From NCBI RefSeq assembly GCF_018390605.1, contig NZ_JAHBGD010000012.1, positions 154,226-218,225 on the forward strand: 64,000 nucleotides of DNA, given 5' to 3'. The notes under the pieces are model-generated. The model ran no database searches. It was not told where the DNA came from and saw nothing but the letters and a program-made list of their open reading frames with translations. Source of the DNA: Ancylobacter defluvii. GTDB lineage: Bacteria; Pseudomonadota; Alphaproteobacteria; Rhizobiales; Xanthobacteraceae. Positions within the stretch are counted from its first letter, which is position 1, and every line of letters begins with the position of its first letter. Positions 1-64,000 of the stretch are shown piece by piece. The position numbers were made by a program, and so were the translations under genes.

Positions 1-1347
1 ACCCCGCTCGATACCGCCATCGCCGTGCTCTATGTCGCGGTGGTGATGCTGGCGGCCGATCGCCTGACCCCGCGCGGCATCCTGCTGGCCGGCACCGTCT
101 GCATCGGGCTGACCGCGGCGAGCTTCCTCGCCGTTCACGGCGAAGGCTACGATCTGCAGGCGGTGATGCGGGCGGTGGTCGCCATCGTCGCCATCGTCAT
201 CGTCACCCTGCTGTCGCTCCGCCACAGCCGTTCCAGCGAGACGCTGCACGGCCAGGCGGCGCTGCTCGACCTGACGCACGACGCAATATTGGTGCGCGAC
301 GACGACGACACCATCCTCTATTGGAATCGCGGCGCCGAGCAGCTCTATGGCTGGTCCGCCGGCGAGGCGGCGGGGCAGAAGACCACCGAGCTGCTGCGCA
401 CGGTGTTCCCCTCCAGCCGCGAGGCGGCAACCGAGCAGCTGCATCGCGACGCCCGCTGGGAGGGCGAGCTGCGCCACACCTGCAAGGACGGCACCCATGT
501 CGTCGTCACCAGCCGCTGGTCGCTGCACCGCGACCCGCAGGGACGGCCGATGGCCACCATGGAGACCAATAACGACATCACCGGCAGCAAGCGGGCCGAG
601 GAACGGCTGCTCCAGGCTCAGGCGGAGCTCGCCCAGGTGACGCGGGTGGCGACGCTCGGCCAGCTGATGGCCTCGATCGCCCATGAGGTGAACCAGCCGC
701 TGGCGGCGGTGGTCACCAATGGCGAGGCCGGGCTGCGCTGGCTGCGCCGGCCGGTTCCCGATGTCGCCGAGGCCGGCGCCTCGGTCGAGCGGATGATCGC
801 CAATGGCCGCCGGGCCAGCGACGTGGTGGCGCGGCTGCGCGCCCTGTCGCGCCGCGACGAGCTCCGCCACGAGCCCATCGCCCTCAACGAGCTGATCGAG
901 GAGACGCTCGGCATCATAGAGCGGGAGCTGCACCGCCATCGCGTCCAGCTGAGGCTGGAGCTGGCGCCGGGACTGCCGCTGGTGAAGGGCGACCGGGTGC
1001 AGTTGCAGCAGGTGCTGACCAATCTGGCGATCAACGCCGCGCAGGCGATGGACGGGCTGGCCGGCGGCCGGCCGCTGGCCGTGCTGTCGCGGCCGGGACG
1101 CGACGAGGCGGGCGAGCCGGTGGTCGAGGTCGCGTTCGCTGATCGCGGCATCGGCGTCGCCGCCGAGGCACTGCCACGACTGTTCGAGCCGTTCTACAGT
1201 TCCAAATCCCAGGGCATGGGCCTTGGGCTGTCGATCTGCCGTTCGATCATCGAGACCCATATGGGCCGCATCGAAGCCGTCCCCAACGCCGATCGCGGAA
1301 TGACCTTCCGCGTCCTCCTGCCTGCGCTCAAGGAGCCGACCCTGTGA
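1..1347 (+). CDS. PAS-domain sensor histidine kinase, FixL-like (5' end cut by window)
   Basis: The reading frame is open from base 1 and the first residues ([12 protein letters not shown]) resemble the membrane region of the paralogous kinase at 4508, so the true start lies upstream of the window. Visible parts, numbered from base 1: hydrophobic membrane segments to about residue 75, a PAS domain at about 85-195 with the motif [14 protein letters not shown], a HisKA domain with the phospho-acceptor His near residue 228 in [13 protein letters not shown], then a HATPase_c domain with N box ([14 protein letters not shown]) and the G boxes. The PAS region shows no obvious heme-binding evidence, so oxygen sensing as in true FixL cannot be claimed. 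The stop codon overlaps the start of the response regulator by 4 bases (GTGA), so the two are translationally coupled and probably a cognate pair. The signal is unknown. Confidence 0.9.
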
Positions 1348-2003
1348 TTGCGACCTCCCCGCCGCGCCGCGCCGCATCCGAGCCGACCGAACCGCTGGTC
1401 ATCGTGGTCGATGACGATCAGCCCCTGCGCGAGGCGCTGTCCAGCCTGTTCCGCTCCATCGGCCTCGGTGTCGAACTGTTCGGCTCGGCGGCGGAATTCC
1501 TGGCCGCGAAGCTGCCGGACGTCCCGCGCTGTCTGGTGCTCGACATCCGGCTGCCCGGCGTCAGCGGCCTCGATTTCCAGGCGCAGCTGGCGCGCAGCGA
1601 GCGCAACATGCCGGTGATCTTCATGACCGGCTATGGCGATATACCGATGACGGTGCGGGCGATGAAGGCGGGAGCGGTCGACTTCCTCACCAAGCCGTTC
1701 CGCGATCAGGACATTCTCGATGCCGTCTCGGCGGCGATCGAGCAGGACCGCGCCCGCCGCCACGCCGACCGGGCGGTCGCCGGCGTGCAGGAACTCTACG
1801 AGACGCTGACCGCGCGCGAGAAGGAGGTGATGGTGCTCGTCACCTCCGGCCTGATGAACAAGCAGGTGGCGGCGGAGATCGGCCTCAGCGAGATCACCGT
1901 CAAGATCCACCGCGGTCACGTGATGAAGAAGATGGGCGCCCGCTCGCTCGCCGATCTGGTGCGCATGGCCGAGACCCTCGGCCTCGCGGCACCGAAGAGA
2001 TAG
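1344..2003 (+). CDS. FixJ/NarL-like response regulator (receiver plus LuxR-type HTH)
   Basis: A 219-residue two-domain response regulator. The receiver domain spans about residues 17-130, with acidic pocket D23-D24, phospho-acceptor D67 (LVLDIRLPG), T95 and K117 (FLTKPF). The LuxR-type helix-turn-helix follows at about 150-212 ([29 protein letters not shown]). The GTG start overlaps the stop of the preceding kinase, which argues for an operon and a cognate pair. FixJ-family regulators activate transcription when phosphorylated; the targets are unknown, though the Dps/peroxiredoxin genes just downstream are plausible. Confidence 0.92.
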
Positions 2004-2113
2004 ACGACGCAAACCTTCATATAATTTCGAAGCACCCGGTGCTGACGCTATAGAAGAAGACAAGAGGCGCGCGATCGGTACGCGTCCCGATCAGCAAGAA
2101 GGAATCAGCCATC

Positions 2114-2488
2114 GTGAGCCAGACCGCAATGATCTCGATCATCGATGATGACGAGTCGGTGCGGACCGCGACCGCCAGCCTGGTGCGGTCGTTGGGTTTC
2201 GATACCAGTACCTTCGCGTCGGCCGAGGATTTTCTCCATTCGCCGCGGCTGCTCGACAGCGACTGCGTGATCACCGATGTGCAGATGCCCGGCATGAGCG
2301 GCGTCGAGCTGCAGGCGCGCCTGCGTCAGGGCGGCCACCGCATGCCGCTCATCTTCATCACCGCCTTTCCCGAGGAGCGGCTGCGCCGCCAGGTCACCGC
2401 TTCCGGTGCCGTCGGCTTCCTCAGCAAGCCGTTCGACGGCGGCGAGATGATCGCCTGCCTCGACGAGGCCCTCAGCCGGACGGCCTGA
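2114..2488 (+). CDS. Single-domain response regulator (receiver only)
   Basis: A 124-residue stand-alone receiver domain with D11-D13, phospho-acceptor D55 (VITDVQMPG), T83 and K105 (FLSKPF). There is no output domain: the protein ends soon after the last receiver helix. The GTG start is preceded by AAGGAA. Single-domain receivers in this setting usually act as phosphate sinks or relay proteins for a neighbouring kinase; the kinases at 1 and 4508 are the candidates. It lies in the same direction as the kinase/regulator pair, 110 bases downstream. Confidence 0.9.
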   Translation: MSQTAMISIIDDDESVRTATASLVRSLGFDTSTFASAEDFLHSPRLLDSDCVITDVQMPGMSGVELQARLRQGGHRMPLIFITAFPEERLRRQVTASGAVGFLSKPFDGGEMIACLDEALSRTA

Positions 2489-2534
2489 CCTCTCCCTGCC
2501 GCGACGGCGACGCATCGGCGGGCCGCACGGTTCG

Positions 2535-2568
2535 CCCCGCCGCATCGGCGTGCCCGGCGGGGGGCTTT
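2535..2568 (+). terminator. Possible terminator after the single-domain receiver
   Basis: An 8-bp GC-rich arm CCCCGCCG (2535-2542) can pair with CGGCGGGG (2555-2562) across a 12-base loop; GGC and three T residues follow. The T tract is short, so this is a weak candidate. The rest of 2489-2744 shows no gene. Confidence 0.35.
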
Positions 2569-2744
2569 CAAACTCATGTATGATGCCGCCAACCGAACGG
2601 CCGATTTCCCGGTCCGGAGGGCGGGTCTAGCGTCGCGTGCATCGGATATCCCGCTACCAGCGGCGGCCATCGGCCGATGCAGCGGGATCCGGGGCGCGGC
2701 GACGACGCCTCACTATGTTCAACCGCCTGATTGGAGAAGCTGCC

Positions 2745-3263
2745 ATGACCGACATCCCGGCGAAGACGCGCCAGATCGCGCCGCTCCGCACCCCCACCGA
2801 TCTCGGGGCCGACGCCACGCGCGACATCGCCGCCGCGCTCACCACCCTGCTTGCCGATGTGTTCGCGCTCTACCTCAAGACCAAGAACTTCCACTGGCAT
2901 CTGTCCGGCCCGCATTTCCGCGACTACCACCTGATGCTGGACGAGCAGGGCGAGCAGATCTTCGCCATGACCGACGATATCGCCGAGCGCGCCCGCAAGG
3001 TCGGCGGCACCACGCTGCGCTCCATCGGCCATATCGCCCGGCTGCAGCGGATCGCCGACAACGACGCCGAGTATGTGACCGCGCAGGACATGCTCGCCGA
3101 GCTGGCGCAGGACAACCAGCAGCTCACCGCCGCTCTGCGTTCCACCCATGCCGTCTGCGACGAGTATAACGACGTGGCCACCGCCAGCGTGCTGGAGAAC
3201 TGGATCGACCAGACCGAGCGCCGCACCTGGTTCCTCTACGAGAGCAGCCGCTCGAACCATTGA
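2745..3263 (+). CDS. dps: DNA starvation/stationary-phase protection protein (Dps ferritin)
   Basis: A 172-residue Dps-family protein. Dps dodecamers oxidise and store iron using peroxide and protect DNA in the cytoplasm. The ferroxidase signature is visible: KNFHWH followed by HLMLDEQGEQI, the usual His and Asp/Glu ligands at the subunit interface. The start at 2745 is chosen because GGAGA lies 8 bases upstream and MTDIPAK begins a normal Dps N-terminus; the frame is open further upstream to 2637 but that part is not conserved-looking. The neighbours are a peroxiredoxin and a thioredoxin-fold protein, consistent with an oxidative-stress module. Confidence 0.94.
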   Translation: MTDIPAKTRQIAPLRTPTDLGADATRDIAAALTTLLADVFALYLKTKNFHWHLSGPHFRDYHLMLDEQGEQIFAMTDDIAERARKVGGTTLRSIGHIARLQRIADNDAEYVTAQDMLAELAQDNQQLTAALRSTHAVCDEYNDVATASVLENWIDQTERRTWFLYESSRSNH

Positions 3264-3324
3264 GTGCAGGCCCCTTCACGCCGGTGCCGCAGGGCACCGG
3301 CAGCGGTCCAGCGGAGACAACCCG

Positions 3325-3837
3325 ATGCCTGAAGCGTCCACCCCCGTCGCGGTGCTGCAACCCGGCGTGCCGGCTCCCGCCTTCACCCTGCCGGCGACGC
3401 CCGACCAGCGGCTTTCCCTCGCCGATCTGAAGGGCCATCCGGTCATCCTCGCCTTCTATCCCGCCGACTGGAGCCCGGTCTGCGGCGACCAGATGGCGCT
3501 CTACAATGAAGTCCTCCCCGAGTTTCACCGCTATGGCGCCCAGCTGGTCGGCATCTCCACCGACGGGGTGTGGTGCCACGCCGCCTTCGCCGCCGAGCGC
3601 AAGCTGCATTTCCCCCTGCTGGCCGATTTCGAGCCCAAGGGCGGGGTGGCGCGCCGCTACGGGGTCTATCGCGACCATGACGGCACCTCGGAGCGGGCGC
3701 TGTTCGTCATCGATGGCGACGGCGTGATCCGCTGGAGCTACGTCTCGCCGCTCGGTCTCAATCCCGGCGCCGACGGCATCCTCGACGCGCTGGATTTGCT
3801 CGTCGAGCAGAACACTTCCGCGGGAGCCGCGTCATGA
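3325..3837 (+). CDS. Peroxiredoxin (AhpC/TSA family)
   Basis: A 170-residue cytosolic peroxiredoxin that reduces peroxides by a cysteine thiol. The peroxidatic Cys is C53 in YPADWSPVCGDQ; the Thr of the usual PxxxTxxC active site is replaced by Ser (S50-P-V-C). A second Cys, C84, could be the resolving residue, which would make it an atypical 2-Cys enzyme. The start at 3325 follows GCGGAGAC. Its stop overlaps the next ATG (ATGA), so it is translationally coupled to the DsbA-like protein at 3834, a plausible electron donor. Confidence 0.9.
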   Translation: MPEASTPVAVLQPGVPAPAFTLPATPDQRLSLADLKGHPVILAFYPADWSPVCGDQMALYNEVLPEFHRYGAQLVGISTDGVWCHAAFAAERKLHFPLLADFEPKGGVARRYGVYRDHDGTSERALFVIDGDGVIRWSYVSPLGLNPGADGILDALDLLVEQNTSAGAAS

Positions 3838-4364
3838 GCACTCTCAAGCCTCCGGTTGGCCCCGGCGACCACAGCCAGGGCCCGGCCGCCGCGCCGGTCA
3901 CGCTGGTCGAATATGGCGATTACGAATGCCCCTATTGCGGCGAGGCCTATCCGGTGCTCAAGGCGGTACAGCAGGCCATGGGCAACCAGCTGCGCTTCGT
4001 GTTCCGCAATTTCCCGCTCACCGAGCAGCATCCCCATGCCGGCCGCGCCGCCCAGTTCGCCGAGGCGGCGGCCGCCGCCGGCCGCTTCTGGGAAGCCCAT
4101 GATCTTCTCTATGAACGTCAGGACGCGCTCGACGACGCCAGCCTCCACGCCTATGCGCGGGCGATCGGCCTCGACGGGGCGCATCTCGTCGCCGCCTTCG
4201 AGGGGCGCTACGACGACAAGATCCGCCAGGATTTCTCCAGCGGCCTGCGCAGCGGCGTCAACGGCACCCCGACGCTGTTCGTCAATGGCGTGCGTTATGA
4301 CGGCCCGCGCGACGTCGACAGCCTGGTGGCCGTGTTGCGGGCGGTAGCGGCGGAGCCGGTGTGA
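3834..4364 (+). CDS. DsbA-family thioredoxin-fold protein (cytoplasmic)
   Basis: A 176-residue thioredoxin-fold protein of the DsbA/FrnE-like group with active-site C32-P-Y-C35 and a cis-Pro region (GVNGTPTLFVNG). No signal peptide or membrane segment is seen, so it should act in the cytoplasm, unlike periplasmic DsbA. The protein is the size of the thioredoxin-like domains found fused to NhaA antiporters in related bacteria. The ATGA overlap with the peroxiredoxin suggests that it recycles that enzyme or repairs oxidised thiols; this is inference from context. Confidence 0.88.
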   Translation: MSTLKPPVGPGDHSQGPAAAPVTLVEYGDYECPYCGEAYPVLKAVQQAMGNQLRFVFRNFPLTEQHPHAGRAAQFAEAAAAAGRFWEAHDLLYERQDALDDASLHAYARAIGLDGAHLVAAFEGRYDDKIRQDFSSGLRSGVNGTPTLFVNGVRYDGPRDVDSLVAVLRAVAAEPV

Positions 4365-4507
4365 CCCAGACCTCCACCGGAGCTTCCGCGGTATTCCGAT
4401 CATACCTTCGCATAGGGGGAGTTCATCGCATTTGCCGATGACACGCCGTGCGCCACCTTTATAATGGAGATCACCTGACCTCACGTAATGCGACCCCATA
4501 ATTCCGG

Positions 4508-6418
4508 ATGCGAAGACAAGCTGCGCCGAGCATTCTGGCATTGAGATGCCGCTATGCCGGAGCCGTCGCTCTGGCCGCGGCGATCTTTGCCATCGACACC
4601 TTCACCATGCTGAGCAGCGCCGTCGCTGTCCTGTATGTGCTGGTGCTGATCCTCATCGGCGACACCGCGTCGGAGCGCGCCATCCGCGCCACGGCGGTCG
4701 GCTGCATCGTTCTCGACTTCGTCAGCTTCTTCTACGGGCATGGCGAGTATATCTCGCTGGATGCCGGGCTGCGCCTGCTGTTCAGCCTGGCGGCGATCAG
4801 CGCCACCGCCTTCATCGTCCTCAAGCGCTATGCCGACCAGCAGACGGTCGCCTCGCAGGCGGAACTGCTCGACGTCACCAGCGACGCCATCTTCCTCACC
4901 GACACCGCCGACCGGGTGATCTACTGGAACCACGGCGCCGAAATCCTCTATGGCTGGAGCTTCGCCGAGGCCTATGGGCAGGAATCGCATGCCCTGCTCG
5001 CCTCGCATTATCCGCAGTCGCGCGGCGCCGTCCGCGCCGCTTTGGCGCGGGAGGGTTCGTGGGAAGGCGAGATCACCCAGATCACCCGCGACGGGCGCAC
5101 CATCCATGTCTTCAGCCGGCTGCGCCGGCGCAGCGAGCCCGGCCGCTATCAGGGCACCACGCTGGAGACCAATACCGACATCACCCAGCGCAAGGCCGAC
5201 ATCGAGGCCCTGAGCCAGAGCGAGCAGCGCTTCCGCACCATCTTCGAAACGCTGGCGGTGGCGATCTGGGAACATGATCTGCGGCCGGTGAAGGCGGAGC
5301 TCGACGCGCTGCGGGCGCAGGGTGTCGACGACCTCGCGCTTCATTTCGCCCAGCACCCGGACATCCTGCGCCGCATCCGCGCCAGCGTCCGCGTCACCGA
5401 TGTGAACAGCACCGGGCTGCGGCTGATGGGGGTCACCTCGAAGGAGGAATTCTTCACCCATCTCGACGGCTTCCTCACCGATCCCGACGAGGATTTCGTC
5501 AGCTTCCTCCTGGCGCTCGATTCCGGCGCGCCGCATTACCAGGGCGAAGCCGGCATCCGCACCCACCAGGGCGAGCCGCTGCGCGTGCTGGTCGCGTTCA
5601 ACTTCCCGCCGCCCGAGCTTTTGGACCGCGTTCAGGCCAGCGTGCTCAACATCACCGAGCGTATTCGCGTCCAGGAGGCGCTGCAGCGTACCCGCAGCCA
5701 GCTCGACCATGCCCTGCGCGCCGCCACCATCGGCGAGGTCTCCGCCTCCATCGCCCATGAGATCAACCAGCCGCTCGCCGCCATCTCCGCCTATGCCGCG
5801 GCGGCGGGCCGCTGGATGGACCGCGATCCGCCCAATCTCGCCGAGGTCCGCGCCTCGCTCGACGCCGCCGGCGAGGCCGCCCGGCACGCCTCGCAGGTGG
5901 TGCGCCGGGTGCGCTCCTTCATGACCAAGCTGGAGCCGGAACGCACCCGCCTCGATGTCGATGCGCTGGTCGAGGAGGCGATGCGGCTGGTGCAGCACGA
6001 GATCGCCGCCAACGGCGTGGCGCTGACCCCGGCGCTGGAAGCCGACGGCCTCGCGGTCGAGGGCGATCGCATCATGCTGCAGCAGGTGCTGATCAATCTG
6101 ATCACCAACGCCATCCAGGCGATGCACGCGCAGCCGGCCGGCGAGCGGCGCATCGCGGTGCGCACCTGGCGCATCGGCGGCAAGGTCGGCATCGAGGTGC
6201 GCGATTCCGGGCCGGGCTTCGCCGCTGAAGCGGCGCAGAAGGCCTTCGAGCCGTTCTTCACCACCAAGGCGGGCGGCATGGGCCTCGGCCTCGCCATGTG
6301 CCGCACCATCGTCAACGCGCATGACGGCGAGATCCGCATCGACCCGCCGGACGGCACCTGGGGCGGCCAGATCTCGATCACCCTTCCCGGCGCCGGCCGC
6401 ACCCTGCTGCAGGGCTGA
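4508..6418 (+). CDS. PAS-domain sensor histidine kinase (orphan)
   Basis: A 636-residue membrane sensor kinase. Several hydrophobic helices cover about residues 15-105, followed by a PAS domain at about 115-235 (VIYWNHGAEILYGW), a second PAS-like stretch at about 240-385, HisKA with phospho-acceptor H417 (SIAHEINQPLAAI), and HATPase_c with N box QQVLINLITNAIQAM and a C-terminal G box. It is clearly paralogous to the kinase at the window's left edge, which lacks the second PAS-like stretch. No response regulator follows; the next gene is a LysR regulator on the other strand. It may signal through the receivers at 1344 or 2114, which would make a two-kinase branched system. Confidence 0.9.
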   Translation: MRRQAAPSILALRCRYAGAVALAAAIFAIDTFTMLSSAVAVLYVLVLILIGDTASERAIRATAVGCIVLDFVSFFYGHGEYISLDAGLRLLFSLAAISATAFIVLKRYADQQTVASQAELLDVTSDAIFLTDTADRVIYWNHGAEILYGWSFAEAYGQESHALLASHYPQSRGAVRAALAREGSWEGEITQITRDGRTIHVFSRLRRRSEPGRYQGTTLETNTDITQRKADIEALSQSEQRFRTIFETLAVAIWEHDLRPVKAELDALRAQGVDDLALHFAQHPDILRRIRASVRVTDVNSTGLRLMGVTSKEEFFTHLDGFLTDPDEDFVSFLLALDSGAPHYQGEAGIRTHQGEPLRVLVAFNFPPPELLDRVQASVLNITERIRVQEALQRTRSQLDHALRAATIGEVSASIAHEINQPLAAISAYAAAAGRWMDRDPPNLAEVRASLDAAGEAARHASQVVRRVRSFMTKLEPERTRLDVDALVEEAMRLVQHEIAANGVALTPALEADGLAVEGDRIMLQQVLINLITNAIQAMHAQPAGERRIAVRTWRIGGKVGIEVRDSGPGFAAEAAQKAFEPFFTTKAGGMGLGLAMCRTIVNAHDGEIRIDPPDGTWGGQISITLPGAGRTLLQG

Positions 6419-6441
6419 AGCCCGCCTGTAGCCGCCGGGGA

Positions 6442-7359
6442 TCAGCCGTCAGGGAGCCGGGCGTGCCCCGGCCTCTCCGCCGCCTCGGCCTTCAACCGGC
6501 GCGCCAGCGCCTCGATGAACAGCCGCACCTTGGCGGGCACCAGCCGCCGCGTCGGGTAGACCGCCCAGATGGCGAGCGGCTCTGGCTCGGCATCGGCGAG
6601 AGGGATCGGGCGCAGCAGGCCGCGCGCGACGTCGTCATGGAGATTCCAGTCCGACAGATTGGCGATGCCGAGCCCGCCCCGGCAGGCCTCGTGGATGGCG
6701 TCGATCGAATTGGCGGAGAACCGCCCCGCCACCTTCACCCGCCGGATCGCGCCGCCGACCCGGAAGCTCCAATGCGGCGCCGCGCTCACCGTCAGGCATT
6801 CGTGCCGCGCCAGTTCGGCGAGGGTCGCCGGCATGCCGTGCCGGTCGAGATAGGCCGGCGCCGCCACCAGCCGGCGCGGATTGTCGGCCAGCCGCTGGGC
6901 GATCAGGCTGCTGTCGTCCAAAGGCGCGATGCGGATCGCGAGGTCCAGCCCCTCGGCGACGATGTCGACCAGGCTGTCGGAGAGCTGCAGGTCGATCGTC
7001 ACCCGCGGATGCGCCGCCATGAACGCCGCCACCAGCGGCGCCACCACCTGCCGGCCGAAGGCCAGCGAGGCGCTCAGCCGCAACAGCCCGCTGGCGCCGT
7101 CCTGCCGGCCGCGCACGCTGGCCAGCGCCGCCGCGCGCTCCTCCAGCAGCGCCTCGGCGTGCGGCAGAAACGACAGGCCGTCATCGGTCAGCGACAGGGC
7201 GCGGGTAGTGCGGTGCACCAGCCGCACCCCGAGTTCCTTCTCCAGCCCGGCCAGCAGCCGCGTCGCGTTCATCGGCGACAGCCGCAGCCGCCGCGCCGCC
7301 CCCGCCAGGCTCCCCGCGGAGGCGGTCTCCACCAGAACGGCCAGGGCGGCGAAATCCAT
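6442..7359 (-). CDS. LysR-family transcriptional regulator
   Basis: A 305-residue LysR protein: winged helix-turn-helix at residues 1-60 (GSLAGAARRLRLSPMNATRLLAGLE) and a periplasmic-binding-protein-like effector domain at about 90-290. It resembles the CrgA/DsdC-like subgroup often called 'LysR substrate-binding'. It is divergent from the MFS carrier at 7533, and the 173-base gap holds a T-N11-A LysR box (7380-7392), so it most likely controls that carrier and itself. The effector is unknown. Confidence 0.92.
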   Translation of the reverse strand: MDFAALAVLVETASAGSLAGAARRLRLSPMNATRLLAGLEKELGVRLVHRTTRALSLTDDGLSFLPHAEALLEERAAALASVRGRQDGASGLLRLSASLAFGRQVVAPLVAAFMAAHPRVTIDLQLSDSLVDIVAEGLDLAIRIAPLDDSSLIAQRLADNPRRLVAAPAYLDRHGMPATLAELARHECLTVSAAPHWSFRVGGAIRRVKVAGRFSANSIDAIHEACRGGLGIANLSDWNLHDDVARGLLRPIPLADAEPEPLAIWAVYPTRRLVPAKVRLFIEALARRLKAEAAERPGHARLPDG

Positions 7360-7379
7360 TACATCAAAATCCGATATAA

Positions 7380-7392
7380 TCGTGCATCACGA
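7380..7392. promoter_or_regulatory. LysR-type operator (T-N11-A)
   Basis: The perfect inverted repeat TCGTG-CAT-CACGA fits the T-N11-A rule for LysR regulators and lies between the divergent lysR and MFS genes. A second, wider inverted repeat (GATATA at 7373-7378, TATATC at 7401-7406) encloses it. The site is 20 bases upstream of the lysR start and 140 upstream of the MFS start. Confidence 0.6.
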
Positions 7393-7532
7393 CAAGACAC
7401 TATATCAAATCCCGCCAAACACTATCTTCAGCACAACCGATAACGAACCGTCGCACCCGGCATCGGAAGACCCGCCCGCGTCAACCGCGCCGGCAGGGGG
7501 CATCCGATGCCGGGCGCGCAGGAGATACCATC

Positions 7533-8747
7533 ATGACCACGCAGGAAAGCGTGCTCGAAAGCGTGCACGCCGACACCGTGCCGGCGCCGGGCGCCCTCGG
7601 TCTCGGCACCACCTTCGCCATGGCCACCGCCGCCGGCGTCGCGGTGGCCAACATCTATTACAACCAGCCCATGCTCGCCATCATCGAGCAGGACCTGCCC
7701 GGTGCCGCCACCGCGGCGATCCCGACCGCGACCCAGCTCGGCTATGCCATCGGGCTGTTCCTGCTGGTCCCGCTCGGCGATCTCGTCGAGCGGCGCCGGC
7801 TGATCGTCGCGCAATTCATCGTGCTGGCGGCAGCGCTGGTGCTGGCCGCCATCGCCCCCACCGGCCTGATGGTCGTGCTCGCCTCGCTGGCGGTCGGCCT
7901 CGCCGCCACCGTGGCGCAGCAGATCGTGCCGCTCGCCGCCCATCTCGCGGCGCCGGAGCGGCGCGGCGCCACCGTCGGCACGGTGATGGCGGGGGTGCTG
8001 ACCGGCATCCTGCTCAGCCGCACCCTCGCCGGCTTCGTCGCCACCCATGGCGGCTGGCGGGAGATGTTCTGGCTGGCGGTGCCGATGGCGCTCGCCGCCG
8101 CCGGGCTGATGGCGCTCACCCTGCCGCACAGCCGGCCGGATTCCACCCTGCCCTATGGCCGGCTGCTGCACTCCATCGTGCATCTGTGGAACGAGTTCCC
8201 GGCGCTGCGGCTGGCGGCGCTGACCCAGGCGGCGCTGTTCGCCGCCTTCACCGCGTTCTGGACCATCCTCGCCTTCCGGTTGGAAGAGCCGCGCTTCGGC
8301 TTCGGCGCCGATATTGCCGGCCTGTTCGGCCTGGTCGGCGCGGTGGGCATTCTCGCCGCCCCGCTCGCCGGCCGCTTCGCCGACAGGCGCGGCGCCTCGC
8401 AGGCGGTGATGCTGGGCGCGGCGGTCACGCTGCTGTCCTGGCTGGTGTTCGGCGTCTGGGGCTCGCTGGCCGGCCTGGTGGTCGGGGTGATCCTGCTCGA
8501 TTTCGGCATCCAGAGCGCGCTGGTCTCCAATCAGCACATCGTGTTCTCGCTGCGCCCGGCCGCCCGCGCCCGGCTGAACACCGTGCTGATGGGAGCGATG
8601 TTCCTCGGCGGCGCCTTCGGCTCCGGCACCGCGAGCCTCGCCTGGAACGCCGGCGGCTGGGCCACCGTCTGCGCCCTCGGCGTCGGCCTCTCGGCGGTGG
8701 CGACCGTGCTGCAGCTCGCGGCTCTGGCCCGCCGCCGCGCCGGGTGA
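7533..8747 (+). CDS. MFS transporter (drug-efflux-like, DHA1 type)
   Basis: A 404-residue major facilitator with about 12 hydrophobic helices. Visible motifs include NIYYNQPML near the first helix, typical of a group of putative sugar or drug exporters, and motif-A-like loops ([19 protein letters not shown]). The start follows AGGAGAT. It is divergent from the LysR gene and is probably its target. The substrate cannot be read from the sequence; export of a small organic compound is the family norm. Confidence 0.85.
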
Positions 8748-8897
8748 CATTCTCGGCGACGCGCCGTTGCGGACCCACACGCCGCCGACGGCTTGGAATG
8801 GATTTTGAAAAGCCTGCCGGCCCGATGATCGTCATGGTCACCGGGCCGGCGGTGCCGGTGTCCGCCCGATGCAAGGCTCCGATGATGCAAGGCTCCC

Positions 8898-10088
8898 GTG
8901 ACCATGGCCGCCCAGACGCCCCCCAATGACACCGCGACCGGCCCAGCCCCGTCGGGAGCCGCCTCGCCCGGCCCGGCTTCATCAGGTCCGGCCCCGTCAG
9001 GCCCCGCCTCGCCCGGCGAGGAGACGCCGCGCTCGCTTGGCGCCAGCCTGCGCCGGCTGCTGATCCCGCTGGTGGCGATCCTCGCCGTGGGCGGATTGCT
9101 GGTCTACACCAACGATCATTGGGGCCAATGGGCCAGCGACCGGCCGCTGCAATATACCGACGACGCCTATGTGCGCGCCGATGTCTCGACGCTCAGCGCC
9201 CGCATCAGCGGCAACGTGCTGCAGGTGCTCGTCGACGATTATCAGGCGGTGAAGGCCGGCCAGCCTCTGGTCGAGATCGATCCGGCCGACTATCAGGCCG
9301 CCCGCGACGGCGCCCAGGCGGCGGTGGAAGGGGCGCAGGCGGCGCTCACCAACCTCAAGAACCAGGAAGATCTGCAACAGGCGGTCATCAACCAGGCCGA
9401 GGCGCAGCTCGCCTCCGCCAAGGCCGCCGAGGTCGAGATGCAGGAGGAGTTCGACCGGCAGCAGACGCTGGTGAAGGGCGGCATCGCCGGCACCGAGCAG
9501 AAGCTCCAGCAGGCCACCGCCAATCTCGCCAAGGCGCAGGCGGATGTCCGCTCCGCCGAGGCGGCGATCGAGGCGCAGAAGCGCCAGCTCGACGTGCTCA
9601 CCGGGCAGGAGGGCACGCTGCGGGCCAATCTCGACGCCGCCAACGCCAATCTGAAGACCGCCGATCTCAAGCTCGGCTACACCCGGGTCGTCGCTCCCTT
9701 CGACGGCATTGTCGGCACCCGCCTGATGCAGGTCGGCGACTATGTGAACGTCGGCACCAACCTCATCGCCGCGGTGCCGATCCCCAATGTCTATGTCATC
9801 GCCAATTTCAAGGAGACGCAGCTCACCCACGTGGCGCCCGGCCAAAAGGTCGACATCACCGTCGATACCTTCCCCGGCCAGAGCCTGCGCGGCCGGGTGG
9901 AGCGCATCTCGCCGGCGAGCGGCTCGGTGTTCGCGCTGCTGCCGCCGGACAACGCCACCGGCAACTTCACCAAGGTGGTGCAGCGCATCCCGGTGCGCAT
10001 CGCCATCGAGCCGGGGCAGGCGCTGACCGGCCGGCTGCGCGCCGGCATGTCGGTCGAGGCGAACATCCACATCGACCGGGCGGAGTGA
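8898..10088 (+). CDS. HlyD/EmrA-family membrane fusion protein
   Basis: A 396-residue periplasmic adaptor. A proline/serine/glycine-rich cytoplasmic leader (about residues 10-40, made of repeated SGPASPG-like units) precedes one membrane helix at about 50-68. A lipoyl half-motif (ARISGNVLQVLV), a long coiled-coil hairpin (about 130-245) and a beta-barrel (VVAPFDGIVGTR onward) follow. The start is GTG at 8898 or ATG at 8904. It precedes the DHA2 carrier by 5 bases, the standard emrAB arrangement, and the pair should export hydrophobic compounds across the envelope with an outer-membrane channel that is not in the window. Confidence 0.9.
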   Translation: MTMAAQTPPNDTATGPAPSGAASPGPASSGPAPSGPASPGEETPRSLGASLRRLLIPLVAILAVGGLLVYTNDHWGQWASDRPLQYTDDAYVRADVSTLSARISGNVLQVLVDDYQAVKAGQPLVEIDPADYQAARDGAQAAVEGAQAALTNLKNQEDLQQAVINQAEAQLASAKAAEVEMQEEFDRQQTLVKGGIAGTEQKLQQATANLAKAQADVRSAEAAIEAQKRQLDVLTGQEGTLRANLDAANANLKTADLKLGYTRVVAPFDGIVGTRLMQVGDYVNVGTNLIAAVPIPNVYVIANFKETQLTHVAPGQKVDITVDTFPGQSLRGRVERISPASGSVFALLPPDNATGNFTKVVQRIPVRIAIEPGQALTGRLRAGMSVEANIHIDRAE

Positions 10089-10093
10089 CGGCC

Positions 10094-11692
10094 ATGGCCG
10101 CCCCCGCCGCTCGCCTCGCCGCCGCCCCTCCCGCCCCGGCGCAGAGCCGGCCCTATGGCCGGCCGGCCCTCGCCGCCGCCGCGGTGCTGCTCGGCTCCTT
10201 CCTCGTCGGCTTCGACACGCGGCTGTTCTCCATCGGCCTGCCGGACCTGCGCGGCGCCTTCCATCTCAGCTTCGATCAGGGCGCCTGGCTCTCCACCATC
10301 GCCACCGCGCCGCAGATCTTCATCGCCCCGGCGGTCGCCTGGCTGGCCGCCACCTTCGGCGTCGGCCGGGTGCTGTTCTGGCCCAGCCTTGCCTATGCGG
10401 TGGTGTCGCTGATCATCCCCGAGGTGCGCAACTGGGAGACGCTGGCGATCCTGCACGGGCTGCGCGGCTTCATGCTCGGCATCTTCATCCCGGCGACGAT
10501 CATGATCATCTTCCGCAACCTGCCGCTGAAATGGTGGGTGCCGGCGCTCGCGGTCTACGCCTTCCGCCTCGCCTTCTCGCAGAGCACCGGGGTGGCCATC
10601 GTCGGCTTCTACGAGACCCACCTGTCCTGGCAGTGGGTCTATTGGCAGGGCGTCTTCCTCGCCCCGATCATCGGCATTCTGGTGCGCCTCGGTTCGCCGA
10701 TGGAAAAGATCGACTTCGCCCTGCTGCAACGGGCGGATTGGGGCGGCATGGCGCTGCTCGGCACCAGCTGGGCGCTGGTCTATGTCGCGCTGGACCAGGG
10801 CAACCGGCTGGACTGGCTGCAATCGGGGCTGATCGTTACCCTGCTGGTGGCGGGCGCGGTGCTGCTGTTCGGCTTCTCGCTGAACGAGATGCTGGTGAAG
10901 GCGCCATGGGCCAGCCACCGCGTCATCGCCAAGCGCAACATCATCCTCGGCTTCCTGGTCATCCTCTGCTTCAACCTCGCCAGCATGTCGAACAGCCTGC
11001 TGGTGCCGAACTTCCTCTCCAACGTCGTCGGGCTGCGCCCGGAGGAGATCGGCGGGCCGATCGTCGTCGGCGTCGCCCTGCCGCTGATGGTGGTCATGCC
11101 GCTCGCGGTGATCATGATCCGCCTGTTCGACGCCCGGCTGAGCCTGCTGATCGGCTTCCTCGCCTTCGCCATCGCCGCGCATATGGGCACGCGGATCACC
11201 CATGAATGGTCGCCCTGGACCTTCCTGCCGATACTGCTGATCCAGTCCGTCGGCCAGGGGTTCACCTTCCTGGCGGCGGTGGTGTACCTGCTCACCAATT
11301 CCGATCCCAAGCAGGCCACCGCCGTCGGCGCCTATATCCAGGTGCTGCGCCTCGGCGGCGCCGAGATCGGCATCAGCGTGATGACGACCTTCCTGCGCCA
11401 TCGCGAGCAGCTGCATTCCTATCTGCTCGGCCTGCACCTGTCCTCGTCGAGCCAGAAGGTGACCGGCGCGCTGCACGGCTTCACCGCCCCGTTCACCGAC
11501 GCCGGCGCCTCGGCGCAGGAGGCCAGCGCCCGCGGCGTCGCCAGCCTGGCCGGGCTGGTGGCGCGCGAGGCCAACGTGCTGTCCTATATCGATGGGTTCC
11601 AGCTCTGCTACTGGGGCGCGCTGGCCGGCATCGTGGTCGTCGCCCTGCTGGGGCAGGCGCCGCGCGGGCCGCTGAGCCCGCGCTATTACTGA
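10094..11692 (+). CDS. MFS transporter, DHA2/EmrB-like
   Basis: A 532-residue carrier with about 14 hydrophobic helices, the size and layout of EmrB-type drug:proton antiporters. The conserved family motif region GSFLVGFDTRLFSIGLPDLRG begins the first helix, although here the usual LDxTIVNVALP reads FDTRLFSIGLP. The ATG at 10094 lies 5 bases after the adaptor stop. The same frame stays open far upstream, but that stretch is antisense-like overlap with the adaptor gene. It forms a tripartite pump with the adaptor at 8898. Confidence 0.88.
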   Translation: MAAPAARLAAAPPAPAQSRPYGRPALAAAAVLLGSFLVGFDTRLFSIGLPDLRGAFHLSFDQGAWLSTIATAPQIFIAPAVAWLAATFGVGRVLFWPSLAYAVVSLIIPEVRNWETLAILHGLRGFMLGIFIPATIMIIFRNLPLKWWVPALAVYAFRLAFSQSTGVAIVGFYETHLSWQWVYWQGVFLAPIIGILVRLGSPMEKIDFALLQRADWGGMALLGTSWALVYVALDQGNRLDWLQSGLIVTLLVAGAVLLFGFSLNEMLVKAPWASHRVIAKRNIILGFLVILCFNLASMSNSLLVPNFLSNVVGLRPEEIGGPIVVGVALPLMVVMPLAVIMIRLFDARLSLLIGFLAFAIAAHMGTRITHEWSPWTFLPILLIQSVGQGFTFLAAVVYLLTNSDPKQATAVGAYIQVLRLGGAEIGISVMTTFLRHREQLHSYLLGLHLSSSSQKVTGALHGFTAPFTDAGASAQEASARGVASLAGLVAREANVLSYIDGFQLCYWGALAGIVVVALLGQAPRGPLSPRYY

Positions 11693-11717
11693 GCCGGAAC
11701 CGGCCCGGCGCCCCGTC

Positions 11718-12827
11718 TCAGCCGAGCGAGGCGCCCAGCCGCCGGCCATAGGCGACCACGGCGCGCCCATGCTCCAGGCGCTCCCGCTCGAATGCCGCCA
11801 GCGCCGCCGGCAGTTCCCCTGCCCCGGCCAGCGCGTCGCGCAGGGCGAAGGCGTCGCCGGCCACCTTGGCGACGCCCATGGCGGTATGCGGCCGGGCGAC
11901 GAAGGCAGCGTCGCCGATCAGCACCAGCCGCCCCGCCACCAGGCGCGGCGCCGCATAGTCGAAGATCGCCTGCACGAACGGGCGCGGCTCGGCCGTCACC
12001 GCCGCGGCGAAGGCCGGCGGCAGCAGCCGCGCCGCATCGGCGCGCAGCGCATCCGCCGCCTCGGGCCGCATCTGCCCCGGCGCCAGCGAAAAGTCGTGCG
12101 GCTGCCCGTCGACATCGGTGAGCACCTCCACCAGTTGCTCCGGCGTGTAGCGGCGGTACCAGACCCAGTTATAGCGCCGCCGGCCCGGTTCGACCGCCCC
12201 GTCCGGCCCGGCCACCAGATAGCCGAGCGCCTGCGCGCCCGGCATGTCGTAGAAGGCGAAGCGCTCGAACAGCACCACCGCCGCCACCGCCGGCACCGCC
12301 GTCTCCGGCACCAGCCCGCGCCAGGCGACATAGCCGGCATAGGCGGGCTGCGACCCCGGCCCGGCCACTACTTCGCGCAAGGTCGAGCCGAGCCCGTCGG
12401 CGGCGATCACCAGCTCCGCCGCCTCGCGGCCGCCATCTGCGAACTGCACCACGGCCTGCCGCGCCTCCTGCGTCACGCCCGTCACCGCCCGGCCGCCGAC
12501 ATAGCCGCCCTCCGGCACCCGCTCGCGGAACACCCGGAACAGCCGGTCCCAGGACAGCTGCGTCTGCGGCGTCGCCTGCCGGTGCACGACGGCGCCGGCG
12601 CGGTCGAGCACGATGCGCTCCCGCGCCTCGACGCCGAACCGCGCCACATGCTCGACCCCGGCCTCGCGCAGCATGGCGAACACCTCTTGCTGGGCGACGA
12701 GGCCGGCGCCGCGCCCCTCCAGCCCCGACGACGAGCGCTCATAAATGGTGACGTCGTGCCCGGCCCGGCGCAGCAGCTCGGCGGCGAACAGCCCGCCGAC
12801 CGAGCCGCCGGCGATGACGATGCGCAT
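11718..12827 (-). CDS. FAD-dependent monooxygenase (PHBH / 2,6-dihydroxypyridine hydroxylase-like)
   Basis: A 369-residue class A flavoprotein monooxygenase. The N-terminal dinucleotide-binding motif GGSVGGLFAAELLRRAG is followed by the YERS acidic strand end and RGAGL. The DG motif is VIAADGLGSTLRE and the second FAD motif is LIGDAAFVARPHTAMG. The overall style resembles 2,6-dihydroxypyridine 3-hydroxylase and related aromatic hydroxylases; the substrate is unknown. The start at 12827 follows GGAGAC on the minus strand. It is the last gene of an apparent adaptor-permease-monooxygenase operon, 10 bases after the RND permease stop, so it may modify the compound that the pump exports. Confidence 0.85.
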   Translation of the reverse strand: MRIVIAGGSVGGLFAAELLRRAGHDVTIYERSSSGLEGRGAGLVAQQEVFAMLREAGVEHVARFGVEARERIVLDRAGAVVHRQATPQTQLSWDRLFRVFRERVPEGGYVGGRAVTGVTQEARQAVVQFADGGREAAELVIAADGLGSTLREVVAGPGSQPAYAGYVAWRGLVPETAVPAVAAVVLFERFAFYDMPGAQALGYLVAGPDGAVEPGRRRYNWVWYRRYTPEQLVEVLTDVDGQPHDFSLAPGQMRPEAADALRADAARLLPPAFAAAVTAEPRPFVQAIFDYAAPRLVAGRLVLIGDAAFVARPHTAMGVAKVAGDAFALRDALAGAGELPAALAAFERERLEHGRAVVAYGRRLGASLG

Positions 12828-12837
12828 GAAGGTCTCC

Positions 12838-15800
12838 TCAGGAATGGACGGAAGCGCCGCCCCGGCGGGCAAACCGCTCGCGCAGGCCGTCAAGGGCGAG
12901 ATAGATCACCGGCGTGGTGTAGAGCGTCAGCATCTGGCTGACGACGAGGCCGCCGACGATGGCGTAGCCGAGCGGCTGGCGCAGCTCCGAGCCGGTGCCG
13001 TGGCCGATCATCAGCGGCACGCCGGCCAGCAGCGCCGCGAAGGTGGTCATCAGGATCGGCCGGAAGCGCAGCAGGCAGGCCTCGCGGATGGCGTCATGCG
13101 CCGACATGCCCCCGCTACCCTCGCCCTCGCCGCGTTCGCGCGCGATGGCGAAGTCGACGATCATGATGCCGTTCTTCTTCACGATGCCGATCAGCAGGAT
13201 GATGCCGATCAGCGCGATGATCGAGAAGTCGAAGCCGAACAGCCACAGCATGATCAGCGCCCCGAGCCCGGCCGAGGGCAGCGTCGACAGGATGGTGATC
13301 GGGTGGACATAGCTCTCATAGAGCACGCCGAGGATGATGTAGATCACCAGCAGCGCCGCCAGCACCAGCACCGGCTCGCTCGCCAGCGAGGCCTGGAAGA
13401 CCTGCGCGTTGCCCTGGAAGGTGCCGGTCAGCGTCGCCGGCTTGCCGATCTGCGCTTCCGCCGCATGGATCGCCGCCACCGCGTCGCCCAGCGCCGCGCC
13501 GGGGGCGAGGTTGAACGACAGCGTCACCGAGGGAAACTGCGACTGGTGGTTGATCGACAGGAAGCTGGTCGGCTCGCTGGTCCATCTGGCGAGCACCGAG
13601 AGCGGCACCTTGGCGCCGGTCACCGGCGAGGTGAGATAGATCTCGTCCAGCGCCCGCGGCGAGTTCTGCAATTGCGGCAGCAGTTCCAGGATCACGTGAT
13701 AGGAATTCAGCTGGGTGAAGTACTGCGTCACCTGCCGCTGGCCGAAGGCGTCGTAGAGCGTGTTGTCGATATCGGCCGGGCTGATGCCGAGCCGCGCCGC
13801 CTGGTCGCGGTCGATGCTCAGCGTCAGCGTCGTGCCGCCGGTCTGCTGGTCGCTGGCGAGGCTGCTCAGCTGCGGCAGCGTCTTCAGCTTGGCCAGCATT
13901 TTCGGCGCCCATTCGTTGAGCTCGGCGATATTGGCGTCCTGCAGCGTGTACTGGAACTGCGTGCGCGACACGCGGCCGCCGACATTGAGGTCCTGCGCCG
14001 CCTGCAGGAACAGCGCCGCCCCCTCGACCTTGCCGAGCTTGGCGTTGAGCCGGTCGATGATCTGGAACACCGAGGCCGCGCGCTGGTCGCGCGGCTTCAG
14101 GGTGATGAACATGCGGCCATTGTTCACCGTCTGCCCGGCGCCGGCGCCGACCCCCATGCCGACGGTGGCGACATCCGGGTCGGCGGCGACGATCCGGCCC
14201 AGTTCCAGCTGGTGCTGCACCATCTGCGTGAAGGAGATGTCCTGCGCTGCCTCCGACACGCCGATAATCAGCCCGGTATCCTGCAGCGGGAAGAAGCCTT
14301 TCGGGATCTCGTAGAACAGCACCCCGGTCGCCGCCACCGCCACCGCGAACACCGCCAGGGTGGCGCGGTGATGATCGAGGGCGATGTCCAGCGTCCGGCG
14401 GTAGCCGGCCAGCAGCGCCTCGAAGCCGCGCTCGGACCATTGGTAGAGCCGGCCATGCCGCTCGCTTTCATGCTCCCGGTTGCCCTTGGGCTTGAGGAAC
14501 AGCGCGCACAGCATCGGGGTGAGCGTCAGCGACACCAGGGCGGAAAGGGCGATGGTGATCGTCACCGTCACCGCGAATTCGCGGAACAGCCGGCCGACCA
14601 GCCCGCCCATCAGCAAGAGCGGGATGAACACCGCGATCAGCGACAGGCTGATCGACAGGATGGTGAAGCCGATCTCCGCCGAGCCGTCGAGCGCCGCCTG
14701 CAACGGCGTCTTGCCCATCTCCAGATGCCGCTCGATGTTCTCCAGCATGACGATGGCGTCGTCGACCACGAAGCCCACCGCGATCGACAGCCCCATCAGC
14801 GACAGGTTGTCGAGGCTGTAGCCGAGCGCATACATCGCCGCGAAGGTGCCGATGATCGCCAGCGGCACCGCGATCGAGGGGATCACCGTTGCCCACAGGC
14901 TGCGCAGGAACACGAAGATCACCGCCACCACCAGCACCACGGTGATGATCAGCGTCTTCTCCACATCCTCCACCGAGGCGCGGATGGTGCCGGTGCGGTC
15001 GCTCACTATGCTCAGCTGCACCCCGGCGGGGGCACTGGCGAGCAGCGCCGGCAGTTGCGCCTTGATCTGCTCGACCGTGTCGATGACGTTGGCGCCCGGC
15101 AGCTTGAACACCGGCATCAGGATCGCCCGCTCGCCATTCGCCCACGCCGCCAGTTGCTCGTTCTCCGGCGCGTCGACGGCGGTGCCGATGTCGCGCACCC
15201 GCACCGGGGCGCCGTCGCGATAGGCGAGGATGGCGTCCTGCCACGGCCCGGCCGAGGTGAGCTGGTCGTTGTCGAACAGGGTGAAGGTGCGCTCGCGGCC
15301 CTGCACCGTGCCCTTGGGATCGTTCACCGTCAGCGAGACGATCGCCTGCCGCAGATCCTCCAGCGACAGGCCGAGATTGGCCACCTTGGCCGGATCGACC
15401 TGGATGCGTACCGAGGGCTTCTGCTGGCCGTAGATCGTCACCTGGCCGACGCCGCCGATCTGGCTGACATGCTGCTCCAGCACGTTCTCGGCGAAGTCGT
15501 CGACCTCGGTGATCGGCAGCGTCTTCGAGCTCAGCGCCAGCACCAGGATCGGCGGGTCGGCCGGGTTCACCTTGCGATAGGTCGGCGGTGCCGGCAGGTC
15601 GGTCGGCAATTGCCCGCCGGCGGCATTGATCGCCGTCTGCACGTCCTGCGCCGCCGCATTGATGTCGACGTCGAGATTGAACTGCAGGGTGATCGAGGAA
15701 TTGCCCAGCGTCGAGATCGAGGTCATCTGCGCCAGGCCGGGAATCTCGCCGAACTGGCGTTCCAGCGGCTGCGTCACCGAGGAGGCGATGATCTCCGGGC

Positions 15801-15963
15801 TGGCGCCCGGCAGCTGGGTGGAGACCGACAGCGTCGGGAAATCCACCTCGGGCAGCGGCGCCACCGGCAGCAGCGGGAAGGCGGCGGCGCCGATCATCAA
15901 CAGCCCCGCCATCAAGAGCGAGGTGCCGATCGGGTGGCGGATGAACCAGGAGGAGAGCGACAT
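12838..15963 (-). CDS. RND efflux transporter permease (MdtB/MdtC-like)
   Basis: A 1041-residue resistance-nodulation-division permease with 12 membrane helices and two large periplasmic loops. Seen directly: an N-terminal helix (HPIGTSLLMAGLLMIG), the GxxxDDAIV region carrying the proton-relay Asp pair (VGFVVDDAIVMLENIERH), and the matching C-terminal half. The overall sequence is closest in style to MdtB/MdtC of multidrug pumps. It lies 5 bases after the adaptor gene, and the two form the inner-membrane part of a tripartite pump. No outer-membrane channel gene is next to it. Confidence 0.93.
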   Translation of the reverse strand: MSLSSWFIRHPIGTSLLMAGLLMIGAAAFPLLPVAPLPEVDFPTLSVSTQLPGASPEIIASSVTQPLERQFGEIPGLAQMTSISTLGNSSITLQFNLDVDINAAAQDVQTAINAAGGQLPTDLPAPPTYRKVNPADPPILVLALSSKTLPITEVDDFAENVLEQHVSQIGGVGQVTIYGQQKPSVRIQVDPAKVANLGLSLEDLRQAIVSLTVNDPKGTVQGRERTFTLFDNDQLTSAGPWQDAILAYRDGAPVRVRDIGTAVDAPENEQLAAWANGERAILMPVFKLPGANVIDTVEQIKAQLPALLASAPAGVQLSIVSDRTGTIRASVEDVEKTLIITVVLVVAVIFVFLRSLWATVIPSIAVPLAIIGTFAAMYALGYSLDNLSLMGLSIAVGFVVDDAIVMLENIERHLEMGKTPLQAALDGSAEIGFTILSISLSLIAVFIPLLLMGGLVGRLFREFAVTVTITIALSALVSLTLTPMLCALFLKPKGNREHESERHGRLYQWSERGFEALLAGYRRTLDIALDHHRATLAVFAVAVAATGVLFYEIPKGFFPLQDTGLIIGVSEAAQDISFTQMVQHQLELGRIVAADPDVATVGMGVGAGAGQTVNNGRMFITLKPRDQRAASVFQIIDRLNAKLGKVEGAALFLQAAQDLNVGGRVSRTQFQYTLQDANIAELNEWAPKMLAKLKTLPQLSSLASDQQTGGTTLTLSIDRDQAARLGISPADIDNTLYDAFGQRQVTQYFTQLNSYHVILELLPQLQNSPRALDEIYLTSPVTGAKVPLSVLARWTSEPTSFLSINHQSQFPSVTLSFNLAPGAALGDAVAAIHAAEAQIGKPATLTGTFQGNAQVFQASLASEPVLVLAALLVIYIILGVLYESYVHPITILSTLPSAGLGALIMLWLFGFDFSIIALIGIILLIGIVKKNGIMIVDFAIARERGEGEGSGGMSAHDAIREACLLRFRPILMTTFAALLAGVPLMIGHGTGSELRQPLGYAIVGGLVVSQMLTLYTTPVIYLALDGLRERFARRGGASVHS

Positions 15964-15968
15964 GCGAT

Positions 15969-17117
15969 TCAGCTCCCGCTACCGGCCTGGAACGGCGTCG
16001 GCGCCACCGCCGTGCCGGGAGCGAGGCGATACTGGCCGCGCACCACCACCGTCCGGCCGTCATCGAGGCCCTTCTCGATCACCGCGATGCCGTCGGCGAT
16101 CGGGCCCACCGTCACCGGCGCCACCGCCACCCGGCCGTCGGCACCGACGACGAAGACGAACTCGCCCGACGGCCCGCGCTGCACCGCGTCGGCCGGCACG
16201 GTGGTGACGCCGGGCAGCGTCGCCGCCCGCACCCGCACCTCGACGAACTGGCCCGGCCACAGCGCGTCGTCGGCATTGGCGTAGACCGATTTGAGCTCCA
16301 GCGTGCCGCTCTGCGGGTCGATCTTGTTGTCGATCAGCTCGACCGTGCCGGTGGCGAGCGTCTGTCCCTGCTCGCGCGACACCGCCTGCGCCTGCGTGGT
16401 TCCCTTGGCGAGCGCGGTGCGGATCGCCGGCACGTCGGCCTGCGGCAGGGTCGAGATCACCGCGATCGGGTGCAGCTGGTTGATGACCACCAGCCCGTTG
16501 GTGTCGGTAGCGTGGACGATGTTGCCCTCGTCCACCAGCCGCAGCCCGGCGCGGCCGTCGAGCGGCGCGGTGATGCGGGTATAGGAGAGCTGCGTCTGCG
16601 CGGTGGAGATCGCCGCCTTGTCCTGCGCGATCTGCGCGTCGAGCTGCTGCACCGTGCTGCGCTGGTTGTCCACCGCCTGGGCGCTGGCAAAGGCGTCCTT
16701 GCCGAGCTGGGTGTCGCGGTCGAGGATCAGCTGGGCATTGGCGCGCGAGGCCTCGTCCTGCACCAGCTTGGCCTGCGCCTGTTGCAGCGCCGCCTCGAAG
16801 GTGCGCGGGTCGATCACCGCCAGCAGGTCGCCCTGCCTGATGTCCTGGCCTTCCTTGAACAGCACCTGCTGCAATTGCCCGTCGACGCGCGAGCGCACCG
16901 TCACGGTGTTGAAGGGCTGCACCGTGCCGATGCCGGTGAGGTATACCGGCACGTCGCGCCGCGCGGCCTGCGCCACCTCGACCGGCACCGGTGCGGGCGC
17001 CGGCGGCGGCGCCGGCGGGCGGCTTTCGGCGCGCCAGAGGCCGTAGCCCGAGGCGGCCAGCGCCGCCACCAGGACCACTGAAACCACATGTCCGCGGCGA
17101 ATATGGGAGCCCGGCAT
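15969..17117 (-). CDS. RND efflux periplasmic adaptor (MdtA-like)
   Basis: A 382-residue membrane fusion protein. One membrane anchor or uncleaved signal lies at about residues 9-27, followed by a proline-rich linker, lipoyl halves, a coiled-coil hairpin and a beta-barrel (RITAPLDGRAGLRLVD). The start at 17117 was chosen because GGAGCG lies just upstream and the membrane anchor follows at once; an upstream in-frame extension to 17285 is unlikely. It is the first gene of the minus-strand RND operon. Confidence 0.92.
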   Translation of the reverse strand: MPGSHIRRGHVVSVVLVAALAASGYGLWRAESRPPAPPPAPAPVPVEVAQAARRDVPVYLTGIGTVQPFNTVTVRSRVDGQLQQVLFKEGQDIRQGDLLAVIDPRTFEAALQQAQAKLVQDEASRANAQLILDRDTQLGKDAFASAQAVDNQRSTVQQLDAQIAQDKAAISTAQTQLSYTRITAPLDGRAGLRLVDEGNIVHATDTNGLVVINQLHPIAVISTLPQADVPAIRTALAKGTTQAQAVSREQGQTLATGTVELIDNKIDPQSGTLELKSVYANADDALWPGQFVEVRVRAATLPGVTTVPADAVQRGPSGEFVFVVGADGRVAVAPVTVGPIADGIAVIEKGLDDGRTVVVRGQYRLAPGTAVAPTPFQAGSGS

Positions 17118-17477
17118 GGCACGCTCCTCCTTGCAGCAGTGAAACCAGCCTCCTTCACTGCGCCCGCACTGCGGCGAATTCTTTCTCGAATGCCGCCGCC
17201 CTTGCCGGTCCTCCCTGCGCGCGCCGCGCGCGGCCATACCAAGGTATGGGGCCGGCAAACTCTTCATATAGCCAGCCAAACCCACGTAGAATGGAGGGAA
17301 TCCGCCCCTCGCCTATTCTCTCTCCATCGCCAGCCGATGCCTGGATGTGTCCAGATACGGCGATGGAAGCTCTTCGTGCGGTCGGGCAACGCAAGCTGCC
17401 ATCCTCCACGAGATCGCCATCGCCGGGACCACGGGCAGACGCTCCGTCCTACTCCACACACAGAGGGAGTTCCGGCC
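17118..17477. other. Divergent intergenic region between the RND operon and araC
   Basis: This 360-base gap must hold the promoters of the leftward RND operon and the rightward AraC/YdeP/cyd genes. An inverted repeat CCATACC-AA-GGTATGG (17234-17249) stands out as a candidate operator. No protein-coding or RNA gene is supported. Confidence 0.6.
17234..17249. promoter_or_regulatory. Inverted repeat, candidate operator
   Basis: Two perfect 7-base arms (CCATACC and GGTATGG) are separated by AA, 117 bases upstream of the RND adaptor start and 229 upstream of araC. The binding protein is unknown. It is not the TGGCAT-N5-ATACCA operator found further right. Confidence 0.4.
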
Positions 17478-18317
17478 ATGTCGTTCCATGTTTCCCCGCC
17501 GATCGGTGGCACCGCCACCCCTGCTCATGCCGCCGACATCCTGCCCGTGCCCTTCGAGGTCCGCCCCGCCGCGTCGCTCGCGGCGCCGACGGCTCCCGAC
17601 ACCCTCTCCGTCCGCCTCGGCCATATCGATCTCGTCCTCGCCATCTCGGCGGCGAGCGCCGCCCCCGCCTCCGGCGTCTCCTTCACCGAATCCGGCCGTG
17701 CCCGCGACGGCGTGCTGCATCTCCACCTCGCCGGCAACAAGCTGCCGACCTCGTTCAACCTCGGCGTCGATCCGGTCATCGCCGGAAACGACGATCCGGT
17801 GATCCTCCGCCTGTCGCAGGCGCTGGAAGCCGCCGAGCACGGCGCCGACGAGTTCGGCGGCGTCTATGCCGATGCGCTGCGCCTCGCCATCGTCACCCGT
17901 GCGCTCAGTGGCCGCCCGGCGGGCGATGCGCTGGAGGCCCGCGAGACCGAGCCGGAGATCGCTCCGCGCCGCCCCCGCACCGGCCTGCCGAAGTGGCGGC
18001 TGAAGAAGGTGGTCGCCTATGTCGACGAGAATCTCGGCGAGAGCGTCACCCTGGCCGGCATGGCCGATGCCGCCGGCCTGAGCCGCATGCACTTCGCCGC
18101 CCAGTTCCGCGTGTCCACCGGCGTGCGTCCGCACGAATTCCTGCTGCGCCGGCGCATCGAAAAGGCGCAGGCGCTGATGCTGGAGACCCGCGACTCGCTG
18201 GTCGCCATCGCGCTCGACGTCGGCTTCCAGACCCAGGCGCACTTCACCACCGTGTTCCGCCGCTTCGTCGGCGACACCCCGCACCAGTGGCGCAGCGCCC
18301 AGCGCGGCCGCAACTGA
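17478..18317 (+). CDS. AraC-family transcriptional regulator
   Basis: A 279-residue regulator. The first ~170 residues are an unrecognised alanine-rich sensory part; the C-terminal 100 residues are an AraC double helix-turn-helix (ESVTLAGMADAAGLSRMHFA, and DVGFQTQAHFTTVFRRFVGDTP). The ATG at 17478 follows AGAGGGAG at good spacing. It is 38 bases upstream of the YdeP-like gene and probably controls the molybdoenzyme/cytochrome bd genes. Confidence 0.9.
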   Translation: MSFHVSPPIGGTATPAHAADILPVPFEVRPAASLAAPTAPDTLSVRLGHIDLVLAISAASAAPASGVSFTESGRARDGVLHLHLAGNKLPTSFNLGVDPVIAGNDDPVILRLSQALEAAEHGADEFGGVYADALRLAIVTRALSGRPAGDALEARETEPEIAPRRPRTGLPKWRLKKVVAYVDENLGESVTLAGMADAAGLSRMHFAAQFRVSTGVRPHEFLLRRRIEKAQALMLETRDSLVAIALDVGFQTQAHFTTVFRRFVGDTPHQWRSAQRGRN

Positions 18318-18355
18318 ACCTCCCCCCTCTCCGCCGTACGACAGGAATTCCTGAC

Positions 18356-20653
18356 ATGGGTATCGCGAAATCCATTCGCCCCTATCACAGCCCTGCCGGC
18401 GGCTGGGGCGCCCTCAAGGCCATGGGCACCGCCCTGGTCGAGCAGCACGTCGCCTTCGCCGGCATGGAGCTGCTGTCCCGCATGAACCAGCCGGGCGGCT
18501 TCGATTGCCCGGGCTGCGGCTGGGCCGATCCGAAGCACACCTCGCCGTTCGAATATTGCGAGAATGGCGGCAAGGCCGTCGCCTGGGAGGCCACGGCGAA
18601 GCGCTGCACGCCTGACTTCTTCGCCGCCCACACGGTGCGCGAACTCGAACAGCTCAGCGATTTCGAACTCGAGATGGAAGGCCGCCTCACCCATCCGATG
18701 CGCTACGATTCCATCGGCGACAAATATGAGCCGGTGAGCTGGGAAGAGGCCTTCGCCCTCGTCGCCCGCCATCTCAACGCGCTGCCCGACCCGAACATGG
18801 CGGAGTTCTACACCTCCGGCCGCGCCTCCAACGAGGCCGCCTTCCTCTACCAGCTGTTCGCCCGCGAGTTCGGCACCAACAACTTCCCCGATTGCTCGAA
18901 CATGTGCCACGAGGCCACCAGCGTCGGCCTGCCGCAGTCGATCGGGGTCGGCAAGGGCACGGTGCTGCTGGAGGATTTCGAGAAGGCCGACTGCATCTTC
19001 ATCTTCGGCCAGAACCCCGGCACCAACTCGCCGCGCATGATGACCGACCTGCGCAACGCCTCGCGGCGCGGCGCCACCATCATGTCGTTCAACCCGTTCC
19101 GCGAGCGGGCGCTGGAGCGCTTCCAGGCGCCGCAGAATCCCATCGAGATGGCGACCCTCACCTCGACGCCGATCTCCTCGCGCCTGTTCCAGGTCAAGGT
19201 CGGCGGCGACGTGGCGGTGATCAAGGGCATCATGAAATGCCTTTTCGAAGCCGACGAAGAGGCCCGCCGCACCGAAGCGGCGCCGGTGCTCGACTGGGAT
19301 TTCATCCGCGGCCACACCGTCGGGATCGAGGCGCTGGTCGCCGATGTCGCCGCGACGCAGTGGAGCGCCATCGAGCGCAAGTCCGGCCTGTCCCGCGCCG
19401 ACCTCCTCGAAGCCGCCAATGCCTATAGGAAGGCGGAGCGGACCATCTTCGTCTACGGCATGGGCATCACCCAGCACCGCCACGGCGCGCAGAACGTCCA
19501 GCAACTGACCAATCTCGCTTTGCTCAAGGGCAATATCGGCCGCGAGGGCACCGGCATGTGCCCGGTGCGCGGCCATTCCAACGTGCAGGGCGACCGCACC
19601 GTCGGCATCACCGAGGTGCCGGGCAAGGAATTCCTCGACCGGCTGGAGGCCCGTTTCGGCTTCGCGCCGCCGCGCGCCTTCGGCCACAACGTCGTCACCG
19701 CGCTGGAAGCCATGGCGCGCGGGGAATCGAAGGTGTTCATCGGCCTTGGCGGCAACTTCGCCTCCGCCATCCCGGATTGGGAAGCCACCCAGAAGGCGAT
19801 CCGCGGCCTCGACCTCACCGTCCACATCGCCACCAAGCTCAACCGCAGCCATCTGGTGCATGGTCGCGAGGCGCTGATCCTGCCCTGCCTCGGCCGCACC
19901 GAGGTCGACCTTCAGGCCACCGGCCCGCAATCGGTCACGGTGGAGGATTCGATGTCGATGGTGCACGCCTCGGCAGGGGTCCGGCCGCCGGCTTCCGAAC
20001 ATCTCAGGAGCGAGCCGGCCATCATCGCCGGCATGGCCCGCGCCACGCTGGGCGCCGGCTCGAAAGTGGCGTGGGAGAAGCTCGCCGGCGACTATGCGCT
20101 GATCCGCGAGGATATCGAGGCGGTGTTCCCGATCTTCCAGGCCTACAACGCCCGCATCAGGGAGCCCGGCGGCTTCCACCTCACCTCGCTGGCACGCGAG
20201 CGCATCTGGGCGACACCGTCCGGCAAGGCGAATTTCCTCGTCGTCGAAGGGCTTTGCGAGGACAGCTCGGTGCAAGCCGATGAGGCGCTGTGGATCACCT
20301 CGGTGCGCAGCCACGACCAGTACAACACCACGCTCTATTCCAACTCCGACCGCTATCGCGGCGTCTACAACCAGCGCGACGTGATCTTCCTCAACGAGCA
20401 GGAAATGGCGAAGCGCGGACTGAAGGCCGACGACCGCGTCGATATCTTCACGCTGGCCACCGATGGCATTGAGCGTGCGGTGCGCGGCTTCCGCGTGGTG
20501 CCCTACGCCTTCCCGGATGGCGGCTGCGCCGCCTACTACCCGGAAATGAACCCGCTGGTGCCGCTCTACGCCCACGACCCGATGAGCTTCACCCCCGCCT
20601 ATAAGGGCGTGCCGGTCCGGCTGGTGAAGACCGCCGCGCAGGGAGCGCTCTGA
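18356..20653 (+). CDS. FdhF/YdeP-family molybdopterin oxidoreductase
   Basis: A 765-residue protein of the formate-dehydrogenase-alpha/YdeP family, which binds a molybdenum or tungsten bis-pterin cofactor. The N-terminus carries CPGCGW, and the middle shows DCSNMCHEATSVGL and FGQNPGTNSPRM, typical of pterin-binding segments. The C-terminal molybdopterin-dinucleotide-binding fold is at about 640-750 (RSHDQYNTTLYS). The substrate of YdeP-type enzymes is not established; E. coli YdeP is linked to acid resistance. There is no cleavable signal peptide, so it should be cytoplasmic. It lies 2 bases upstream of cydA, so its function seems tied to quinol oxidation by cytochrome bd. Confidence 0.88.
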   Translation: MGIAKSIRPYHSPAGGWGALKAMGTALVEQHVAFAGMELLSRMNQPGGFDCPGCGWADPKHTSPFEYCENGGKAVAWEATAKRCTPDFFAAHTVRELEQLSDFELEMEGRLTHPMRYDSIGDKYEPVSWEEAFALVARHLNALPDPNMAEFYTSGRASNEAAFLYQLFAREFGTNNFPDCSNMCHEATSVGLPQSIGVGKGTVLLEDFEKADCIFIFGQNPGTNSPRMMTDLRNASRRGATIMSFNPFRERALERFQAPQNPIEMATLTSTPISSRLFQVKVGGDVAVIKGIMKCLFEADEEARRTEAAPVLDWDFIRGHTVGIEALVADVAATQWSAIERKSGLSRADLLEAANAYRKAERTIFVYGMGITQHRHGAQNVQQLTNLALLKGNIGREGTGMCPVRGHSNVQGDRTVGITEVPGKEFLDRLEARFGFAPPRAFGHNVVTALEAMARGESKVFIGLGGNFASAIPDWEATQKAIRGLDLTVHIATKLNRSHLVHGREALILPCLGRTEVDLQATGPQSVTVEDSMSMVHASAGVRPPASEHLRSEPAIIAGMARATLGAGSKVAWEKLAGDYALIREDIEAVFPIFQAYNARIREPGGFHLTSLARERIWATPSGKANFLVVEGLCEDSSVQADEALWITSVRSHDQYNTTLYSNSDRYRGVYNQRDVIFLNEQEMAKRGLKADDRVDIFTLATDGIERAVRGFRVVPYAFPDGGCAAYYPEMNPLVPLYAHDPMSFTPAYKGVPVRLVKTAAQGAL

Positions 20654-20655
20654 CC

Positions 20656-22095
20656 ATGGACGCGGTCGACCTTGCCCGGGCGCAGTTCGCCTTCACCATC
20701 GGCTTCCACATCCTGTGGCCGACGCTTTCCATCGGCCTCGCCTGGTTCTGCACCCTGCTCAGCGCCCTGTGGTGGCGCACCGGCAAGCCGGTCTATCGCG
20801 ACCTGATGCGGTTCTGGATGCGGCTGTTCGCCCTCAGCTTCGGCATGGGCGTCATCACCGGCATCGTGCTCAGCTACGAGATCGGCACCAACTGGGCCGG
20901 CTATTCCCGCTCGGTCTCGAACGTGCTCGGCCCGATGTTCATGTACGAGACGCTGACCGCCTTCTTCCTGGAGGCCGGCTTCATCGGCATCATGCTGTTC
21001 GGCGAGGGGCGGGTGTCGAAGGGCATGCACCTGTTCTCCTGCCTGATGGTGTCGTCCGGCGCGCTGTTCAGCGCCACCTGGATCATCGCCGCCAATAGCT
21101 GGATGCAGACCCCGGCCGGCGCGGTGGCGGGTGCCGACGGCATCTTCCATGTCACCAGTTGGTGGCAGGCAATCTTCACCGCCTCCTTCCCCTACCGCCT
21201 CGCCCACATGGTGTGCGCCAGCTTCCTCACCGGCGCCTTCGTGGTGGCGGGCGTCTCCGCCTTCCATCTGTGGCGCCGGCAGCATCTCGCCGCCTCCCGC
21301 ACCGCCTTCTCCATGGCGATGTGGCTGGCTCTGGTGCTTGCCCCCACCCAGATCGCGCTGGGCGACCTGCACGGCCGCAACACGCTGGAGCACCAGCCGG
21401 TGAAGCTCGCCGCCATGGAAGGGCTGTGGGACACCACCAAGGGGCCGGCGATGACGGTCATCGGCTGGCCGGACATGGCCGAGCAGAAGAACCTCTACGC
21501 CCTCGACATCCCGCATCTCGCCAGCCTCTACCTCACCCATAGCTGGGACGGCGAGGTGCAGGGGCTGAAGACGGTGGCGCCCGCCGACCAGCCCAATGTG
21601 CCGGTGGTGTTCTTCGCCTTCCGCATCATGGTCGGCATCGGCCTCGCTTTGCTGGCCACCGCCGTCACCGGCTTCATCCTGCGGCTGCGGGGGCGGCTGT
21701 TCTATGCGCGCTGGTTCCACCTCCTCGCCATGGCCACCACCCCGCTCGGCTTCCTCGCCGTGCTGGCCGGCTGGACGGTGACCGAGGCCGGGCGCCAGCC
21801 GTGGATCGTCTACGGCCACCTGCGCACCGCCGACGCGGTGGCGCCGGTCACCGTCGGGGCGGTCACCACCTCGCTGCTGATCTTCTTCCTCGTCTACAAC
21901 CTGCTGCTCGCCAGCTTCATCTGGTTCGCCGCGCGCATCGCGCTCAGGGGACCGGCGGGCGACACGCTGCCGGCCCACGAACATCCCGGCCTCGACCGCA
22001 CCAATGCCGGAGGCTCGGCCTCATCGTACACCTCACCGGCCTCCGCTTCGTCCTCATCGACGGCGCTCGGCGACCTCGAACAGGCAGGAGCCTGA
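20656..22095 (+). CDS. cydA: Cytochrome bd ubiquinol oxidase subunit I (CIO type)
   Basis: A 479-residue integral membrane subunit that oxidises ubiquinol and reduces oxygen to water without pumping protons. Heme b595 ligand H18 (FTIGFHILWP) and a second conserved His at H184 (FPYRLAHM) are visible, as is the GRQPW motif near residue 380. The quinol loop is short, as in the cyanide-insensitive CIO/CbdA group. The C-terminal tail is Ser/Ala-rich and low in complexity. It is placed 2 bases after the YdeP-like gene and 2 bases before cydB. Confidence 0.95.
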   Translation: MDAVDLARAQFAFTIGFHILWPTLSIGLAWFCTLLSALWWRTGKPVYRDLMRFWMRLFALSFGMGVITGIVLSYEIGTNWAGYSRSVSNVLGPMFMYETLTAFFLEAGFIGIMLFGEGRVSKGMHLFSCLMVSSGALFSATWIIAANSWMQTPAGAVAGADGIFHVTSWWQAIFTASFPYRLAHMVCASFLTGAFVVAGVSAFHLWRRQHLAASRTAFSMAMWLALVLAPTQIALGDLHGRNTLEHQPVKLAAMEGLWDTTKGPAMTVIGWPDMAEQKNLYALDIPHLASLYLTHSWDGEVQGLKTVAPADQPNVPVVFFAFRIMVGIGLALLATAVTGFILRLRGRLFYARWFHLLAMATTPLGFLAVLAGWTVTEAGRQPWIVYGHLRTADAVAPVTVGAVTTSLLIFFLVYNLLLASFIWFAARIALRGPAGDTLPAHEHPGLDRTNAGGSASSYTSPASASSSSTALGDLEQAGA

Positions 22096-22097
22096 CG

Positions 22098-23153
22098 ATG
22101 ATCGAATTCATGCAAGGGCCCTACGTTCCGCTCGCCTTCGGCGCGCTCGCCGCCTTCTGCGTCACCGTCTATGTGCTGGCCGACGGCCTCGATCTCGGGG
22201 TGGGCATCATCTTCCTCGCCGCCCCCCGCGACGACCAGCGCGACCTGATGATGGCCTCGATCGAGCCGGTCTGGGACGCCAACGAGACCTGGCTGGTCAT
22301 GGGCGGCACGCTGCTCATTGCCGCCTTCCCGGCCGGCTATTACGTGCTGCTGCCGGCCTTCTATCTGCCGATCATGTTCATGCTGTTCGCGCTGATCTTC
22401 CGCGGCATCGCCTTCGAGTTCCGGCTGCAGGCGACCCGCTTCCGCTTCCTGTGGGACATCGCCTTCTCCGCCGGCTCGATCCTGGCAACCCTTTGCCAGG
22501 GCTTGATTCTCGGCGGGCTGATCGGCGGCGTGCCGATGCAGGACGGCATGTTCTCCGGCGGCGCGTTCAGCTTCTTCTCCTTCCTCGGCCTGCTCTGCGG
22601 CGTCGGCTTGGTCGGCGGCTACGCGCTGATCGGCGCCGGCTGGCTGATCTGGAGGACCAATGGCGCGACGCAGGTTTTCGCCCGCGAGATCGCCCACGCC
22701 GCGCTGCTCCTCACCGCCGCCATGATGGCGCTGGTCAGCCTGTGGAGCGCCCTGACCGTGCCGGAAGTGGCCGCGCGCTGGTTCGCCTTGCCGAACCTCC
22801 TGCTGCTGGCGCCGGTGCCTCTCGCCACGCTGGCGGTGTTCGTGGCGATCTGGAGAGGCGTCTGGGACGGCGCCGAGCCGCGCACCTTCCTGTTGTCGCT
22901 GGCGGTTTTCGCGCTGGGCCTGATCGGCCTCGTGGTCAGCCTGTGGCCCTATGTGGTGCCGCGCCACATCACGGTATGGGACGGCGCCGCCGACCCGCAG
23001 ACGCTGGCCTTCATCGCCGTCGGGCTCGTGGTGATCCTGCCGATTGTGCTTGCCTATCAAGCACATGCCTATTGGGTGTTCCGTGGCAAGACGGTGCATC
23101 ACGGCGGCTATGGCGGCGAGACTCTTCAGCCGGCCGGGAGCGCGCGTCCATGA
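22098..23153 (+). CDS. cydB: Cytochrome bd ubiquinol oxidase subunit II
   Basis: A 351-residue membrane subunit with about eight helices. The CydB hallmarks DGLDLGVGI near the N-terminus and PVWDANETWLVMGG are present. The start at 22098 follows GGAGCC two bases after cydA. The stop overlaps the next ATG (ATGA), coupling it to the small membrane protein at 23150. Confidence 0.95.
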   Translation: MIEFMQGPYVPLAFGALAAFCVTVYVLADGLDLGVGIIFLAAPRDDQRDLMMASIEPVWDANETWLVMGGTLLIAAFPAGYYVLLPAFYLPIMFMLFALIFRGIAFEFRLQATRFRFLWDIAFSAGSILATLCQGLILGGLIGGVPMQDGMFSGGAFSFFSFLGLLCGVGLVGGYALIGAGWLIWRTNGATQVFAREIAHAALLLTAAMMALVSLWSALTVPEVAARWFALPNLLLLAPVPLATLAVFVAIWRGVWDGAEPRTFLLSLAVFALGLIGLVVSLWPYVVPRHITVWDGAADPQTLAFIAVGLVVILPIVLAYQAHAYWVFRGKTVHHGGYGGETLQPAGSARP

Positions 23154-23341
23154 ACCCCGCCCTCGCGCTCGCGCCCATCCTCGCGGGACTGATCGTGCTG
23201 TTCACCGGCGCCACGGTGCTGGTGCAGCGTCCACGGGTGGCGCCGCTGCTCGTGGGCGCCTGCATCGCCCTCGACGTGCTGCTGCTCGGCGCCGGCTTGG
23301 TGCTGCTGCCCTTCGCGCTGCTGCCGGCTGGCGGCCTGTAG
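23150..23341 (+). CDS. Small two-helix membrane protein coupled to cydB
   Basis: A 63-residue ORF that starts inside the cydB stop codon (ATGA). It is almost entirely two hydrophobic helices (about residues 5-23 and 34-57) joined by QRPRVAP. The known cytochrome bd accessory subunit CydX is about 37 residues with one helix, and CIO operons can carry other short ORFs; this protein matches neither plainly. The overlap, the codon use and the position argue that it is real and a candidate third subunit or assembly factor. Function unproven. Confidence 0.75.
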   Translation: MNPALALAPILAGLIVLFTGATVLVQRPRVAPLLVGACIALDVLLLGAGLVLLPFALLPAGGL

Positions 23342-23353
23342 GCCCGGCACGGC

Positions 23354-24133
23354 TCAGATCAGCCGCAGGCCCTTCAGGCTGGCATGACCGTCCTTGCCGA
23401 CGATGATGTGGTCGTGCACCTCGATGCCGAGCGGCTTGGCCACGTCGATGATGGTCTTCGTCATCTGGATGTCGGCTTTGGACGGGGTCGGGTCGCCGCT
23501 CGGATGGTTGTGCACGAGGATGATGGCGCTCGCCGACACTTCCAGCGCCCGCTTCACCACCTCGCGCGGATAGACCGGCGTGTGGTCCACCGTGCCGCTC
23601 TGCTGCACCTCGTCGAGGATCAGCTGGTTGCGCTTGTCGAGGAACAACACGCGGAACTGCTCCCGATCTGCATAGGCCATCGAGGCGCGGCAATGGGCGA
23701 TCACCGCGCTCCAGGAGGAGAGCACCGGCCGGGCGCGCATCTGCGCCCGCGTCACCCGCTCCACCGCGGCACCGATCAGCTTGAACTCGGTGGTGATCGC
23801 CTCGCCGACGCCCTTGATCTCACGCAGCCGCGCCGGCGGAGCGGCGATCGCCTCGGCAAAGGAGCCGAAACGCTCCACCAGCTTCTTTGCCAACGGCTTC
23901 ACGTCCGCACGCGGCACGGCGCGGAACAGCACGAGTTCCAGCAGTTCGTAATCCGGCAGCGCCTCGCCGCCGCCCGTACGGAAGCGCTCGCGCAGCCGCT
24001 CGCGATGTCCGGTGAAATGCGGCGAGTACTCCGCCAGCCCGGAGATATCCGACGCCTCGGGCTCCGTTGGCTGAGATTCCGACGGCAGCGGGCCGGTCGT
24101 CGGTGTTTCGTCAAAGCCCGGTTTCGGCTTCAT
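23354..24133 (-). CDS. radC: RadC/JAB-domain protein
   Basis: A 259-residue RadC-family protein: an N-terminal helix-hairpin-helix-like region (about 60-130, [18 protein letters not shown]) and a C-terminal JAB/MPN metalloprotease-like domain. The metal motif is H208-N-H210[11 protein letters not shown]221. RadC is annotated as a DNA repair protein, but its biochemical role is not settled. It is on the minus strand, 17 bases downstream of map, so probably co-transcribed. Confidence 0.93.
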
Positions 24134-24150
24134 CCGCCGCCCCGGCCCGG

Positions 24151-24975
24151 TCAGCCGCCGAAGATCGGCTTGTGATAGCCCTTCGGCGACAGGGTGAATA
24201 TCTCCACCCCGGTCTCGGTAACGCCGACCGAATGCTCGAACTGGGCGGAGAGTGCGCGGTCGCGCGTCACCGCCGTCCAGCCGTCCGAGAGCACCTTCAC
24301 ATGCGGCCGGCCGAGATTGATCATCGGCTCGACGGTGAAGATCATGCCCGGCAGCAGTTCCGGGCCCTCACCGAGACGGCCGACATGCACGATGTTCGGC
24401 TCGTCGTGGAACAGCTGGCCGACGCCGTGACCGCAGAAATCGCGCACCACGCTCATGTGCAAGGGCTCGACATAATCCTGGATCGCCGCACCGATGTCGC
24501 CGACATGGCCGCCCGGCTTGACCGCGGCGATGCCGCGCATCATCGATTCGTAGGTCACGTCGAGCAGCCGCTCGGCGCGGCGGGGGATCTCGCCGACCGG
24601 ATACATGCGGCTCGAATCGCCATACCAGCCATCAAAGATCAGCGTCACGTCGACATTGACGATGTCGCCCTCGCGCAGCGGCTTCTCATTGGGAATGCCG
24701 TGGCAGACGACGTGGTTGATCGAGGTGCAGGTCGACTTGCGATAGCCTCGATACATCAGCGTCGCCGGTATGGCACCGCTGTCCATGGCGAATTCGAAGA
24801 CGAGATTGTCGATCGCCTCGGTGCTTACACCCGGCGCGACCATCTCGTGTATGAGATCCAGCGCTTCGGCGGCCAACCGGCCAGCGCGACGCATGCCCTC
24901 GAAGCCTTCCGGCCCGTGCAGGCGAATTTGACCGGTCTTTCGCAGCGGCGCCGAGGCCGCTTCCACATAGGTCAT
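24151..24975 (-). CDS. map: Methionine aminopeptidase, type I
   Basis: A 274-residue cytosolic dimetal peptidase that removes the N-terminal Met from nascent proteins. Ligand segments are visible: [20 protein letters not shown] (both Asp), [12 protein letters not shown] (His), FTVEPMIN (Glu) and QFEHSVGVT (Glu). I choose the ATG at 24975; a TTG three codons upstream (24984) is in frame. It is followed by radC on the same strand. Confidence 0.95.
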
Positions 24976-25100
24976 GATAGGCAAGTCCAGCTTTCGTCGC
25001 GGTCTGATACCGCCCTTCCGTCACGACCGAATGTAAGCGATCCGCCGCCGCAAGCAAGGAAACAAGGCGCGAGGCACGCCCGCACCCGGCGAGCCTCGGC

Positions 25101-26264
25101 TCAGCCGAGCGCCTTCGCCATGTGCACCAGCCGCCGGTCCGGCATCTGTTCCACCCGCTCGATCGAGTAACCCTTACGGCGATACCAGTTGATATAGGCC
25201 GACAGCGGTTCGCCAGTATAGAGTCGTACCGTCGAACGCCCGAGCGCATGAGCCCTCGCATCGGCGGCGGCGAGCAGCACGTTGCCGAGCCCGCCCCCCT
25301 GCGCCATCGGGGCGATGGCGAGGCTGTCGAGCAGCAGATCCTCCGCCCGCGGCTCGAGGATGAGTACCGCCGACAGCGCCGTCTCACCGTCGACCACCCA
25401 CACCTCGCGTTCGCGAAACACCTGGCCGTAGTCCCAAAGGAGCGGCACCGGCTCGACGCCGAGCAGGATGCGGTTCTTGGCATAGGCGCGCCGCTGCACC
25501 TCTTCGACCACCGGCCGGTCGGCGAGGCTCGCGCGCCTTAGCCGCACCTCACCAACCTCCATGACATCGGCGTTGAAAGTGCCGAGCGGGGTCAACTGGC
25601 GCCCCTCGGCATCGAAATTCTCCGGTGCCAGCCAATGCACGAAGCCATGGGCGCGCTGTGGCCATTCGCTATCCAGCATGGAGAACCAGGCTGTGTCCCG
25701 GCTGCGACCCTTAACGATCATGTGCTGGCGGAAGATGCCCTCGAAGCGGAAGCCATAACGCACCGCCGCGCGGCGCGAAGGCGCGTTGAGCGCGTTGCAT
25801 TTCCACTCGTAGCGACGATAGCCCAGCGTCTCGAAGACGTAGCGAGCCAGCAGTTCCATCGCCTCGGTGCCCCCCGGCGTGCGCATCAGCGCCGGCGTGT
25901 AGAGAATGTTGCCGACCTCGATCACCCGGTTGGCCGGGTCGATGCGCATCAGGGTGGCATGCCCCACCGCCTCTCCCGTGGCCTTGTCGAGGATGGCGTA
26001 AAGAAGCGGATCTTCCTTCTGCGCCGCCGCGGCATAATGCGTCTCGAACGCCGCGTAGCTCTCGAAAGGCGCGCTGCCGAGATAGGCCCACAGCCGCGCT
26101 TTTTCCGGGCCGTGCGAGCTCGCATAGAGCGCCGGCCCGTGCCTGCCGACGTCGAACGGCACGATGTCGACATGCCGACCGGCGAGTACGACACGCTGCG
26201 GCCGTGGCGCCGGCTGGGAATCGACGACCTCTCCCAGGGGCAGCTCAGGCGCATCAGTGCTCAT
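25101..26264 (-). CDS. Tandem GNAT protein (two acetyltransferase domains)
   Basis: A 387-residue fusion of two GNAT folds. Residues about 25-225 look like a RimJ/RimL-type protein acetyltransferase (ILYTPALMRTPGGTEAMELL, WKCNALNAPSRRAAVRYGFRFEG). Residues about 235-387 are a second, compact GNAT domain with the acetyl-CoA-binding region APMAQGGGLGNVLLAAADARA. The halves correspond to two families that normally exist separately. Substrates are unknown. It is divergent from the aminotransferase at 26410. Confidence 0.85.
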   Translation of the reverse strand: MSTDAPELPLGEVVDSQPAPRPQRVVLAGRHVDIVPFDVGRHGPALYASSHGPEKARLWAYLGSAPFESYAAFETHYAAAAQKEDPLLYAILDKATGEAVGHATLMRIDPANRVIEVGNILYTPALMRTPGGTEAMELLARYVFETLGYRRYEWKCNALNAPSRRAAVRYGFRFEGIFRQHMIVKGRSRDTAWFSMLDSEWPQRAHGFVHWLAPENFDAEGRQLTPLGTFNADVMEVGEVRLRRASLADRPVVEEVQRRAYAKNRILLGVEPVPLLWDYGQVFREREVWVVDGETALSAVLILEPRAEDLLLDSLAIAPMAQGGGLGNVLLAAADARAHALGRSTVRLYTGEPLSAYINWYRRKGYSIERVEQMPDRRLVHMAKALG

Positions 26265-26409
26265 CTAAAAGACCCCGGCGTCACGCGCATTGGATGGCAA
26301 AGCGGACAGAACGGCTTGAAGCCCGCCCCGTTCATGTGACACCAATGACGAAACTACAAGCAATTTGCAGTCGACCTGCCTCAGATCAACGCCAACATAG
26401 AAGAAGCCC

Positions 26410-27612
26410 GTGACATTGCTCGCTTCCCCCATCCGTCCCGTGCCGGCTTTCGAACGCATCGGCGAGGAGAACGCATTCGCCGTGCTCGCCCGTGCGGCGG
26501 CGCTCGCCGGTGAGGGACGCGACATCGTCAATCTCGGCATCGGCCAGCCGGATTTCCGCACGCCGGAACACATCGTGGAAGCCGCGATCAAGGCATTGCG
26601 CGATGGCGAGCACGGCTACACGCCGTCCATCGGCATCGCGCCGCTGCGCGAGGCGGTCGCCGCCGACATCCACCGCCGCCATGGCACGCAGATCGATCCC
26701 GGCCGGGTGGTCATCGTGCCCGGTGGCAAGGTGACGATGTTCGCCGCCATACTGATGCTCGGCGAGCCGGGCGTGGAGATCCTGTATCCCGATCCCGGCT
26801 TCCCGATCTATCGCTCGATGATCGAATTCACCGGCGCCACCCCGGTTCCGGTGCCGATCCGCGAGGAGAACGGCTTTGCCTTCTCGGCGGAAGAGACGCT
26901 GGCGCTGATCACGCCGAAGACTCGGCTGCTCATCCTCAATTCGCCCGCCAATCCCACCGGCGGCGTCACCCCGAAGGCGGAGATCGACGCCTTGGTCGCC
27001 GGGCTGGAGCGACACCCGCATGTCGCCATCCTGTCGGACGAGATCTACGACCAGTTCCTGTTCGACGGCGAAGCGCATACCACCCTGCTCGCCTATCCCG
27101 AGATCCGCAACCGGCTGATCCTGCTCAATGGCTGGTCCAAGACCTATGCGATGACCGGCTGGCGCATGGGGTGGGCCTTGTGGCCGCCGGCGCTGTTCGA
27201 GGCGGTGCGCAAGCTCAGCGTCAATGCCTGGTCCTGCGTCAACGCCCCCGCCCAGTTCGGCGCGCTCGCCGCCCTCACCGGCCCGCAGGACTGCGTTGCC
27301 GCCATGGTGGCCGAGTTCGACACCCGTCGAAAGCTCGTGGTCGACGGCCTCAACGCCCTGCCGGGGGTTCGCTGCGCCACGCCGAAGGGCGCCTTCTATG
27401 CCTTCCCCAACATATCGGGCACCGGTTGGAGCTCGGCGAAGGCGCTGGCCAACGCGCTGCTGGAAACCGCCGGTGTCGCTACCATTGGCGGGCCGGATTT
27501 CGGCGTGCACGGCGAAGGCTATATCCGTCTCTCCTATGCCAATTCGGCGGAGAACATCAGGCGGGCGCTGGAGCGGATGGGCGACTTCCTGCTGTCGGCG
27601 CGGGCGGCCTGA
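26410..27612 (+). CDS. PLP-dependent aminotransferase, class I/II
   Basis: A 400-residue fold-type I aminotransferase. The PLP Lys is K244 in NGWSKTYAMTGWRMGW; NSPANPTGG and the SDEIYDQF Asp/Tyr pair are also visible, as is the C-terminal substrate-Arg segment (GYIRLSYANS). The GTG start at 26410 follows AGAAGAAG. It resembles aspartate/alanine-type aminotransferases; the amino acid specificity cannot be read. It stands alone, with 151 bases to the next gene. Confidence 0.88.
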   Translation: MTLLASPIRPVPAFERIGEENAFAVLARAAALAGEGRDIVNLGIGQPDFRTPEHIVEAAIKALRDGEHGYTPSIGIAPLREAVAADIHRRHGTQIDPGRVVIVPGGKVTMFAAILMLGEPGVEILYPDPGFPIYRSMIEFTGATPVPVPIREENGFAFSAEETLALITPKTRLLILNSPANPTGGVTPKAEIDALVAGLERHPHVAILSDEIYDQFLFDGEAHTTLLAYPEIRNRLILLNGWSKTYAMTGWRMGWALWPPALFEAVRKLSVNAWSCVNAPAQFGALAALTGPQDCVAAMVAEFDTRRKLVVDGLNALPGVRCATPKGAFYAFPNISGTGWSSAKALANALLETAGVATIGGPDFGVHGEGYIRLSYANSAENIRRALERMGDFLLSARAA

Positions 27613-27763
27613 GCCGCCGGCAAGGCCTGCGAACCGAAAGGGACGCGGGGGGCGACAATGGTCGTCGCGCCGCCCCGTGGGTTGCCGCAGCCGCCGAATG
27701 AGGCGAACCTGCGCGCGAATCTCGAGGGCGCCGGCATCGCGCCCGTAGCAGCAGGAGAAGCCC

Positions 27764-28672
27764 ATGGCGAAGGTTGTTTCGATCGGCGAGGTCATGGTCG
27801 AGTTCTCCCGCGGCGCCGACGGGCGCTATGGGCTGGGCATTGGCGGCGATACGTTCAACACCGCCGTCTATCTCGCCCGCGCCGGCGTCGAGGTCGCCTA
27901 TGCCACCGCGCTGGGCGACGACCGCTATTCCGACCAGATCGCCGCTGCCGCCGAGGCGGAGAACATCGGCACCGACCAGATTTTGCGTGCGCCCGGCCGC
28001 GTGCCCGGTCTGTATGTGATCGACACCGACGCCTTCGGCGAGCGCACCTTCAGCTATTGGCGCGATAATGCCCCGGCGCGCGAGCTGTTCGAATTGCCGG
28101 GCTGGGAGCGCATCGCCGAGGCGATCATCGAGGCGCAGGTGATCTATCTCTCCGGCATCACCCTCTCGATCTATTCCAACACCGGCCTCGGCCGGCTGCT
28201 GGCGACCCTCGAATTCGCCCGCGAACGCGGCGCCAAGGTGGTGTTCGACGGCAACTACCGCCCGCGTAACTGGGGCGGCGACGTCGCCCGCGCGCGCACC
28301 GTCTACGCCCAGGCACTGAAGCGCTCCACCCTCGCCCTGCCCACCTTCGAGGACGAGGCGCTTTTGTGGAATGACGGCTCGCCCGCCGCCACCGCCGAAC
28401 GCCTCGCCACCTTCGGCGTCGGCGAGATCGTGGTGAAGAACGGCGCCGAGGGTGCGCTGGTGGTCTCGAACGGCACCTCGCAACTGGTCGCCATTCCCGA
28501 GCCGGTGACACCGGTCGACACCACCGCCGCCGGCGACAGTTTCAACGCCGCCTATCTCGCCGCACGGCTGGAGGGCAAGCCGCCGCTCCTGGCGGCGGAG
28601 GCCGGACATGCGCTGGCTGGCCGCGTCATCCAGCATCGCGGTGCCATCCTGCCGCGCACCGCCCATGCCTGA
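27764..28672 (+). CDS. PfkB-family sugar kinase, 2-dehydro-3-deoxygluconokinase-like
   Basis: A 302-residue ribokinase-fold kinase. N-terminal signature GGDTFNTAVYLARAG and C-terminal PfkB signature DTTAAGDSFNAAYLA with the catalytic Asp. The region GRVPGLYVIDTDAFGERTFSYWR is typical of KDG kinases (KdgK), which phosphorylate 2-keto-3-deoxygluconate to KDPG. A KDPG aldolase gene (61806) is in the same window but far away. The start follows AGGAGAAG. Confidence 0.85.
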   Translation: MAKVVSIGEVMVEFSRGADGRYGLGIGGDTFNTAVYLARAGVEVAYATALGDDRYSDQIAAAAEAENIGTDQILRAPGRVPGLYVIDTDAFGERTFSYWRDNAPARELFELPGWERIAEAIIEAQVIYLSGITLSIYSNTGLGRLLATLEFARERGAKVVFDGNYRPRNWGGDVARARTVYAQALKRSTLALPTFEDEALLWNDGSPAATAERLATFGVGEIVVKNGAEGALVVSNGTSQLVAIPEPVTPVDTTAAGDSFNAAYLAARLEGKPPLLAAEAGHALAGRVIQHRGAILPRTAHA

Positions 28673-28853
28673 CACGCCCCTGTGACGGCGAAAGCCGAGG
28701 CGCCATCGGGCACAAGCCCGTCACATGACAGCGGCGCAGGTTGCGAACGCTCCTGCGAACCAGTTGCAAACCCTTGACGTGGCTTGATTTTCGCATCCCG
28801 ACTGTCTAATCGGACGACCCCGGCGCGCGGCGCCATCGGAGCGGAATGGGCGG

Positions 28854-29741
28854 ATGGAACGGTCCTTGCGGCTGGCGACCGGTAGTGTGGCCGTCAGCAT
28901 CGTGGTGCTGGCGCTGAAATATATCGCCTACCGGCTGACCGGCAGCATCGCGCTCTACTCCGATGCGCTGGAGAGCCTCGTCAATGTCAGCACCGCCGCC
29001 GCGGCGCTGATTGCGCTCAAGGTCAGCGCCCGCCCGGCCGATGCCGCCCATCCCTATGGCTATGCCAAGGCGGAGTATTTCTCCGCCGTCATCGTGGGCG
29101 TGCTCATCGTCGTGGCCGCGCTGTCGATCTTCCGCGAGGTGTATTTCGCCTGGCAGGAGCCGCATGTGCTCGATCTGTCGCTCGACGGCCTCGGCGCCAA
29201 TGCGCTGGCGGGCGTCATCAACGCGGCGTGGTGCTGGGTGCTGCTGCGGGAGGGCCGGAGCCTGCGCTCGCCAGCGCTGGTCGCCGACGGCAAGCATCTG
29301 CTGACCGACGTCGTCTCCTCCGCTGCCGTGCTCGCCGGCATCGCCCTCGCCATGGCCACCGGCTATGAGAAGGCCGACCTCGTCCTCGCCGCGCTGGTAG
29401 CGGTGAACATTCTGTGGTCCGGCTATGGCGTGCTGAAGGAGAGCATTGGCGGGTTGATGGACCAGGCGGTGCCGGGCGAGACGCTGGCGCGCATCCGTTC
29501 CCGCATCGCCGAGGAGGCGGTCGGCGCCATCGAGGCGCACGACCTGCGCACCCGGCAGGCCGGCCGGCTCACTTTCGTCGACTTCCATCTGGTGGTGCCC
29601 GGCGAGATGCCGGTGAGCCAGGCGCACGCCATTTGCGACCGCATCGAGGAGGCGCTGCGCAGCGAGGTGCACGACCTCTTCGTCAACATCCATGTGGAAC
29701 CGGAGGCCAAGGCCAAGCACGCCGGCATCCCGGTGCTGTGA
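28854..29741 (+). CDS. Cation diffusion facilitator (CDF) transporter
   Basis: A 295-residue CDF protein with six membrane helices and a C-terminal cytoplasmic metal-binding domain. The transport site normally has D-x3-D in helix 2 and H/D-x3-D in helix 5. Here helix 2 gives E40 and N44 (SDALESLVN), while helix 5 keeps H149 and D153 (GKHLLTDVV). The E/N pair is unusual and may alter metal choice among Zn, Fe, Mn and Cd. Three TGCGAAC-like repeats lie about 85-110 bases upstream (28742-28771). Confidence 0.88.
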   Translation: MERSLRLATGSVAVSIVVLALKYIAYRLTGSIALYSDALESLVNVSTAAAALIALKVSARPADAAHPYGYAKAEYFSAVIVGVLIVVAALSIFREVYFAWQEPHVLDLSLDGLGANALAGVINAAWCWVLLREGRSLRSPALVADGKHLLTDVVSSAAVLAGIALAMATGYEKADLVLAALVAVNILWSGYGVLKESIGGLMDQAVPGETLARIRSRIAEEAVGAIEAHDLRTRQAGRLTFVDFHLVVPGEMPVSQAHAICDRIEEALRSEVHDLFVNIHVEPEAKAKHAGIPVL

Positions 29742-29786
29742 ACGTGGCGATCCGGCGCGCCCGGCGGACGGGCTCGCCTGCCGGGA

Positions 29787-31025
29787 TCAGCGCCCGGCCC
29801 TTAGCGCCGCGAGCAGTTCCGGCGTTGGGTAGGAATCAGCCGGCAGGCCGAGCCGAATCTGCTCGACCTTCACTGCCTGTCGGGTCGCGGCCCCGGTAAT
29901 GCCATCGACCCGCCCGACATGATGGCCCCGCGCATTCAGCAGCCGTTGCAGCTCCACCACTTGCGCTTGCGACAGTATCGGGATCGCTTTGCCTTGCCCG
30001 CGATTGAACGCCGGCGCACCGGTGACGCGGGTGGCGAGATAGGCGGCCGAGGTGGCGTAGGTCAGCGAATTGTTCCACTCGGTGAAGACGTTGAAATTGG
30101 GATAGGCGAGGAAGGCCGGCCCCAGCCGACCCATCGGCAGCAGCACCGAGGCCGGCAAATTGTCCGATGGCAGCGCCGAGCCATTCGCCCGTACCACGCC
30201 GAAGCGCGCCCATTGCGCACGCGGCAGTTTGGTCGACAGGTCGGTCTGATCCCAGGGCAGATTGGGCGGCAAGCGTACCTCCTCCAGCCAGGGTTGGCCT
30301 CGCTGCCAGCCGAGTGCCTTGATGTAATTGGCCGCCGAAGCCAGCGCGTCCGGCGCCGAGCGGATGAGGTCGATGCGCCCGTCGCCATCCTCGTCGACGC
30401 CGTAGTTCAGATAGTGGTCGGGCAGGAACTGGAACTGCCCGAGTTCGCCGGCCCACGGCCCCCGCATGGTCTGCGGCGTGAGGTCGCCTCGGTCGATGAT
30501 CTTCAGCGCCGCCATGAGCTGGGTACGGAACATCTCCGCCCGCCGGCAGTCCCAGGCCAGCGTCGCGATCGAGCGCAGGCTCGGCTTGTCGCCCATGAAG
30601 GCGCCGAAATCGGTCTCCAGCCCCCAGAACGCCACCAGCACCGCGCCCGGCACCCCGAACTGCTGCTCGATGCGGTTGAACAGCGCCTGATTCTTCTGGA
30701 TCAGCGCCCGCCCCTGCTGGATGCGATAATTCGCCACCATGCGGTCGGAAAACTGGAAGAAGCTTTGCCCAAACACCTTCTGCCCACGGTCGGTGCCGAC
30801 GATATTGGGATCGTAGGTTACCCCGTTCAGGGCAGCCGCCACGGTACGCGGGGAAACTCCCTGGGCCACCGCCTGCTGCTTGAAATTGGCGAGCCACGCG
30901 TCGAAGCCGGCGCCGTTGTTGCCGCAACTCGCCTGCGCCAGAGCCGCGGGCGGAAGGGCGATCGGCGCCACCGCCATCGTGGCCAGGACCGCGATTCGGA
31001 GACGGTTCATCAGTTTCTTGCGCAT
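29787..31025 (-). CDS. Lytic murein transglycosylase (MltB/SLT2 type) with peptidoglycan-binding domain
   Basis: A 412-residue secreted enzyme that cleaves peptidoglycan glycan strands. A Sec signal peptide covers about residues 1-30 (ends ALAQA). The SLT2 domain runs at about 35-340 with the catalytic Glu at E137 (FWGLETDFGAFMGD), and a C-terminal PG_binding_1 domain at about 345-410 (LQRLLNARGHHVGRVDG). The start at 31025 follows GAGGG and gives a clean signal peptide; the frame is open upstream to 31148. The first Cys (C34, in ASCGNN) lacks a convincing lipobox. Confidence 0.92.
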   Translation of the reverse strand: MRKKLMNRLRIAVLATMAVAPIALPPAALAQASCGNNGAGFDAWLANFKQQAVAQGVSPRTVAAALNGVTYDPNIVGTDRGQKVFGQSFFQFSDRMVANYRIQQGRALIQKNQALFNRIEQQFGVPGAVLVAFWGLETDFGAFMGDKPSLRSIATLAWDCRRAEMFRTQLMAALKIIDRGDLTPQTMRGPWAGELGQFQFLPDHYLNYGVDEDGDGRIDLIRSAPDALASAANYIKALGWQRGQPWLEEVRLPPNLPWDQTDLSTKLPRAQWARFGVVRANGSALPSDNLPASVLLPMGRLGPAFLAYPNFNVFTEWNNSLTYATSAAYLATRVTGAPAFNRGQGKAIPILSQAQVVELQRLLNARGHHVGRVDGITGAATRQAVKVEQIRLGLPADSYPTPELLAALRAGR

Positions 31026-31241
31026 GGGTGCCCTCGGGGATGGTCGGTGGGTCAGATCGTCGAATCGCCGGATTAAAGGCGAGACATCGACGACACGACA
31101 AGGAATGCTAGCAACTCCGCCGGCCGTTGGCAGCCTTTGCAGGCGCATCGCCAGCGCCGGCAGCCGGACCGATTCGAAGCGATCATGTCCATGGCGCCCG
31201 CCGAAGCCGCCCTGTTGATCTCATGCGAGGCACAATACGTC

Positions 31242-31685
31242 ATGTCCCTGTCCAACACCGGCATACGCCCCGTCGCCGCCGTGCTCGCCGTCGTCATCCG
31301 CGACGAACGCATCCTGCTGGTGCGCCGCGCCAATCCGCCGGACCAGGGCCGCTGGGGCTATCCGGGCGGGCGGATCGAATGGGGCGAGGCAGTTCATGCG
31401 GCGGCGCTTCGCGAACTGGCGGAGGAGACCGGGATTGCGGCGGATTCGCCGGAGCTGATCGACGTGCTCGACTTCATCGAGGCGGATCCGGCCGGCACCC
31501 TCGCCCATCATTTCGCGATGATCGCCGTGGCCTGCCGCTGGTTGTCCGGTGAGGGCGAAGCCGCCGACGACGCGCTGGAAACCGGCTGGTTCACCCTCGC
31601 CGACGTTATCGGCATGGGTCGCGCCGCCAGCGACAAGGTCGAGGCCATCGCACGTCGGGCGCGCGGACTGCCACCGGCAGGCTGA
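31242..31685 (+). CDS. NUDIX hydrolase
   Basis: A 147-residue NUDIX protein. The complete Nudix box GGRIEWGEAVHAAALREL followed by AEETGI is present at about residues 42-65. The fold resembles ADP-ribose pyrophosphatase-like members; the nucleotide substrate is unknown. I choose the ATG at 31242 (GAGG 12 bases upstream, natural N-terminus MSLSNTGIRPV); an alternative ATG is at 31185. It converges with oxlT1, with a hairpin terminator between. Confidence 0.88.
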   Translation: MSLSNTGIRPVAAVLAVVIRDERILLVRRANPPDQGRWGYPGGRIEWGEAVHAAALRELAEETGIAADSPELIDVLDFIEADPAGTLAHHFAMIAVACRWLSGEGEAADDALETGWFTLADVIGMGRAASDKVEAIARRARGLPPAG

Positions 31686-31749
31686 CGCGGCATCGGAGGC
31701 CGGCGAAGCGAGCGGAGGCCAACAAAACGGCCGGAGGCGAATGAAATGA

Positions 31750-31775
31750 AAAGGGCCTCCCGAAGGAGGCCCTTT
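31750..31775. terminator. Bidirectional rho-independent terminator between NUDIX and oxlT1
   Basis: A perfect 11-bp stem (AAAGGGCCTCC at 31750-31760, GGAGGCCCTTT at 31765-31775) with a CGAA loop. On the minus strand it is followed by TTTTCATTTCATT, so it best serves oxlT1; on the plus strand CCTTG follows the stem. Confidence 0.75.
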
Positions 31776-31833
31776 CCTTGTTGCAGGTGCAGGCAGGGAG
31801 GACCGCCAGGCGGCCTCCAACCTCCGGCACGGA

Positions 31834-33153
31834 TCAGGCGTGCGCCGAGGCCGTACCCGCGCTCGCCGCCGAACCGGGAATGGTCGACTTGGCGACATGG
31901 TTCGCCAGCGTCTTCGGCAGCAGCGTGACCGCGAGGAAGGCGGCGAACAGGTCCATGGCGGCCACGGTGTAGAGCACGCTCGACCAGGTGCCGGTGGCTT
32001 CCATCAGCAGGTTGCCGACCGGCACGAACAGCGCACCGATACCCTTGGCGCAGTAGAGCACGCCGTAGATCTTGCCGATGTGCTTGGTGCCGAAGGCGTC
32101 GCCGGCCAGCGCCGAGAACAGCGAGTAGACTTCGCCCCAGGCCAGGAACACCACGCCGGACAGGATCAGGAACGCCCACGGATTGTGGCCGAAATAGCCG
32201 AGCGCGATGATGCCGAAGCCCTCGAGGGTGAAGGCGATCACCATGGTCTTCTCACGGCCGATATGGTCGGAGATCCAGCCGAACATCGGACGCGAGATGC
32301 CGTTCATGATGCGGTCAAGCATCAGCGCCAGCGGCAGGGCAGCCATGGTGAAGAAGTACAGGTTGACCTTGAACTCCTTCACGCCGAGGTCCTGCGCGAT
32401 GACGCCGAGCTGGGCGACCGCCATCATGCCGCCGGTGACGACGCAGGTGAACATCAGCAGCATCAGCCAGAACAGCTTGGTGTTCAGCGCTTCCTTGAGG
32501 GTGTAGTCGCGACGGCTCTGGTTGAGCTTGTCGGATGCCTTGACCTGGCCGGCCTTCGGCGACTGGAGGAACCAGGCGGCGACGAAGGCGAGACCACCCT
32601 GCAGCAGGCCGAAGAAGAAGAAGGTCTCCTGGAAGCCCGCGGTCTCGATCATCGAAGCGATCGGCAGAATGGTGGCGGCCGAACCGGCACCGAAGCCACC
32701 CGCGGTGAGGCCGACGGCGAGGCCGCGGCGATCCGGGAACCACTTCAGGGCATTGTTGATACAGGTGGCGTAGATGCAGCCGACGCCGATGCCGCCCACG
32801 GCCGCGCCGACATAGAAGCCCGTCAGGCTGGCGGCCTGCGAATTGAGCACCCAGGCGGTGCCGATCATGATCGCGCCGAACGCGACCATCACGCGCGGGC
32901 CGAACTTGTCGATGAAGTAACCTTCGATCGGCGCCAGCCAGGTCTGCACCAGCACGAAGATGGTGAAGGCGATCTGGATCGAGGCGCGCTCCCAGCCGAA
33001 GGTCTCCTGGATTTCAGGAACGAACAGCGTCCACGCGTACTGGATGTTGGCGGTCGCCACCATGCAGACGATGCCGACGATCAGCTGGAGCCAGCGCCTG
33101 CCTTCGGAAAAATCCTTACCCGGCCCGAGGGCCGCAGTGGTTGGGGTAGCCAT
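31834..33153 (-). CDS. oxlT: OxlT-type oxalate/formate antiporter 1 (MFS)
   Basis: A 439-residue major facilitator of the OxlT family, which exchanges oxalate for formate across the inner membrane. Visible: about 12 helices; the WFPDRRGLAVGLTAGGFGAGS segment typical of the family, and SDHIGREKTM in the motif-A loop. The start at 33153 is fixed by AAGGAG at 7-base spacing. A second copy lies at 34029. Together with oxc and frc to the right it indicates oxalate use. Confidence 0.9.
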   Translation of the reverse strand: MATPTTAALGPGKDFSEGRRWLQLIVGIVCMVATANIQYAWTLFVPEIQETFGWERASIQIAFTIFVLVQTWLAPIEGYFIDKFGPRVMVAFGAIMIGTAWVLNSQAASLTGFYVGAAVGGIGVGCIYATCINNALKWFPDRRGLAVGLTAGGFGAGSAATILPIASMIETAGFQETFFFFGLLQGGLAFVAAWFLQSPKAGQVKASDKLNQSRRDYTLKEALNTKLFWLMLLMFTCVVTGGMMAVAQLGVIAQDLGVKEFKVNLYFFTMAALPLALMLDRIMNGISRPMFGWISDHIGREKTMVIAFTLEGFGIIALGYFGHNPWAFLILSGVVFLAWGEVYSLFSALAGDAFGTKHIGKIYGVLYCAKGIGALFVPVGNLLMEATGTWSSVLYTVAAMDLFAAFLAVTLLPKTLANHVAKSTIPGSAASAGTASAHA

Positions 33154-33650
33154 GAAATTCTCCTTGAACGATTTTTTCCGCCTCGGGGTCCGGCAGGCGC
33201 CGGCCTTGCTGTTTTTGGACGCCTCGCCGCGCAACGGCCGAGACGACGGCTTCAGTCAAATCGCCCGCCGGACGGAGCCGCCCGGGCGTCGATTGATTTT
33301 CAAAAGGTGGCGAGATGCCGGGATAGGCGCCGGCTCACCCCAGCGTCGAGTGACGACGCGAGGTACCGAGCGGACGATGGGGCGCCATTGTTGTGGACAT
33401 GCCCATTGACGTTCTCCTCTCCCGAATGAACTCGCCGTTGACCGGCTTTGCGGTCGCTCCGTTTGACAACGGGCGCCAGCTTTTCTGCTTGGCCGCGGGT
33501 GACGTTTCCATCTCCCACGGCGACCGCCTCATGTGCGGATTGGCCTTTTCGGGTGGCGGCCTCCTCGCCCTGACGCAATGGCCGCGAGAGGCTCTCGCCG
33601 CGTCTTACGCAAGGTATCGGATCCGACCCGTTAAGGACGCATCCTAATCC
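33154..33650. other. Upstream region of oxlT1, no supported gene
   Basis: This stretch of normal GC content separates oxlT1 from the AT-rich island. It should contain the oxlT1 promoter. A short open frame at 33393-33647 (84 codons) has no ribosome binding site and mixed codon use, so I do not call it. Confidence 0.5.
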
Positions 33651-33860
33651 ACAATATTATGTATGCCAATCGCCTTTTCACACTTATGTCGCACGTCTAA
33701 ATTTCGCTACACCTGAGATATATTTATAAATTTAAAGAATGATACAGACAATTAATTTTATATACTGACAATTAAACTTAATCATATTTAAGTATACATA
33801 AAATAATTATCAAACACTTTAGGTCATTTTAACTTAATTACACGAAAGTCTAAACTGAAA
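33651..33860. other. AT-rich island between the two oxlT genes
   Basis: Within a strongly GC-rich chromosome, 33721-33840 has only 19 G/C bases in 120 (about 16 percent). It contains a phased direct repeat (33742-33775), TATA-like tracts and no gene. It resembles a nucleoid-protein binding region (for example of the MucR/Ros type known in alphaproteobacteria) or a decayed foreign segment. It sits about 500 bases upstream of oxlT1. Confidence 0.8.
33742..33775 (+). repeat. Phased direct repeat, ATAC(A/T)GACAATTAA
   Basis: Copy 1 at 33742-33755 and copy 2 at 33762-33775 differ at one base out of 14 and are exactly 20 bases apart, close to two helical turns. Such spacing puts both copies on the same DNA face, as for a dimer of a DNA-binding protein. 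Confidence 0.6.
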
Positions 33861-33974
33861 CGCAACGTCACACATCCCGACAATCCGGCGATATAAGGCT
33901 CAAATCAACCGGAACCTCTCCTGAGGTAAACTTGGAATCATTCGCAAAAAGCGCATTCATCAGCACAAACAAAA

Positions 33975-33998
33975 AGGGCGCACCTCGCGGTGCGCCCT
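33975..33998 (-). terminator. Rho-independent terminator of oxlT2
   Basis: A perfect 10-bp stem (33975-33984 with 33989-33998, loop TCGC). Reading the minus strand, TTTTTGTTTG follows directly. It lies 30 bases beyond the oxlT2 stop. Confidence 0.85.
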
Positions 33999-34028
33999 CG
34001 AAAGAACCGAAAAATCGGTGGCTGCCGG

Positions 34029-35327
34029 TCACTCGGCGGCGATGGCATTCAGCTTGGCGTGCTTGGCGCGCTCGGCATGGGCGCGGCGCAGCGGCTTCAG
34101 GATCAGCAGCGCCATGATGGCGGCGATGATGTTGAGCGCGGCGGCCGAAACGAACACCGCGTGCCAGCTGCCCGTCATGGTGGTCAGGATGCTGGTGAAC
34201 GGGACGATCAGCGCCGCGGTGCCCTTGGCAGTGTAGAGCAGGCCGGCATTGGTGGTGGCGAACTTGGTACCGAAGGCATCGCCGCACATCGCCGGGAACA
34301 GCGAGTAGATCTCACCCCAGGCGAAGAAAACGAGGCCGGTCAGGATCACGAACAGCACCGGATTGGAGCCGAACACGCTCAGCGCGTAGATGCCGACACC
34401 CTCGATGGCAAAAGCGAGGAACATGGTGTTCTCGCGGCCGATATGATCCGACACCCAGCCGAAGAACGGACGGGTCAGGCCGTTCAGCACGCGGTCGATG
34501 GCGGCGGCGAAGGTGAGCGCAGGCAGGGTGATTCCGATCAGGCTAACCGGGATGTCCGCGATGCCGAAATCCTTGGCGATCGGGCCGAGCTGTGCGGTGG
34601 CCATCAGGCCGCCGGCGGCCATCATGACGAACATCGCGTACATCACCCAGAACAGCGGGGTGGTGAGCATCTCCTTGGGAGAGAAGTCGCGGGCGCTCTG
34701 GGCGACCTTGGAGGCGACGTTCACCGCGAAGGCAGCGATCTGCTCCTTCTTTGGCGCGATCAGGAACAGGGCGAGCACGGTGATGACGATGCCCTGGCCG
34801 ATGCCGAAATAGAGGAACGCCGCCTCGTAGCCCTGATTCTTGATCATGTTCTGGATCGGAATCACGGTCAGCGCCGAGCCGGCGCCGAAGCCGGCGGCGG
34901 TGATGCCGGCTGCAAGGCCGCGGCGATCCGGGAACCACTTCAGCGAGTTGCCGACGCAGGTGCCGTAAACCGCGCCGGCGCCAATGCCGCCAACCGCCGC
35001 GCCGATGTAGAGCATGGTCAGCGTGTCCGCATAGGCGTTCAGAATCCAGGCGAGGCCGCACATGATGCCGCCGAACAGCACCACGATGCGCGGGCCGTAC
35101 TTGTCGACGAACCAGCCCTCGACCGGCACCAGCCAGGTCTCGGTGACGATGAAGATGGAGAACGCGACCTGAATCGCCGCGCGATCCCAGCCGTGACGCT
35201 CCTGGATCGGGTTCACGAAGAACGTCCAGCCGTACTGCATGTTGGCGATCATGCACATGCAGATCACGCCGAACACCAGCTGCAGCCAGCGCGTCTTATT
35301 CACAGATGACGTAACGGGAGTTGTCAT
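34029..35327 (-). CDS. oxlT: OxlT-type oxalate/formate antiporter 2 (MFS)
   Basis: A 432-residue paralogue of the carrier at 31834, with the same family segments (KWFPDRRGLAAGITAAGFGAG, SDHIGRENTM). The start at 35327 follows GAGGAAG. Its promoter can be seen at 35440-35467 with an 18-bp palindrome over the -35 box. The two copies differ enough to be separate functional genes; possible reasons are different affinity, a different exchanged anion (for example glyoxylate or formate) or different regulation. Confidence 0.9.
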   Translation of the reverse strand: MTTPVTSSVNKTRWLQLVFGVICMCMIANMQYGWTFFVNPIQERHGWDRAAIQVAFSIFIVTETWLVPVEGWFVDKYGPRIVVLFGGIMCGLAWILNAYADTLTMLYIGAAVGGIGAGAVYGTCVGNSLKWFPDRRGLAAGITAAGFGAGSALTVIPIQNMIKNQGYEAAFLYFGIGQGIVITVLALFLIAPKKEQIAAFAVNVASKVAQSARDFSPKEMLTTPLFWVMYAMFVMMAAGGLMATAQLGPIAKDFGIADIPVSLIGITLPALTFAAAIDRVLNGLTRPFFGWVSDHIGRENTMFLAFAIEGVGIYALSVFGSNPVLFVILTGLVFFAWGEIYSLFPAMCGDAFGTKFATTNAGLLYTAKGTAALIVPFTSILTTMTGSWHAVFVSAAALNIIAAIMALLILKPLRRAHAERAKHAKLNAIAAE

Positions 35328-35439
35328 GGCTTCCTCGAACGTTTCCAAACGTAATAACTCGACTGAACGTCGTATTGCTTTTGATTGCTTCCGTATCGTC
35401 AGGGTGCCAGGCGCCGCCTGACCTTCCGGATCGGAAGCA

Positions 35440-35467
35440 TGTATACTACGGATTTTTTAATATGCAA
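35440..35467 (-). promoter_or_regulatory. Sigma-70-type promoter of oxlT2
   Basis: On the minus strand TTGCAT (35467-35462) and TATACA (35445-35440) are separated by 16 bases, a good vegetative promoter match. The start of transcription would fall near 35433, about 105 bases upstream of the oxlT2 ATG. Confidence 0.6.
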
Positions 35468-35478
35468 AATTTTGCATA
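35461..35478. promoter_or_regulatory. 18-bp perfect palindrome over the oxlT2 -35 box
   Basis: TATGCAAAATTTTGCATA is its own reverse complement. It covers the -35 box of oxlT2 and continues into ATACCAG (35476-35482), the right half of the operator found at 48789 and 53668. It lies between oxlT2 and the first gntR, so a GntR repressor is the likeliest binder. A 6+6 inverted repeat, CTTCCG-GAT-CGGAAG, is nearby at 35423-35437. Confidence 0.6.
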
Positions 35479-35698
35479 CCAGAAATGCGTAAAAATTTCT
35501 CTGGGTAATGACGCAACGTAACATTCCCCAGCGTAATTACTTAACGTCAACTTGAAATGAAATACGCCTCGATGCGCGCCCGGCTGGCGAACACCGCCGG
35601 CAGCAGCGGCCGCACCGGCGGCGAAGGTGAGGATTGCATCCGTGGTCTGTGGTATACGATGATCCAGCGTGACCGGTGTTTCTGGAGGATTCGCGCGC

Positions 35699-36475
35699 GT
35701 GCCGATGGCCTCGCCGCCGCCGGCGCTCCGTTCCGCCAGGAACGGCGGCATAATCGTAGACGAGGGAACAGCCGTGGACGCCGCCGATACTCAAGCTCGC
35801 CTCAACATCGCGCCCCTCGCCGCCAATACTAGCCTGCGCGCCCTTGCCTATGACGCCATCAAGAAGGCGATCACCGAGATGGACCTGTACGGGCAGGACA
35901 ACGAGATCCGGCTCGACGAGCGGCAGTTGTCGCAGGACCTCGGGGTCAGCCGCACGCCGATCCGCGAAGCGCTCACCGTATTGGAGCAGGAAGGCTTCGT
36001 CCGCTCGGTGCCGCGGCGCGGCATCTTCGTGGTGCGCAAGTCGAAGCGCGAGATCATCGACATGATCATCGTCTGGGCGGCGCTGGAGAGCATGGCCGCC
36101 CGCCTCGCCGCCACCCGCGCCAATGACCGCGACCTCGCCGAGCTGCGGGAGATGTTCCACGATTTCGACGCCGAGGCGCCGGCCGACCACGTCACGGAAT
36201 ATTCCGACGCCAATATCCGCTTCCACCAGACCATCATCCGGCTGTCGGGCTGCGAGATGATCGGCGAGATGACCGAGAACCTGTTCATTCACATCCGCGG
36301 CATCCGTGCGGTGTCGATGCGGCAGGAGAATCGCGCCGAACGCTCGCTGCAGGAGCACCGGGCGATCATCGCCGCGCTCGTCGCCCGCGACGCCGACCTC
36401 GCCGAGCGGCTGGTGCGCGAGCACACGCTCGGCCTCGCCGCCCATGTGGAAAAGCACGGCAAATTCCTGGCCTGA
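35699..36475 (+). CDS. GntR-family regulator, FCD (FadR-type) subgroup, copy 1
   Basis: A GntR regulator with winged helix-turn-helix (RLDERQLSQDLGVSRTPIRE, EQEGFVRSVPRRGIFVV) and an all-helical FCD ligand domain with likely metal-binding His/Asp residues (DANIRFHQTI, QEHRAIIAAL). The start is uncertain: GTG 35699 has the strong GGAGGA site 9 bases upstream (258 residues), while GTG 35774 with GAGGGA (233 residues) better matches its paralogue's length. FCD regulators usually respond to small carboxylates, so oxalate, glyoxylate or glycolate are plausible. It faces oxlT2 across a 371-base gap. Confidence 0.88.
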   Translation: MPMASPPPALRSARNGGIIVDEGTAVDAADTQARLNIAPLAANTSLRALAYDAIKKAITEMDLYGQDNEIRLDERQLSQDLGVSRTPIREALTVLEQEGFVRSVPRRGIFVVRKSKREIIDMIIVWAALESMAARLAATRANDRDLAELREMFHDFDAEAPADHVTEYSDANIRFHQTIIRLSGCEMIGEMTENLFIHIRGIRAVSMRQENRAERSLQEHRAIIAALVARDADLAERLVREHTLGLAAHVEKHGKFLA

Positions 36476-36834
36476 GAGTCCCGGCCGGCGCCACCCGGCC
36501 CGTCTTTCTCCTGCAATCCATGCTGTCTCGACCCCTGCGTGCCGGGCGCGGCGGCGTATGAGCCCTTGGCCCGCCGGCGAACATTTTGCCCCCGTGCGTG
36601 GCAAAGTGTTCAGGCGCTCTCGCCATACGCCCTTCGCCGTGGTATATTGCATACGCAACGATGGAACGCAGGATGCCAAGGCCTCATAGAAGGCTGATCC
36701 ATCAACGATAATCGATGTGGGACGAGAAGCGCCGCGGTCTCCGCGGGTACGGGATCGCCGATTGACATGCTGGTATTTGGTATGCCAAATTTCGAAGAAA
36801 TCCCCGGCGGGCTCGGCCCGATGAGGATTTTCTC
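36476..36834. other. Intergenic region between the two gntR genes
   Basis: No gene is seen. It holds a weak operator-like sequence at 36640-36656 (TGGTAT-ATTGC-ATACGC), a consensus -35 box TTGACA at 36762-36767, and the strong operator at 36771-36787. Confidence 0.6.
36771..36787. promoter_or_regulatory. GntR-type operator in front of gntR copy 2
   Basis: TGGTATTTGGTATGCCA has the form TGGTAT-N5-ATGCCA and starts 4 bases after a perfect -35 hexamer (TTGACA, 36762-36767), in the promoter spacer, where a bound protein would block polymerase. Its reverse complement differs from the site at 48789 at one base of 17. Autoregulation by the gntR gene at 36835 is the simplest reading. Confidence 0.7.
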
Positions 36835-37560
36835 GTGAGTACGAAAGCGGCTTTGAACAAGAGGTGGCAGAGCGGTGACAATGGCCTGGCCATTGAGCGC
36901 CTGCCGGCGAAGGAGAGCTTCAAGAGCAGGGCTTATGCCGCTCTGAAGGAAGCCATCACCAACATGAATATCTACGGCTCGGACGAGCCGCTGCTGCTCG
37001 ATGAGCGAGACATTTCAGAGCGCCTTGGCGCGAGCCGCACGCCGATTCGCGAGGCCGTGGCGATGCTTGAGCAGGAAGGCCTGCTCAAGGCCGTGCCGAG
37101 ACGGGGTATTTTGGTTGTTCGCCGCACCAAGGCCGAGATGATCGAGATGATCGAGGCCTGGGCGGCACTGGAAAGCATGGCGGCTCGCCTCGCGACTTCT
37201 CGCGCAAGCGACGAGGCGATCGCCGAATTGAGGGCCTTTTTCAAGGAGTTCGATTTCAACCGGATCGAGCGCGAGCGGTGTGACGAATATTCGACCGCGA
37301 ATATCGCGTTCCACCAGGCGCTGATCCGGCTGAGCGGCTCCTCACTTCTCGCAGCGATGACGGACAACCTGTTCTTCCATGTTCGGGCCATCCGCCACCG
37401 CACGATCTTCGAGATGGACCGGGCGCAGCGTTCCGCCTCCGACCATCTCGAGATCATCCAGGCAATCGAGGCGCGGGACGCAGACCGCGCCGAGCGTTTG
37501 GTCCGTGACCACACGCTCCGGCTGGCGAGGCATGTCGAGAGCCACGTGAACCTTGACTAG
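36835..37560 (+). CDS. GntR-family regulator, FCD subgroup, copy 2
   Basis: A 241-residue paralogue of the protein at 35699, with the same winged helix (LLDERDISERLGASRTPIRE, EQEGLLKAVPRRGILVV) and FCD domain (TANIAFHQALIRL, ASDHLEIIQAI). GTG start after ATGAGGA. The recognition helices of both copies read SRTPIREA, so they may share operators. It is located directly upstream of oxc. Confidence 0.9.
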   Translation: MSTKAALNKRWQSGDNGLAIERLPAKESFKSRAYAALKEAITNMNIYGSDEPLLLDERDISERLGASRTPIREAVAMLEQEGLLKAVPRRGILVVRRTKAEMIEMIEAWAALESMAARLATSRASDEAIAELRAFFKEFDFNRIERERCDEYSTANIAFHQALIRLSGSSLLAAMTDNLFFHVRAIRHRTIFEMDRAQRSASDHLEIIQAIEARDADRAERLVRDHTLRLARHVESHVNLD

Positions 37561-37820
37561 AGCGGCGGACCCGCACGGCGCGGTTTGCCGACGGGGCCAG
37601 ACGACTCGGGACGTGAAGGCATGGGTAGAGATGGAATATGCGCGGCAGGCGTGTCGGCCTTTATGCCGGCCGTCGATCGCCAGCCGAGAGACCGCCGCCG
37701 GGGTGGCGCGATCCGTCGGCAATATTCCCTCGCCCCCTGCCTGGCTCCGGGTCCGATGGGTCCGACGTTCTGGTGATGATCTTCAAAAACGGCGCAGACA
37801 AGATTCCGGGAGGAAGCAAG

Positions 37821-39563
37821 ATGTCCGCAGTAGCACAGGTTATTGACACGAATTCGGCCATCGAGGCCGAGGTGGAGCTGACGGATGGCTTCCATCTCGT
37901 TATCGATGCTCTCAAACTGAACGGCATCGAGACCATTTATGGCGTGCCGGGCATTCCGATTACCGACCTTGGCCGCATGGCGCAGGCCGAGGGCATCCGG
38001 GTGATCTCGTTCCGCCACGAGCAGAACGCCGGTAACGCCGCCGCCATCGCCGGCTTCCTCACCAAGAAGCCCGGCATCTGCCTCACCGTCTCGGCGCCCG
38101 GCTTCCTGAACGGCTTGACCGCTCTCGCCAACGCGACGACCAACTGCTTCCCGATGATCCTCATCTCCGGCTCGTCCGAGCGCGAGATCGTCGACCTGCA
38201 GCAGGGCGACTATGAGGAGATGGACCAGCTCGCCATCGCCAAGCCGCTCTGCAAGGCCGCCTTCCGCGTGCTGCACGCCGAGGATATCGGCATCGGTGTC
38301 GCCCGCGCCATCCGCGCGGCGGTGTCCGGCCGTCCCGGCGGCGTCTATCTCGATCTGCCGGCCAAGCTGTTCTCGCAGGTGGTCGATGCCGAGAAGGGCG
38401 CCAAGTCGCTGGTGAAGGTCATCGACGCCGCTCCCGACCAGCTGCCCGCCCCGTCCGCGGTCGAGCGCGCCCTCGAGGTACTGAAGTCGGCGAAGAAGCC
38501 GCTGATCATCCTCGGCAAGGGCGCCGCCTATGCCCAGGCCGACGAGACCATCCGCGAGTTCATCGAGACCTCCGGCATTCCCTTCCTGCCGATGTCGATG
38601 GCCAAGGGCCTGCTGCCCGATACCCATCCGCTGTCGGCCGGCGCCGCCCGTTCGACGGTGCTGAAGGATTCGGACGTCGTCCTGCTCGTCGGCGCCCGCC
38701 TCAACTGGCTGCTGTCGCACGGCAAGGGCAAGACCTGGGGCGATGCGCCCAAGAAGTTCATCCAGGTCGACATCGAGCCGAAGGAAATGGACTCCAACGT
38801 CGAGATCGTCGCCCCGCTGGTCGGCGATATCGGCTCGGTGGTTTCCGCCCTGCTCGACGGCGTGAAGGCCGGCTGGACGGCTCCTTCCGATGCGTGGATC
38901 GGCGAGATCAAGGCGCGCAAGGAAGTGAACATCGCCAAGATGTCGCAGCGCCTGCTCAAGAACTCCACCCCGATGGACTTCCACTCGGCGCTCGGCGCGC
39001 TGAAGCAGGTGATCAAGGAGCGTCCCGACGCGATCCTGGTCAATGAGGGCGCCAACACCCTCGACCTCGCCCGTGGCGTCATCGACATGTACCAGCCGCG
39101 CAAGCGCCTGGACGTCGGCACCTGGGGCGTGATGGGCATCGGCATGGGCTTCGCCGTCGGCGCGGCGGTGGAGACCGGCAAGCCGGTGCTGGCGGTCGAG
39201 GGCGACAGCGCCTTCGGCTTCTCCGGCATGGAAGTCGAAACCATCTGCCGCTACGAGCTGCCGGTCTGCATCGTGGTGTTCAACAATAACGGCATCTATC
39301 GCGGCCTCGACACCGACCCGACCGGCCGCGATCCCGGCACCACCGTCTTCGTCAAGGGCTCGCGCTACGACAAGATGATGGAGGCCTTCGGGGGCGTCGG
39401 CTACAACGCCACCACCCCGGACGAGTTGAAGCGCTTCGTCGACGAGGCGATGAACTCCGGTCGCCCGACCCTCATCAACGCGGTCATCGACCCGGCGGCC
39501 GGCAGCGAGAGCGGCAATATCGGCAGCCTCAATCCGCAGAGCGTCGTCAAGAAGAAGAGCTGA
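37821..39563 (+). CDS. oxc: Oxalyl-CoA decarboxylase
   Basis: A 580-residue thiamin-diphosphate enzyme that splits oxalyl-CoA into formyl-CoA and CO2. The catalytic Glu is E67 in [13 protein letters not shown]; the ThDP/Mg motif starts at G461-D-S ([20 protein letters not shown]) and ends in [11 protein letters not shown]. Length and the segment [10 protein letters not shown] match known Oxc proteins. The start at 37821 follows GGGAGGAAG; the frame is open to 37638 upstream without support. It sits between gntR copy 2 and frc1. Confidence 0.96.
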
Positions 39564-39572
39564 TCCGACATT

Positions 39573-39602
39573 GGCGGGCGGAGACATCTCCGCCCGCCCT
39601 TT
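39573..39602 (+). terminator. Hairpin between oxc and frc1
   Basis: An 11-bp perfect stem (GGCGGGCGGAG at 39573-39583, CTCCGCCCGCC at 39588-39598, loop ACAT) followed by only CTTT. It may terminate part of the oxc transcripts or protect their 3' end. Confidence 0.5.
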
Positions 39603-39660
39603 AACGAAATGAAGCGCACCGGCGCAAACGTCGGGCACCACACTTTCGAGAGGAAACCCC

Positions 39661-40938
39661 ATGAGCAAGGCGCTGGACGGAGTCCGTATCCTAGATTTCA
39701 CCCATGTTCAGTCCGGCCCGACCTGCACCCAGCTCCTGGCCTGGTTCGGCGCCGACGTGATCAAGGTGGAACGCCCCGGCGAGGGCGATGTCACGCGGGC
39801 GCAGCTCCGCGATGTCCCGAACGCGGACAGCCTCTATTTCACCATGCTGAACTCGAACAAGCGGTCGATCACGCTCGACACCAAGAATCCCGAGGGCAAG
39901 AAGATCCTCGAGGAACTGGTGAAGATCTGCGACGTCATGGTCGAGAATTTCGCCCCCGGCGCGCTCGACCGCATGGGCTTCACCTGGGAGCGCATCCAGG
40001 AGCTCAACCCGCGCATCATCCTCGCCTCGGTGAAGGGCTTCGGCCCCGGCCCGTTCGAAGACTGCAAGGTCTATGAGAACGTCGCCCAGTGCACCGGCGG
40101 CTCCGCCTCCACCACCGGCTTCCGCGACGGCCTGCCGCTGGTCACCGCAGCGCAGATCGGCGATTCCGGCACCGGGCTGCATCTCGCCCTCGGCATCGTC
40201 ACCGCGCTCTACCAGCGCACCCTGACCGGCCGCGGCCAGAAGGTGCTGTGCGCCATGCAGGATTCGGTGCTGAACCTGTGCCGCGTCAAGCTGCGCGACC
40301 AGCAGCGCCTCGAGCGTGGCCCGCTGCGCGAATACAGCCAGTTCGGCGAGGGCATTCCCTTCGGCGACGCGGTGCCGCGCGCGGGCAATGATTCCGGCGG
40401 CGGCCAGCCGGGCCGCATCCTGCGCTGCAAGGGTTGGGAGACCGATCCCAACGCCTATATCTATTTCATCACCCAGGCGCCGGTCTGGGCCAAGATCTGC
40501 GATGTCATCCACGAGCCCGAGTGGAAGACCGATCCCAACTATGCGACGCCGGCCGCCCGCCTGCCGCATCTCAACGAGATCTTCACCCGCGTCGAAGCGT
40601 GGACCATGGCCCACACCAAGTTCGAGGCGATGGAGATCCTCAATAAATACGACATTCCCTGCGGCCCGGTGCTCTCCATGAAGGAGATCGCCGAGGACCG
40701 GTCGCTCTACGAGACCGGTACGCTGGTGGAGGTCGATCACCCGACGCGTGGCGCCTATCTGACCGTCGGCAACCCGATCAAGCTGTCGGACAACGACGTG
40801 CCGGTGGAGCGCTCGCCGCTGCTTGGCGAACACACCGAAGAAATCCTGGCGCAGGTGCTCGGTTTCGGCATCGACCGCATCGACGCCGTCAAGGCATCGG
40901 GCGCGGTGGGCGAGCCGGTGCGGCAGGCCGCCGAATAG
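39661..40938 (+). CDS. frc: Formyl-CoA transferase-like CoA-transferase, copy 1 (class III)
   Basis: A 425-residue class III CoA-transferase. The catalytic Asp is D168 ([10 protein letters not shown]), and [10 protein letters not shown] and KVERPG are present. Compared with copy 2 and with Oxalobacter Frc, pocket positions differ: TTGFWDGPP reads TTGFRDGLP, and the glycine loop GGGGQPG reads SGGGQPG. Gln48 replaces the Trp48 of the Oxalobacter enzyme, as in E. coli YfdW. It should move CoA between formate/oxalate or a related acid; the exact donor is open. It is 97 bases after oxc. Confidence 0.88.
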
Positions 40939-40952
40939 GCGCAGACGGATTT

Positions 40953-40976
40953 GCGCGGAGCTCCCCGGCTCCGCGC
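40953..40976 (+). terminator. Hairpin after frc copy 1
   Basis: A 9-bp stem (GCGCGGAGC at 40953-40961, GCTCCGCGC at 40968-40976) with a 6-base loop, 14 bases after the frc1 stop. No T tract follows, so it may be an RNA-stabilising or rho-dependent element. The rest of the 248-base gap before frc2 shows no gene. Confidence 0.35.
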
Positions 40977-41186
40977 CGCTAGACCTGAGGTGGCAGAAGA
41001 AGTCGTGAACGGTCGGATGTCCGTACTTCCGATGTCGAACACCACCTGGGACGTATTCCGCCGGTTCGCCGGCGGAGACGGGGAGACGGAGGCTCCTGAT
41101 ACCTGCGCGGGTAGGAGCTTAGTTCTACGGCACGCTCGGGAGAGCCGTCGTGCCGAACGAAACCGAATGAAGGGAAGTCGACAACG

Positions 41187-42437
41187 ATGTCTAAGCCGCT
41201 TGAAGGTATAAAGATCATCGATTTCACCCACGTCCAGGCGGGTCCCGCCTGCACCCAGCTTCTCGCCTGGTTCGGCGCCGACGTGATCAAGGTTGAGCGC
41301 CCCGGTGCGGGCGACGTCACGCGCAGCCAGCTTCGCCATGTGAAGGACGCCGATGCGCTGTACTTCACCATGCTGAACTCCAACAAGCGCTCCCTGACCC
41401 TGGACACCAAGACCCAGCAGGGCAAGGAAGTGCTGACCAAGCTCATCAAAGAGTCGGACGTCATGGTCGAGAATTTCGGCCCCGGCGCGCTCGATCGCAT
41501 GGGCTTCACCTGGCAGCACATCCAGGAGCTCAACCCGGGCATGATCCTCGCCTCGGTGAAGGGCTTCTCGGAAGGCCACGCCTATGAAGATCTGAAGGTG
41601 TACGAGAACGTCGCGCAGTGCGCTGGCGGCGCCGCCTCCACCACCGGCTTCTGGGACGGTCCCCCGACCGTGTCGGCCGCCGCGCTCGGTGACTCGAACA
41701 CCGGCATGCATCTCGCCATCGGCATCCTCACGGCGCTGCACCAGAAGATCAAGACCGGCAAGGGCCAGAAGGTCGCCGTGTCGATGCAGGATTCGGTGCT
41801 CAACCTCTGCCGCGTGAAGCTGCGCGACCAGCAGCGCCTCGACGCCCTCGGCTATCTGGAAGAGTATCCGCAGTACCCGCACGGCGAGTTCTCGGACGTG
41901 GTTCCGCGCGGCGGCAATGCCGGCGGCGGCGGCCAGCCGGGCTGGGTGCTGAAGTGCAAGGGTTGGGAGACCGACCCGAACGCCTACATCTACTTCACCG
42001 TACAGGGCCATGCCTGGGCGCCGATCTGCAAGGCGTTGAACAAGCCGGAGTGGATCGACGATCCGGCCTACAACACCGCCGAAGCCCGCCAGGACAAGAT
42101 CTTCGACATCTTCGCCTTCATCGAGAACTGGCTCTCGGACAAGACCAAGTTCGAAGCCATCGACATCCTGCGCAAGTTCGACATTCCCTGCGCGCCGGTG
42201 CTGTCGATGAAGGAGATCGCCAACGACCCGTCGCTGCGCAAGAGCGGCACCGTGGTCGAGGTCGATCACCCGAAGCTCGGCAAGTATCTGACCGTCGGCT
42301 CGCCGATCAAGTTCTCGGACGTCGAGGTCAGCATCACCGCCTCGCCGCTGCTCGGCCAGCACACCAATGAAGTGCTCGCCGACCTCGGCTACTCGCAGGA
42401 AGAGATTTCCGCCCTGCACGACGCCAAGGCGGTCTGA
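41187..42437 (+). CDS. frc: Formyl-CoA:oxalate CoA-transferase, copy 2
   Basis: A 416-residue class III CoA-transferase that makes oxalyl-CoA from oxalate and formyl-CoA. It keeps the Frc hallmarks: catalytic D169 at the same number as in the Oxalobacter enzyme ([10 protein letters not shown]), W156 in TTGFWDGPP, and the intact glycine loop GGGGQPGW. Gln48 is as in YfdW. This copy is therefore the better candidate for the true Frc of the pathway. The start follows GAAGGGA. Confidence 0.94.
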
Positions 42438-42797
42438 TCGGAACACCGGCCGGCGGCGGTTGCCGCCACGGCCATTTGAAGATCGGCGGCGCGCGCCTCG
42501 AGGCGTTGCGCCGCCCGCGAGCCTCCCGGAGCGGAGCGCTCTGGCGTCTGTTCCAGCCGGACAATCCGTCCGGTGCGCACAGCCACCCGACGTTCGGTTC
42601 CTCCTAGGCGACTGAGCCGGCGCATCCGGAGAGCGGGTGCGCCGGCCATTTTTTTCGCGGTTCCTGGTCGCAGATCACGGCACGCGCCGACGGCACCGCA
42701 TCCGGTCGAGCCCCGCTCAAGGCAAGCAACCGCCGCACTCTTGGCACGGTCCTCGACACCGGCGCGGCCGCATTGATCGCGGTCACTCAGATTGCCC
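42438..42797. other. Region downstream of frc2
   Basis: No gene is supported here. It contains a small GGCGGC/GCCGCC hairpin (42452-42467) and the strong terminator at 42616-42655. Confidence 0.5.
42616..42655 (+). terminator. Rho-independent terminator of the oxc-frc region
   Basis: A 12-bp stem (42616-42627 with 42635-42646, one G-U pair, 7-base loop) followed two bases later by seven T residues. It is 178 bases past the frc2 stop and closes the plus-strand oxc-frc1-frc2 block. Confidence 0.85.
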
Positions 42798-43550
42798 TTA
42801 CAGCGGCGGCAGCACCGCTGGCGCGGCGATCCTCGCCCGAGTCGGTGTGGCATGGGGGAAGCGCATTCTCACCCCGCCATCCGACATCGGCCCCGCCGTT
42901 CCACATTCGATCGCCGTGCCCGCCGCCGGTTCGAGCGCATAGAGGAAACAGGCCGGCAGCAGCGAAGGCAGTGCCAGCCGGCTGGCGGCAGCGAAGCCGC
43001 TGGGCATGAACGGCCGCTCCTGCTCCGGTGCGGCAAAGCTCGCGGCGGCGATCTCCGAGCCGCCGGCCCGGCAGCGCCGGCTGACCGGGAACGGTTCCCA
43101 GCGATAGACGACGGTGCCGGCCTGGCTGCGGGTGGCGAACGGCAATTGTCCGCCATCGGCCGGTGCGGTGGCGAGGCGGTTCGTCGCGCCCGATTCGGTG
43201 GGCGTCGCCACGCGCAGGCCGGCCTCGCTACCCAGCACGCCCGGCTCGGCGCCGCCGACCGGCCTCAGTTCCGGCGTCGGCCAGAGATAGTCGAGCCACT
43301 CCTCGAACAGCTCCTCGCGGCGCGGGCAGTCCGGCCGCAGCCAGGAGGATGTGAGATACGCCACCCGCTCGACCGGCTCGATGGGGGTGCCGATCTCCTC
43401 GACGGCGACCGCAACCTCGCCGCCGATCACCAGATAGGCCCGCTCATCGGCACCGACCGCCAGATGCAGTCCCATCCGCCATTCCGGCACCGCATCGAAC
43501 ACGGCAGGCCGACGAACCCTTAAAAGTTGCATATATATCGCGCGCCCCAC
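42798..43550 (-). CDS. Hypothetical protein
   Basis: A 250-codon frame on the minus strand between frc2 and iclR. Most codons end in G or C, as in neighbouring genes, and the sequence has natural amino acid composition, so it looks real. I do not recognise a domain. No signal peptide is seen; the start could be GTG 43550 or ATG 43532, and neither has a clear ribosome binding site. Its position just downstream of iclR on the same strand suggests co-transcription. Confidence 0.55.
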   Translation of the reverse strand: MGRAIYMQLLRVRRPAVFDAVPEWRMGLHLAVGADERAYLVIGGEVAVAVEEIGTPIEPVERVAYLTSSWLRPDCPRREELFEEWLDYLWPTPELRPVGGAEPGVLGSEAGLRVATPTESGATNRLATAPADGGQLPFATRSQAGTVVYRWEPFPVSRRCRAGGSEIAAASFAAPEQERPFMPSGFAAASRLALPSLLPACFLYALEPAAGTAIECGTAGPMSDGGVRMRFPHATPTRARIAAPAVLPPL

Positions 43551-43622
43551 CTAATGGTTGTAGCGCACGATAACCCGACCGCCTGCCGAGACAAGCGGAA
43601 TATTGGAAGAAACGCCGAATTC

Positions 43623-44441
43623 CTACAACCCAGAATAGCGATGGGTCAGCCGCTGCGCGGCATCGCGGACGCGGGCGCCGAGATCGGCGATGCGCTCGGG
43701 CGGCATGCGCACCGTCGGCGCCGAAATCGAGATCGCCCCCACCGGCTCGCGCCACTCGTCGAGCACCGCGGCGGCGACGCAGCGCATGCCCGGCGTGTGC
43801 TCCTCGTCGTCGATCGAATAGCCGCGCCCGGCGAGATCGGCGAGGTCGGCCTGCAAGGCGCGCCGGCTCACATGGGTGTGCTCGGTGAAGCGCTGCAACT
43901 GGTCGCCGCCGAGCCAGGCGCGCCGGGCCTCCGGGTTCATCGCCGCGAGAATCGCCTTGCCGCCGCCCGAGGCATGGATCGGCAGCGCCCCACCGATACG
44001 GAAGAAGGCGCGCACCGCCGCATGGCTCTCCACCTGCGCGACGCAGATCAGATGCGGCCCGTCGATCATGGAGAGATTGACGGTTTCGCCGACGGCGCCG
44101 GACAGTTCCCGCAGCAGCATGCGCGAGATTTCCGGCAGCTTGCGGATGCGCAGATAGGCCGAGCCGATGCGGAACAGGCCGAGCCCGACCATCCACTGCC
44201 CGGTTGCCGGGTCGTTGCCCACCAGGCCGCGGCGATCGAGCGTGGCGAGCAGGCGATGCACGGTGGAGGTCGGCAGTTCGGCGCGGCGGGCGAGTTCGCT
44301 CAGCGTCATGCCGTCGGACAGCGCCAGCACTTCCAGCAACGAGATCGCGCGATCGAGCGACTGCACCTCGCCGCCACTCTCGGTGGCGCCGGAGGAGGAG
44401 GGGCGCCCGCGGCGTCGAATGCTGGTTACGGCCTCGCTCAT
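43623..44441 (-). CDS. IclR-family transcriptional regulator
   Basis: A 272-residue IclR protein: N-terminal winged helix-turn-helix (TLSELARRAELPTSTVHRLL) and a C-terminal GAF-like effector domain (SGGGKAILAAM, EHTPGMRCVAAAVLD). The start at 44441 is chosen because GGAGG lies 6 bases upstream; an ATG two codons earlier touches that site. It is divergent from gcl, and three IclR-type boxes lie in the gap. In E. coli the IclR-family AllR controls gcl and responds to glyoxylate; a similar role is likely here. Confidence 0.92.
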   Translation of the reverse strand: MSEAVTSIRRRGRPSSSGATESGGEVQSLDRAISLLEVLALSDGMTLSELARRAELPTSTVHRLLATLDRRGLVGNDPATGQWMVGLGLFRIGSAYLRIRKLPEISRMLLRELSGAVGETVNLSMIDGPHLICVAQVESHAAVRAFFRIGGALPIHASGGGKAILAAMNPEARRAWLGGDQLQRFTEHTHVSRRALQADLADLAGRGYSIDDEEHTPGMRCVAAAVLDEWREPVGAISISAPTVRMPPERIADLGARVRDAAQRLTHRYSGL

Positions 44442-44775
44442 TTCCATCCTCCGCAGGCAACCGCGCGGCGGCAGCCGCCTTCCTAAAGGGTCGCCTTTAT
44501 CATAAAGGCGCAACTCCGATTTTTTCGCAAATCAGAAATACATCCCGTATTGCGGAAATGGGAGACCCGTGGCATGTTTTCCGCGATTTCGGAAATTCAT
44601 TCCGCAGTGCGGGAATAATGCTGCTCCGCAACATTGCCCGCGGCGGATTGGAAGGGAACCGACACCAAGGAACCGACACCTCGGCGCGGCGCTGCCGGCC
44701 CCGCATCGGCGGGGCGATGCCCACGCCGGGCGGATCGTCTGTCATGTCGCCAGAAGGTGGCGAGGAGGAATTGCC
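44442..44775. other. Divergent iclR-gcl regulatory region
   Basis: This 334-base gap holds the promoters of iclR and gcl and the IclR boxes at 44543-44615. No small gene is supported. Confidence 0.6.
44543..44615. promoter_or_regulatory. Three IclR-type operator boxes in front of gcl
   Basis: Three inverted repeats of the form TTCCG-N5/6-CGGAA: TCCCG-TATTG-CGGAA at 44543-44557, TTCCG-CGATTT-CGGAA at 44579-44594, and TTCCG-CAGTG-CGGGAA at 44600-44615. They lie between the divergent iclR and gcl genes and are best explained as binding sites of the IclR protein encoded at 43623. Confidence 0.7.
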
Positions 44776-46542
44776 ATGGCCAAGATGCGTGCCGTCGATG
44801 CTGCTATCCGGGTTCTCGAAAAGGAAGGCGTCAGCGTCGCCTTCGGCGTGCCGGGCGCCGCGATCAATCCGCTCTATTCCGCCATGCGCGCCCATGGGAA
44901 GACGCGCCATATCCTGGCGCGCCACGTCGAGGCCGCCTCGCACATGGCCGAGGGCTACACCCGCGCCAAGGCCGGCAATATCGGCGTGTGCATCGGCACC
45001 TCCGGCCCGGCCGGCACCGACATGATCACCGGCCTCTATTCGGCGGCGGCGGATTCGATCCCGATCCTGTGCATCACCGGCCAGGCGCCGCGCGCGCGGC
45101 TCTACAAGGAAGACTTCCAGGCGATCGACATCGAATCCATCGCCAAGCCGGTCGCGAAGTGGGCGGTGATGGTGCGTGAGCCGGCACTGGTGCCGATGGT
45201 GTTCCAGCAGGCCTTCCACGTCATGCGTTCCGGCCGTCCGGGCCCGGTGCTCATCGATCTGCCGATCGACGTCCAGCTCGCCGAGATCGAATTCGACGAG
45301 GACACCTACGCCCCGCTGGAAGTCTACAAGCCCAAGCTCACCCGCAAGCAGGCCGAGAAGGCCATTGCGATGCTGAACGAGGCCGAGCGCCCGCTCATCG
45401 TCTCCGGCGGCGGCATCATCAATGCGGATGCTTCCGACCTGCTGGTCGAGTTCGCCGAGCTCACCGGCGTTCCGGTCATCCCGACCCTGATGGGTTGGGG
45501 CACCATTCCCGACGACCATGATCTGATGGCCGGCATGTGCGGGCTTCAGACCTCGCACCGCTACGGCAACGCCAACATGCTGGCCTCGGACTTCGTGTTC
45601 GGCATCGGCAACCGCTGGGCCAATCGCCACACCGGCTCTGTGGACGTCTATACCAAGGGCCGCAAGTTCATCCATGTCGACATCGAGCCGACCCAGATCG
45701 GCCGCGTCTTCGGCCCGGATCTCGGCATCGTCTCCGACGCCGGCACTGCGCTGGAGCTCTTCATCGAGGTCGCCCGCGAATACAAGGCCGCCGGCAAGCT
45801 GAAGAACCGCTCGGCCTGGGCGAATGAGTGCCTCGGCCGCAAGAAGACCTTGCTGCGCAAGACGCATTTCGACAACGTGCCGCTCAAGCCGCAGCGCGTC
45901 TATGAGGAGATGAACGAGGCGTTCGGCCGCGATACCCGCTACGTCTCCACCATCGGCCTGTCGCAGATCGCCGGCGCGCAGATGCTGCACGTCTATAAGC
46001 CGCGCAACTGGATCAATTGCGGCCAGGCCGGCCCGCTCGGCTGGACGCTGCCGGCGGCACTGGGTGTCCGCGCGGCTGATCCGGATGCCGAGATCGTGGC
46101 GCTGTCGGGCGACTACGACTTCCAGTTCCTCATCGAGGAACTGGCGGTCGGCGCCCAGCACAAGCTGCCCTACATCCATGTGGTGGTGAACAACTCCTAT
46201 CTGGGCCTGATCCGTCAGGCGCAGCGCGGCTTCAACATGGATTTCGAGGTCTCGCTGGCCTTCGACAACATCAATGCCGAGGAGAATGCCGGTTACGGCG
46301 TCGACCACGTCGCGGTGGCGGAAGGTCTGGGCTGCAAGGCGGTTCGCGTCTCCTCGCCCAACGAGTTCAAGGATGCCTTCACCCGCGCCAAGGCGTTGAT
46401 GAAGGAGCACCAGGTGCCGGTGGTGATGGAGTTCATCCTCGAGCGCGTCACCAACATCGCCATGGGCATGGAGATCGACGCCGTCAACGAGTTCGAGGAA
46501 GTGCTCGACCTGCCGCTGGAGAGCGCCAAGGAAAACGCGTGA
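44776..46542 (+). CDS. gcl: Glyoxylate carboligase (tartronate-semialdehyde synthase)
   Basis: A 588-residue thiamin-diphosphate enzyme that joins two glyoxylate molecules to tartronate semialdehyde and CO2. The family's diagnostic change is present: V51 ([17 protein letters not shown]) stands where other ThDP enzymes have the catalytic Glu, at the same number as in E. coli Gcl. The ThDP motif is [19 protein letters not shown] ending in VVNNSYLG. The start at 44776 follows GAGGAGGAA. It is the first gene of gcl-hyi-glxR, behind the IclR boxes. Confidence 0.97.
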
Positions 46543-46692
46543 GCGTTCCGCGCGGGGACGCTTATCGCCCGGTAACGCCATGGTGGGGGCCGCGCGCCTC
46601 CACCTCTTGCGCGCGTCCCTGACGTGACGGCAAAGTGCCTGCCGTCGGCGCGGTTTCCATCCGGAGCCGGCCCCACGTCAAACGATTGAAAC

Positions 46693-46704
46693 GAAAACGT
46701 TTTC
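46693..46704. promoter_or_regulatory. LacI-type operator upstream of hyi
   Basis: GAAAACGTTTTC is a perfect 12-bp palindrome with the central CG typical of LacI/GalR-family operators. It sits 69 bases upstream of hyi in a 230-base gap after gcl. No LacI-family gene is in the window, so the regulator would be encoded elsewhere. Confidence 0.55.
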
Positions 46705-46772
46705 TTATCGATCCGGCGCTCCCGGCCGATCCGGGAGAGCTCAAAAATCCTGTCCCTGCCTAGGAGCGGTCC

Positions 46773-47558
46773 ATGCCCCGTTTTGCCGCCAATCTCACCA
46801 TGCTCTTCAACGAGGTGCCGTTTCTCGATCGCTTCGAGAAGGCCGCCGCGGCCGGCTTCACCGGCGTCGAATACCTCTTCCCCTATGATTTCCCGGTGGA
46901 AGAGCTGGTCGCCAAGCTGAAGGCCAACAATCTCAGCCAGGTGCTGCACAATCTGCCGGCCGGCAATTGGGGCGGCGGCGAGCGCGGCATCGCCATCTTC
47001 CCGGAGCGCGTCGACGAGTTCCGCGCCGGTGTCGACAAGGCGATCAGCTACGCCACCGCGCTCGGCTGCCCGCAGGTGAACATCCTCGCCGGCATCGTCC
47101 CCGCCGGAGCCGACCGCGAGCTACTGCACAACACCTTCGTGAACAATCTCAAATACGCCGCGCCGCGCATCAAGGAAGCCGGGCTGAAGCTGCTGATCGA
47201 GCCGATCAACACCCGCGACATCCCCGGCTTCTTCCTGAACTATACGAAGCAGGCCAAGGCGATCATCGAGGAGGTCGGCTCCGACAACCTCTTCATCCAG
47301 TACGATATCTATCATATGCAGATCATGGAGGGCGATCTCGCCCGCACCATCGAGGCTAACCTGCCGCTGATCGCCCATGTCCAGCTTGCCGACAATCCCG
47401 GCCGCAACGAGCCCGGCACCGGCGAGATCAATTACGGCTTCCTGTTCAAACATCTCGACGCCATCGGCTATGCCGGCTGGGTCGGCTGCGAATACAAGCC
47501 GAAGGGCGACACGGCGGCCGGCCTCGGCTGGATCTCGGCGCTCACCGGCGCCGCCTGA
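46773..47558 (+). CDS. hyi: Hydroxypyruvate isomerase
   Basis: A 261-residue xylose-isomerase-like TIM barrel that interconverts hydroxypyruvate and tartronate semialdehyde. Family features: MPRFAANLTMLFNE at the N-terminus, metal/catalytic Glu in LLIEPINTRD, and a second Glu in VGCEYKPKG. It lies between gcl and glxR in the standard glyoxylate-to-glycerate order. The 230-base gap before it holds a LacI-type operator, so it may have its own promoter. Confidence 0.94.
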   Translation: MPRFAANLTMLFNEVPFLDRFEKAAAAGFTGVEYLFPYDFPVEELVAKLKANNLSQVLHNLPAGNWGGGERGIAIFPERVDEFRAGVDKAISYATALGCPQVNILAGIVPAGADRELLHNTFVNNLKYAAPRIKEAGLKLLIEPINTRDIPGFFLNYTKQAKAIIEEVGSDNLFIQYDIYHMQIMEGDLARTIEANLPLIAHVQLADNPGRNEPGTGEINYGFLFKHLDAIGYAGWVGCEYKPKGDTAAGLGWISALTGAA

Positions 47559-47597
47559 TCACCATTCATTCGAAGTCTAGGACGCGAGGAAAATAAC

Positions 47598-48488
47598 ATG
47601 GCGAATGTAGGATTTGTCGGTCTTGGGATCATGGGCCACCCGATGGCCGGACACCTGATCGACGCCGGCCACACGCTGTATCTCTACGACATCAAGCCGG
47701 TTCCGGCCGAACTGACCGGCAAGGGCGGCGTCGCCTGCGCCAACGCCACCGAGGTGGCGAAGAATGCCGACATCATCATCACCATGGTGCCGGATACCCC
47801 GCATGTCGGCGCGGCGCTGTTCGGCGAGGGCGGCATCGCCGCCGGGCTGACCCCGGGCAAGATCGTCGTCGACATGTCGTCGATCGCCCCGGTGGAGACC
47901 AAGGAATACGCCAGGAAGATCAATGAACTCGGCTGCGACTATCTCGACGCCCCGGTGTCGGGCGGCGAGGTCGGCGCCAAGGCGGCGTCGCTGACCATCA
48001 TGGTCGGCGGCCCGGAGGCGGCCTTCGAGACGGTGAAGCCGCTGTTCGAGAAGATGGGCAAGAACATCACCTTGGTCGGCGGCAATGGCGACGGCCAGAC
48101 CACCAAGGTGGCCAACCAGATCATCGTGGCGCTGAACATTCTCGCGGTGTCGGAAGCGCTGCTGTTCGCCTCCAAGGCAGGGGCGGATCCGGCCAAGGTG
48201 CGGCAGGCGCTGATGGGCGGGTTTGCCAATTCGCGCATCCTGGAAGTGCATGGCGAGCGGATCGTCAAGCGGACCTTCGCGCCCGGCTTCCGCATCGAGC
48301 TGCACCAGAAGGACCTGAACCTGGCGCTGAACGGTGCGCGCCAGCTGCAGATGGCGCTGCCGGCGACGGCGGTGGCGCAGCAGCTGTTCAGCGCGGTGGC
48401 GGCACAGGGCGGTGCGGCGCTCGATCACTCGGCGCTGGTCAAGGCGCTGGAACTGCTCGCCGGCCACACCGTCGCACCGGATGCGTGA
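47598..48488 (+). CDS. glxR: 2-hydroxy-3-oxopropionate (tartronate semialdehyde) reductase
   Basis: A 296-residue beta-hydroxyacid dehydrogenase that reduces tartronate semialdehyde to glycerate with NAD(P)H. Visible: GFVGLGIMGHPMAGHL (nucleotide fold), DAPVSGGEVGA, and catalytic K170 in GQTTKVANQI. It lies 39 bases after hyi and finishes the gcl-hyi-glxR set. A glycerate kinase, needed for the next step, is not in the window. Confidence 0.95.
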   Translation: MANVGFVGLGIMGHPMAGHLIDAGHTLYLYDIKPVPAELTGKGGVACANATEVAKNADIIITMVPDTPHVGAALFGEGGIAAGLTPGKIVVDMSSIAPVETKEYARKINELGCDYLDAPVSGGEVGAKAASLTIMVGGPEAAFETVKPLFEKMGKNITLVGGNGDGQTTKVANQIIVALNILAVSEALLFASKAGADPAKVRQALMGGFANSRILEVHGERIVKRTFAPGFRIELHQKDLNLALNGARQLQMALPATAVAQQLFSAVAAQGGAALDHSALVKALELLAGHTVAPDA

Positions 48489-48555
48489 TTGATCATTCGC
48501 ATCACCCGGTCCGGTTTTCCAATCGGAATCCGTACCGTCAGATGAGTAAGCATTG

Positions 48556-48594
48556 CTGCCCCGGTAGTGGAACCCCACTGCCGGGGCAGTCTTT
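48556..48594 (+). terminator. Rho-independent terminator after glxR
   Basis: A 15-bp stem (48556-48570 with 48575-48589, one G-U pair, loop AACC) followed by TCTTTT. It ends the gcl-hyi-glxR transcription unit 68 bases past glxR. Confidence 0.85.
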
Positions 48595-48788
48595 TGATAG
48601 CATGCCGAGACAATTGTTCTGCGATTTACAACGCTTTACACGGTGGACAATACACCACCGCCTCGCTTAACTTGATTCACTGTTGGGAAATTTGCCCTCG
48701 CCTCGAATAAGCCGACGTAACGGCAGGCGCGACGTTTGCGCACGGGTGACCGAATGAGACTTGACGAAAGTCGTAGTGTGCCCAATCA

Positions 48789-48805
48789 TGGCATACAAAA
48801 TACCA
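48789..48805. promoter_or_regulatory. GntR-type operator upstream of the KPR-like gene
   Basis: TGGCATACAAAATACCA has the form TGGCAT-N5-ATACCA and is followed directly by GATAAT (48806-48811), a good -10 hexamer. It ends 53 bases before the ATG at 48859. Its reverse complement matches the operator at 36771 at 16 of 17 positions. Confidence 0.7.
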
Positions 48806-48858
48806 GATAATGACGTCCGCGATGTACGGGGGTCGACGCGGACAATGGAGGGAGCCCT

Positions 48859-49836
48859 ATGAAGGTCTGCATTTATGGTGCCGGCGCCATCGGCGGTTAT
48901 GTCGGCGTGCAGCTGAAGCGCGCTGGCGTCGACGTCAGCCTGGTCGCGCGCGGCCCGCATCTCGAAGCCATGAAGGCCAATGGCCTGAAGCTGATCATCG
49001 ATGGCGAGGAGCGTGTCGAGCACATCGCCTGCTCGGACAACCCCGCTGATCTCGGCCCGCAGGACTATGTCATCGTCGCGCTGAAGGGCCATTCGGTCCC
49101 CGGCGTGGTCGATGCCATGCAGCCGCTGCTCGGCAACGACACCGCGGTGGTCACCGCCGTCAACGGCGTGCCCTACTGGTACTATTACAAGCATGGCGAC
49201 CAGCTCGAAGGCACCACGCTGGAAAGCGTCGACCCCGGCGGCAAGCAGTGGAAGGGCCTGCGCCCCGAGCGCGCCATCGGCTGCATCGTCTATCCGGCGA
49301 CGGAAGTGGTGGCGCCGGGCGTCATCCAGCACGTCTATGGCGACAAGTTCCCGCTCGGCGAGCCCTCGGGCGAGATCACCGAGCGCGTCACCAAGCTCTC
49401 CGAGGCCTTCGCCGCCGGCGGCCTGCGCGCGCCGGTGATGCCGAACATCCGCGACGAGCTGTGGCTGAAGCTGTGGGGCAATCTCTGCTTCAACCCGATC
49501 AGCGCCCTCACCCACGCGACCCTCGACACCATCGCCTCCGATCCCGGCACCCGCGCGGTCGCCAAGTCGATGATGCTGGAAGCGCAGGAGATCGCCGTGC
49601 AGTCGGGGGTTAACTTCCGCGTCGGCGTCGAGCGCCGCATTGACGGCGCCGGCGCCGTCGGCGCCCACAAGACCTCGATGCTGCAGGACCTGGAGCGGTC
49701 CCGCGCCATGGAGATCGACCCGCTCGTCACCGTGGTGCAGGAAATGGGACGCCTTGCCGGCATCCCGACCCCGACCATCGACATCGTGCTGGCTCTGGTG
49801 CGTCAGCGCGCCCAGATCGCCGGCTGCTACAGCTGA
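48859..49836 (+). CDS. Ketopantoate reductase-family protein (ApbA/PanE fold)
   Basis: A 325-residue NADP-dependent 2-oxoacid reductase of the ApbA/PanE family: nucleotide-binding GAGAIGGYVG at residues 7-16, the conserved catalytic Lys region (NIRDELWLKLWGNLCFNPIS), and a C-terminal helical domain (GAHKTSMLQDLERSRAMEID). True PanE makes pantoate; the position in a glyoxylate/oxalate island and a regulon-specific operator suggest a different 2-oxoacid, perhaps hydroxypyruvate or a C3/C4 relative. The start follows GGAGGGAG. It is followed by the FAH-family gene 11 bases on. Confidence 0.82.
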   Translation: MKVCIYGAGAIGGYVGVQLKRAGVDVSLVARGPHLEAMKANGLKLIIDGEERVEHIACSDNPADLGPQDYVIVALKGHSVPGVVDAMQPLLGNDTAVVTAVNGVPYWYYYKHGDQLEGTTLESVDPGGKQWKGLRPERAIGCIVYPATEVVAPGVIQHVYGDKFPLGEPSGEITERVTKLSEAFAAGGLRAPVMPNIRDELWLKLWGNLCFNPISALTHATLDTIASDPGTRAVAKSMMLEAQEIAVQSGVNFRVGVERRIDGAGAVGAHKTSMLQDLERSRAMEIDPLVTVVQEMGRLAGIPTPTIDIVLALVRQRAQIAGCYS

Positions 49837-49847
49837 GTTTCGCGTAA

Positions 49848-50621
49848 ATGGCACATTGGGTTCGTTTCGAGCACTCGGGCGGCGCCGGCTTCGGTACGCT
49901 CGAGGGCGACAGCATCGCCGTCCACACCGGCAACATGTTCAATGGCGCGCAGCCGGCCGGGGAGAGCCTCGCGCTGTCCTCGGTAAAGCTGCTCACCCCG
50001 ACGGTTCCGACCAAGATCATCGCCCTGTGGAACAATTTCCATGCCTTGGCGGCGAAGCTGAATTCCCCCGTCCCCGCCGATCCGCTCTATCTGCTCAAGG
50101 CCGGCTCCTGCCTCACCACGCCGGGCGCGGAAGTGCGTCGCCCGGCGAGCTATGACGGCAAGGTGGTCTATGAGGGCGAGCTCGGCATCGTCATCGGCAA
50201 GACCGCGACCAACGTCTCCGAGGAAGAAGCCGGCGCGCACATCTTCGGCTACACCTGCGTCAACGACATCACCGCCGCCGACATCATCAACAAGGACGCC
50301 ACCTTCGCCCAGTGGGTGCGCGCCAAGAGCTTCGACGGCTTCGGCCCGTTCGGCCCCGTCGTCGCCACCGATGTCGACCCCGCCACGCTGGTGGTGCGTA
50401 CCATCCTCAATGGCGACGAGCGTCAGCGCTATCCGATCAGCGACATGGTGTTCTCGGCCCGCCAGCTGGTCAGCCGCATCTCGCACGACATGACGCTCAA
50501 CCCCGGCGATGTCATCTGCTGCGGCACCTCGCTCGGCGTCGGCACCATGAAGAACCCCACCAACACGGTGGAAATCACGATTGAGGGCATCGGAACCCTC
50601 AGCAACACTTTCGTGCAGTAG
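49848..50621 (+). CDS. Fumarylacetoacetate hydrolase-family protein
   Basis: A 257-residue FAH-fold protein. The metal triad is visible as E-x-E in [11 protein letters not shown] and the later Asp in NDITAADI. Family members hydrolyse, isomerise or decarboxylate 2-oxoacids (acylpyruvases, oxaloacetate decarboxylase, HpcE-like isomerases). The substrate here is unknown. It has a weak ribosome binding site, and lies 11 bases after the KPR-like gene, so translation is probably coupled. Confidence 0.85.
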
Positions 50622-50721
50622 CGTCTGGACGCGGCAGCGCGTAATAGGGAAAACGGATACGCCTATCGACGGGAGCGCTTGTCCGCGCTCCCGGCCGTCC
50701 GGTTGTGGAGGAGCGGGATTA

Positions 50722-51920
<1,199 letters not shown>

Positions 51921-51921
<1 letters not shown>

Positions 51922-52817
51922 TGTCGGTTCTGCTGACCAAAGACACCAAGATCATCACCCAGGGCTTCACCGGCAAGAACGGCACCTTCCACTCCGAGCA
52001 GGCGATCGCCTATGGCTCGAAGGTGGTCGGCGGCACCTCGCCGGGCAAGGGCGGCTCCACCCATCTCGGCCTGCCGGTGTTCGACACCGTCGCCGAGGCG
52101 CGTGACAAGACCGGCGCCGACGCCTCGGTCATCTATGTGCCGCCTCCGGGCGCCGCCGACGCCATCTGCGAGGCCATATCCGCCGAGATCCCGCTGATCG
52201 TCTGCATCACCGAGGGCATTCCGGTGCTCGACATGGTGAAGGTGCGCCGCGCCCTCGACGGCTCCAAGTCGCGCCTCGTCGGCCCGAACTGCCCGGGCAT
52301 CGTCACCGCCGGCGAATCGAAGATCGGCATCATGCCGGCCAACATCTTCAAGAAGGGCAATGTCGGCATCGTCTCGCGCTCTGGCACGCTGACCTATGAG
52401 GCGGTGTTCCAGACCTCGCAGGAAGGCCTCGGCCAGACCACCGCGGTCGGCATTGGCGGCGATCCGGTGAAGGGCACCGAGTTCATCGACGTGCTCGAGC
52501 TGTTCCTCGCCGACGACGCCACCGAGTCGATCGTGATGATCGGCGAGATCGGCGGCTCGGCGGAAGAGGAAGCCGCGCAGTTCCTCAAGGACGAGGCCAA
52601 GCGCGGCCGCAAGAAGCCGATGGTCGGCTTCATCGCCGGCCGCACCGCCCCTCCCGGCCGCCGCATGGGCCATGCCGGCGCCATCATCTCCGGCGGCAAG
52701 GGCGGCGCCGAGGACAAGATCGCGGCGATGGAAGAGGCCGGCATCGTGGTCTCCCCCTCCCCGGCCCGTCTCGGCAAGACCCTGGTCGAGGTGCTGAACA
52801 AGCGCGCCGCCGCCTGA
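51921..52817 (+). CDS. sucD: Succinyl-CoA synthetase alpha subunit
   Basis: A 298-residue CoA-binding subunit. Seen: [26 protein letters not shown], and the phospho-His loop with H251 ([15 protein letters not shown]). It forms a heterodimer or heterotetramer with SucC. In this island it could supply succinyl-CoA as CoA donor for oxalate activation by a Frc-type transferase; that link is inference from context. AAGGAGG precedes the start inside sucC. Confidence 0.92.
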
Positions 52818-52866
52818 GTCGGCAAGCTCCGGCCAGCGACACCGTCGCCGGCCCCGCCTGAAACGA

Positions 52867-52898
52867 GAAAGCCCCGCTCCGATGCGGGGCTTTCTTCG
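52867..52898 (+). terminator. Rho-independent terminator after sucD
   Basis: A perfect 11-bp stem (GAAAGCCCCGC at 52867-52877, GCGGGGCTTTC at 52884-52894) with a 6-base loop, followed by TTCGTTTTC. It ends the block that begins with the KPR-like gene. Confidence 0.85.
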
Positions 52899-53055
52899 TT
52901 TTCGGCCTCCTTGGGCGTTATACAGGCCGGGCGAATGACGGCCCGCCGACACAAGCGGGGCTTCCGCTCGGAACCATGCCGGCCCCGGACCATTCTTCCT
53001 CACAGCCGTCCGCTCCCGTCAGGGTACGGGACGCGCCGCGATGGGAGAACCGGCC

Positions 53056-53388
53056 ATGCCGAAATTCGTGACGATCGGATATGGCGACCGTGAGGGTTAC
53101 GAGCGCATCGCTCCTGCCCTGCGCGACGTCGCGCATGCACATGACGAAAAGCTCCGCCGCGACGGCGCGCTGATGGGCATAGCCGGTCCGCCCGTCCAGT
53201 TGCGCAACCCGGAGGCGGCGCGGCTGGAGGCCACCGACGGCGCCTTCATGTCGTCCGCTCTGCCGGTCGCCGGCTTTGCGGTGATCGAGGCCGCCGACAT
53301 GGCGCAGGCTATCCGGCTGGTGTCGCTCACACCATGCGCGGTGGCCCATGGGGTAGTCGAGATCTGGCCGCTGAAGGACAATAGCTGA
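53056..53388 (+). CDS. YciI-like (YCII/DGPF domain) protein
   Basis: A 110-residue small soluble protein resembling the YCII-related fold (ferredoxin-like dimer): N-terminal strand KFVTIGYGD, central ATDGAFMSSALPVAGFAVIEA, and a final strand GVVEIWPL. Function of this family is mostly unknown. The ATG at 53056 has GGGAGAACC upstream; an in-frame ATG at 53041 is less likely. The stop codon is inside the first unit of a 15-bp tandem repeat. Confidence 0.7.
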   Translation: MPKFVTIGYGDREGYERIAPALRDVAHAHDEKLRRDGALMGIAGPPVQLRNPEAARLEATDGAFMSSALPVAGFAVIEAADMAQAIRLVSLTPCAVAHGVVEIWPLKDNS

Positions 53389-53425
53389 GGACGCCGCAGC
53401 TGAGGGCGCCGCAGCTGAGGGCGCC
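53383..53425 (+). repeat. 15-bp tandem repeat at the end of the YciI-like gene
   Basis: The unit AGCTGAGG(A/G)CGCCGC occurs at 53383-53397, 53398-53412 and, truncated, 53413-53425. The stop codon of the YciI-like gene is inside unit 1. Likely replication slippage. Confidence 0.7.
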
Positions 53426-53479
53426 TCCTGTGCCGATCGATGGATTCTGTTGCGGCGAGCGCCCGTACGGCCAGCGGCC

Positions 53480-53611
53480 TCAGATCGGGTAAGCTTCCGG
53501 CGGCAGGGTGGCGAGTTCCGCCTCGGCCGAAAGCGTCTGCGCCACCATGAACGTCATCCAGGCGTGAGCCAGGATCAGGGCCGGCAGAACCGGGAAAACC
53601 GACGCGAACAT
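53480..53611 (-). CDS. Orphan 43-residue membrane peptide
   Basis: A 43-residue frame starting MFASVFPVLPALILAH with one predicted membrane helix (about residues 4-24) and a short acidic tail ending PPEAYPI. The ATG at 53611 has a strong GGAGG site 6 bases upstream. The operator at 53668-53684 lies 56 bases upstream of the start, the same spacing (53 bases) as the operator has to the KPR-like gene at 48859. This shared arrangement supports a real, regulated gene. No known small-protein family is recognised. Confidence 0.55.
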   Translation of the reverse strand: MFASVFPVLPALILAHAWMTFMVAQTLSAEAELATLPPEAYPI

Positions 53612-53667
53612 ATGTGCCTCCATAGCGCTGTCTCTTGTCGAGCAACGTAATGGAGGCACTTTGTATC

Positions 53668-53684
53668 TGGTATACCACATGCCA
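53668..53684. promoter_or_regulatory. GntR-type operator upstream of the 43-residue peptide
   Basis: On the minus strand the site reads TGGCAT-GTGGT-ATACCA and continues GATACAA, as the site at 48789 continues GATAATG. It includes the perfect 10-bp palindrome TGGTATACCA. A half-site (TTTGGTATAAGG) lies at 53722-53733. The only gene reading away from it is the small ORF at 53480-53611. Confidence 0.65.
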
Positions 53685-53794
53685 CATCGTACCCATGCGC
53701 AGAACGCATGGCTGATCATCCTTTGGTATAAGGACGCTGCGGCAGGCCGGAAATGTGCTGGTGATTGCGGCGACGAGCCAGGGCCCGCGCCGCG

Positions 53795-55207
53795 TCAGTT
53801 GCCGTTGGGCTGAGCGGGTTGGGCCGGCTGCGACGGCCGCAGCAGCCCCCAGGCGGTGAAGGCGGTGCGGAAGGCTTCCTCACCGGCCGCGCCCTTCTCC
53901 ACCACGAGAATGGCGCGGCGGCCATTCTCGAACACCACCGGCACGTTGAGGAAGCCGCGGCTGAACATCAGGCTCATATTATATTGCTGCTCGCGCTCGC
54001 CCGAGAGCAGGCCGATGAGGAAATAGCCCGGCGCCACCCGCACCGCGAGGCCGCGGAGCGGCGCTCCCTGCGCCCCTTCCGAGGCCATGGCCTGCATGCC
54101 CGGCACGCTCGACACATTGCCGTAGTCGAAATCGGGCGGCAGCTGGAACTGCACCTCGACGATGTGCGAGGCCGGGATATTCGGGTCCGGATTGCGGCGA
54201 ATGGTCATCGTCGCCTTGAAGTTCCGGTCGGGAATGTCGATCAGCGCGCGGATGCCGATATCCTGCGGCTGGCCGGTGCCCGGCTGAAAGGTCTCGGTAC
54301 TCCAGGTGACGTTGCCGACGAATTGCTGCAGGCCCTGCCCGCCACCGGCAGATTCCTCCAGCAGCATCGCGCGCGGTGCCGCCTGCACGGCGGGCGGCGG
54401 GGCCACCGGCTGCTGGGCCGTCGCCGCGGACGGCGCCTGGGCCACGCGGTCGGTCGATTTGCCGGCGGCCTCCGGCGCAGCGCCGGCCGGCGCCTGCGCC
54501 GATTGGGTCGACGCGGCGGGCACGGTGCCGCCCTGGCTCTGGCTGATCTCGCTCTTGTGCCCGAGAATGCCGGTGAACAGCACCGCCGCCGCCCCACCGG
54601 CGAGCAGCACCACCGCCGCCACGGCGCCGAGAATCAGGTTCCGGCGCCGGCCGCGCGTTTCTTTCGCCTGCTCTGCGGCGTCGGCATCGAGGCCGGCCTC
54701 CTCGTCGAGCAGCGGTCGCTCGGTGCGATACCAGAGGTCGTCGGCCTCCGCCTCGTCGGCGTCGCCGTCTTCCAGCGCCCGCGGACGCGGCGCCCGGCCC
54801 GGAAGCTCCGGTTCAACCGCCACAGGCTCCTCGACCTTCGGCGCTGGCGGCTTGGGCGCCACTGGCTTGGGAGAGACAGGCTTGGCAGCGACGGGTTGTG
54901 CGACAGGCTCCGGCTCGGGCGGCTTTGCCGTCGGCGGCGGGGTAATCGGGGGAGCCACCGGCGCGGTTTCAGGCTGGGACGCCGTCTCGGCATCACCGCC
55001 GCCATAATCGGCTTCCAGCCGACGGATCGCCCCTTCCAGGAAATCCTGCTGCCGGGCGATATCCTCCTGCGCCATGGGCGGGTTCACGCCGCTCAGCTGC
55101 GCCAGCAAGGCCTTGCGCGCCCGAGCGTAGATGACCTCGCGCGCCTCGCGGCCCTTGTTGGGCTGCTGTTCGATGGCGCGGGCCAGAAGCGGATAATAAT
55201 CAGCCAT
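53795..55207 (-). CDS. Conserved single-pass membrane protein (hypothetical)
   Basis: A 470-residue protein. Residues 1-70 form a small helical domain (MADYYPLLARAI, ARARKALLAQL, LEGAIRRLEADY) that I recall as common at the N-terminus of uncharacterised Hyphomicrobiales membrane proteins. A long Pro/Ala/Lys/Glu linker follows, then one membrane helix at about 190-212 (LILGAVAAVVLLAGGAAAVLF), another disordered stretch, and a beta-rich domain at about 285-455. Topology and linkers suggest an inner-membrane protein with a periplasmic C-terminal domain. It is 28 bases downstream of purA. Function unknown. Confidence 0.75.
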   Translation of the reverse strand: MADYYPLLARAIEQQPNKGREAREVIYARARKALLAQLSGVNPPMAQEDIARQQDFLEGAIRRLEADYGGGDAETASQPETAPVAPPITPPPTAKPPEPEPVAQPVAAKPVSPKPVAPKPPAPKVEEPVAVEPELPGRAPRPRALEDGDADEAEADDLWYRTERPLLDEEAGLDADAAEQAKETRGRRRNLILGAVAAVVLLAGGAAAVLFTGILGHKSEISQSQGGTVPAASTQSAQAPAGAAPEAAGKSTDRVAQAPSAATAQQPVAPPPAVQAAPRAMLLEESAGGGQGLQQFVGNVTWSTETFQPGTGQPQDIGIRALIDIPDRNFKATMTIRRNPDPNIPASHIVEVQFQLPPDFDYGNVSSVPGMQAMASEGAQGAPLRGLAVRVAPGYFLIGLLSGEREQQYNMSLMFSRGFLNVPVVFENGRRAILVVEKGAAGEEAFRTAFTAWGLLRPSQPAQPAQPNGN

Positions 55208-55235
55208 TACGCTAAGCGATCACCTGTGCGGAGTG

Positions 55236-56531
<1,296 letters not shown>

Positions 56532-56849
56532 GAGCCGAGCTCCTGATTGGGCGCGCGGAAAGGCACGGGAAGCACCGGGCGCGCACGAAAGGAAACCCCG
56601 GCGAAGCGATCCGACCGGGGTGCCCACGTCTTAAGGGATCGGCCGGAGGGAGGCAAGGACATGTCAGACTTTGGCAGGGGACTTGTCGGGCTTTGGACGG
56701 TGTCTAAACCCGGCCCGGCCACCGCCGGACGAGCCGAAACGGCCGCAATGACAGCTCGACCTTGCAATCTTGCAAGCATTCACGGCTTGCAACCGCGCCG
56801 CCACGGCATGACTCTGGGTGATGATGTTCCCGTGTTCCGAGACCCGTCC
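56532..56849. other. Intergenic region between purA and the VOC protein
   Basis: This gap should carry divergent promoters of purA and the CatE-like gene. An open frame continues into it from the VOC gene (to 56547) but lacks a ribosome binding site. No RNA gene or clear operator is seen. Confidence 0.5.
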
Positions 56850-57737
56850 ATGAACGCCCCGACCGTTGCGCCCGCCGCCGAAACCGCCTCCGCCCTTCCC
56901 GCGTCGCTGCGCATGGGCGCGGTGCGCCTGCGGGTGCGCGACGGCGCGCGTTCCGTCGCCTTCTATCGCGATGTGGTCGGCCTCACGCCGCTCGGCACCG
57001 GTCCGGATGGCGCGATCCGCCTCGGCGCCGGCGGCCGCGCGCTGGTCGAGCTGGAGGTTGCGCCGGGCGCCACCCCGCGCCCGCGCGGCACCACCGGGCT
57101 GTTCCATCTGGCCATCCTGGTGCCGGACCGCGCCGCGCTCGCCGTGGTGCTGCGGCGCCTTGCCGCTTCTCGCGTGCCGATCGGCGCCTCCGACCACCTC
57201 GTCAGCGAGGCGCTGTATTTCGACGACCCGGACGGCAACGGCATCGAGGTCTATCGCGATCGCCCGCGCGGCGAATGGCGCTGGCAGGGCGGCAGCGTCG
57301 CCATGGCGACCGAATCCCTCGATTTGCACCGCCTTGTCGCCGAGGCGCCGACGCCGGTGCCGGTCGCGCAGCCGATGCCGGATGCCACCATCATGGGCCA
57401 TGTGCATCTTCAGGTCGGCGACCTCGAAGCCGCCCGCCGCTTCTATGTCCGGCACCTCGGCTTCGCCATCACCACCGAGAGCTATCCCGGCGCGCTGTTC
57501 GTCAGCGCCGGCGGCTATCATCACCATCTCGGCCTCAACACCTGGTCGAGCCGGCGCGGCGGCCCGCCGCCCGTGGGCGCGGTCGGCCTGGTGCATTACG
57601 AGGTGGTGCTGCCGGAAGCCGAGATCGCCGCCCTGCGCGCCCGCCTCGCCGCCGCCGGAGAGGCGGTCCACGACAGTGCCGGCGGCTTCACCGTCGCCGA
57701 TCCGTGGTCGACGCGCGCCGTCTTCGTCGCCGGCTGA
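56850..57737 (+). CDS. Two-domain VOC-family protein (CatE-like ring-cleavage dioxygenase/glyoxalase fold)
   Basis: A 295-residue protein with two vicinal-oxygen-chelate domains, at about 20-130 and 175-290. Domain 1 shows LRMGAVRLRVRDGARSVAFY and DDPDGNGIEVYRD; domain 2 shows GHVHLQVGDLEAARRFYVRH, HHHLGLNTW and HYEVVLPE, with likely metal-ligand His residues. The layout matches CatE/YfiE catechol-2,3-dioxygenase-like proteins. Actual substrate unknown. The ATG at 56850 lacks a strong ribosome binding site; ATG 56808 is an alternative. Confidence 0.82.
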   Translation: MNAPTVAPAAETASALPASLRMGAVRLRVRDGARSVAFYRDVVGLTPLGTGPDGAIRLGAGGRALVELEVAPGATPRPRGTTGLFHLAILVPDRAALAVVLRRLAASRVPIGASDHLVSEALYFDDPDGNGIEVYRDRPRGEWRWQGGSVAMATESLDLHRLVAEAPTPVPVAQPMPDATIMGHVHLQVGDLEAARRFYVRHLGFAITTESYPGALFVSAGGYHHHLGLNTWSSRRGGPPPVGAVGLVHYEVVLPEAEIAALRARLAAAGEAVHDSAGGFTVADPWSTRAVFVAG

Positions 57738-57956
57738 ACCGGCGCGACAAAACCACTCAGATGGCGTCCGGCGCCGCGCGGCAGCCGGGCGCGGGAACGG
57801 CTTCTTCGGTTGCCACGCCGTTGCGGCGGCCGGCTTTGCCGCACGCATCACGCCCGTCGATGAGCGCGAGAACATCTTCTCATCGATCCGGCAATTCCAA
57901 AGCACGGCAAAAGGCTCTAGATCGGACGCCCGTTCCGCAGGCTTTCCGGTCCCGCC

Positions 57957-58874
57957 ATGTTCCGCCGGCTCTATGACGCGCCCTATCTGCTCCTGTCGCT
58001 GACGAGCTTGTTCTGGGCCGGCAATATCGTGCTGGGCCGCCTCGCCGCCGGCCACGTGCCGCCGATCGGCCTCGCCTTCCTGCGCTGGGTGATCGCCTCG
58101 GCGATCCTCATTCCCTTCGCCTGGCCGCATATCCGGCGCGAAGCCCCCATGCTGCGCGGCCATGTCGTGGTGGTGCTGGTGCTGTCGCTCACCGGCATCG
58201 CCGCCTTCAACACCATGATGTATTGGGGGCTGCAATACACCCCGGCGATCAACGCGCTGCTGATCCAGTCGACCGGCCCGCTGATGATCGCCTTCTGGTC
58301 GCTGGCGATCAACCGCGAGCACCTGTCGCTCGGCCAGTTCGCCGGCATCCTGCTGTCGCTGCTCGGCGTGCTCGTCATCATCTGCCGCGGCGATCCGGCG
58401 GTGGCGCTGCATATCGACTTCAACATCGGCGACCTCTGGGCCATCGCCGCCATGGTGGTCTATGGCGCCTATTCGGCGCTGCTGGCGCGGCGGCCGGGAA
58501 TGACGGCGCTCGGCTTCCTCACCGTCTCCACCGTGCTCGGCAGCCTGATGCTGGCGCCGCTGTTCGCCTGGGAGCGGATGGAGGGCGTCCCCTTCCATGC
58601 CGATCTGAAGACGCTGGCCATAGTCGTCTATGTCGGGGTGTTCCCCTCGGTGCTCGCCTACCTCTGCTTCATCCGCGGCGTCCACCTTGTCGGGCCGAAC
58701 CGCGCCGCGCCGTTCTTCCATTTGATGCCGGTGTTCGGCTCGGTGCTGGCCATCGCCTTTCTCGGCGAGGCGTTTCGCCTCTACCACGCCGTGGGCTACG
58801 CGCTGGTGCTGTCCGGCATCGTCATCGCCACGCTGTGGGGCCGGCGCAAGGCCGCTCCGCTGCCGCCGGAATGA
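57957..58874 (+). CDS. EamA-family (DMT superfamily) transporter
   Basis: A 305-residue membrane protein with ten predicted helices and two EamA repeats, each with the typical NTMMYWGLQYTPAINALLIQ-like and FLGEAFRLYHAVGYALVLSG-like segments. Family members export amino acids or other metabolites. Its stop is immediately adjacent to the stop of the convergent GNAT gene. Confidence 0.88.
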   Translation: MFRRLYDAPYLLLSLTSLFWAGNIVLGRLAAGHVPPIGLAFLRWVIASAILIPFAWPHIRREAPMLRGHVVVVLVLSLTGIAAFNTMMYWGLQYTPAINALLIQSTGPLMIAFWSLAINREHLSLGQFAGILLSLLGVLVIICRGDPAVALHIDFNIGDLWAIAAMVVYGAYSALLARRPGMTALGFLTVSTVLGSLMLAPLFAWERMEGVPFHADLKTLAIVVYVGVFPSVLAYLCFIRGVHLVGPNRAAPFFHLMPVFGSVLAIAFLGEAFRLYHAVGYALVLSGIVIATLWGRRKAAPLPPE

Positions 58875-59723
58875 TCAGCCGAGCTCGAAGCTCGCCACCC
58901 CGTAGACCCGCTCCAGCGCCACCGGCCGCACCGGCCCGCGATACATGCGCGCGGTCTCGAACACCGGCGCGAAGCCGTGCCGCCCGGCCAGCGCCACCGC
59001 CGCCGCGTTCGGCTCGGGCACGTCGAGGAACACCTCGCCCCCACCCGCCTCGTCGAGCAGCGCGGCGAGCACCGCCGCGGCGGCCTGCGGGTCCTTGGCA
59101 TTGAGCGGGCCGATCTTGAATCCGGCGCGCGCCGGCCGGATCACCCCCCAGCCGGCCAGCCGGCCCTGGCGCAGCACCGCCCGCCCGACATGGCCGGGCG
59201 TGTCGAGCCAGGCTTGGAGGAAGGCCGGCCGCGCCGCCGGAAACACCCGCGCATCGTCCGCCGCCAGCTGCGCGAACGGCACGTCGCGCAGGTCGCTCGT
59301 CGCCTCCGCCCCGACGTCCGTGCCAGCGGCACCGATGGCGCGGTAGCGGATATTGCGGTGGGAGAAGGCGAAACCCTGGCGGCCGTAATTGGCCTGCTGC
59401 GCCACCACTCCGTCGAGGCCGATGCTGCGCCCCCCGGCATGGGCGAGACCCGCCTGCCACAGCTCGAAGCCCAGCCCACGCCCACGCAGTTCCGGCCGCA
59501 CGATGTAGAAGCCGAGGAAGCTGAAGGCCTGGTCGTAATTCACCACCGAGATCACCGCCGCCGGCGTCCCGCCGAGCTCGGCGATCAGGAAACCCTCGCG
59601 ATCGACGGCGGCGAAGCCATGCGCATCGGCGAGGCCCGGATTCCACCCCTCCCTGGCCGCCCAGTCGATGGCGAGGGGGATTTCCTCCAGCCGCATGGCG
59701 CGGATAGTAAGGCCGTCCTTCAC
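58875..59723 (-). CDS. GNAT-family N-acetyltransferase with C-terminal extension
   Basis: An N-terminal GNAT fold (FLGFYIVRPELRGRGLGFELW carries the acetyl-CoA loop) and a C-terminal second GNAT-like part (AAAVALAGRHGFAPVFETARMYRG). This layout occurs in YitH/HolE-type proteins. I use the GTG at 59723 because GGAAGGGAG lies just upstream; an ATG at 59747 without a ribosome binding site would add 8 residues. It converges with the EamA gene and is divergent from the channel gene. Substrate unknown. Confidence 0.82.
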   Translation of the reverse strand: MKDGLTIRAMRLEEIPLAIDWAAREGWNPGLADAHGFAAVDREGFLIAELGGTPAAVISVVNYDQAFSFLGFYIVRPELRGRGLGFELWQAGLAHAGGRSIGLDGVVAQQANYGRQGFAFSHRNIRYRAIGAAGTDVGAEATSDLRDVPFAQLAADDARVFPAARPAFLQAWLDTPGHVGRAVLRQGRLAGWGVIRPARAGFKIGPLNAKDPQAAAAVLAALLDEAGGGEVFLDVPEPNAAAVALAGRHGFAPVFETARMYRGPVRPVALERVYGVASFELG

Positions 59724-59762
59724 CGACTCGCTCCCTTCCCGCACCATTCAAGCGGCGCCTTC

Positions 59763-60194
59763 ATGATAAACGATCTCGTCCTCGGCCTCTCGGTCAGTCT
59801 CGTGGCCATGCTCATTCACCTCGCCGGCACCCTGCTCCTCGTGGTGCTGATGAACCCGTTCCATGACGTGATGCGCCACCGCGTCCATCTCCGCCTCACC
59901 GTCGCGCTGGTCGCCACCTATCTGGTGATGCTGGCGGCGCATGTGCTGGAGGTTGGCTTGTGGGGACTGCTCTACGATTCGCTCGGCCTCGCCGAGCGGA
60001 CCGAGGACGCCTATTACGCGGCCTTCGTCAATTACACGACGCTCGGCTATGGCGGGTCGCAGCGGGTCGCCGAGACCCGCCTGCTCGGCCCGCTCGCCTC
60101 GGCCAACGGCATATTGATGTTCGGCTGGTCGACCGCGCTGCTGGTTCTGGTGGTGCAGCGCCATCTGCCGGCCCAGCTGGCGACGCGGGACTGA
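59763..60194 (+). CDS. Small potassium-channel-like membrane protein
   Basis: A 143-residue membrane protein with helices at about 5-30, 45-70 and 108-132, and a pore-loop signature YTTLGYGG (filter at residues 93-98) between the last two. This resembles the Ion_trans_2 pore of K+ channels (TVGYG), with Leu for Val. There is no regulatory RCK or cyclic-nucleotide domain. The start codon has no obvious ribosome binding site. Confidence 0.75.
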   Translation: MINDLVLGLSVSLVAMLIHLAGTLLLVVLMNPFHDVMRHRVHLRLTVALVATYLVMLAAHVLEVGLWGLLYDSLGLAERTEDAYYAAFVNYTTLGYGGSQRVAETRLLGPLASANGILMFGWSTALLVLVVQRHLPAQLATRD

Positions 60195-60258
60195 CCGGCG
60201 GGACTGATCGGAAAACCGCGCGCAGCCTCCCGCAGGCGCGGGCCCAGCGGCCGGCCCG

Positions 60259-60618
60259 CTACGCGCCCGTGCACGTCAGGGGCGGCGCGCTCTCGCCCTT
60301 GGTGAGGTCGTAGAGATCGCCGTCCTTGCCCTTGCTCCACCAGATGAAGCGGCCGCCGGCATAGCGGGCGCCGGAGCCGGAGAGCACATTGGCCAGCACC
60401 ACGAACTCGCCGCCCACCGTCAGGCTCGCCAGCGCCACCGGCGGCGCGTTGTAATAGCTCACGGCGAGGCGGGAACCGTCGGCGCAGCGATAGGCGGCAT
60501 GGATCGTCTGCGCCTTCGCTCCCTTGGGCAGCGGAATGGCGAGCGTGTCGGCGCCCGCCGGGCCGGCGGCGGCGGCGGCCATGAGCAGGGCTGCGGCGTA
60601 CAGAGGTCGGTTGGTCAC
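60259..60618 (-). CDS. MliC-family periplasmic lysozyme inhibitor
   Basis: A 119-residue exported protein. A Sec signal peptide (RPLYAAALLMAAAAAG, cleavage near AGA-DT) precedes the MliC/PliC domain: YRCADGSRLAVSYYN, SGSGARYAGGRFIWWSKG, and a C-terminal Cys (LTCTGA) that should pair with the Cys of YRC. Such proteins inhibit C-type lysozyme. No lipobox is seen, so it should be soluble in the periplasm. GTG start after GAGGAG. It lies 10 bases downstream of puuE. Confidence 0.85.
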   Translation of the reverse strand: MTNRPLYAAALLMAAAAAGPAGADTLAIPLPKGAKAQTIHAAYRCADGSRLAVSYYNAPPVALASLTVGGEFVVLANVLSGSGARYAGGRFIWWSKGKDGDLYDLTKGESAPPLTCTGA

Positions 60619-60628
60619 GTCGGTCTCC

Positions 60629-61555
60629 TCATGCCGGCGGATGTTCGGCATGCCAATGGCGGGCGATGTCGATCCGCCGCGGCACCCACACCCGGTCATG
60701 GCCGGCGATATGGTCGAGGAAGCGCTCCAGCGCCACGATGCGCCCCGGCCGCCCGACCAGCCGGCAATGCAGCCCCACCGACATCATCTTCGGCGCCTCC
60801 GAGCCCTCGGCATAGAGCGCGTCGAAGCTGTCGCGCAGATAGGCGAAGAACTGGTCGCCGGAGTTGAACCCGCCGGCCACTGCGAAGCGCATGTCGTTGG
60901 CGTCGAGCGTGTAGGGAATGGTCAGGTGCGGCTGCGTCGGCCCCGCGACCCAATAGGGCAGGTCGTCGGCATAGGTGTCGGAATCATAGAGGAAGCCGCC
61001 CTCCGCCAGGGTGATCTGCCGCGAATTCACCGAGGTGCGGCCAGTGTACCAGCCGAGCGGCCGCTCGCCCGTCACCTGGGTGTGCAGGGCGATGGCGGCG
61101 TCGAAATCCGCCTTCTCCGCCGCGTAGCTATGGTCGCGATAGTCGATCCATTTCAGCCCGTGGCTGGCGATCTCCCAATCGGCCTCCTTCATCGCCGCCA
61201 CCGCCTCCGGGTTGCGGGCCAGCGCGGTGGCGACCCCGAACACGGTGACCGGCAGGTTGCGGCGGGTAAACAGCCGCCACAGCCGCCAGAAGCCGGCGCG
61301 GGCGCCATATTCGTAGATCGACTCCATGTTCATGTGCCGCACGCCCGGCCAGGGCTGGGCGCCGACGATCTCGGAGAGGAAGGCCTCGGAGGCGGCATCG
61401 CCATGCAGGATGCAGTTCTCGCCGCCCTCCTCGTAGTTCACCACGAACTGTACCGCCACCCGCGCCCGGCCCGGCCAGCGCGGATCCGGCGCGTGGCGGC
61501 CATAGCCGATAAGGTCGCGGGGATAGGGCTGGTGGTAGTCGAAGATCGGCGGCAT
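60629..61555 (-). CDS. puuE: Allantoinase PuuE (polysaccharide-deacetylase fold)
   Basis: A 308-residue protein with near-full-length resemblance to PuuE, a metal-independent allantoinase that hydrolyses allantoin to allantoate. Diagnostic stretches are PRDLIGYGRHAPDPRWPG, NYEEGGENCILHGD and HMNMESIYEYGARAGFWR. The start at 61555 begins at MPPIFDYHQPYPRD; the longer frame to 61780 is not conserved-looking. Allantoate breakdown yields glyoxylate, which connects to the gcl route in the same window. No other purine-degradation genes are present here. Confidence 0.9.
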   Translation of the reverse strand: MPPIFDYHQPYPRDLIGYGRHAPDPRWPGRARVAVQFVVNYEEGGENCILHGDAASEAFLSEIVGAQPWPGVRHMNMESIYEYGARAGFWRLWRLFTRRNLPVTVFGVATALARNPEAVAAMKEADWEIASHGLKWIDYRDHSYAAEKADFDAAIALHTQVTGERPLGWYTGRTSVNSRQITLAEGGFLYDSDTYADDLPYWVAGPTQPHLTIPYTLDANDMRFAVAGGFNSGDQFFAYLRDSFDALYAEGSEAPKMMSVGLHCRLVGRPGRIVALERFLDHIAGHDRVWVPRRIDIARHWHAEHPPA

Positions 61556-61805
61556 GCGGGGCACTCGCGGTACGGGACGCAGATACGACAGCCGTGCAAG
61601 GCATATGCCGGAAGCATGCGGCCGCCGCATGGGCGCCAAACTATCTCGTCGCCTACCGGCATAAAACTCGGGAAGCCTCTCGACAATCCGCGCCGGGCGC
61701 TTTTGATTGACCGCGCGCTTCGGCGCTGCCGCAATTCGTGCCGCCGGTAACTCCTGACGCTCGCAATTCCTGCCGCCCACACGTCATTCGCCAAAGGTCC
61801 CCGCC

Positions 61806-62453
61806 ATGTCGCTTCCCGATCCCAGCTTCCTGCTCGCCCGCGCGCCGGTCGTTCCCGTCGTCACCGTGTCCAGCGTCGCGGCGGGCGTGAAGCTTGCCCG
61901 TGCGCTGGTCGAGGGTGGGCTGCCGCTCATCGAGGTCACGCTGCGCACCCCGGCGGCGCTGGAGGCGATGGCCGCCATCGCGGCGGAAGTGCCCGACGCC
62001 GTCGTCGGCGCCGGCACCGTCACCCGGCCGGACCTGATCGAGAAGTCGATCGCCGCCGGCGCCCGCTTCCTGGTGTCGCCCGGCGTCACCCCGGCGCTGC
62101 TGGAAGCCTTCGCCGAGGCGCCGGTGCCGGTGCTGCCCGGCTGCGCCACCGCCTCGGAGGCGATGACGCTGGCCGCCATGGGCTTCTCGGTGCTGAAGCT
62201 GTTCCCGGCCGAGGCGGTCGGCGGCGCCAATCTGATCAAGTCGCTCTCGGCGCCGCTGCCGGATCTGCGCTTCTGCCCCACCGGCGGCATCGGCCCGGAC
62301 AATGTCGGCAAATACCTGTCGCAGCCCAACATCCTCGCCGTGGGCGGCTCCTGGGTGTGCCCGAACGATGCGATCGCCGCCGGCGATTGGGGCCGCATCG
62401 TCGAGCTCTCCAAGGCAGCCGCCAAGCTGCACCGCGCCGCCTTCCCGGCGTGA
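61806..62453 (+). CDS. eda: KDPG/KHG aldolase
   Basis: A 215-residue class I aldolase (TIM barrel) that splits 2-keto-3-deoxy-6-phosphogluconate into pyruvate and glyceraldehyde 3-phosphate, and in some members 4-hydroxy-2-oxoglutarate into pyruvate and glyoxylate. The key residues are visible: E43 and R47 (LIEVTLRT), T71 (GAGTVTR), and Schiff-base K131 (VLKLFPAE). It is separated from the KDG-kinase-like gene by 33 kb. The ATG at 61806 is preceded by a weak ribosome binding site. Confidence 0.93.
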   Translation: MSLPDPSFLLARAPVVPVVTVSSVAAGVKLARALVEGGLPLIEVTLRTPAALEAMAAIAAEVPDAVVGAGTVTRPDLIEKSIAAGARFLVSPGVTPALLEAFAEAPVPVLPGCATASEAMTLAAMGFSVLKLFPAEAVGGANLIKSLSAPLPDLRFCPTGGIGPDNVGKYLSQPNILAVGGSWVCPNDAIAAGDWGRIVELSKAAAKLHRAAFPA

Positions 62454-62472
62454 GGCGAGGCCCGGCGCCACC

Positions 62473-62895
62473 ATGATCCCCGCACCGGAGGTGCAGATCG
62501 ATTATGCCCGCGAGGCGCGGATCGGCGTCGAGGAGTATCGCCAGGTGCTCCTCGAATCCGGCCTGTCGCGCATCCGCCCGGTAAACGACGACGCGCGCCT
62601 CGCGGCGATCATCGAGGGCTCCAACCTCATCGTCACCGCCCGGCGGGCCGGCATCCTCGTCGGCTTCGCCCGCGGCGTTACCGATTCGAGCTGGGTCTGC
62701 TATCTGGCCGATCTCGCCGTCAGCCCCTCGGTTCAGGGCCTCGGCGTCGGGCGCGGTCTGATGGATGAGAGCTACCGCCAGCTCGGCGACGGCGTCGGCG
62801 TCATCCTGGCCTCAGTGCCGGAAGCGGTCGGCTTCTACGAGAAGTCCGGCATGGAGCGCATCCCCAACGTCTTCTGGCACCACCGCCGGTTCTGA
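62473..62895 (+). CDS. GNAT-family N-acetyltransferase
   Basis: A 140-residue single GNAT domain with the acetyl-CoA loop SPSVQGLGVGRGLMDESY and the C-terminal motif VGFYEKSGMERI. It is 19 bases downstream of eda and 3 bases upstream of the hydrolase signal-peptide ORF, so it is likely in one operon with both. Substrate unknown. Confidence 0.85.
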   Translation: MIPAPEVQIDYAREARIGVEEYRQVLLESGLSRIRPVNDDARLAAIIEGSNLIVTARRAGILVGFARGVTDSSWVCYLADLAVSPSVQGLGVGRGLMDESYRQLGDGVGVILASVPEAVGFYEKSGMERIPNVFWHHRRF

Positions 62896-62898
62896 CGC

Positions 62899-63069
62899 AT
62901 GCGCCGGGCAAGCCTCGTTGCCGCGCCCCTCCTCGCCGCGACCCTCGCCAGCCTGGCCGCGCCCGCCGGTGCCGCACCGCTGGAAGCGCCCGGCCCGCAG
63001 GGTCCTGGTGCGGCTGCCATCCGTCAACCATGTGCTGAAGAGCGTGGCGAGCGACGACCGCGCCGCTGA
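62899..63069 (+). pseudogene. Detached signal peptide of the alpha/beta hydrolase
   Basis: A 56-codon frame: a clean Sec signal peptide (MRRASLVAAPLLAATLASLA then APAGA) and a short mature part (APLEAPGPQG), which then runs into a 62-bp copy of the gene's own 3' end (63005-63066) and stops. Its TGA overlaps the next ATG by one base. Removing exactly the 62-bp copy joins this frame to the hydrolase frame and gives a normal 315-residue precursor. The intact gene was therefore probably 62899-63908. Confidence 0.75.
63005..63066 (+). repeat. 62-bp direct repeat, displaced copy
   Basis: Identical to 63759-63820 except for one base (C at 63055, T at 63809). Not a multiple of three, so it shifts the reading frame. 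Confidence 0.95.
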
Positions 63070-63908
63070 TGCCGGCGGCGGCGCACCCACCGGTGGCGCT
63101 GATCATCCCCGGCTCCGGCCCCACCGACCGCGACGGCGACAACCCGCTCGGCGTCAACGCCGCGCCCTATCGTCGGCTCGCCGAGGCACTGGCGGCGCAT
63201 GGCATCGCCAGCCTGCGCATCGACAAACGCGGCCTGTTCGGCAGCGCCGACGCCATACCCGACCCGAACGCCGTCACCCTCGACGACTACGCCGCCGACA
63301 TCCATGCCTGGGTGACGGCGCTGAAGGCCCGCACCGGTGCCGCCTGCATCTGGCTGATCGGTCACAGCGAAGGCGGCCTGGTGGCGCTGAAGGCCGCCGC
63401 CGATCCCGCCGGCATCTGCGGCGTCGTCCTCCTCGCCACGCCCGGCCGCCCGATGGGCGAGATGTTGCGCGAACAGTTCCAGGCCACCCCCGCAAATGCG
63501 CCCTATCGCGCCGCCGCCTTCGGGGCCATCGCGGCGCTGGAGGCCGGTCGCCACGTCGATCCGGCAACGCTCGCCCCGCCGCTGCGGCCGCTGTTCGCGC
63601 CGCAGATCCAGGGCTTCCTGATCTCCGCTTTCGCCTTCGATCCGGCGCCCGCGCTCGCCGGCCTCCGCCTGCCGGTGCTGATCGTGCAGGGAGGGCGCGA
63701 CCTGCAGGTGAGCGACGCGGACGCCCGCCGCCTCGCCGCCGCCCAGCCAAAGGCACGGCTGGTGCGGCTGCCATCCGTCAACCATGTGCTGAAGAGCGTG
63801 GCGAGCGATGACCGCGCCGCCAATCTCGCCACCTATGCCGATGCCGCCCTGCCGCTGGCACCCGGCGTGACGGAGGCGATCGCCGGCTTCATCGCCGCGC
63901 CGCGCTGA
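63069..63908 (+). CDS. Alpha/beta hydrolase (separated from its signal peptide)
   Basis: A 279-codon frame coding for a complete alpha/beta hydrolase core: oxyanion-hole region IIPGSGPTDRDGDNPLG, nucleophile elbow GHSEGG (Ser), Asp in VQGGRDLQVSD, and catalytic His in PSVNHVLK. Family members with this motif set are secreted serine esterases or peptidases, but here the signal peptide is in another frame. The ATG at 63069 overlaps the stop of the detached signal-peptide ORF (TGATG), so translation could restart and give a cytoplasmic protein. Either that, or the gene is inactive. Confidence 0.75.
   Translation: MPAAAHPPVALIIPGSGPTDRDGDNPLGVNAAPYRRLAEALAAHGIASLRIDKRGLFGSADAIPDPNAVTLDDYAADIHAWVTALKARTGAACIWLIGHSEGGLVALKAAADPAGICGVVLLATPGRPMGEMLREQFQATPANAPYRAAAFGAIAALEAGRHVDPATLAPPLRPLFAPQIQGFLISAFAFDPAPALAGLRLPVLIVQGGRDLQVSDADARRLAAAQPKARLVRLPSVNHVLKSVASDDRAANLATYADAALPLAPGVTEAIAGFIAAPR
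63759..63820 (+). repeat. 62-bp direct repeat, original copy
   Basis: This copy is in its natural place: it codes LVRLPSVNHVLKSVASDDRA, including the catalytic His region of the hydrolase. Confidence 0.95.
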
Positions 63909-63916
63909 AACGCAAA

Positions 63917-63942
63917 GCGCGCGGACCTCGCGATCCGCGCGC
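63917..63942. terminator. Possible bidirectional terminator after the hydrolase
   Basis: A 9-bp stem (GCGCGCGGA at 63917-63925, TCCGCGCGC at 63934-63942) with an 8-base loop. On the minus strand TTTGCGTTTC follows. It lies between the hydrolase and a possible convergent gene that enters from the right edge. Confidence 0.5.
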
Positions 63943-63967
63943 CTGCCGTCGGATAGCCGAGCGCCGT

Positions 63968-64000
63968 CAGAACGTCAGCGGCTTGGCCTGCTTCACATGC
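63968..64000 (-). CDS. Possible C-terminus of a minus-strand gene at the window edge
   Basis: Ten minus-strand codons ending VKQAKPLTF and TGA enter from the right edge. They follow the hairpin at 63917-63942 in the expected order for a gene end. Too little is present to identify the product, and the reading frame could be chance. Confidence 0.3.

What the first reader, a model, noticed from the sequence alone, without database searches (positions are those of the whole stretch)
36771..53684. A 17-bp operator, TGGCAT-N5-ATACCA, defines a small undescribed regulon in the oxalate/glyoxylate island
The same 17-bp inverted repeat occurs at 36771-36787 (upstream of gntR copy 2), 48789-48805 (upstream of the KPR-like gene) and 53668-53684 (upstream of the 43-residue peptide). 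The first two differ at one base of 17 when aligned on opposite strands. All three are followed by G after ATACCA, and the last two continue GATA, overlapping a -10 region. Weaker versions are at 36640-36656, 35650-35655 and 35476-35482 (half-sites). The half-sites TGGTA/TACCA fit FCD-type GntR regulators (PdhR and LldR sites also contain TGGT/ACCA), and two such regulators are encoded inside the island.
Basis: partly seen in the sequence, partly recalled or inferred. Interest (0 to 1): 0.75.

Follow-up and report, generated by a model that had tools for sequence, protein, structure and literature searches.

The report
Conserved operator controlling bacterial oxalate use
A short DNA switch sequence placed in front of oxalate-degrading genes in a soil bacterium is real, kept nearly letter for letter in many related bacteria, and most likely marks where GntR-type repressor proteins turn oxalate use on and off.

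Summary
The three TGGCAT-N5-ATACCA sites are real and are the only exact copies in the 5.28-Mb Ancylobacter-type genome (0.14 expected). The motif model needs correcting. N5 is not free; in one orientation the sites read TKGYAT-N-TKGTATRCCA, a 10-bp palindrome (TGGTATRCCA) plus a third half-site 7 bp away. The gntR2 site is identical in 13 of 13 Ancylobacter-clade loci fetched by protein, and the KPR 17-mer is in 25 of 25 same-genus genomes. The 43-residue peptide, with an operator 68-77 bp upstream, is in 18 of 18 genus genomes examined. In the class, the motif (<=1 mismatch) lies upstream of oxalyl-CoA decarboxylase (oxc) in 41 of 53 loci examined, against 0 of 10 in other classes; reversed and downstream controls give 0 of 63. 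Unseeded motif discovery on 25 genera returns the same 17-mer. KPR is probably the oxalyl-CoA reductase PanE2, so the operator marks both fates of oxalyl-CoA. Another site, beside an mmgR-type sRNA outside the island, is kept in 25 of 30 genus genomes. Best reading: operator of FCD-GntR autorepressors of oxalate catabolism. Binding and expression were not tested, and GntR-site association across oxc loci is not significant by locus (p = 0.11).

The parts
36771..36787 (+). Operator O1, TGGTATTTGGTATGCCA; starts 64 bp before the gntR2 start (GTG 36835) and 4 bp after an invariant TTGAC (-35-like, 36762-36766), so lies in the spacer/-10 region
   Evidence: 0 mismatches; identical in 13 of 13 Ancylobacter-clade loci fetched by GntR2 protein; same 17-mer in 24 of 25 same-genus genomes; TTGAC invariant in 14 aligned rows
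36640..36656 (+). Second operator O2, TGGTATATTGCATACGC, centre 131 bp from O1; overlaps a promoter-like -10 TATATT (36643-36648)
   Evidence: TGGTAT..T..ATAC and a CTCGCCA box upstream invariant in 14 aligned regions; promoter-like hit 36620-36648 (number of hits not above shuffles)
48789..48805 (-). Operator of the KPR (PanE2-type) genes, TGGTATTTTGTATGCCA on the - strand; starts at the last base of a -10-like AATCAT with TTGACG 17 bp upstream
   Evidence: 0 mismatches; same 17-mer in 25 of 25 same-genus genomes, about 11-13 kb from the gntR2 17-mer in the 21 where both lie on one contig; promoter-like hit 48761-48789
53661..53684 (.). 24-bp double operator, two overlapping 17-mers in 7-bp register around TGGTATACCA, upstream of the 43-aa peptide
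   Evidence: 18 of 24 letters symmetric; operator at <=2 mismatches 68-77 bp before the peptide start in 18 of 18 genomes examined
35463..35481 (.). TGCAAAATTTTGCATACCA, conserved element of the oxlT-gntR1 intergenic region; possible variant operator
   Evidence: TGCAAAATTTTGYATRCCA in 12 of 12 aligned loci, 2 of the 14 available having dropped out
35643..35659 (+). Weak site TGGTCTGTGGTATACGA upstream of gntR1
   Evidence: 2 mismatches; only partly conserved
35774..36475 (+). GntR1, FCD-type GntR regulator
   Evidence: PF00392 and PF07729; groups with the f18/Methylobacterium regulators, support 100/97
36835..37560 (+). GntR2, FCD-type GntR regulator
   Evidence: PF00392 and PF07729; groups with regulators of g40 and other families, support 96/84
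37821..39563 (+). oxc, oxalyl-CoA decarboxylase
   Evidence: TIGR03254, 1024 bits, cut-off 739
39661..40938 (+). frc, formyl-CoA:oxalate CoA-transferase
   Evidence: PF02515; the name frc rests on its place beside oxc, kept in other genomes
34029..35327 (-). oxlT, oxalate/formate MFS antiporter
   Evidence: TIGR04259, 680 bits, cut-off 335
48859..49836 (+). KPR-like gene, probably PanE2-type oxalyl-CoA reductase
   Evidence: PF02558/PF08546; 47-50% identical to homologues in genus g66 (f18), five of six beside FAH and oxlT homologues; panE2 function from passages of PMC7486775 and PMC12686821
49848..50621 (+). FAH-family hydrolase downstream of KPR
   Evidence: PF01557
50722..52817 (+). sucC/sucD-like CoA ligase subunits (50722-51921, 51921-52817)
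   Evidence: NF001913 and NF004230
53480..53611 (-). 43-residue hydrophobic peptide, no Pfam or NCBIfam match
   Evidence: found in 18 of 18 genus genomes examined, own included; one further same-genus genome (G122) had no match in the first search

Best explanation
The 17-mer is the operator of one or both FCD-type GntR proteins of the island (GntR1, GntR2), members of a family of oxalate regulators spread through the Alphaproteobacteria. A dimer sits on the 10-bp palindrome TGGTATRCCA; the extra half-site 7 bp away probably recruits a second subunit or dimer side by side. At gntR2 and KPR the operator overlaps the apparent promoter, so the bound protein most likely blocks RNA polymerase. It would repress its own gene, the gntR2-oxc-frc genes (oxidation of oxalyl-CoA to formyl-CoA), the KPR/PanE2 genes (reduction of oxalyl-CoA to glyoxylate) and a small membrane peptide. 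Two operators 80-131 bp apart at several oxc promoters suggest a DNA loop. An oxalate-derived ligand (oxalate, oxalyl-CoA or glyoxylate) would release it. Shown here: the sites, their conservation, their positions, and their association with oxc. Inferred: which protein binds, repression, oligomer state, looping, ligand, operon extents and the panE2 identity.
For: Corrected motif (refined after seeing those sites): 13 hits at <=2 mismatches against 3 for the reversed control. 41 genomes: 63 exact matches in the 25 same-genus genomes (own included) and 6 in 3 of 16 others; control 0 in all 41. Identical 17-mer in 13 of 13 Ancylobacter-clade gntR2-upstream regions, between divergent gntR and oxc in Methylobacterium Leaf108 and between divergent gntR and frc in two g66 genomes. 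oxc survey, own locus included: site at <=1 mismatch in 41 of 63 upstream regions; reversed 0 of 63, downstream 0 of 63, rough shuffles 18 of 620; 0 of 10 in other classes. None of the 10 sub-cut-off oxc relatives has it at <=1 mismatch (one has two 2-mismatch hits). Unseeded EM on 25 genera gives TGGTATTTGGTATGCCA. All 7 genomes with the site but no GntR in the fetched locus have a 51-58% homologue elsewhere; the 3 tested of 5 class loci with neither have none. KPR orthologues of 60% identity or more: a 1-mismatch site within 1.5 kb upstream in 6 of 11; the 19 weaker homologues examined: 0. Precedents: 10-bp palindromes, promoter overlap and looping for Atu1419 (PMC7797058, passages); side-by-side NanR dimers on GGTATA repeats (PMC8012715, passages).
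Against: No binding or expression data. Across the 53 class loci, a GntR in the locus and a site at <=1 mismatch are not significantly associated (34 of 41 with, 7 of 12 without; p = 0.11). Seven GntR-oxc loci lack the site at <=1 mismatch (one, L093, has it at 2; in L099 only 8 bases before the GntR were available). Three genomes of another class (f259) hold a 53-55% GntR homologue without the site at oxc, though one has a looser site 237 bp before that GntR. The motif also occurs in front of a distant FCD-GntR on contig C2, so it is not proof of one regulator. In four of the six KPR orthologues with a site, another small reading frame lies between site and KPR. The gcl-hyi-glxR genes have no site. 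Promoter-like hits are no more than chance in number.
Confidence: 0.8

Rival explanations
1. The operator is bound mainly by one regulator (GntR1, GntR2 or the third paralogue GntR3 on contig C10), the others serving different genes or only cross-binding.
For: Three paralogues about 54-56% identical in the genome; GntR3 lies downstream of a TctC-type receptor gene that has a related site upstream. Three g66 genomes hold a single such homologue, of the GntR1 clade, while genus g40 loci hold the GntR2 clade, and both go with the same 17-mer.
Against: The SRTPIREA recognition-helix segment is identical in GntR1 and GntR2, and both clades go with the same operator, so exclusive use by one is not required.
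Confidence: 0.4
2. The regulator activates from these sites (bound form switches genes on) instead of repressing.
For: The mmgR-side site lies 78 bp upstream of the sRNA, a position more usual for an activator of that RNA.
Against: At gntR2 the site starts 4 bp after the -35-like TTGAC and at KPR at the end of the -10-like hexamer, which would hinder polymerase.
Confidence: 0.12
3. The mmgR-side site serves a different FCD-GntR or a divergent transcript and has nothing to do with oxalate.
For: Similar motifs stand before other FCD-GntRs (C2 site). A terminator-like hairpin lies on the other side of the site in the 11 sequences folded, which I picked out of 25 because they looked alike. Outside the genus only 1 of 30 mmgR loci has a site at <=1 mismatch.
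Against: GGCATACCARATAC is kept at this place in 25 of 30 genus genomes; the one mmgR copy outside the genus with a 1-mismatch site has it in the same orientation, 64 bp upstream, in a genome that also has oxc and KPR sites.
Confidence: 0.45
4. The repeats are chance or composition effects.
For: At <=3 mismatches the original pattern is only slightly over shuffles.
Against: Exact copies, cross-genus identity and reversed controls.
Confidence: 0.01

Closest known systems
Atu1419 (FCD/VanR-type GntR, Agrobacterium fabrum; PMC7797058, passages seen)
   Same: FCD-GntR repressor on 10-bp palindromes with a GTATAC core overlapping promoter elements; two sites 109 or 190 bp apart; an FCD GntR, 6z74, is the second-best solved-structure match of GntR2 (that this entry is Atu1419 is recalled)
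   Different: Its sites are lone ATGTATACAT; here TGGTATRCCA with a third half-site 7 bp away; different genes and ligand
NanR (E. coli; PMC8012715, passages seen)
   Same: GntR-type repressor using repeats of GGTATA bound by neighbouring dimers; NanR needs a 32-residue N-terminal extension, and the HTH match of GntR2 also starts at residue 32
   Different: Direct repeats, sialic acid regulon; GntR1 and GntR2 score 67 and 66 bits against the NanR cut-off of 260
FadR-subfamily TKGT/ACMA motifs (Suvorova et al. 2015, PMC4494728, passages seen)
   Same: TKGT...ACMA boxes, 2-nt GT-AC spacing known for some groups
   Different: Extra 7-bp-spaced half-site; 'oxal' and 'glyoxylate' do not occur in its held main text
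M. extorquens panE2 oxalyl-CoA reductase (PMC7486775 and PMC12686821, passages seen)
   Same: CoA-acylating glyoxylate dehydrogenase; in C. necator a homologue lies near frc-oxc
   Different: No regulator or operator for it in the passages seen
mmgR/suhB sRNA, RF00519 (PMC7143759, PMC8401924, passages seen)
   Same: The genome has three mmgR copies in a row
   Different: S. meliloti mmgR is described as under NtrC and AniA; no GntR control in the passages seen

Membership tests
FCD-type (FadR-subfamily) GntR regulators, GntR1 and GntR2 | N-terminal GntR winged HTH (PF00392) | tested here: met
   45.6 and 42.6 bits, cut-off 27
FCD-type (FadR-subfamily) GntR regulators, GntR1 and GntR2 | C-terminal FCD domain (PF07729) | tested here: met
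   99.7 and 85.2 bits, cut-off 24.3
FCD-type GntR operator | TKGT...ACMA boxes with GT-AC 2-3 nt apart | tested here: met
   TKGTATRCCA core in the seven window and genome sites compared; consensus from PMC4494728 passages
FCD-type GntR operator | Bound by the cognate protein | not testable with these tools
   needs EMSA or footprinting
NanR | NanR model score above its curated cut-off | tested here: not met
   66.9 and 66.4 bits, cut-off 260
Named equivalogs (LldR, PdhR, GlcC, CsiR, PhnR) | Score above the NCBIfam equivalog cut-off | tested here: not met
   every family listed for GntR1 (16) and GntR2 (12) is below its cut-off
PanE2-type oxalyl-CoA reductase (KPR gene) | KPR domains and close relation to the Methylobacterium enzyme | tested here: inconclusive
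   PF02558/PF08546; 47-50% identity to homologues in genus g66, but the characterised panE2 sequence was not at hand
PanE2-type oxalyl-CoA reductase (KPR gene) | Oxalyl-CoA reducing activity | not testable with these tools
   needs enzyme assay
mmgR sRNA (RF00519) | Covariance-model score over gathering threshold | tested here: met
   62.7, 67.2 and 67.4 bits, threshold 41, three copies in L048

The most novel reading that the evidence does not exclude
An FCD-GntR family conserved across Alphaproteobacteria reads a three- or four-half-site operator and sets the whole fate of oxalate (oxidation by oxc-frc, assimilation through PanE2). In Ancylobacter it also controls an mmgR-type small RNA locus, or a divergent small RNA beside it, tying oxalate supply to carbon storage.
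Probability: 0.35. Interest if true: 0.65.

Novelty: new member of a known kind. Interest (0 to 1): 0.5.

Why it matters
Oxalate is a large plant- and fungus-derived carbon pool in soil. The enzymes of oxalotrophy are known, but none of the papers shown in the listings has a title or opening abstract about a transcriptional regulator or operator of oxc-frc (the listings showed only the top 0-25 of up to 1,205 papers, and subscription papers are mostly not held). A motif that recurs at oxc in 19 of 25 genera sampled in the class gives a directly testable regulator, a way to spot true oxalate genes among ketopantoate-reductase and CoA-transferase look-alikes, and candidates (peptide, small RNA) not tied to oxalate in what I saw.

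Tried and rejected
Rejected: the free-spacer model TGGCAT-N5-ATACCA (its five middle positions carry 0.3, 1.3, 0.8, 1.5 and 0.6 bits in the de novo motif; positions 8, 10 and 11 are invariant and position 9 is G in 6 of 7 window/genome sites). Rejected: GATA after ATACCA as a conserved -10. The 43-aa peptide has no match in Pfam or NCBIfam at E <= 0.001 nor in plasmid records at E <= 1. Not settled: other low-mismatch genome sites. C5:210687 lies upstream of a 113-aa gene and C21:257978 upstream of a gene with NAD-binding oxidoreductase and PAS domains; their conservation was not tested. C12, C24, C5:40966 and C19 hits were fetched but not pursued. The mmgR link outside the genus: 30 loci examined of a longer list of matches in 18 genomes; 1 has a site at <=1 mismatch, 2 at <=2, reversed control 0.

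Limits of the counts. The oxc survey used 63 distinct loci: all 20 over-cut-off loci, all 29, and the 30 best-scoring of the 80 places; most of the other 50 places were not examined. The set leans to genus g40. One genus label (L094) was mistyped in my scripts as g123 instead of g122; the counts do not change. The KPR alignment was picked by the exact 17-mer, so its invariance there is by construction; the independent figure is 25 of 25 genomes. One search returned 15 loci: 13 of the Ancylobacter clade, Methylobacterium Leaf108 (17-mer present, 312 bp from the match start, opposite strand) and a 31% relative in a Solobacterium MAG (no site at <=3 mismatches). L032-L044 and G001-G024 overlap in species. 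The peptide regions were chosen by known sites or by distance from the KPR site; 3 of the 18 operators have 2 mismatches, 15 have 0 or 1. In one search, two of 13 loci (L035, L037) fell out through my coordinate filter. In one search one peptide row (L088) was read on the wrong strand; corrected. The shuffles swap bases between equal neighbours, a rough dinucleotide control; the EM was not run on shuffles. The 11 sequences were chosen from 25. Papers: PMC8305402, the one listed paper holding all three terms, has oxc/frc and two unrelated GntR table rows in the passages seen. Koch et al. 2014 on Bradyrhizobium oxalotrophy (PMC3993136) is not held, so not seen.

Full report
What was checked. The window is G000:C4:154226-218225. 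The nearest named genomes holding the same gntR2 are Ancylobacter species, 97-98% identical in that protein.

What the motif is. The pattern TKGYATNTGGTATRCCA, refined after seeing the sites, occurs five times exactly in the genome and twice with one mismatch; at <=2 mismatches there are 13 hits against 3 for the reversed control. The central TGGTATRCCA is a 10-bp palindrome; a third half-site TKGYAT lies 7 bp before it. At 53661-53684 half-sites flank both sides, giving two overlapping 17-mers. An expectation-maximisation search started from 260 random places on one oxc or gntR upstream region from each of 25 genera of the class returned TGGTATTTGGTATGCCA as its best motif; 21 of 25 regions scored 19 bits or more. 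It was not run on shuffled input.

Conservation in the genus. The gntR2 site is identical in 13 of 13 Ancylobacter-clade loci fetched by protein similarity. With it an ATTGAC just upstream is invariant in the 14 aligned regions; a second site 131 bp further up keeps TGGTAT..T..ATAC, and a CTCGCCA box is kept before it. In 25 same-genus genomes (own included) the KPR 17-mer is found in 25 and the gntR2 17-mer in 24, about 11-13 kb apart in the 21 where both are on one contig; the reversed pattern gives nothing in 41 genomes. The 43-residue peptide occurs in 18 of 18 genus genomes examined, each with an operator (15 at 0-1 mismatch, 3 at 2) starting 68-77 bp before its start codon, and the site letters vary within the motif. 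A first search had found it in 6 of 149 family genomes at E <= 0.01, missing one listed same-genus genome, G122. The peptide is best conserved in its first 20 residues, with HAWMT changed in three genomes.

Conservation beyond the genus. oxc was sought in 385 genomes of the class, 397 of the order and 398 of the phylum. Of 63 distinct oxc loci examined, 41 have the 17-mer at <=1 mismatch upstream, own included; the reversed pattern and the downstream sequence give 0 of 63, rough shuffles 18 of 620. All 41 are among the 53 loci of the class; the 10 from other classes have none. By genus, 19 of 25 in the class have it. The 10 sub-cut-off relatives of oxc have none at <=1 mismatch. In Methylobacterium Leaf108 the same 17-mer lies between divergent gntR and oxc; in two g66 genomes it lies between divergent gntR and frc. 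Two sites 80-131 bp apart are seen at oxc in genera g40, g41 and g42, in f126 and f172 genomes and here, some of the second sites being weaker.

The likely reader. GntR1 and GntR2 both have GntR and FCD domains and score below the cut-offs of every named family listed. In a tree of 64 sequences, midpoint-rooted, GntR1 groups with the f18/Methylobacterium regulators (100/97) and GntR2 with those of g40 and other families (96/84); together they form one group (99/97), and both go with the same operator. The seven genomes with the site but no GntR in the fetched locus all have a 51-58% homologue elsewhere, and three of the five class loci with neither were tested and their genomes have none. Against this, GntR in the locus and the site are not significantly associated across the 53 class loci (p = 0.11), seven GntR-oxc loci lack the site at <=1 mismatch, and three f259 genomes of another class have the homologue without the site at oxc, one of them with a looser site before that GntR.

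The genes. oxc and oxlT are clear, frc by domain and place. The KPR gene belongs to the ketopantoate reductase family; M. extorquens panE2 is described as the CoA-acylating glyoxylate dehydrogenase, i.e. oxalyl-CoA reductase (PMC7486775 and PMC12686821, passages; that panE2 belongs to the ketopantoate reductase family is recalled). The KPR gene is 47-50% identical to homologues in genus g66, five of six of which lie beside FAH and oxlT homologues. Outside Ancylobacter, a 1-mismatch operator lies 314-725 bp upstream of 6 of 11 KPR orthologues of 60% identity or more, and of none of the 19 weaker homologues examined; in four of the six a 142-148-aa reading frame lies between site and KPR, perhaps the first gene of the operon. 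So the operator marks both branches from oxalyl-CoA. The gcl-hyi-glxR genes between them have no site at <=2 mismatches.

How it most likely works. By analogy with Atu1419 (10-bp palindrome, promoter overlap, looping; PMC7797058, passages) and NanR (side-by-side dimers on GGTATA repeats through an N-terminal extension; PMC8012715, passages), a GntR1/GntR2 dimer would bind the palindrome, a neighbour the third half-site, and polymerase would be excluded. Ligand, oligomer and direction of control are inferences.

An arm outside the island. A site at C4:7347, about 184 kb from the gntR2 site, lies 78 bp upstream of an mmgR-type sRNA (RF00519). At the same place 25 of 30 genus genomes have it at <=2 mismatches; two more have a 1-mismatch site at another mmgR copy, one a 2-mismatch site elsewhere, two none. 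Outside the genus 1 of 30 mmgR loci has a 1-mismatch site, in the same orientation 64 bp upstream. On the other side of the site a hairpin with compensatory changes and a T-rich end is found in 11 sequences that I chose out of 25, so a divergent RNA is possible. In S. meliloti mmgR limits PHB granules and is under NtrC and AniA (PMC7143759, PMC8401924, passages). Whether the oxalate regulator acts here is open.

Verdict. Six literature searches showed no title or opening abstract on an oxalate GntR operator; their listings were capped, one likely paper is not held, and regulon databases were not searched. Filed as a new member of a known kind.

Noticed in passing
L048 7190-7269, 8856-8932, 9209-9287 (own genome, contig C4): Three mmgR/suhB (RF00519) sRNA copies in a row between an N-formylglutamate amidohydrolase gene and the next long reading frame; the first carries the operator on its upstream side.
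   Followed up: yes
L048 about 7364-7490 and same place in L170-L187: Possible divergent small RNA opposite mmgR: GGCATTAATGCC-like box and a terminator-like hairpin with compensatory changes (28 predicted pairs, 9 with two-sided changes, 11 chosen sequences).
   Followed up: partly
window 53480-53611 (-): 43-residue hydrophobic peptide, HAWMT core in most genomes, kept in the genus, no family match; could be a small partner of a transporter.
   Followed up: partly
L049 8235-8251 and 12189-12911: Third paralogue GntR3 (54-55% to GntR1/2) some 2.6 kb behind a TctC-type receptor gene, with a related site upstream of that gene.
   Followed up: partly
L047 6620-6636: Motif copy directly upstream of a distant FCD-GntR, divergent from a FAH-hydrolase gene: other FCD-GntRs may use near-identical sites.
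   Followed up: partly
window 48719-48740 and homologous places in L060-L080: A second box upstream of KPR, GCGACGTATTATCACG or close to it in the 11 relatives shown, degraded in this genome.
   Followed up: no
L231 2387-2403: In an f259 genome of another class, TTGTATATGGTATATCA lies upstream of a GntR homologue next to KPR and frc homologues: the system may reach beyond the class in looser form.
   Followed up: no
L038: Record titled Bosea sp. 117 carries the Ancylobacter-type island and groups with Ancylobacter regulators; the name may be wrong.
   Followed up: no
G924:C1:2173244-2173317: A below-threshold mmgR-like match (38.8 bits) about 1.8 kb downstream of oxc in one g40 genome.
   Followed up: no
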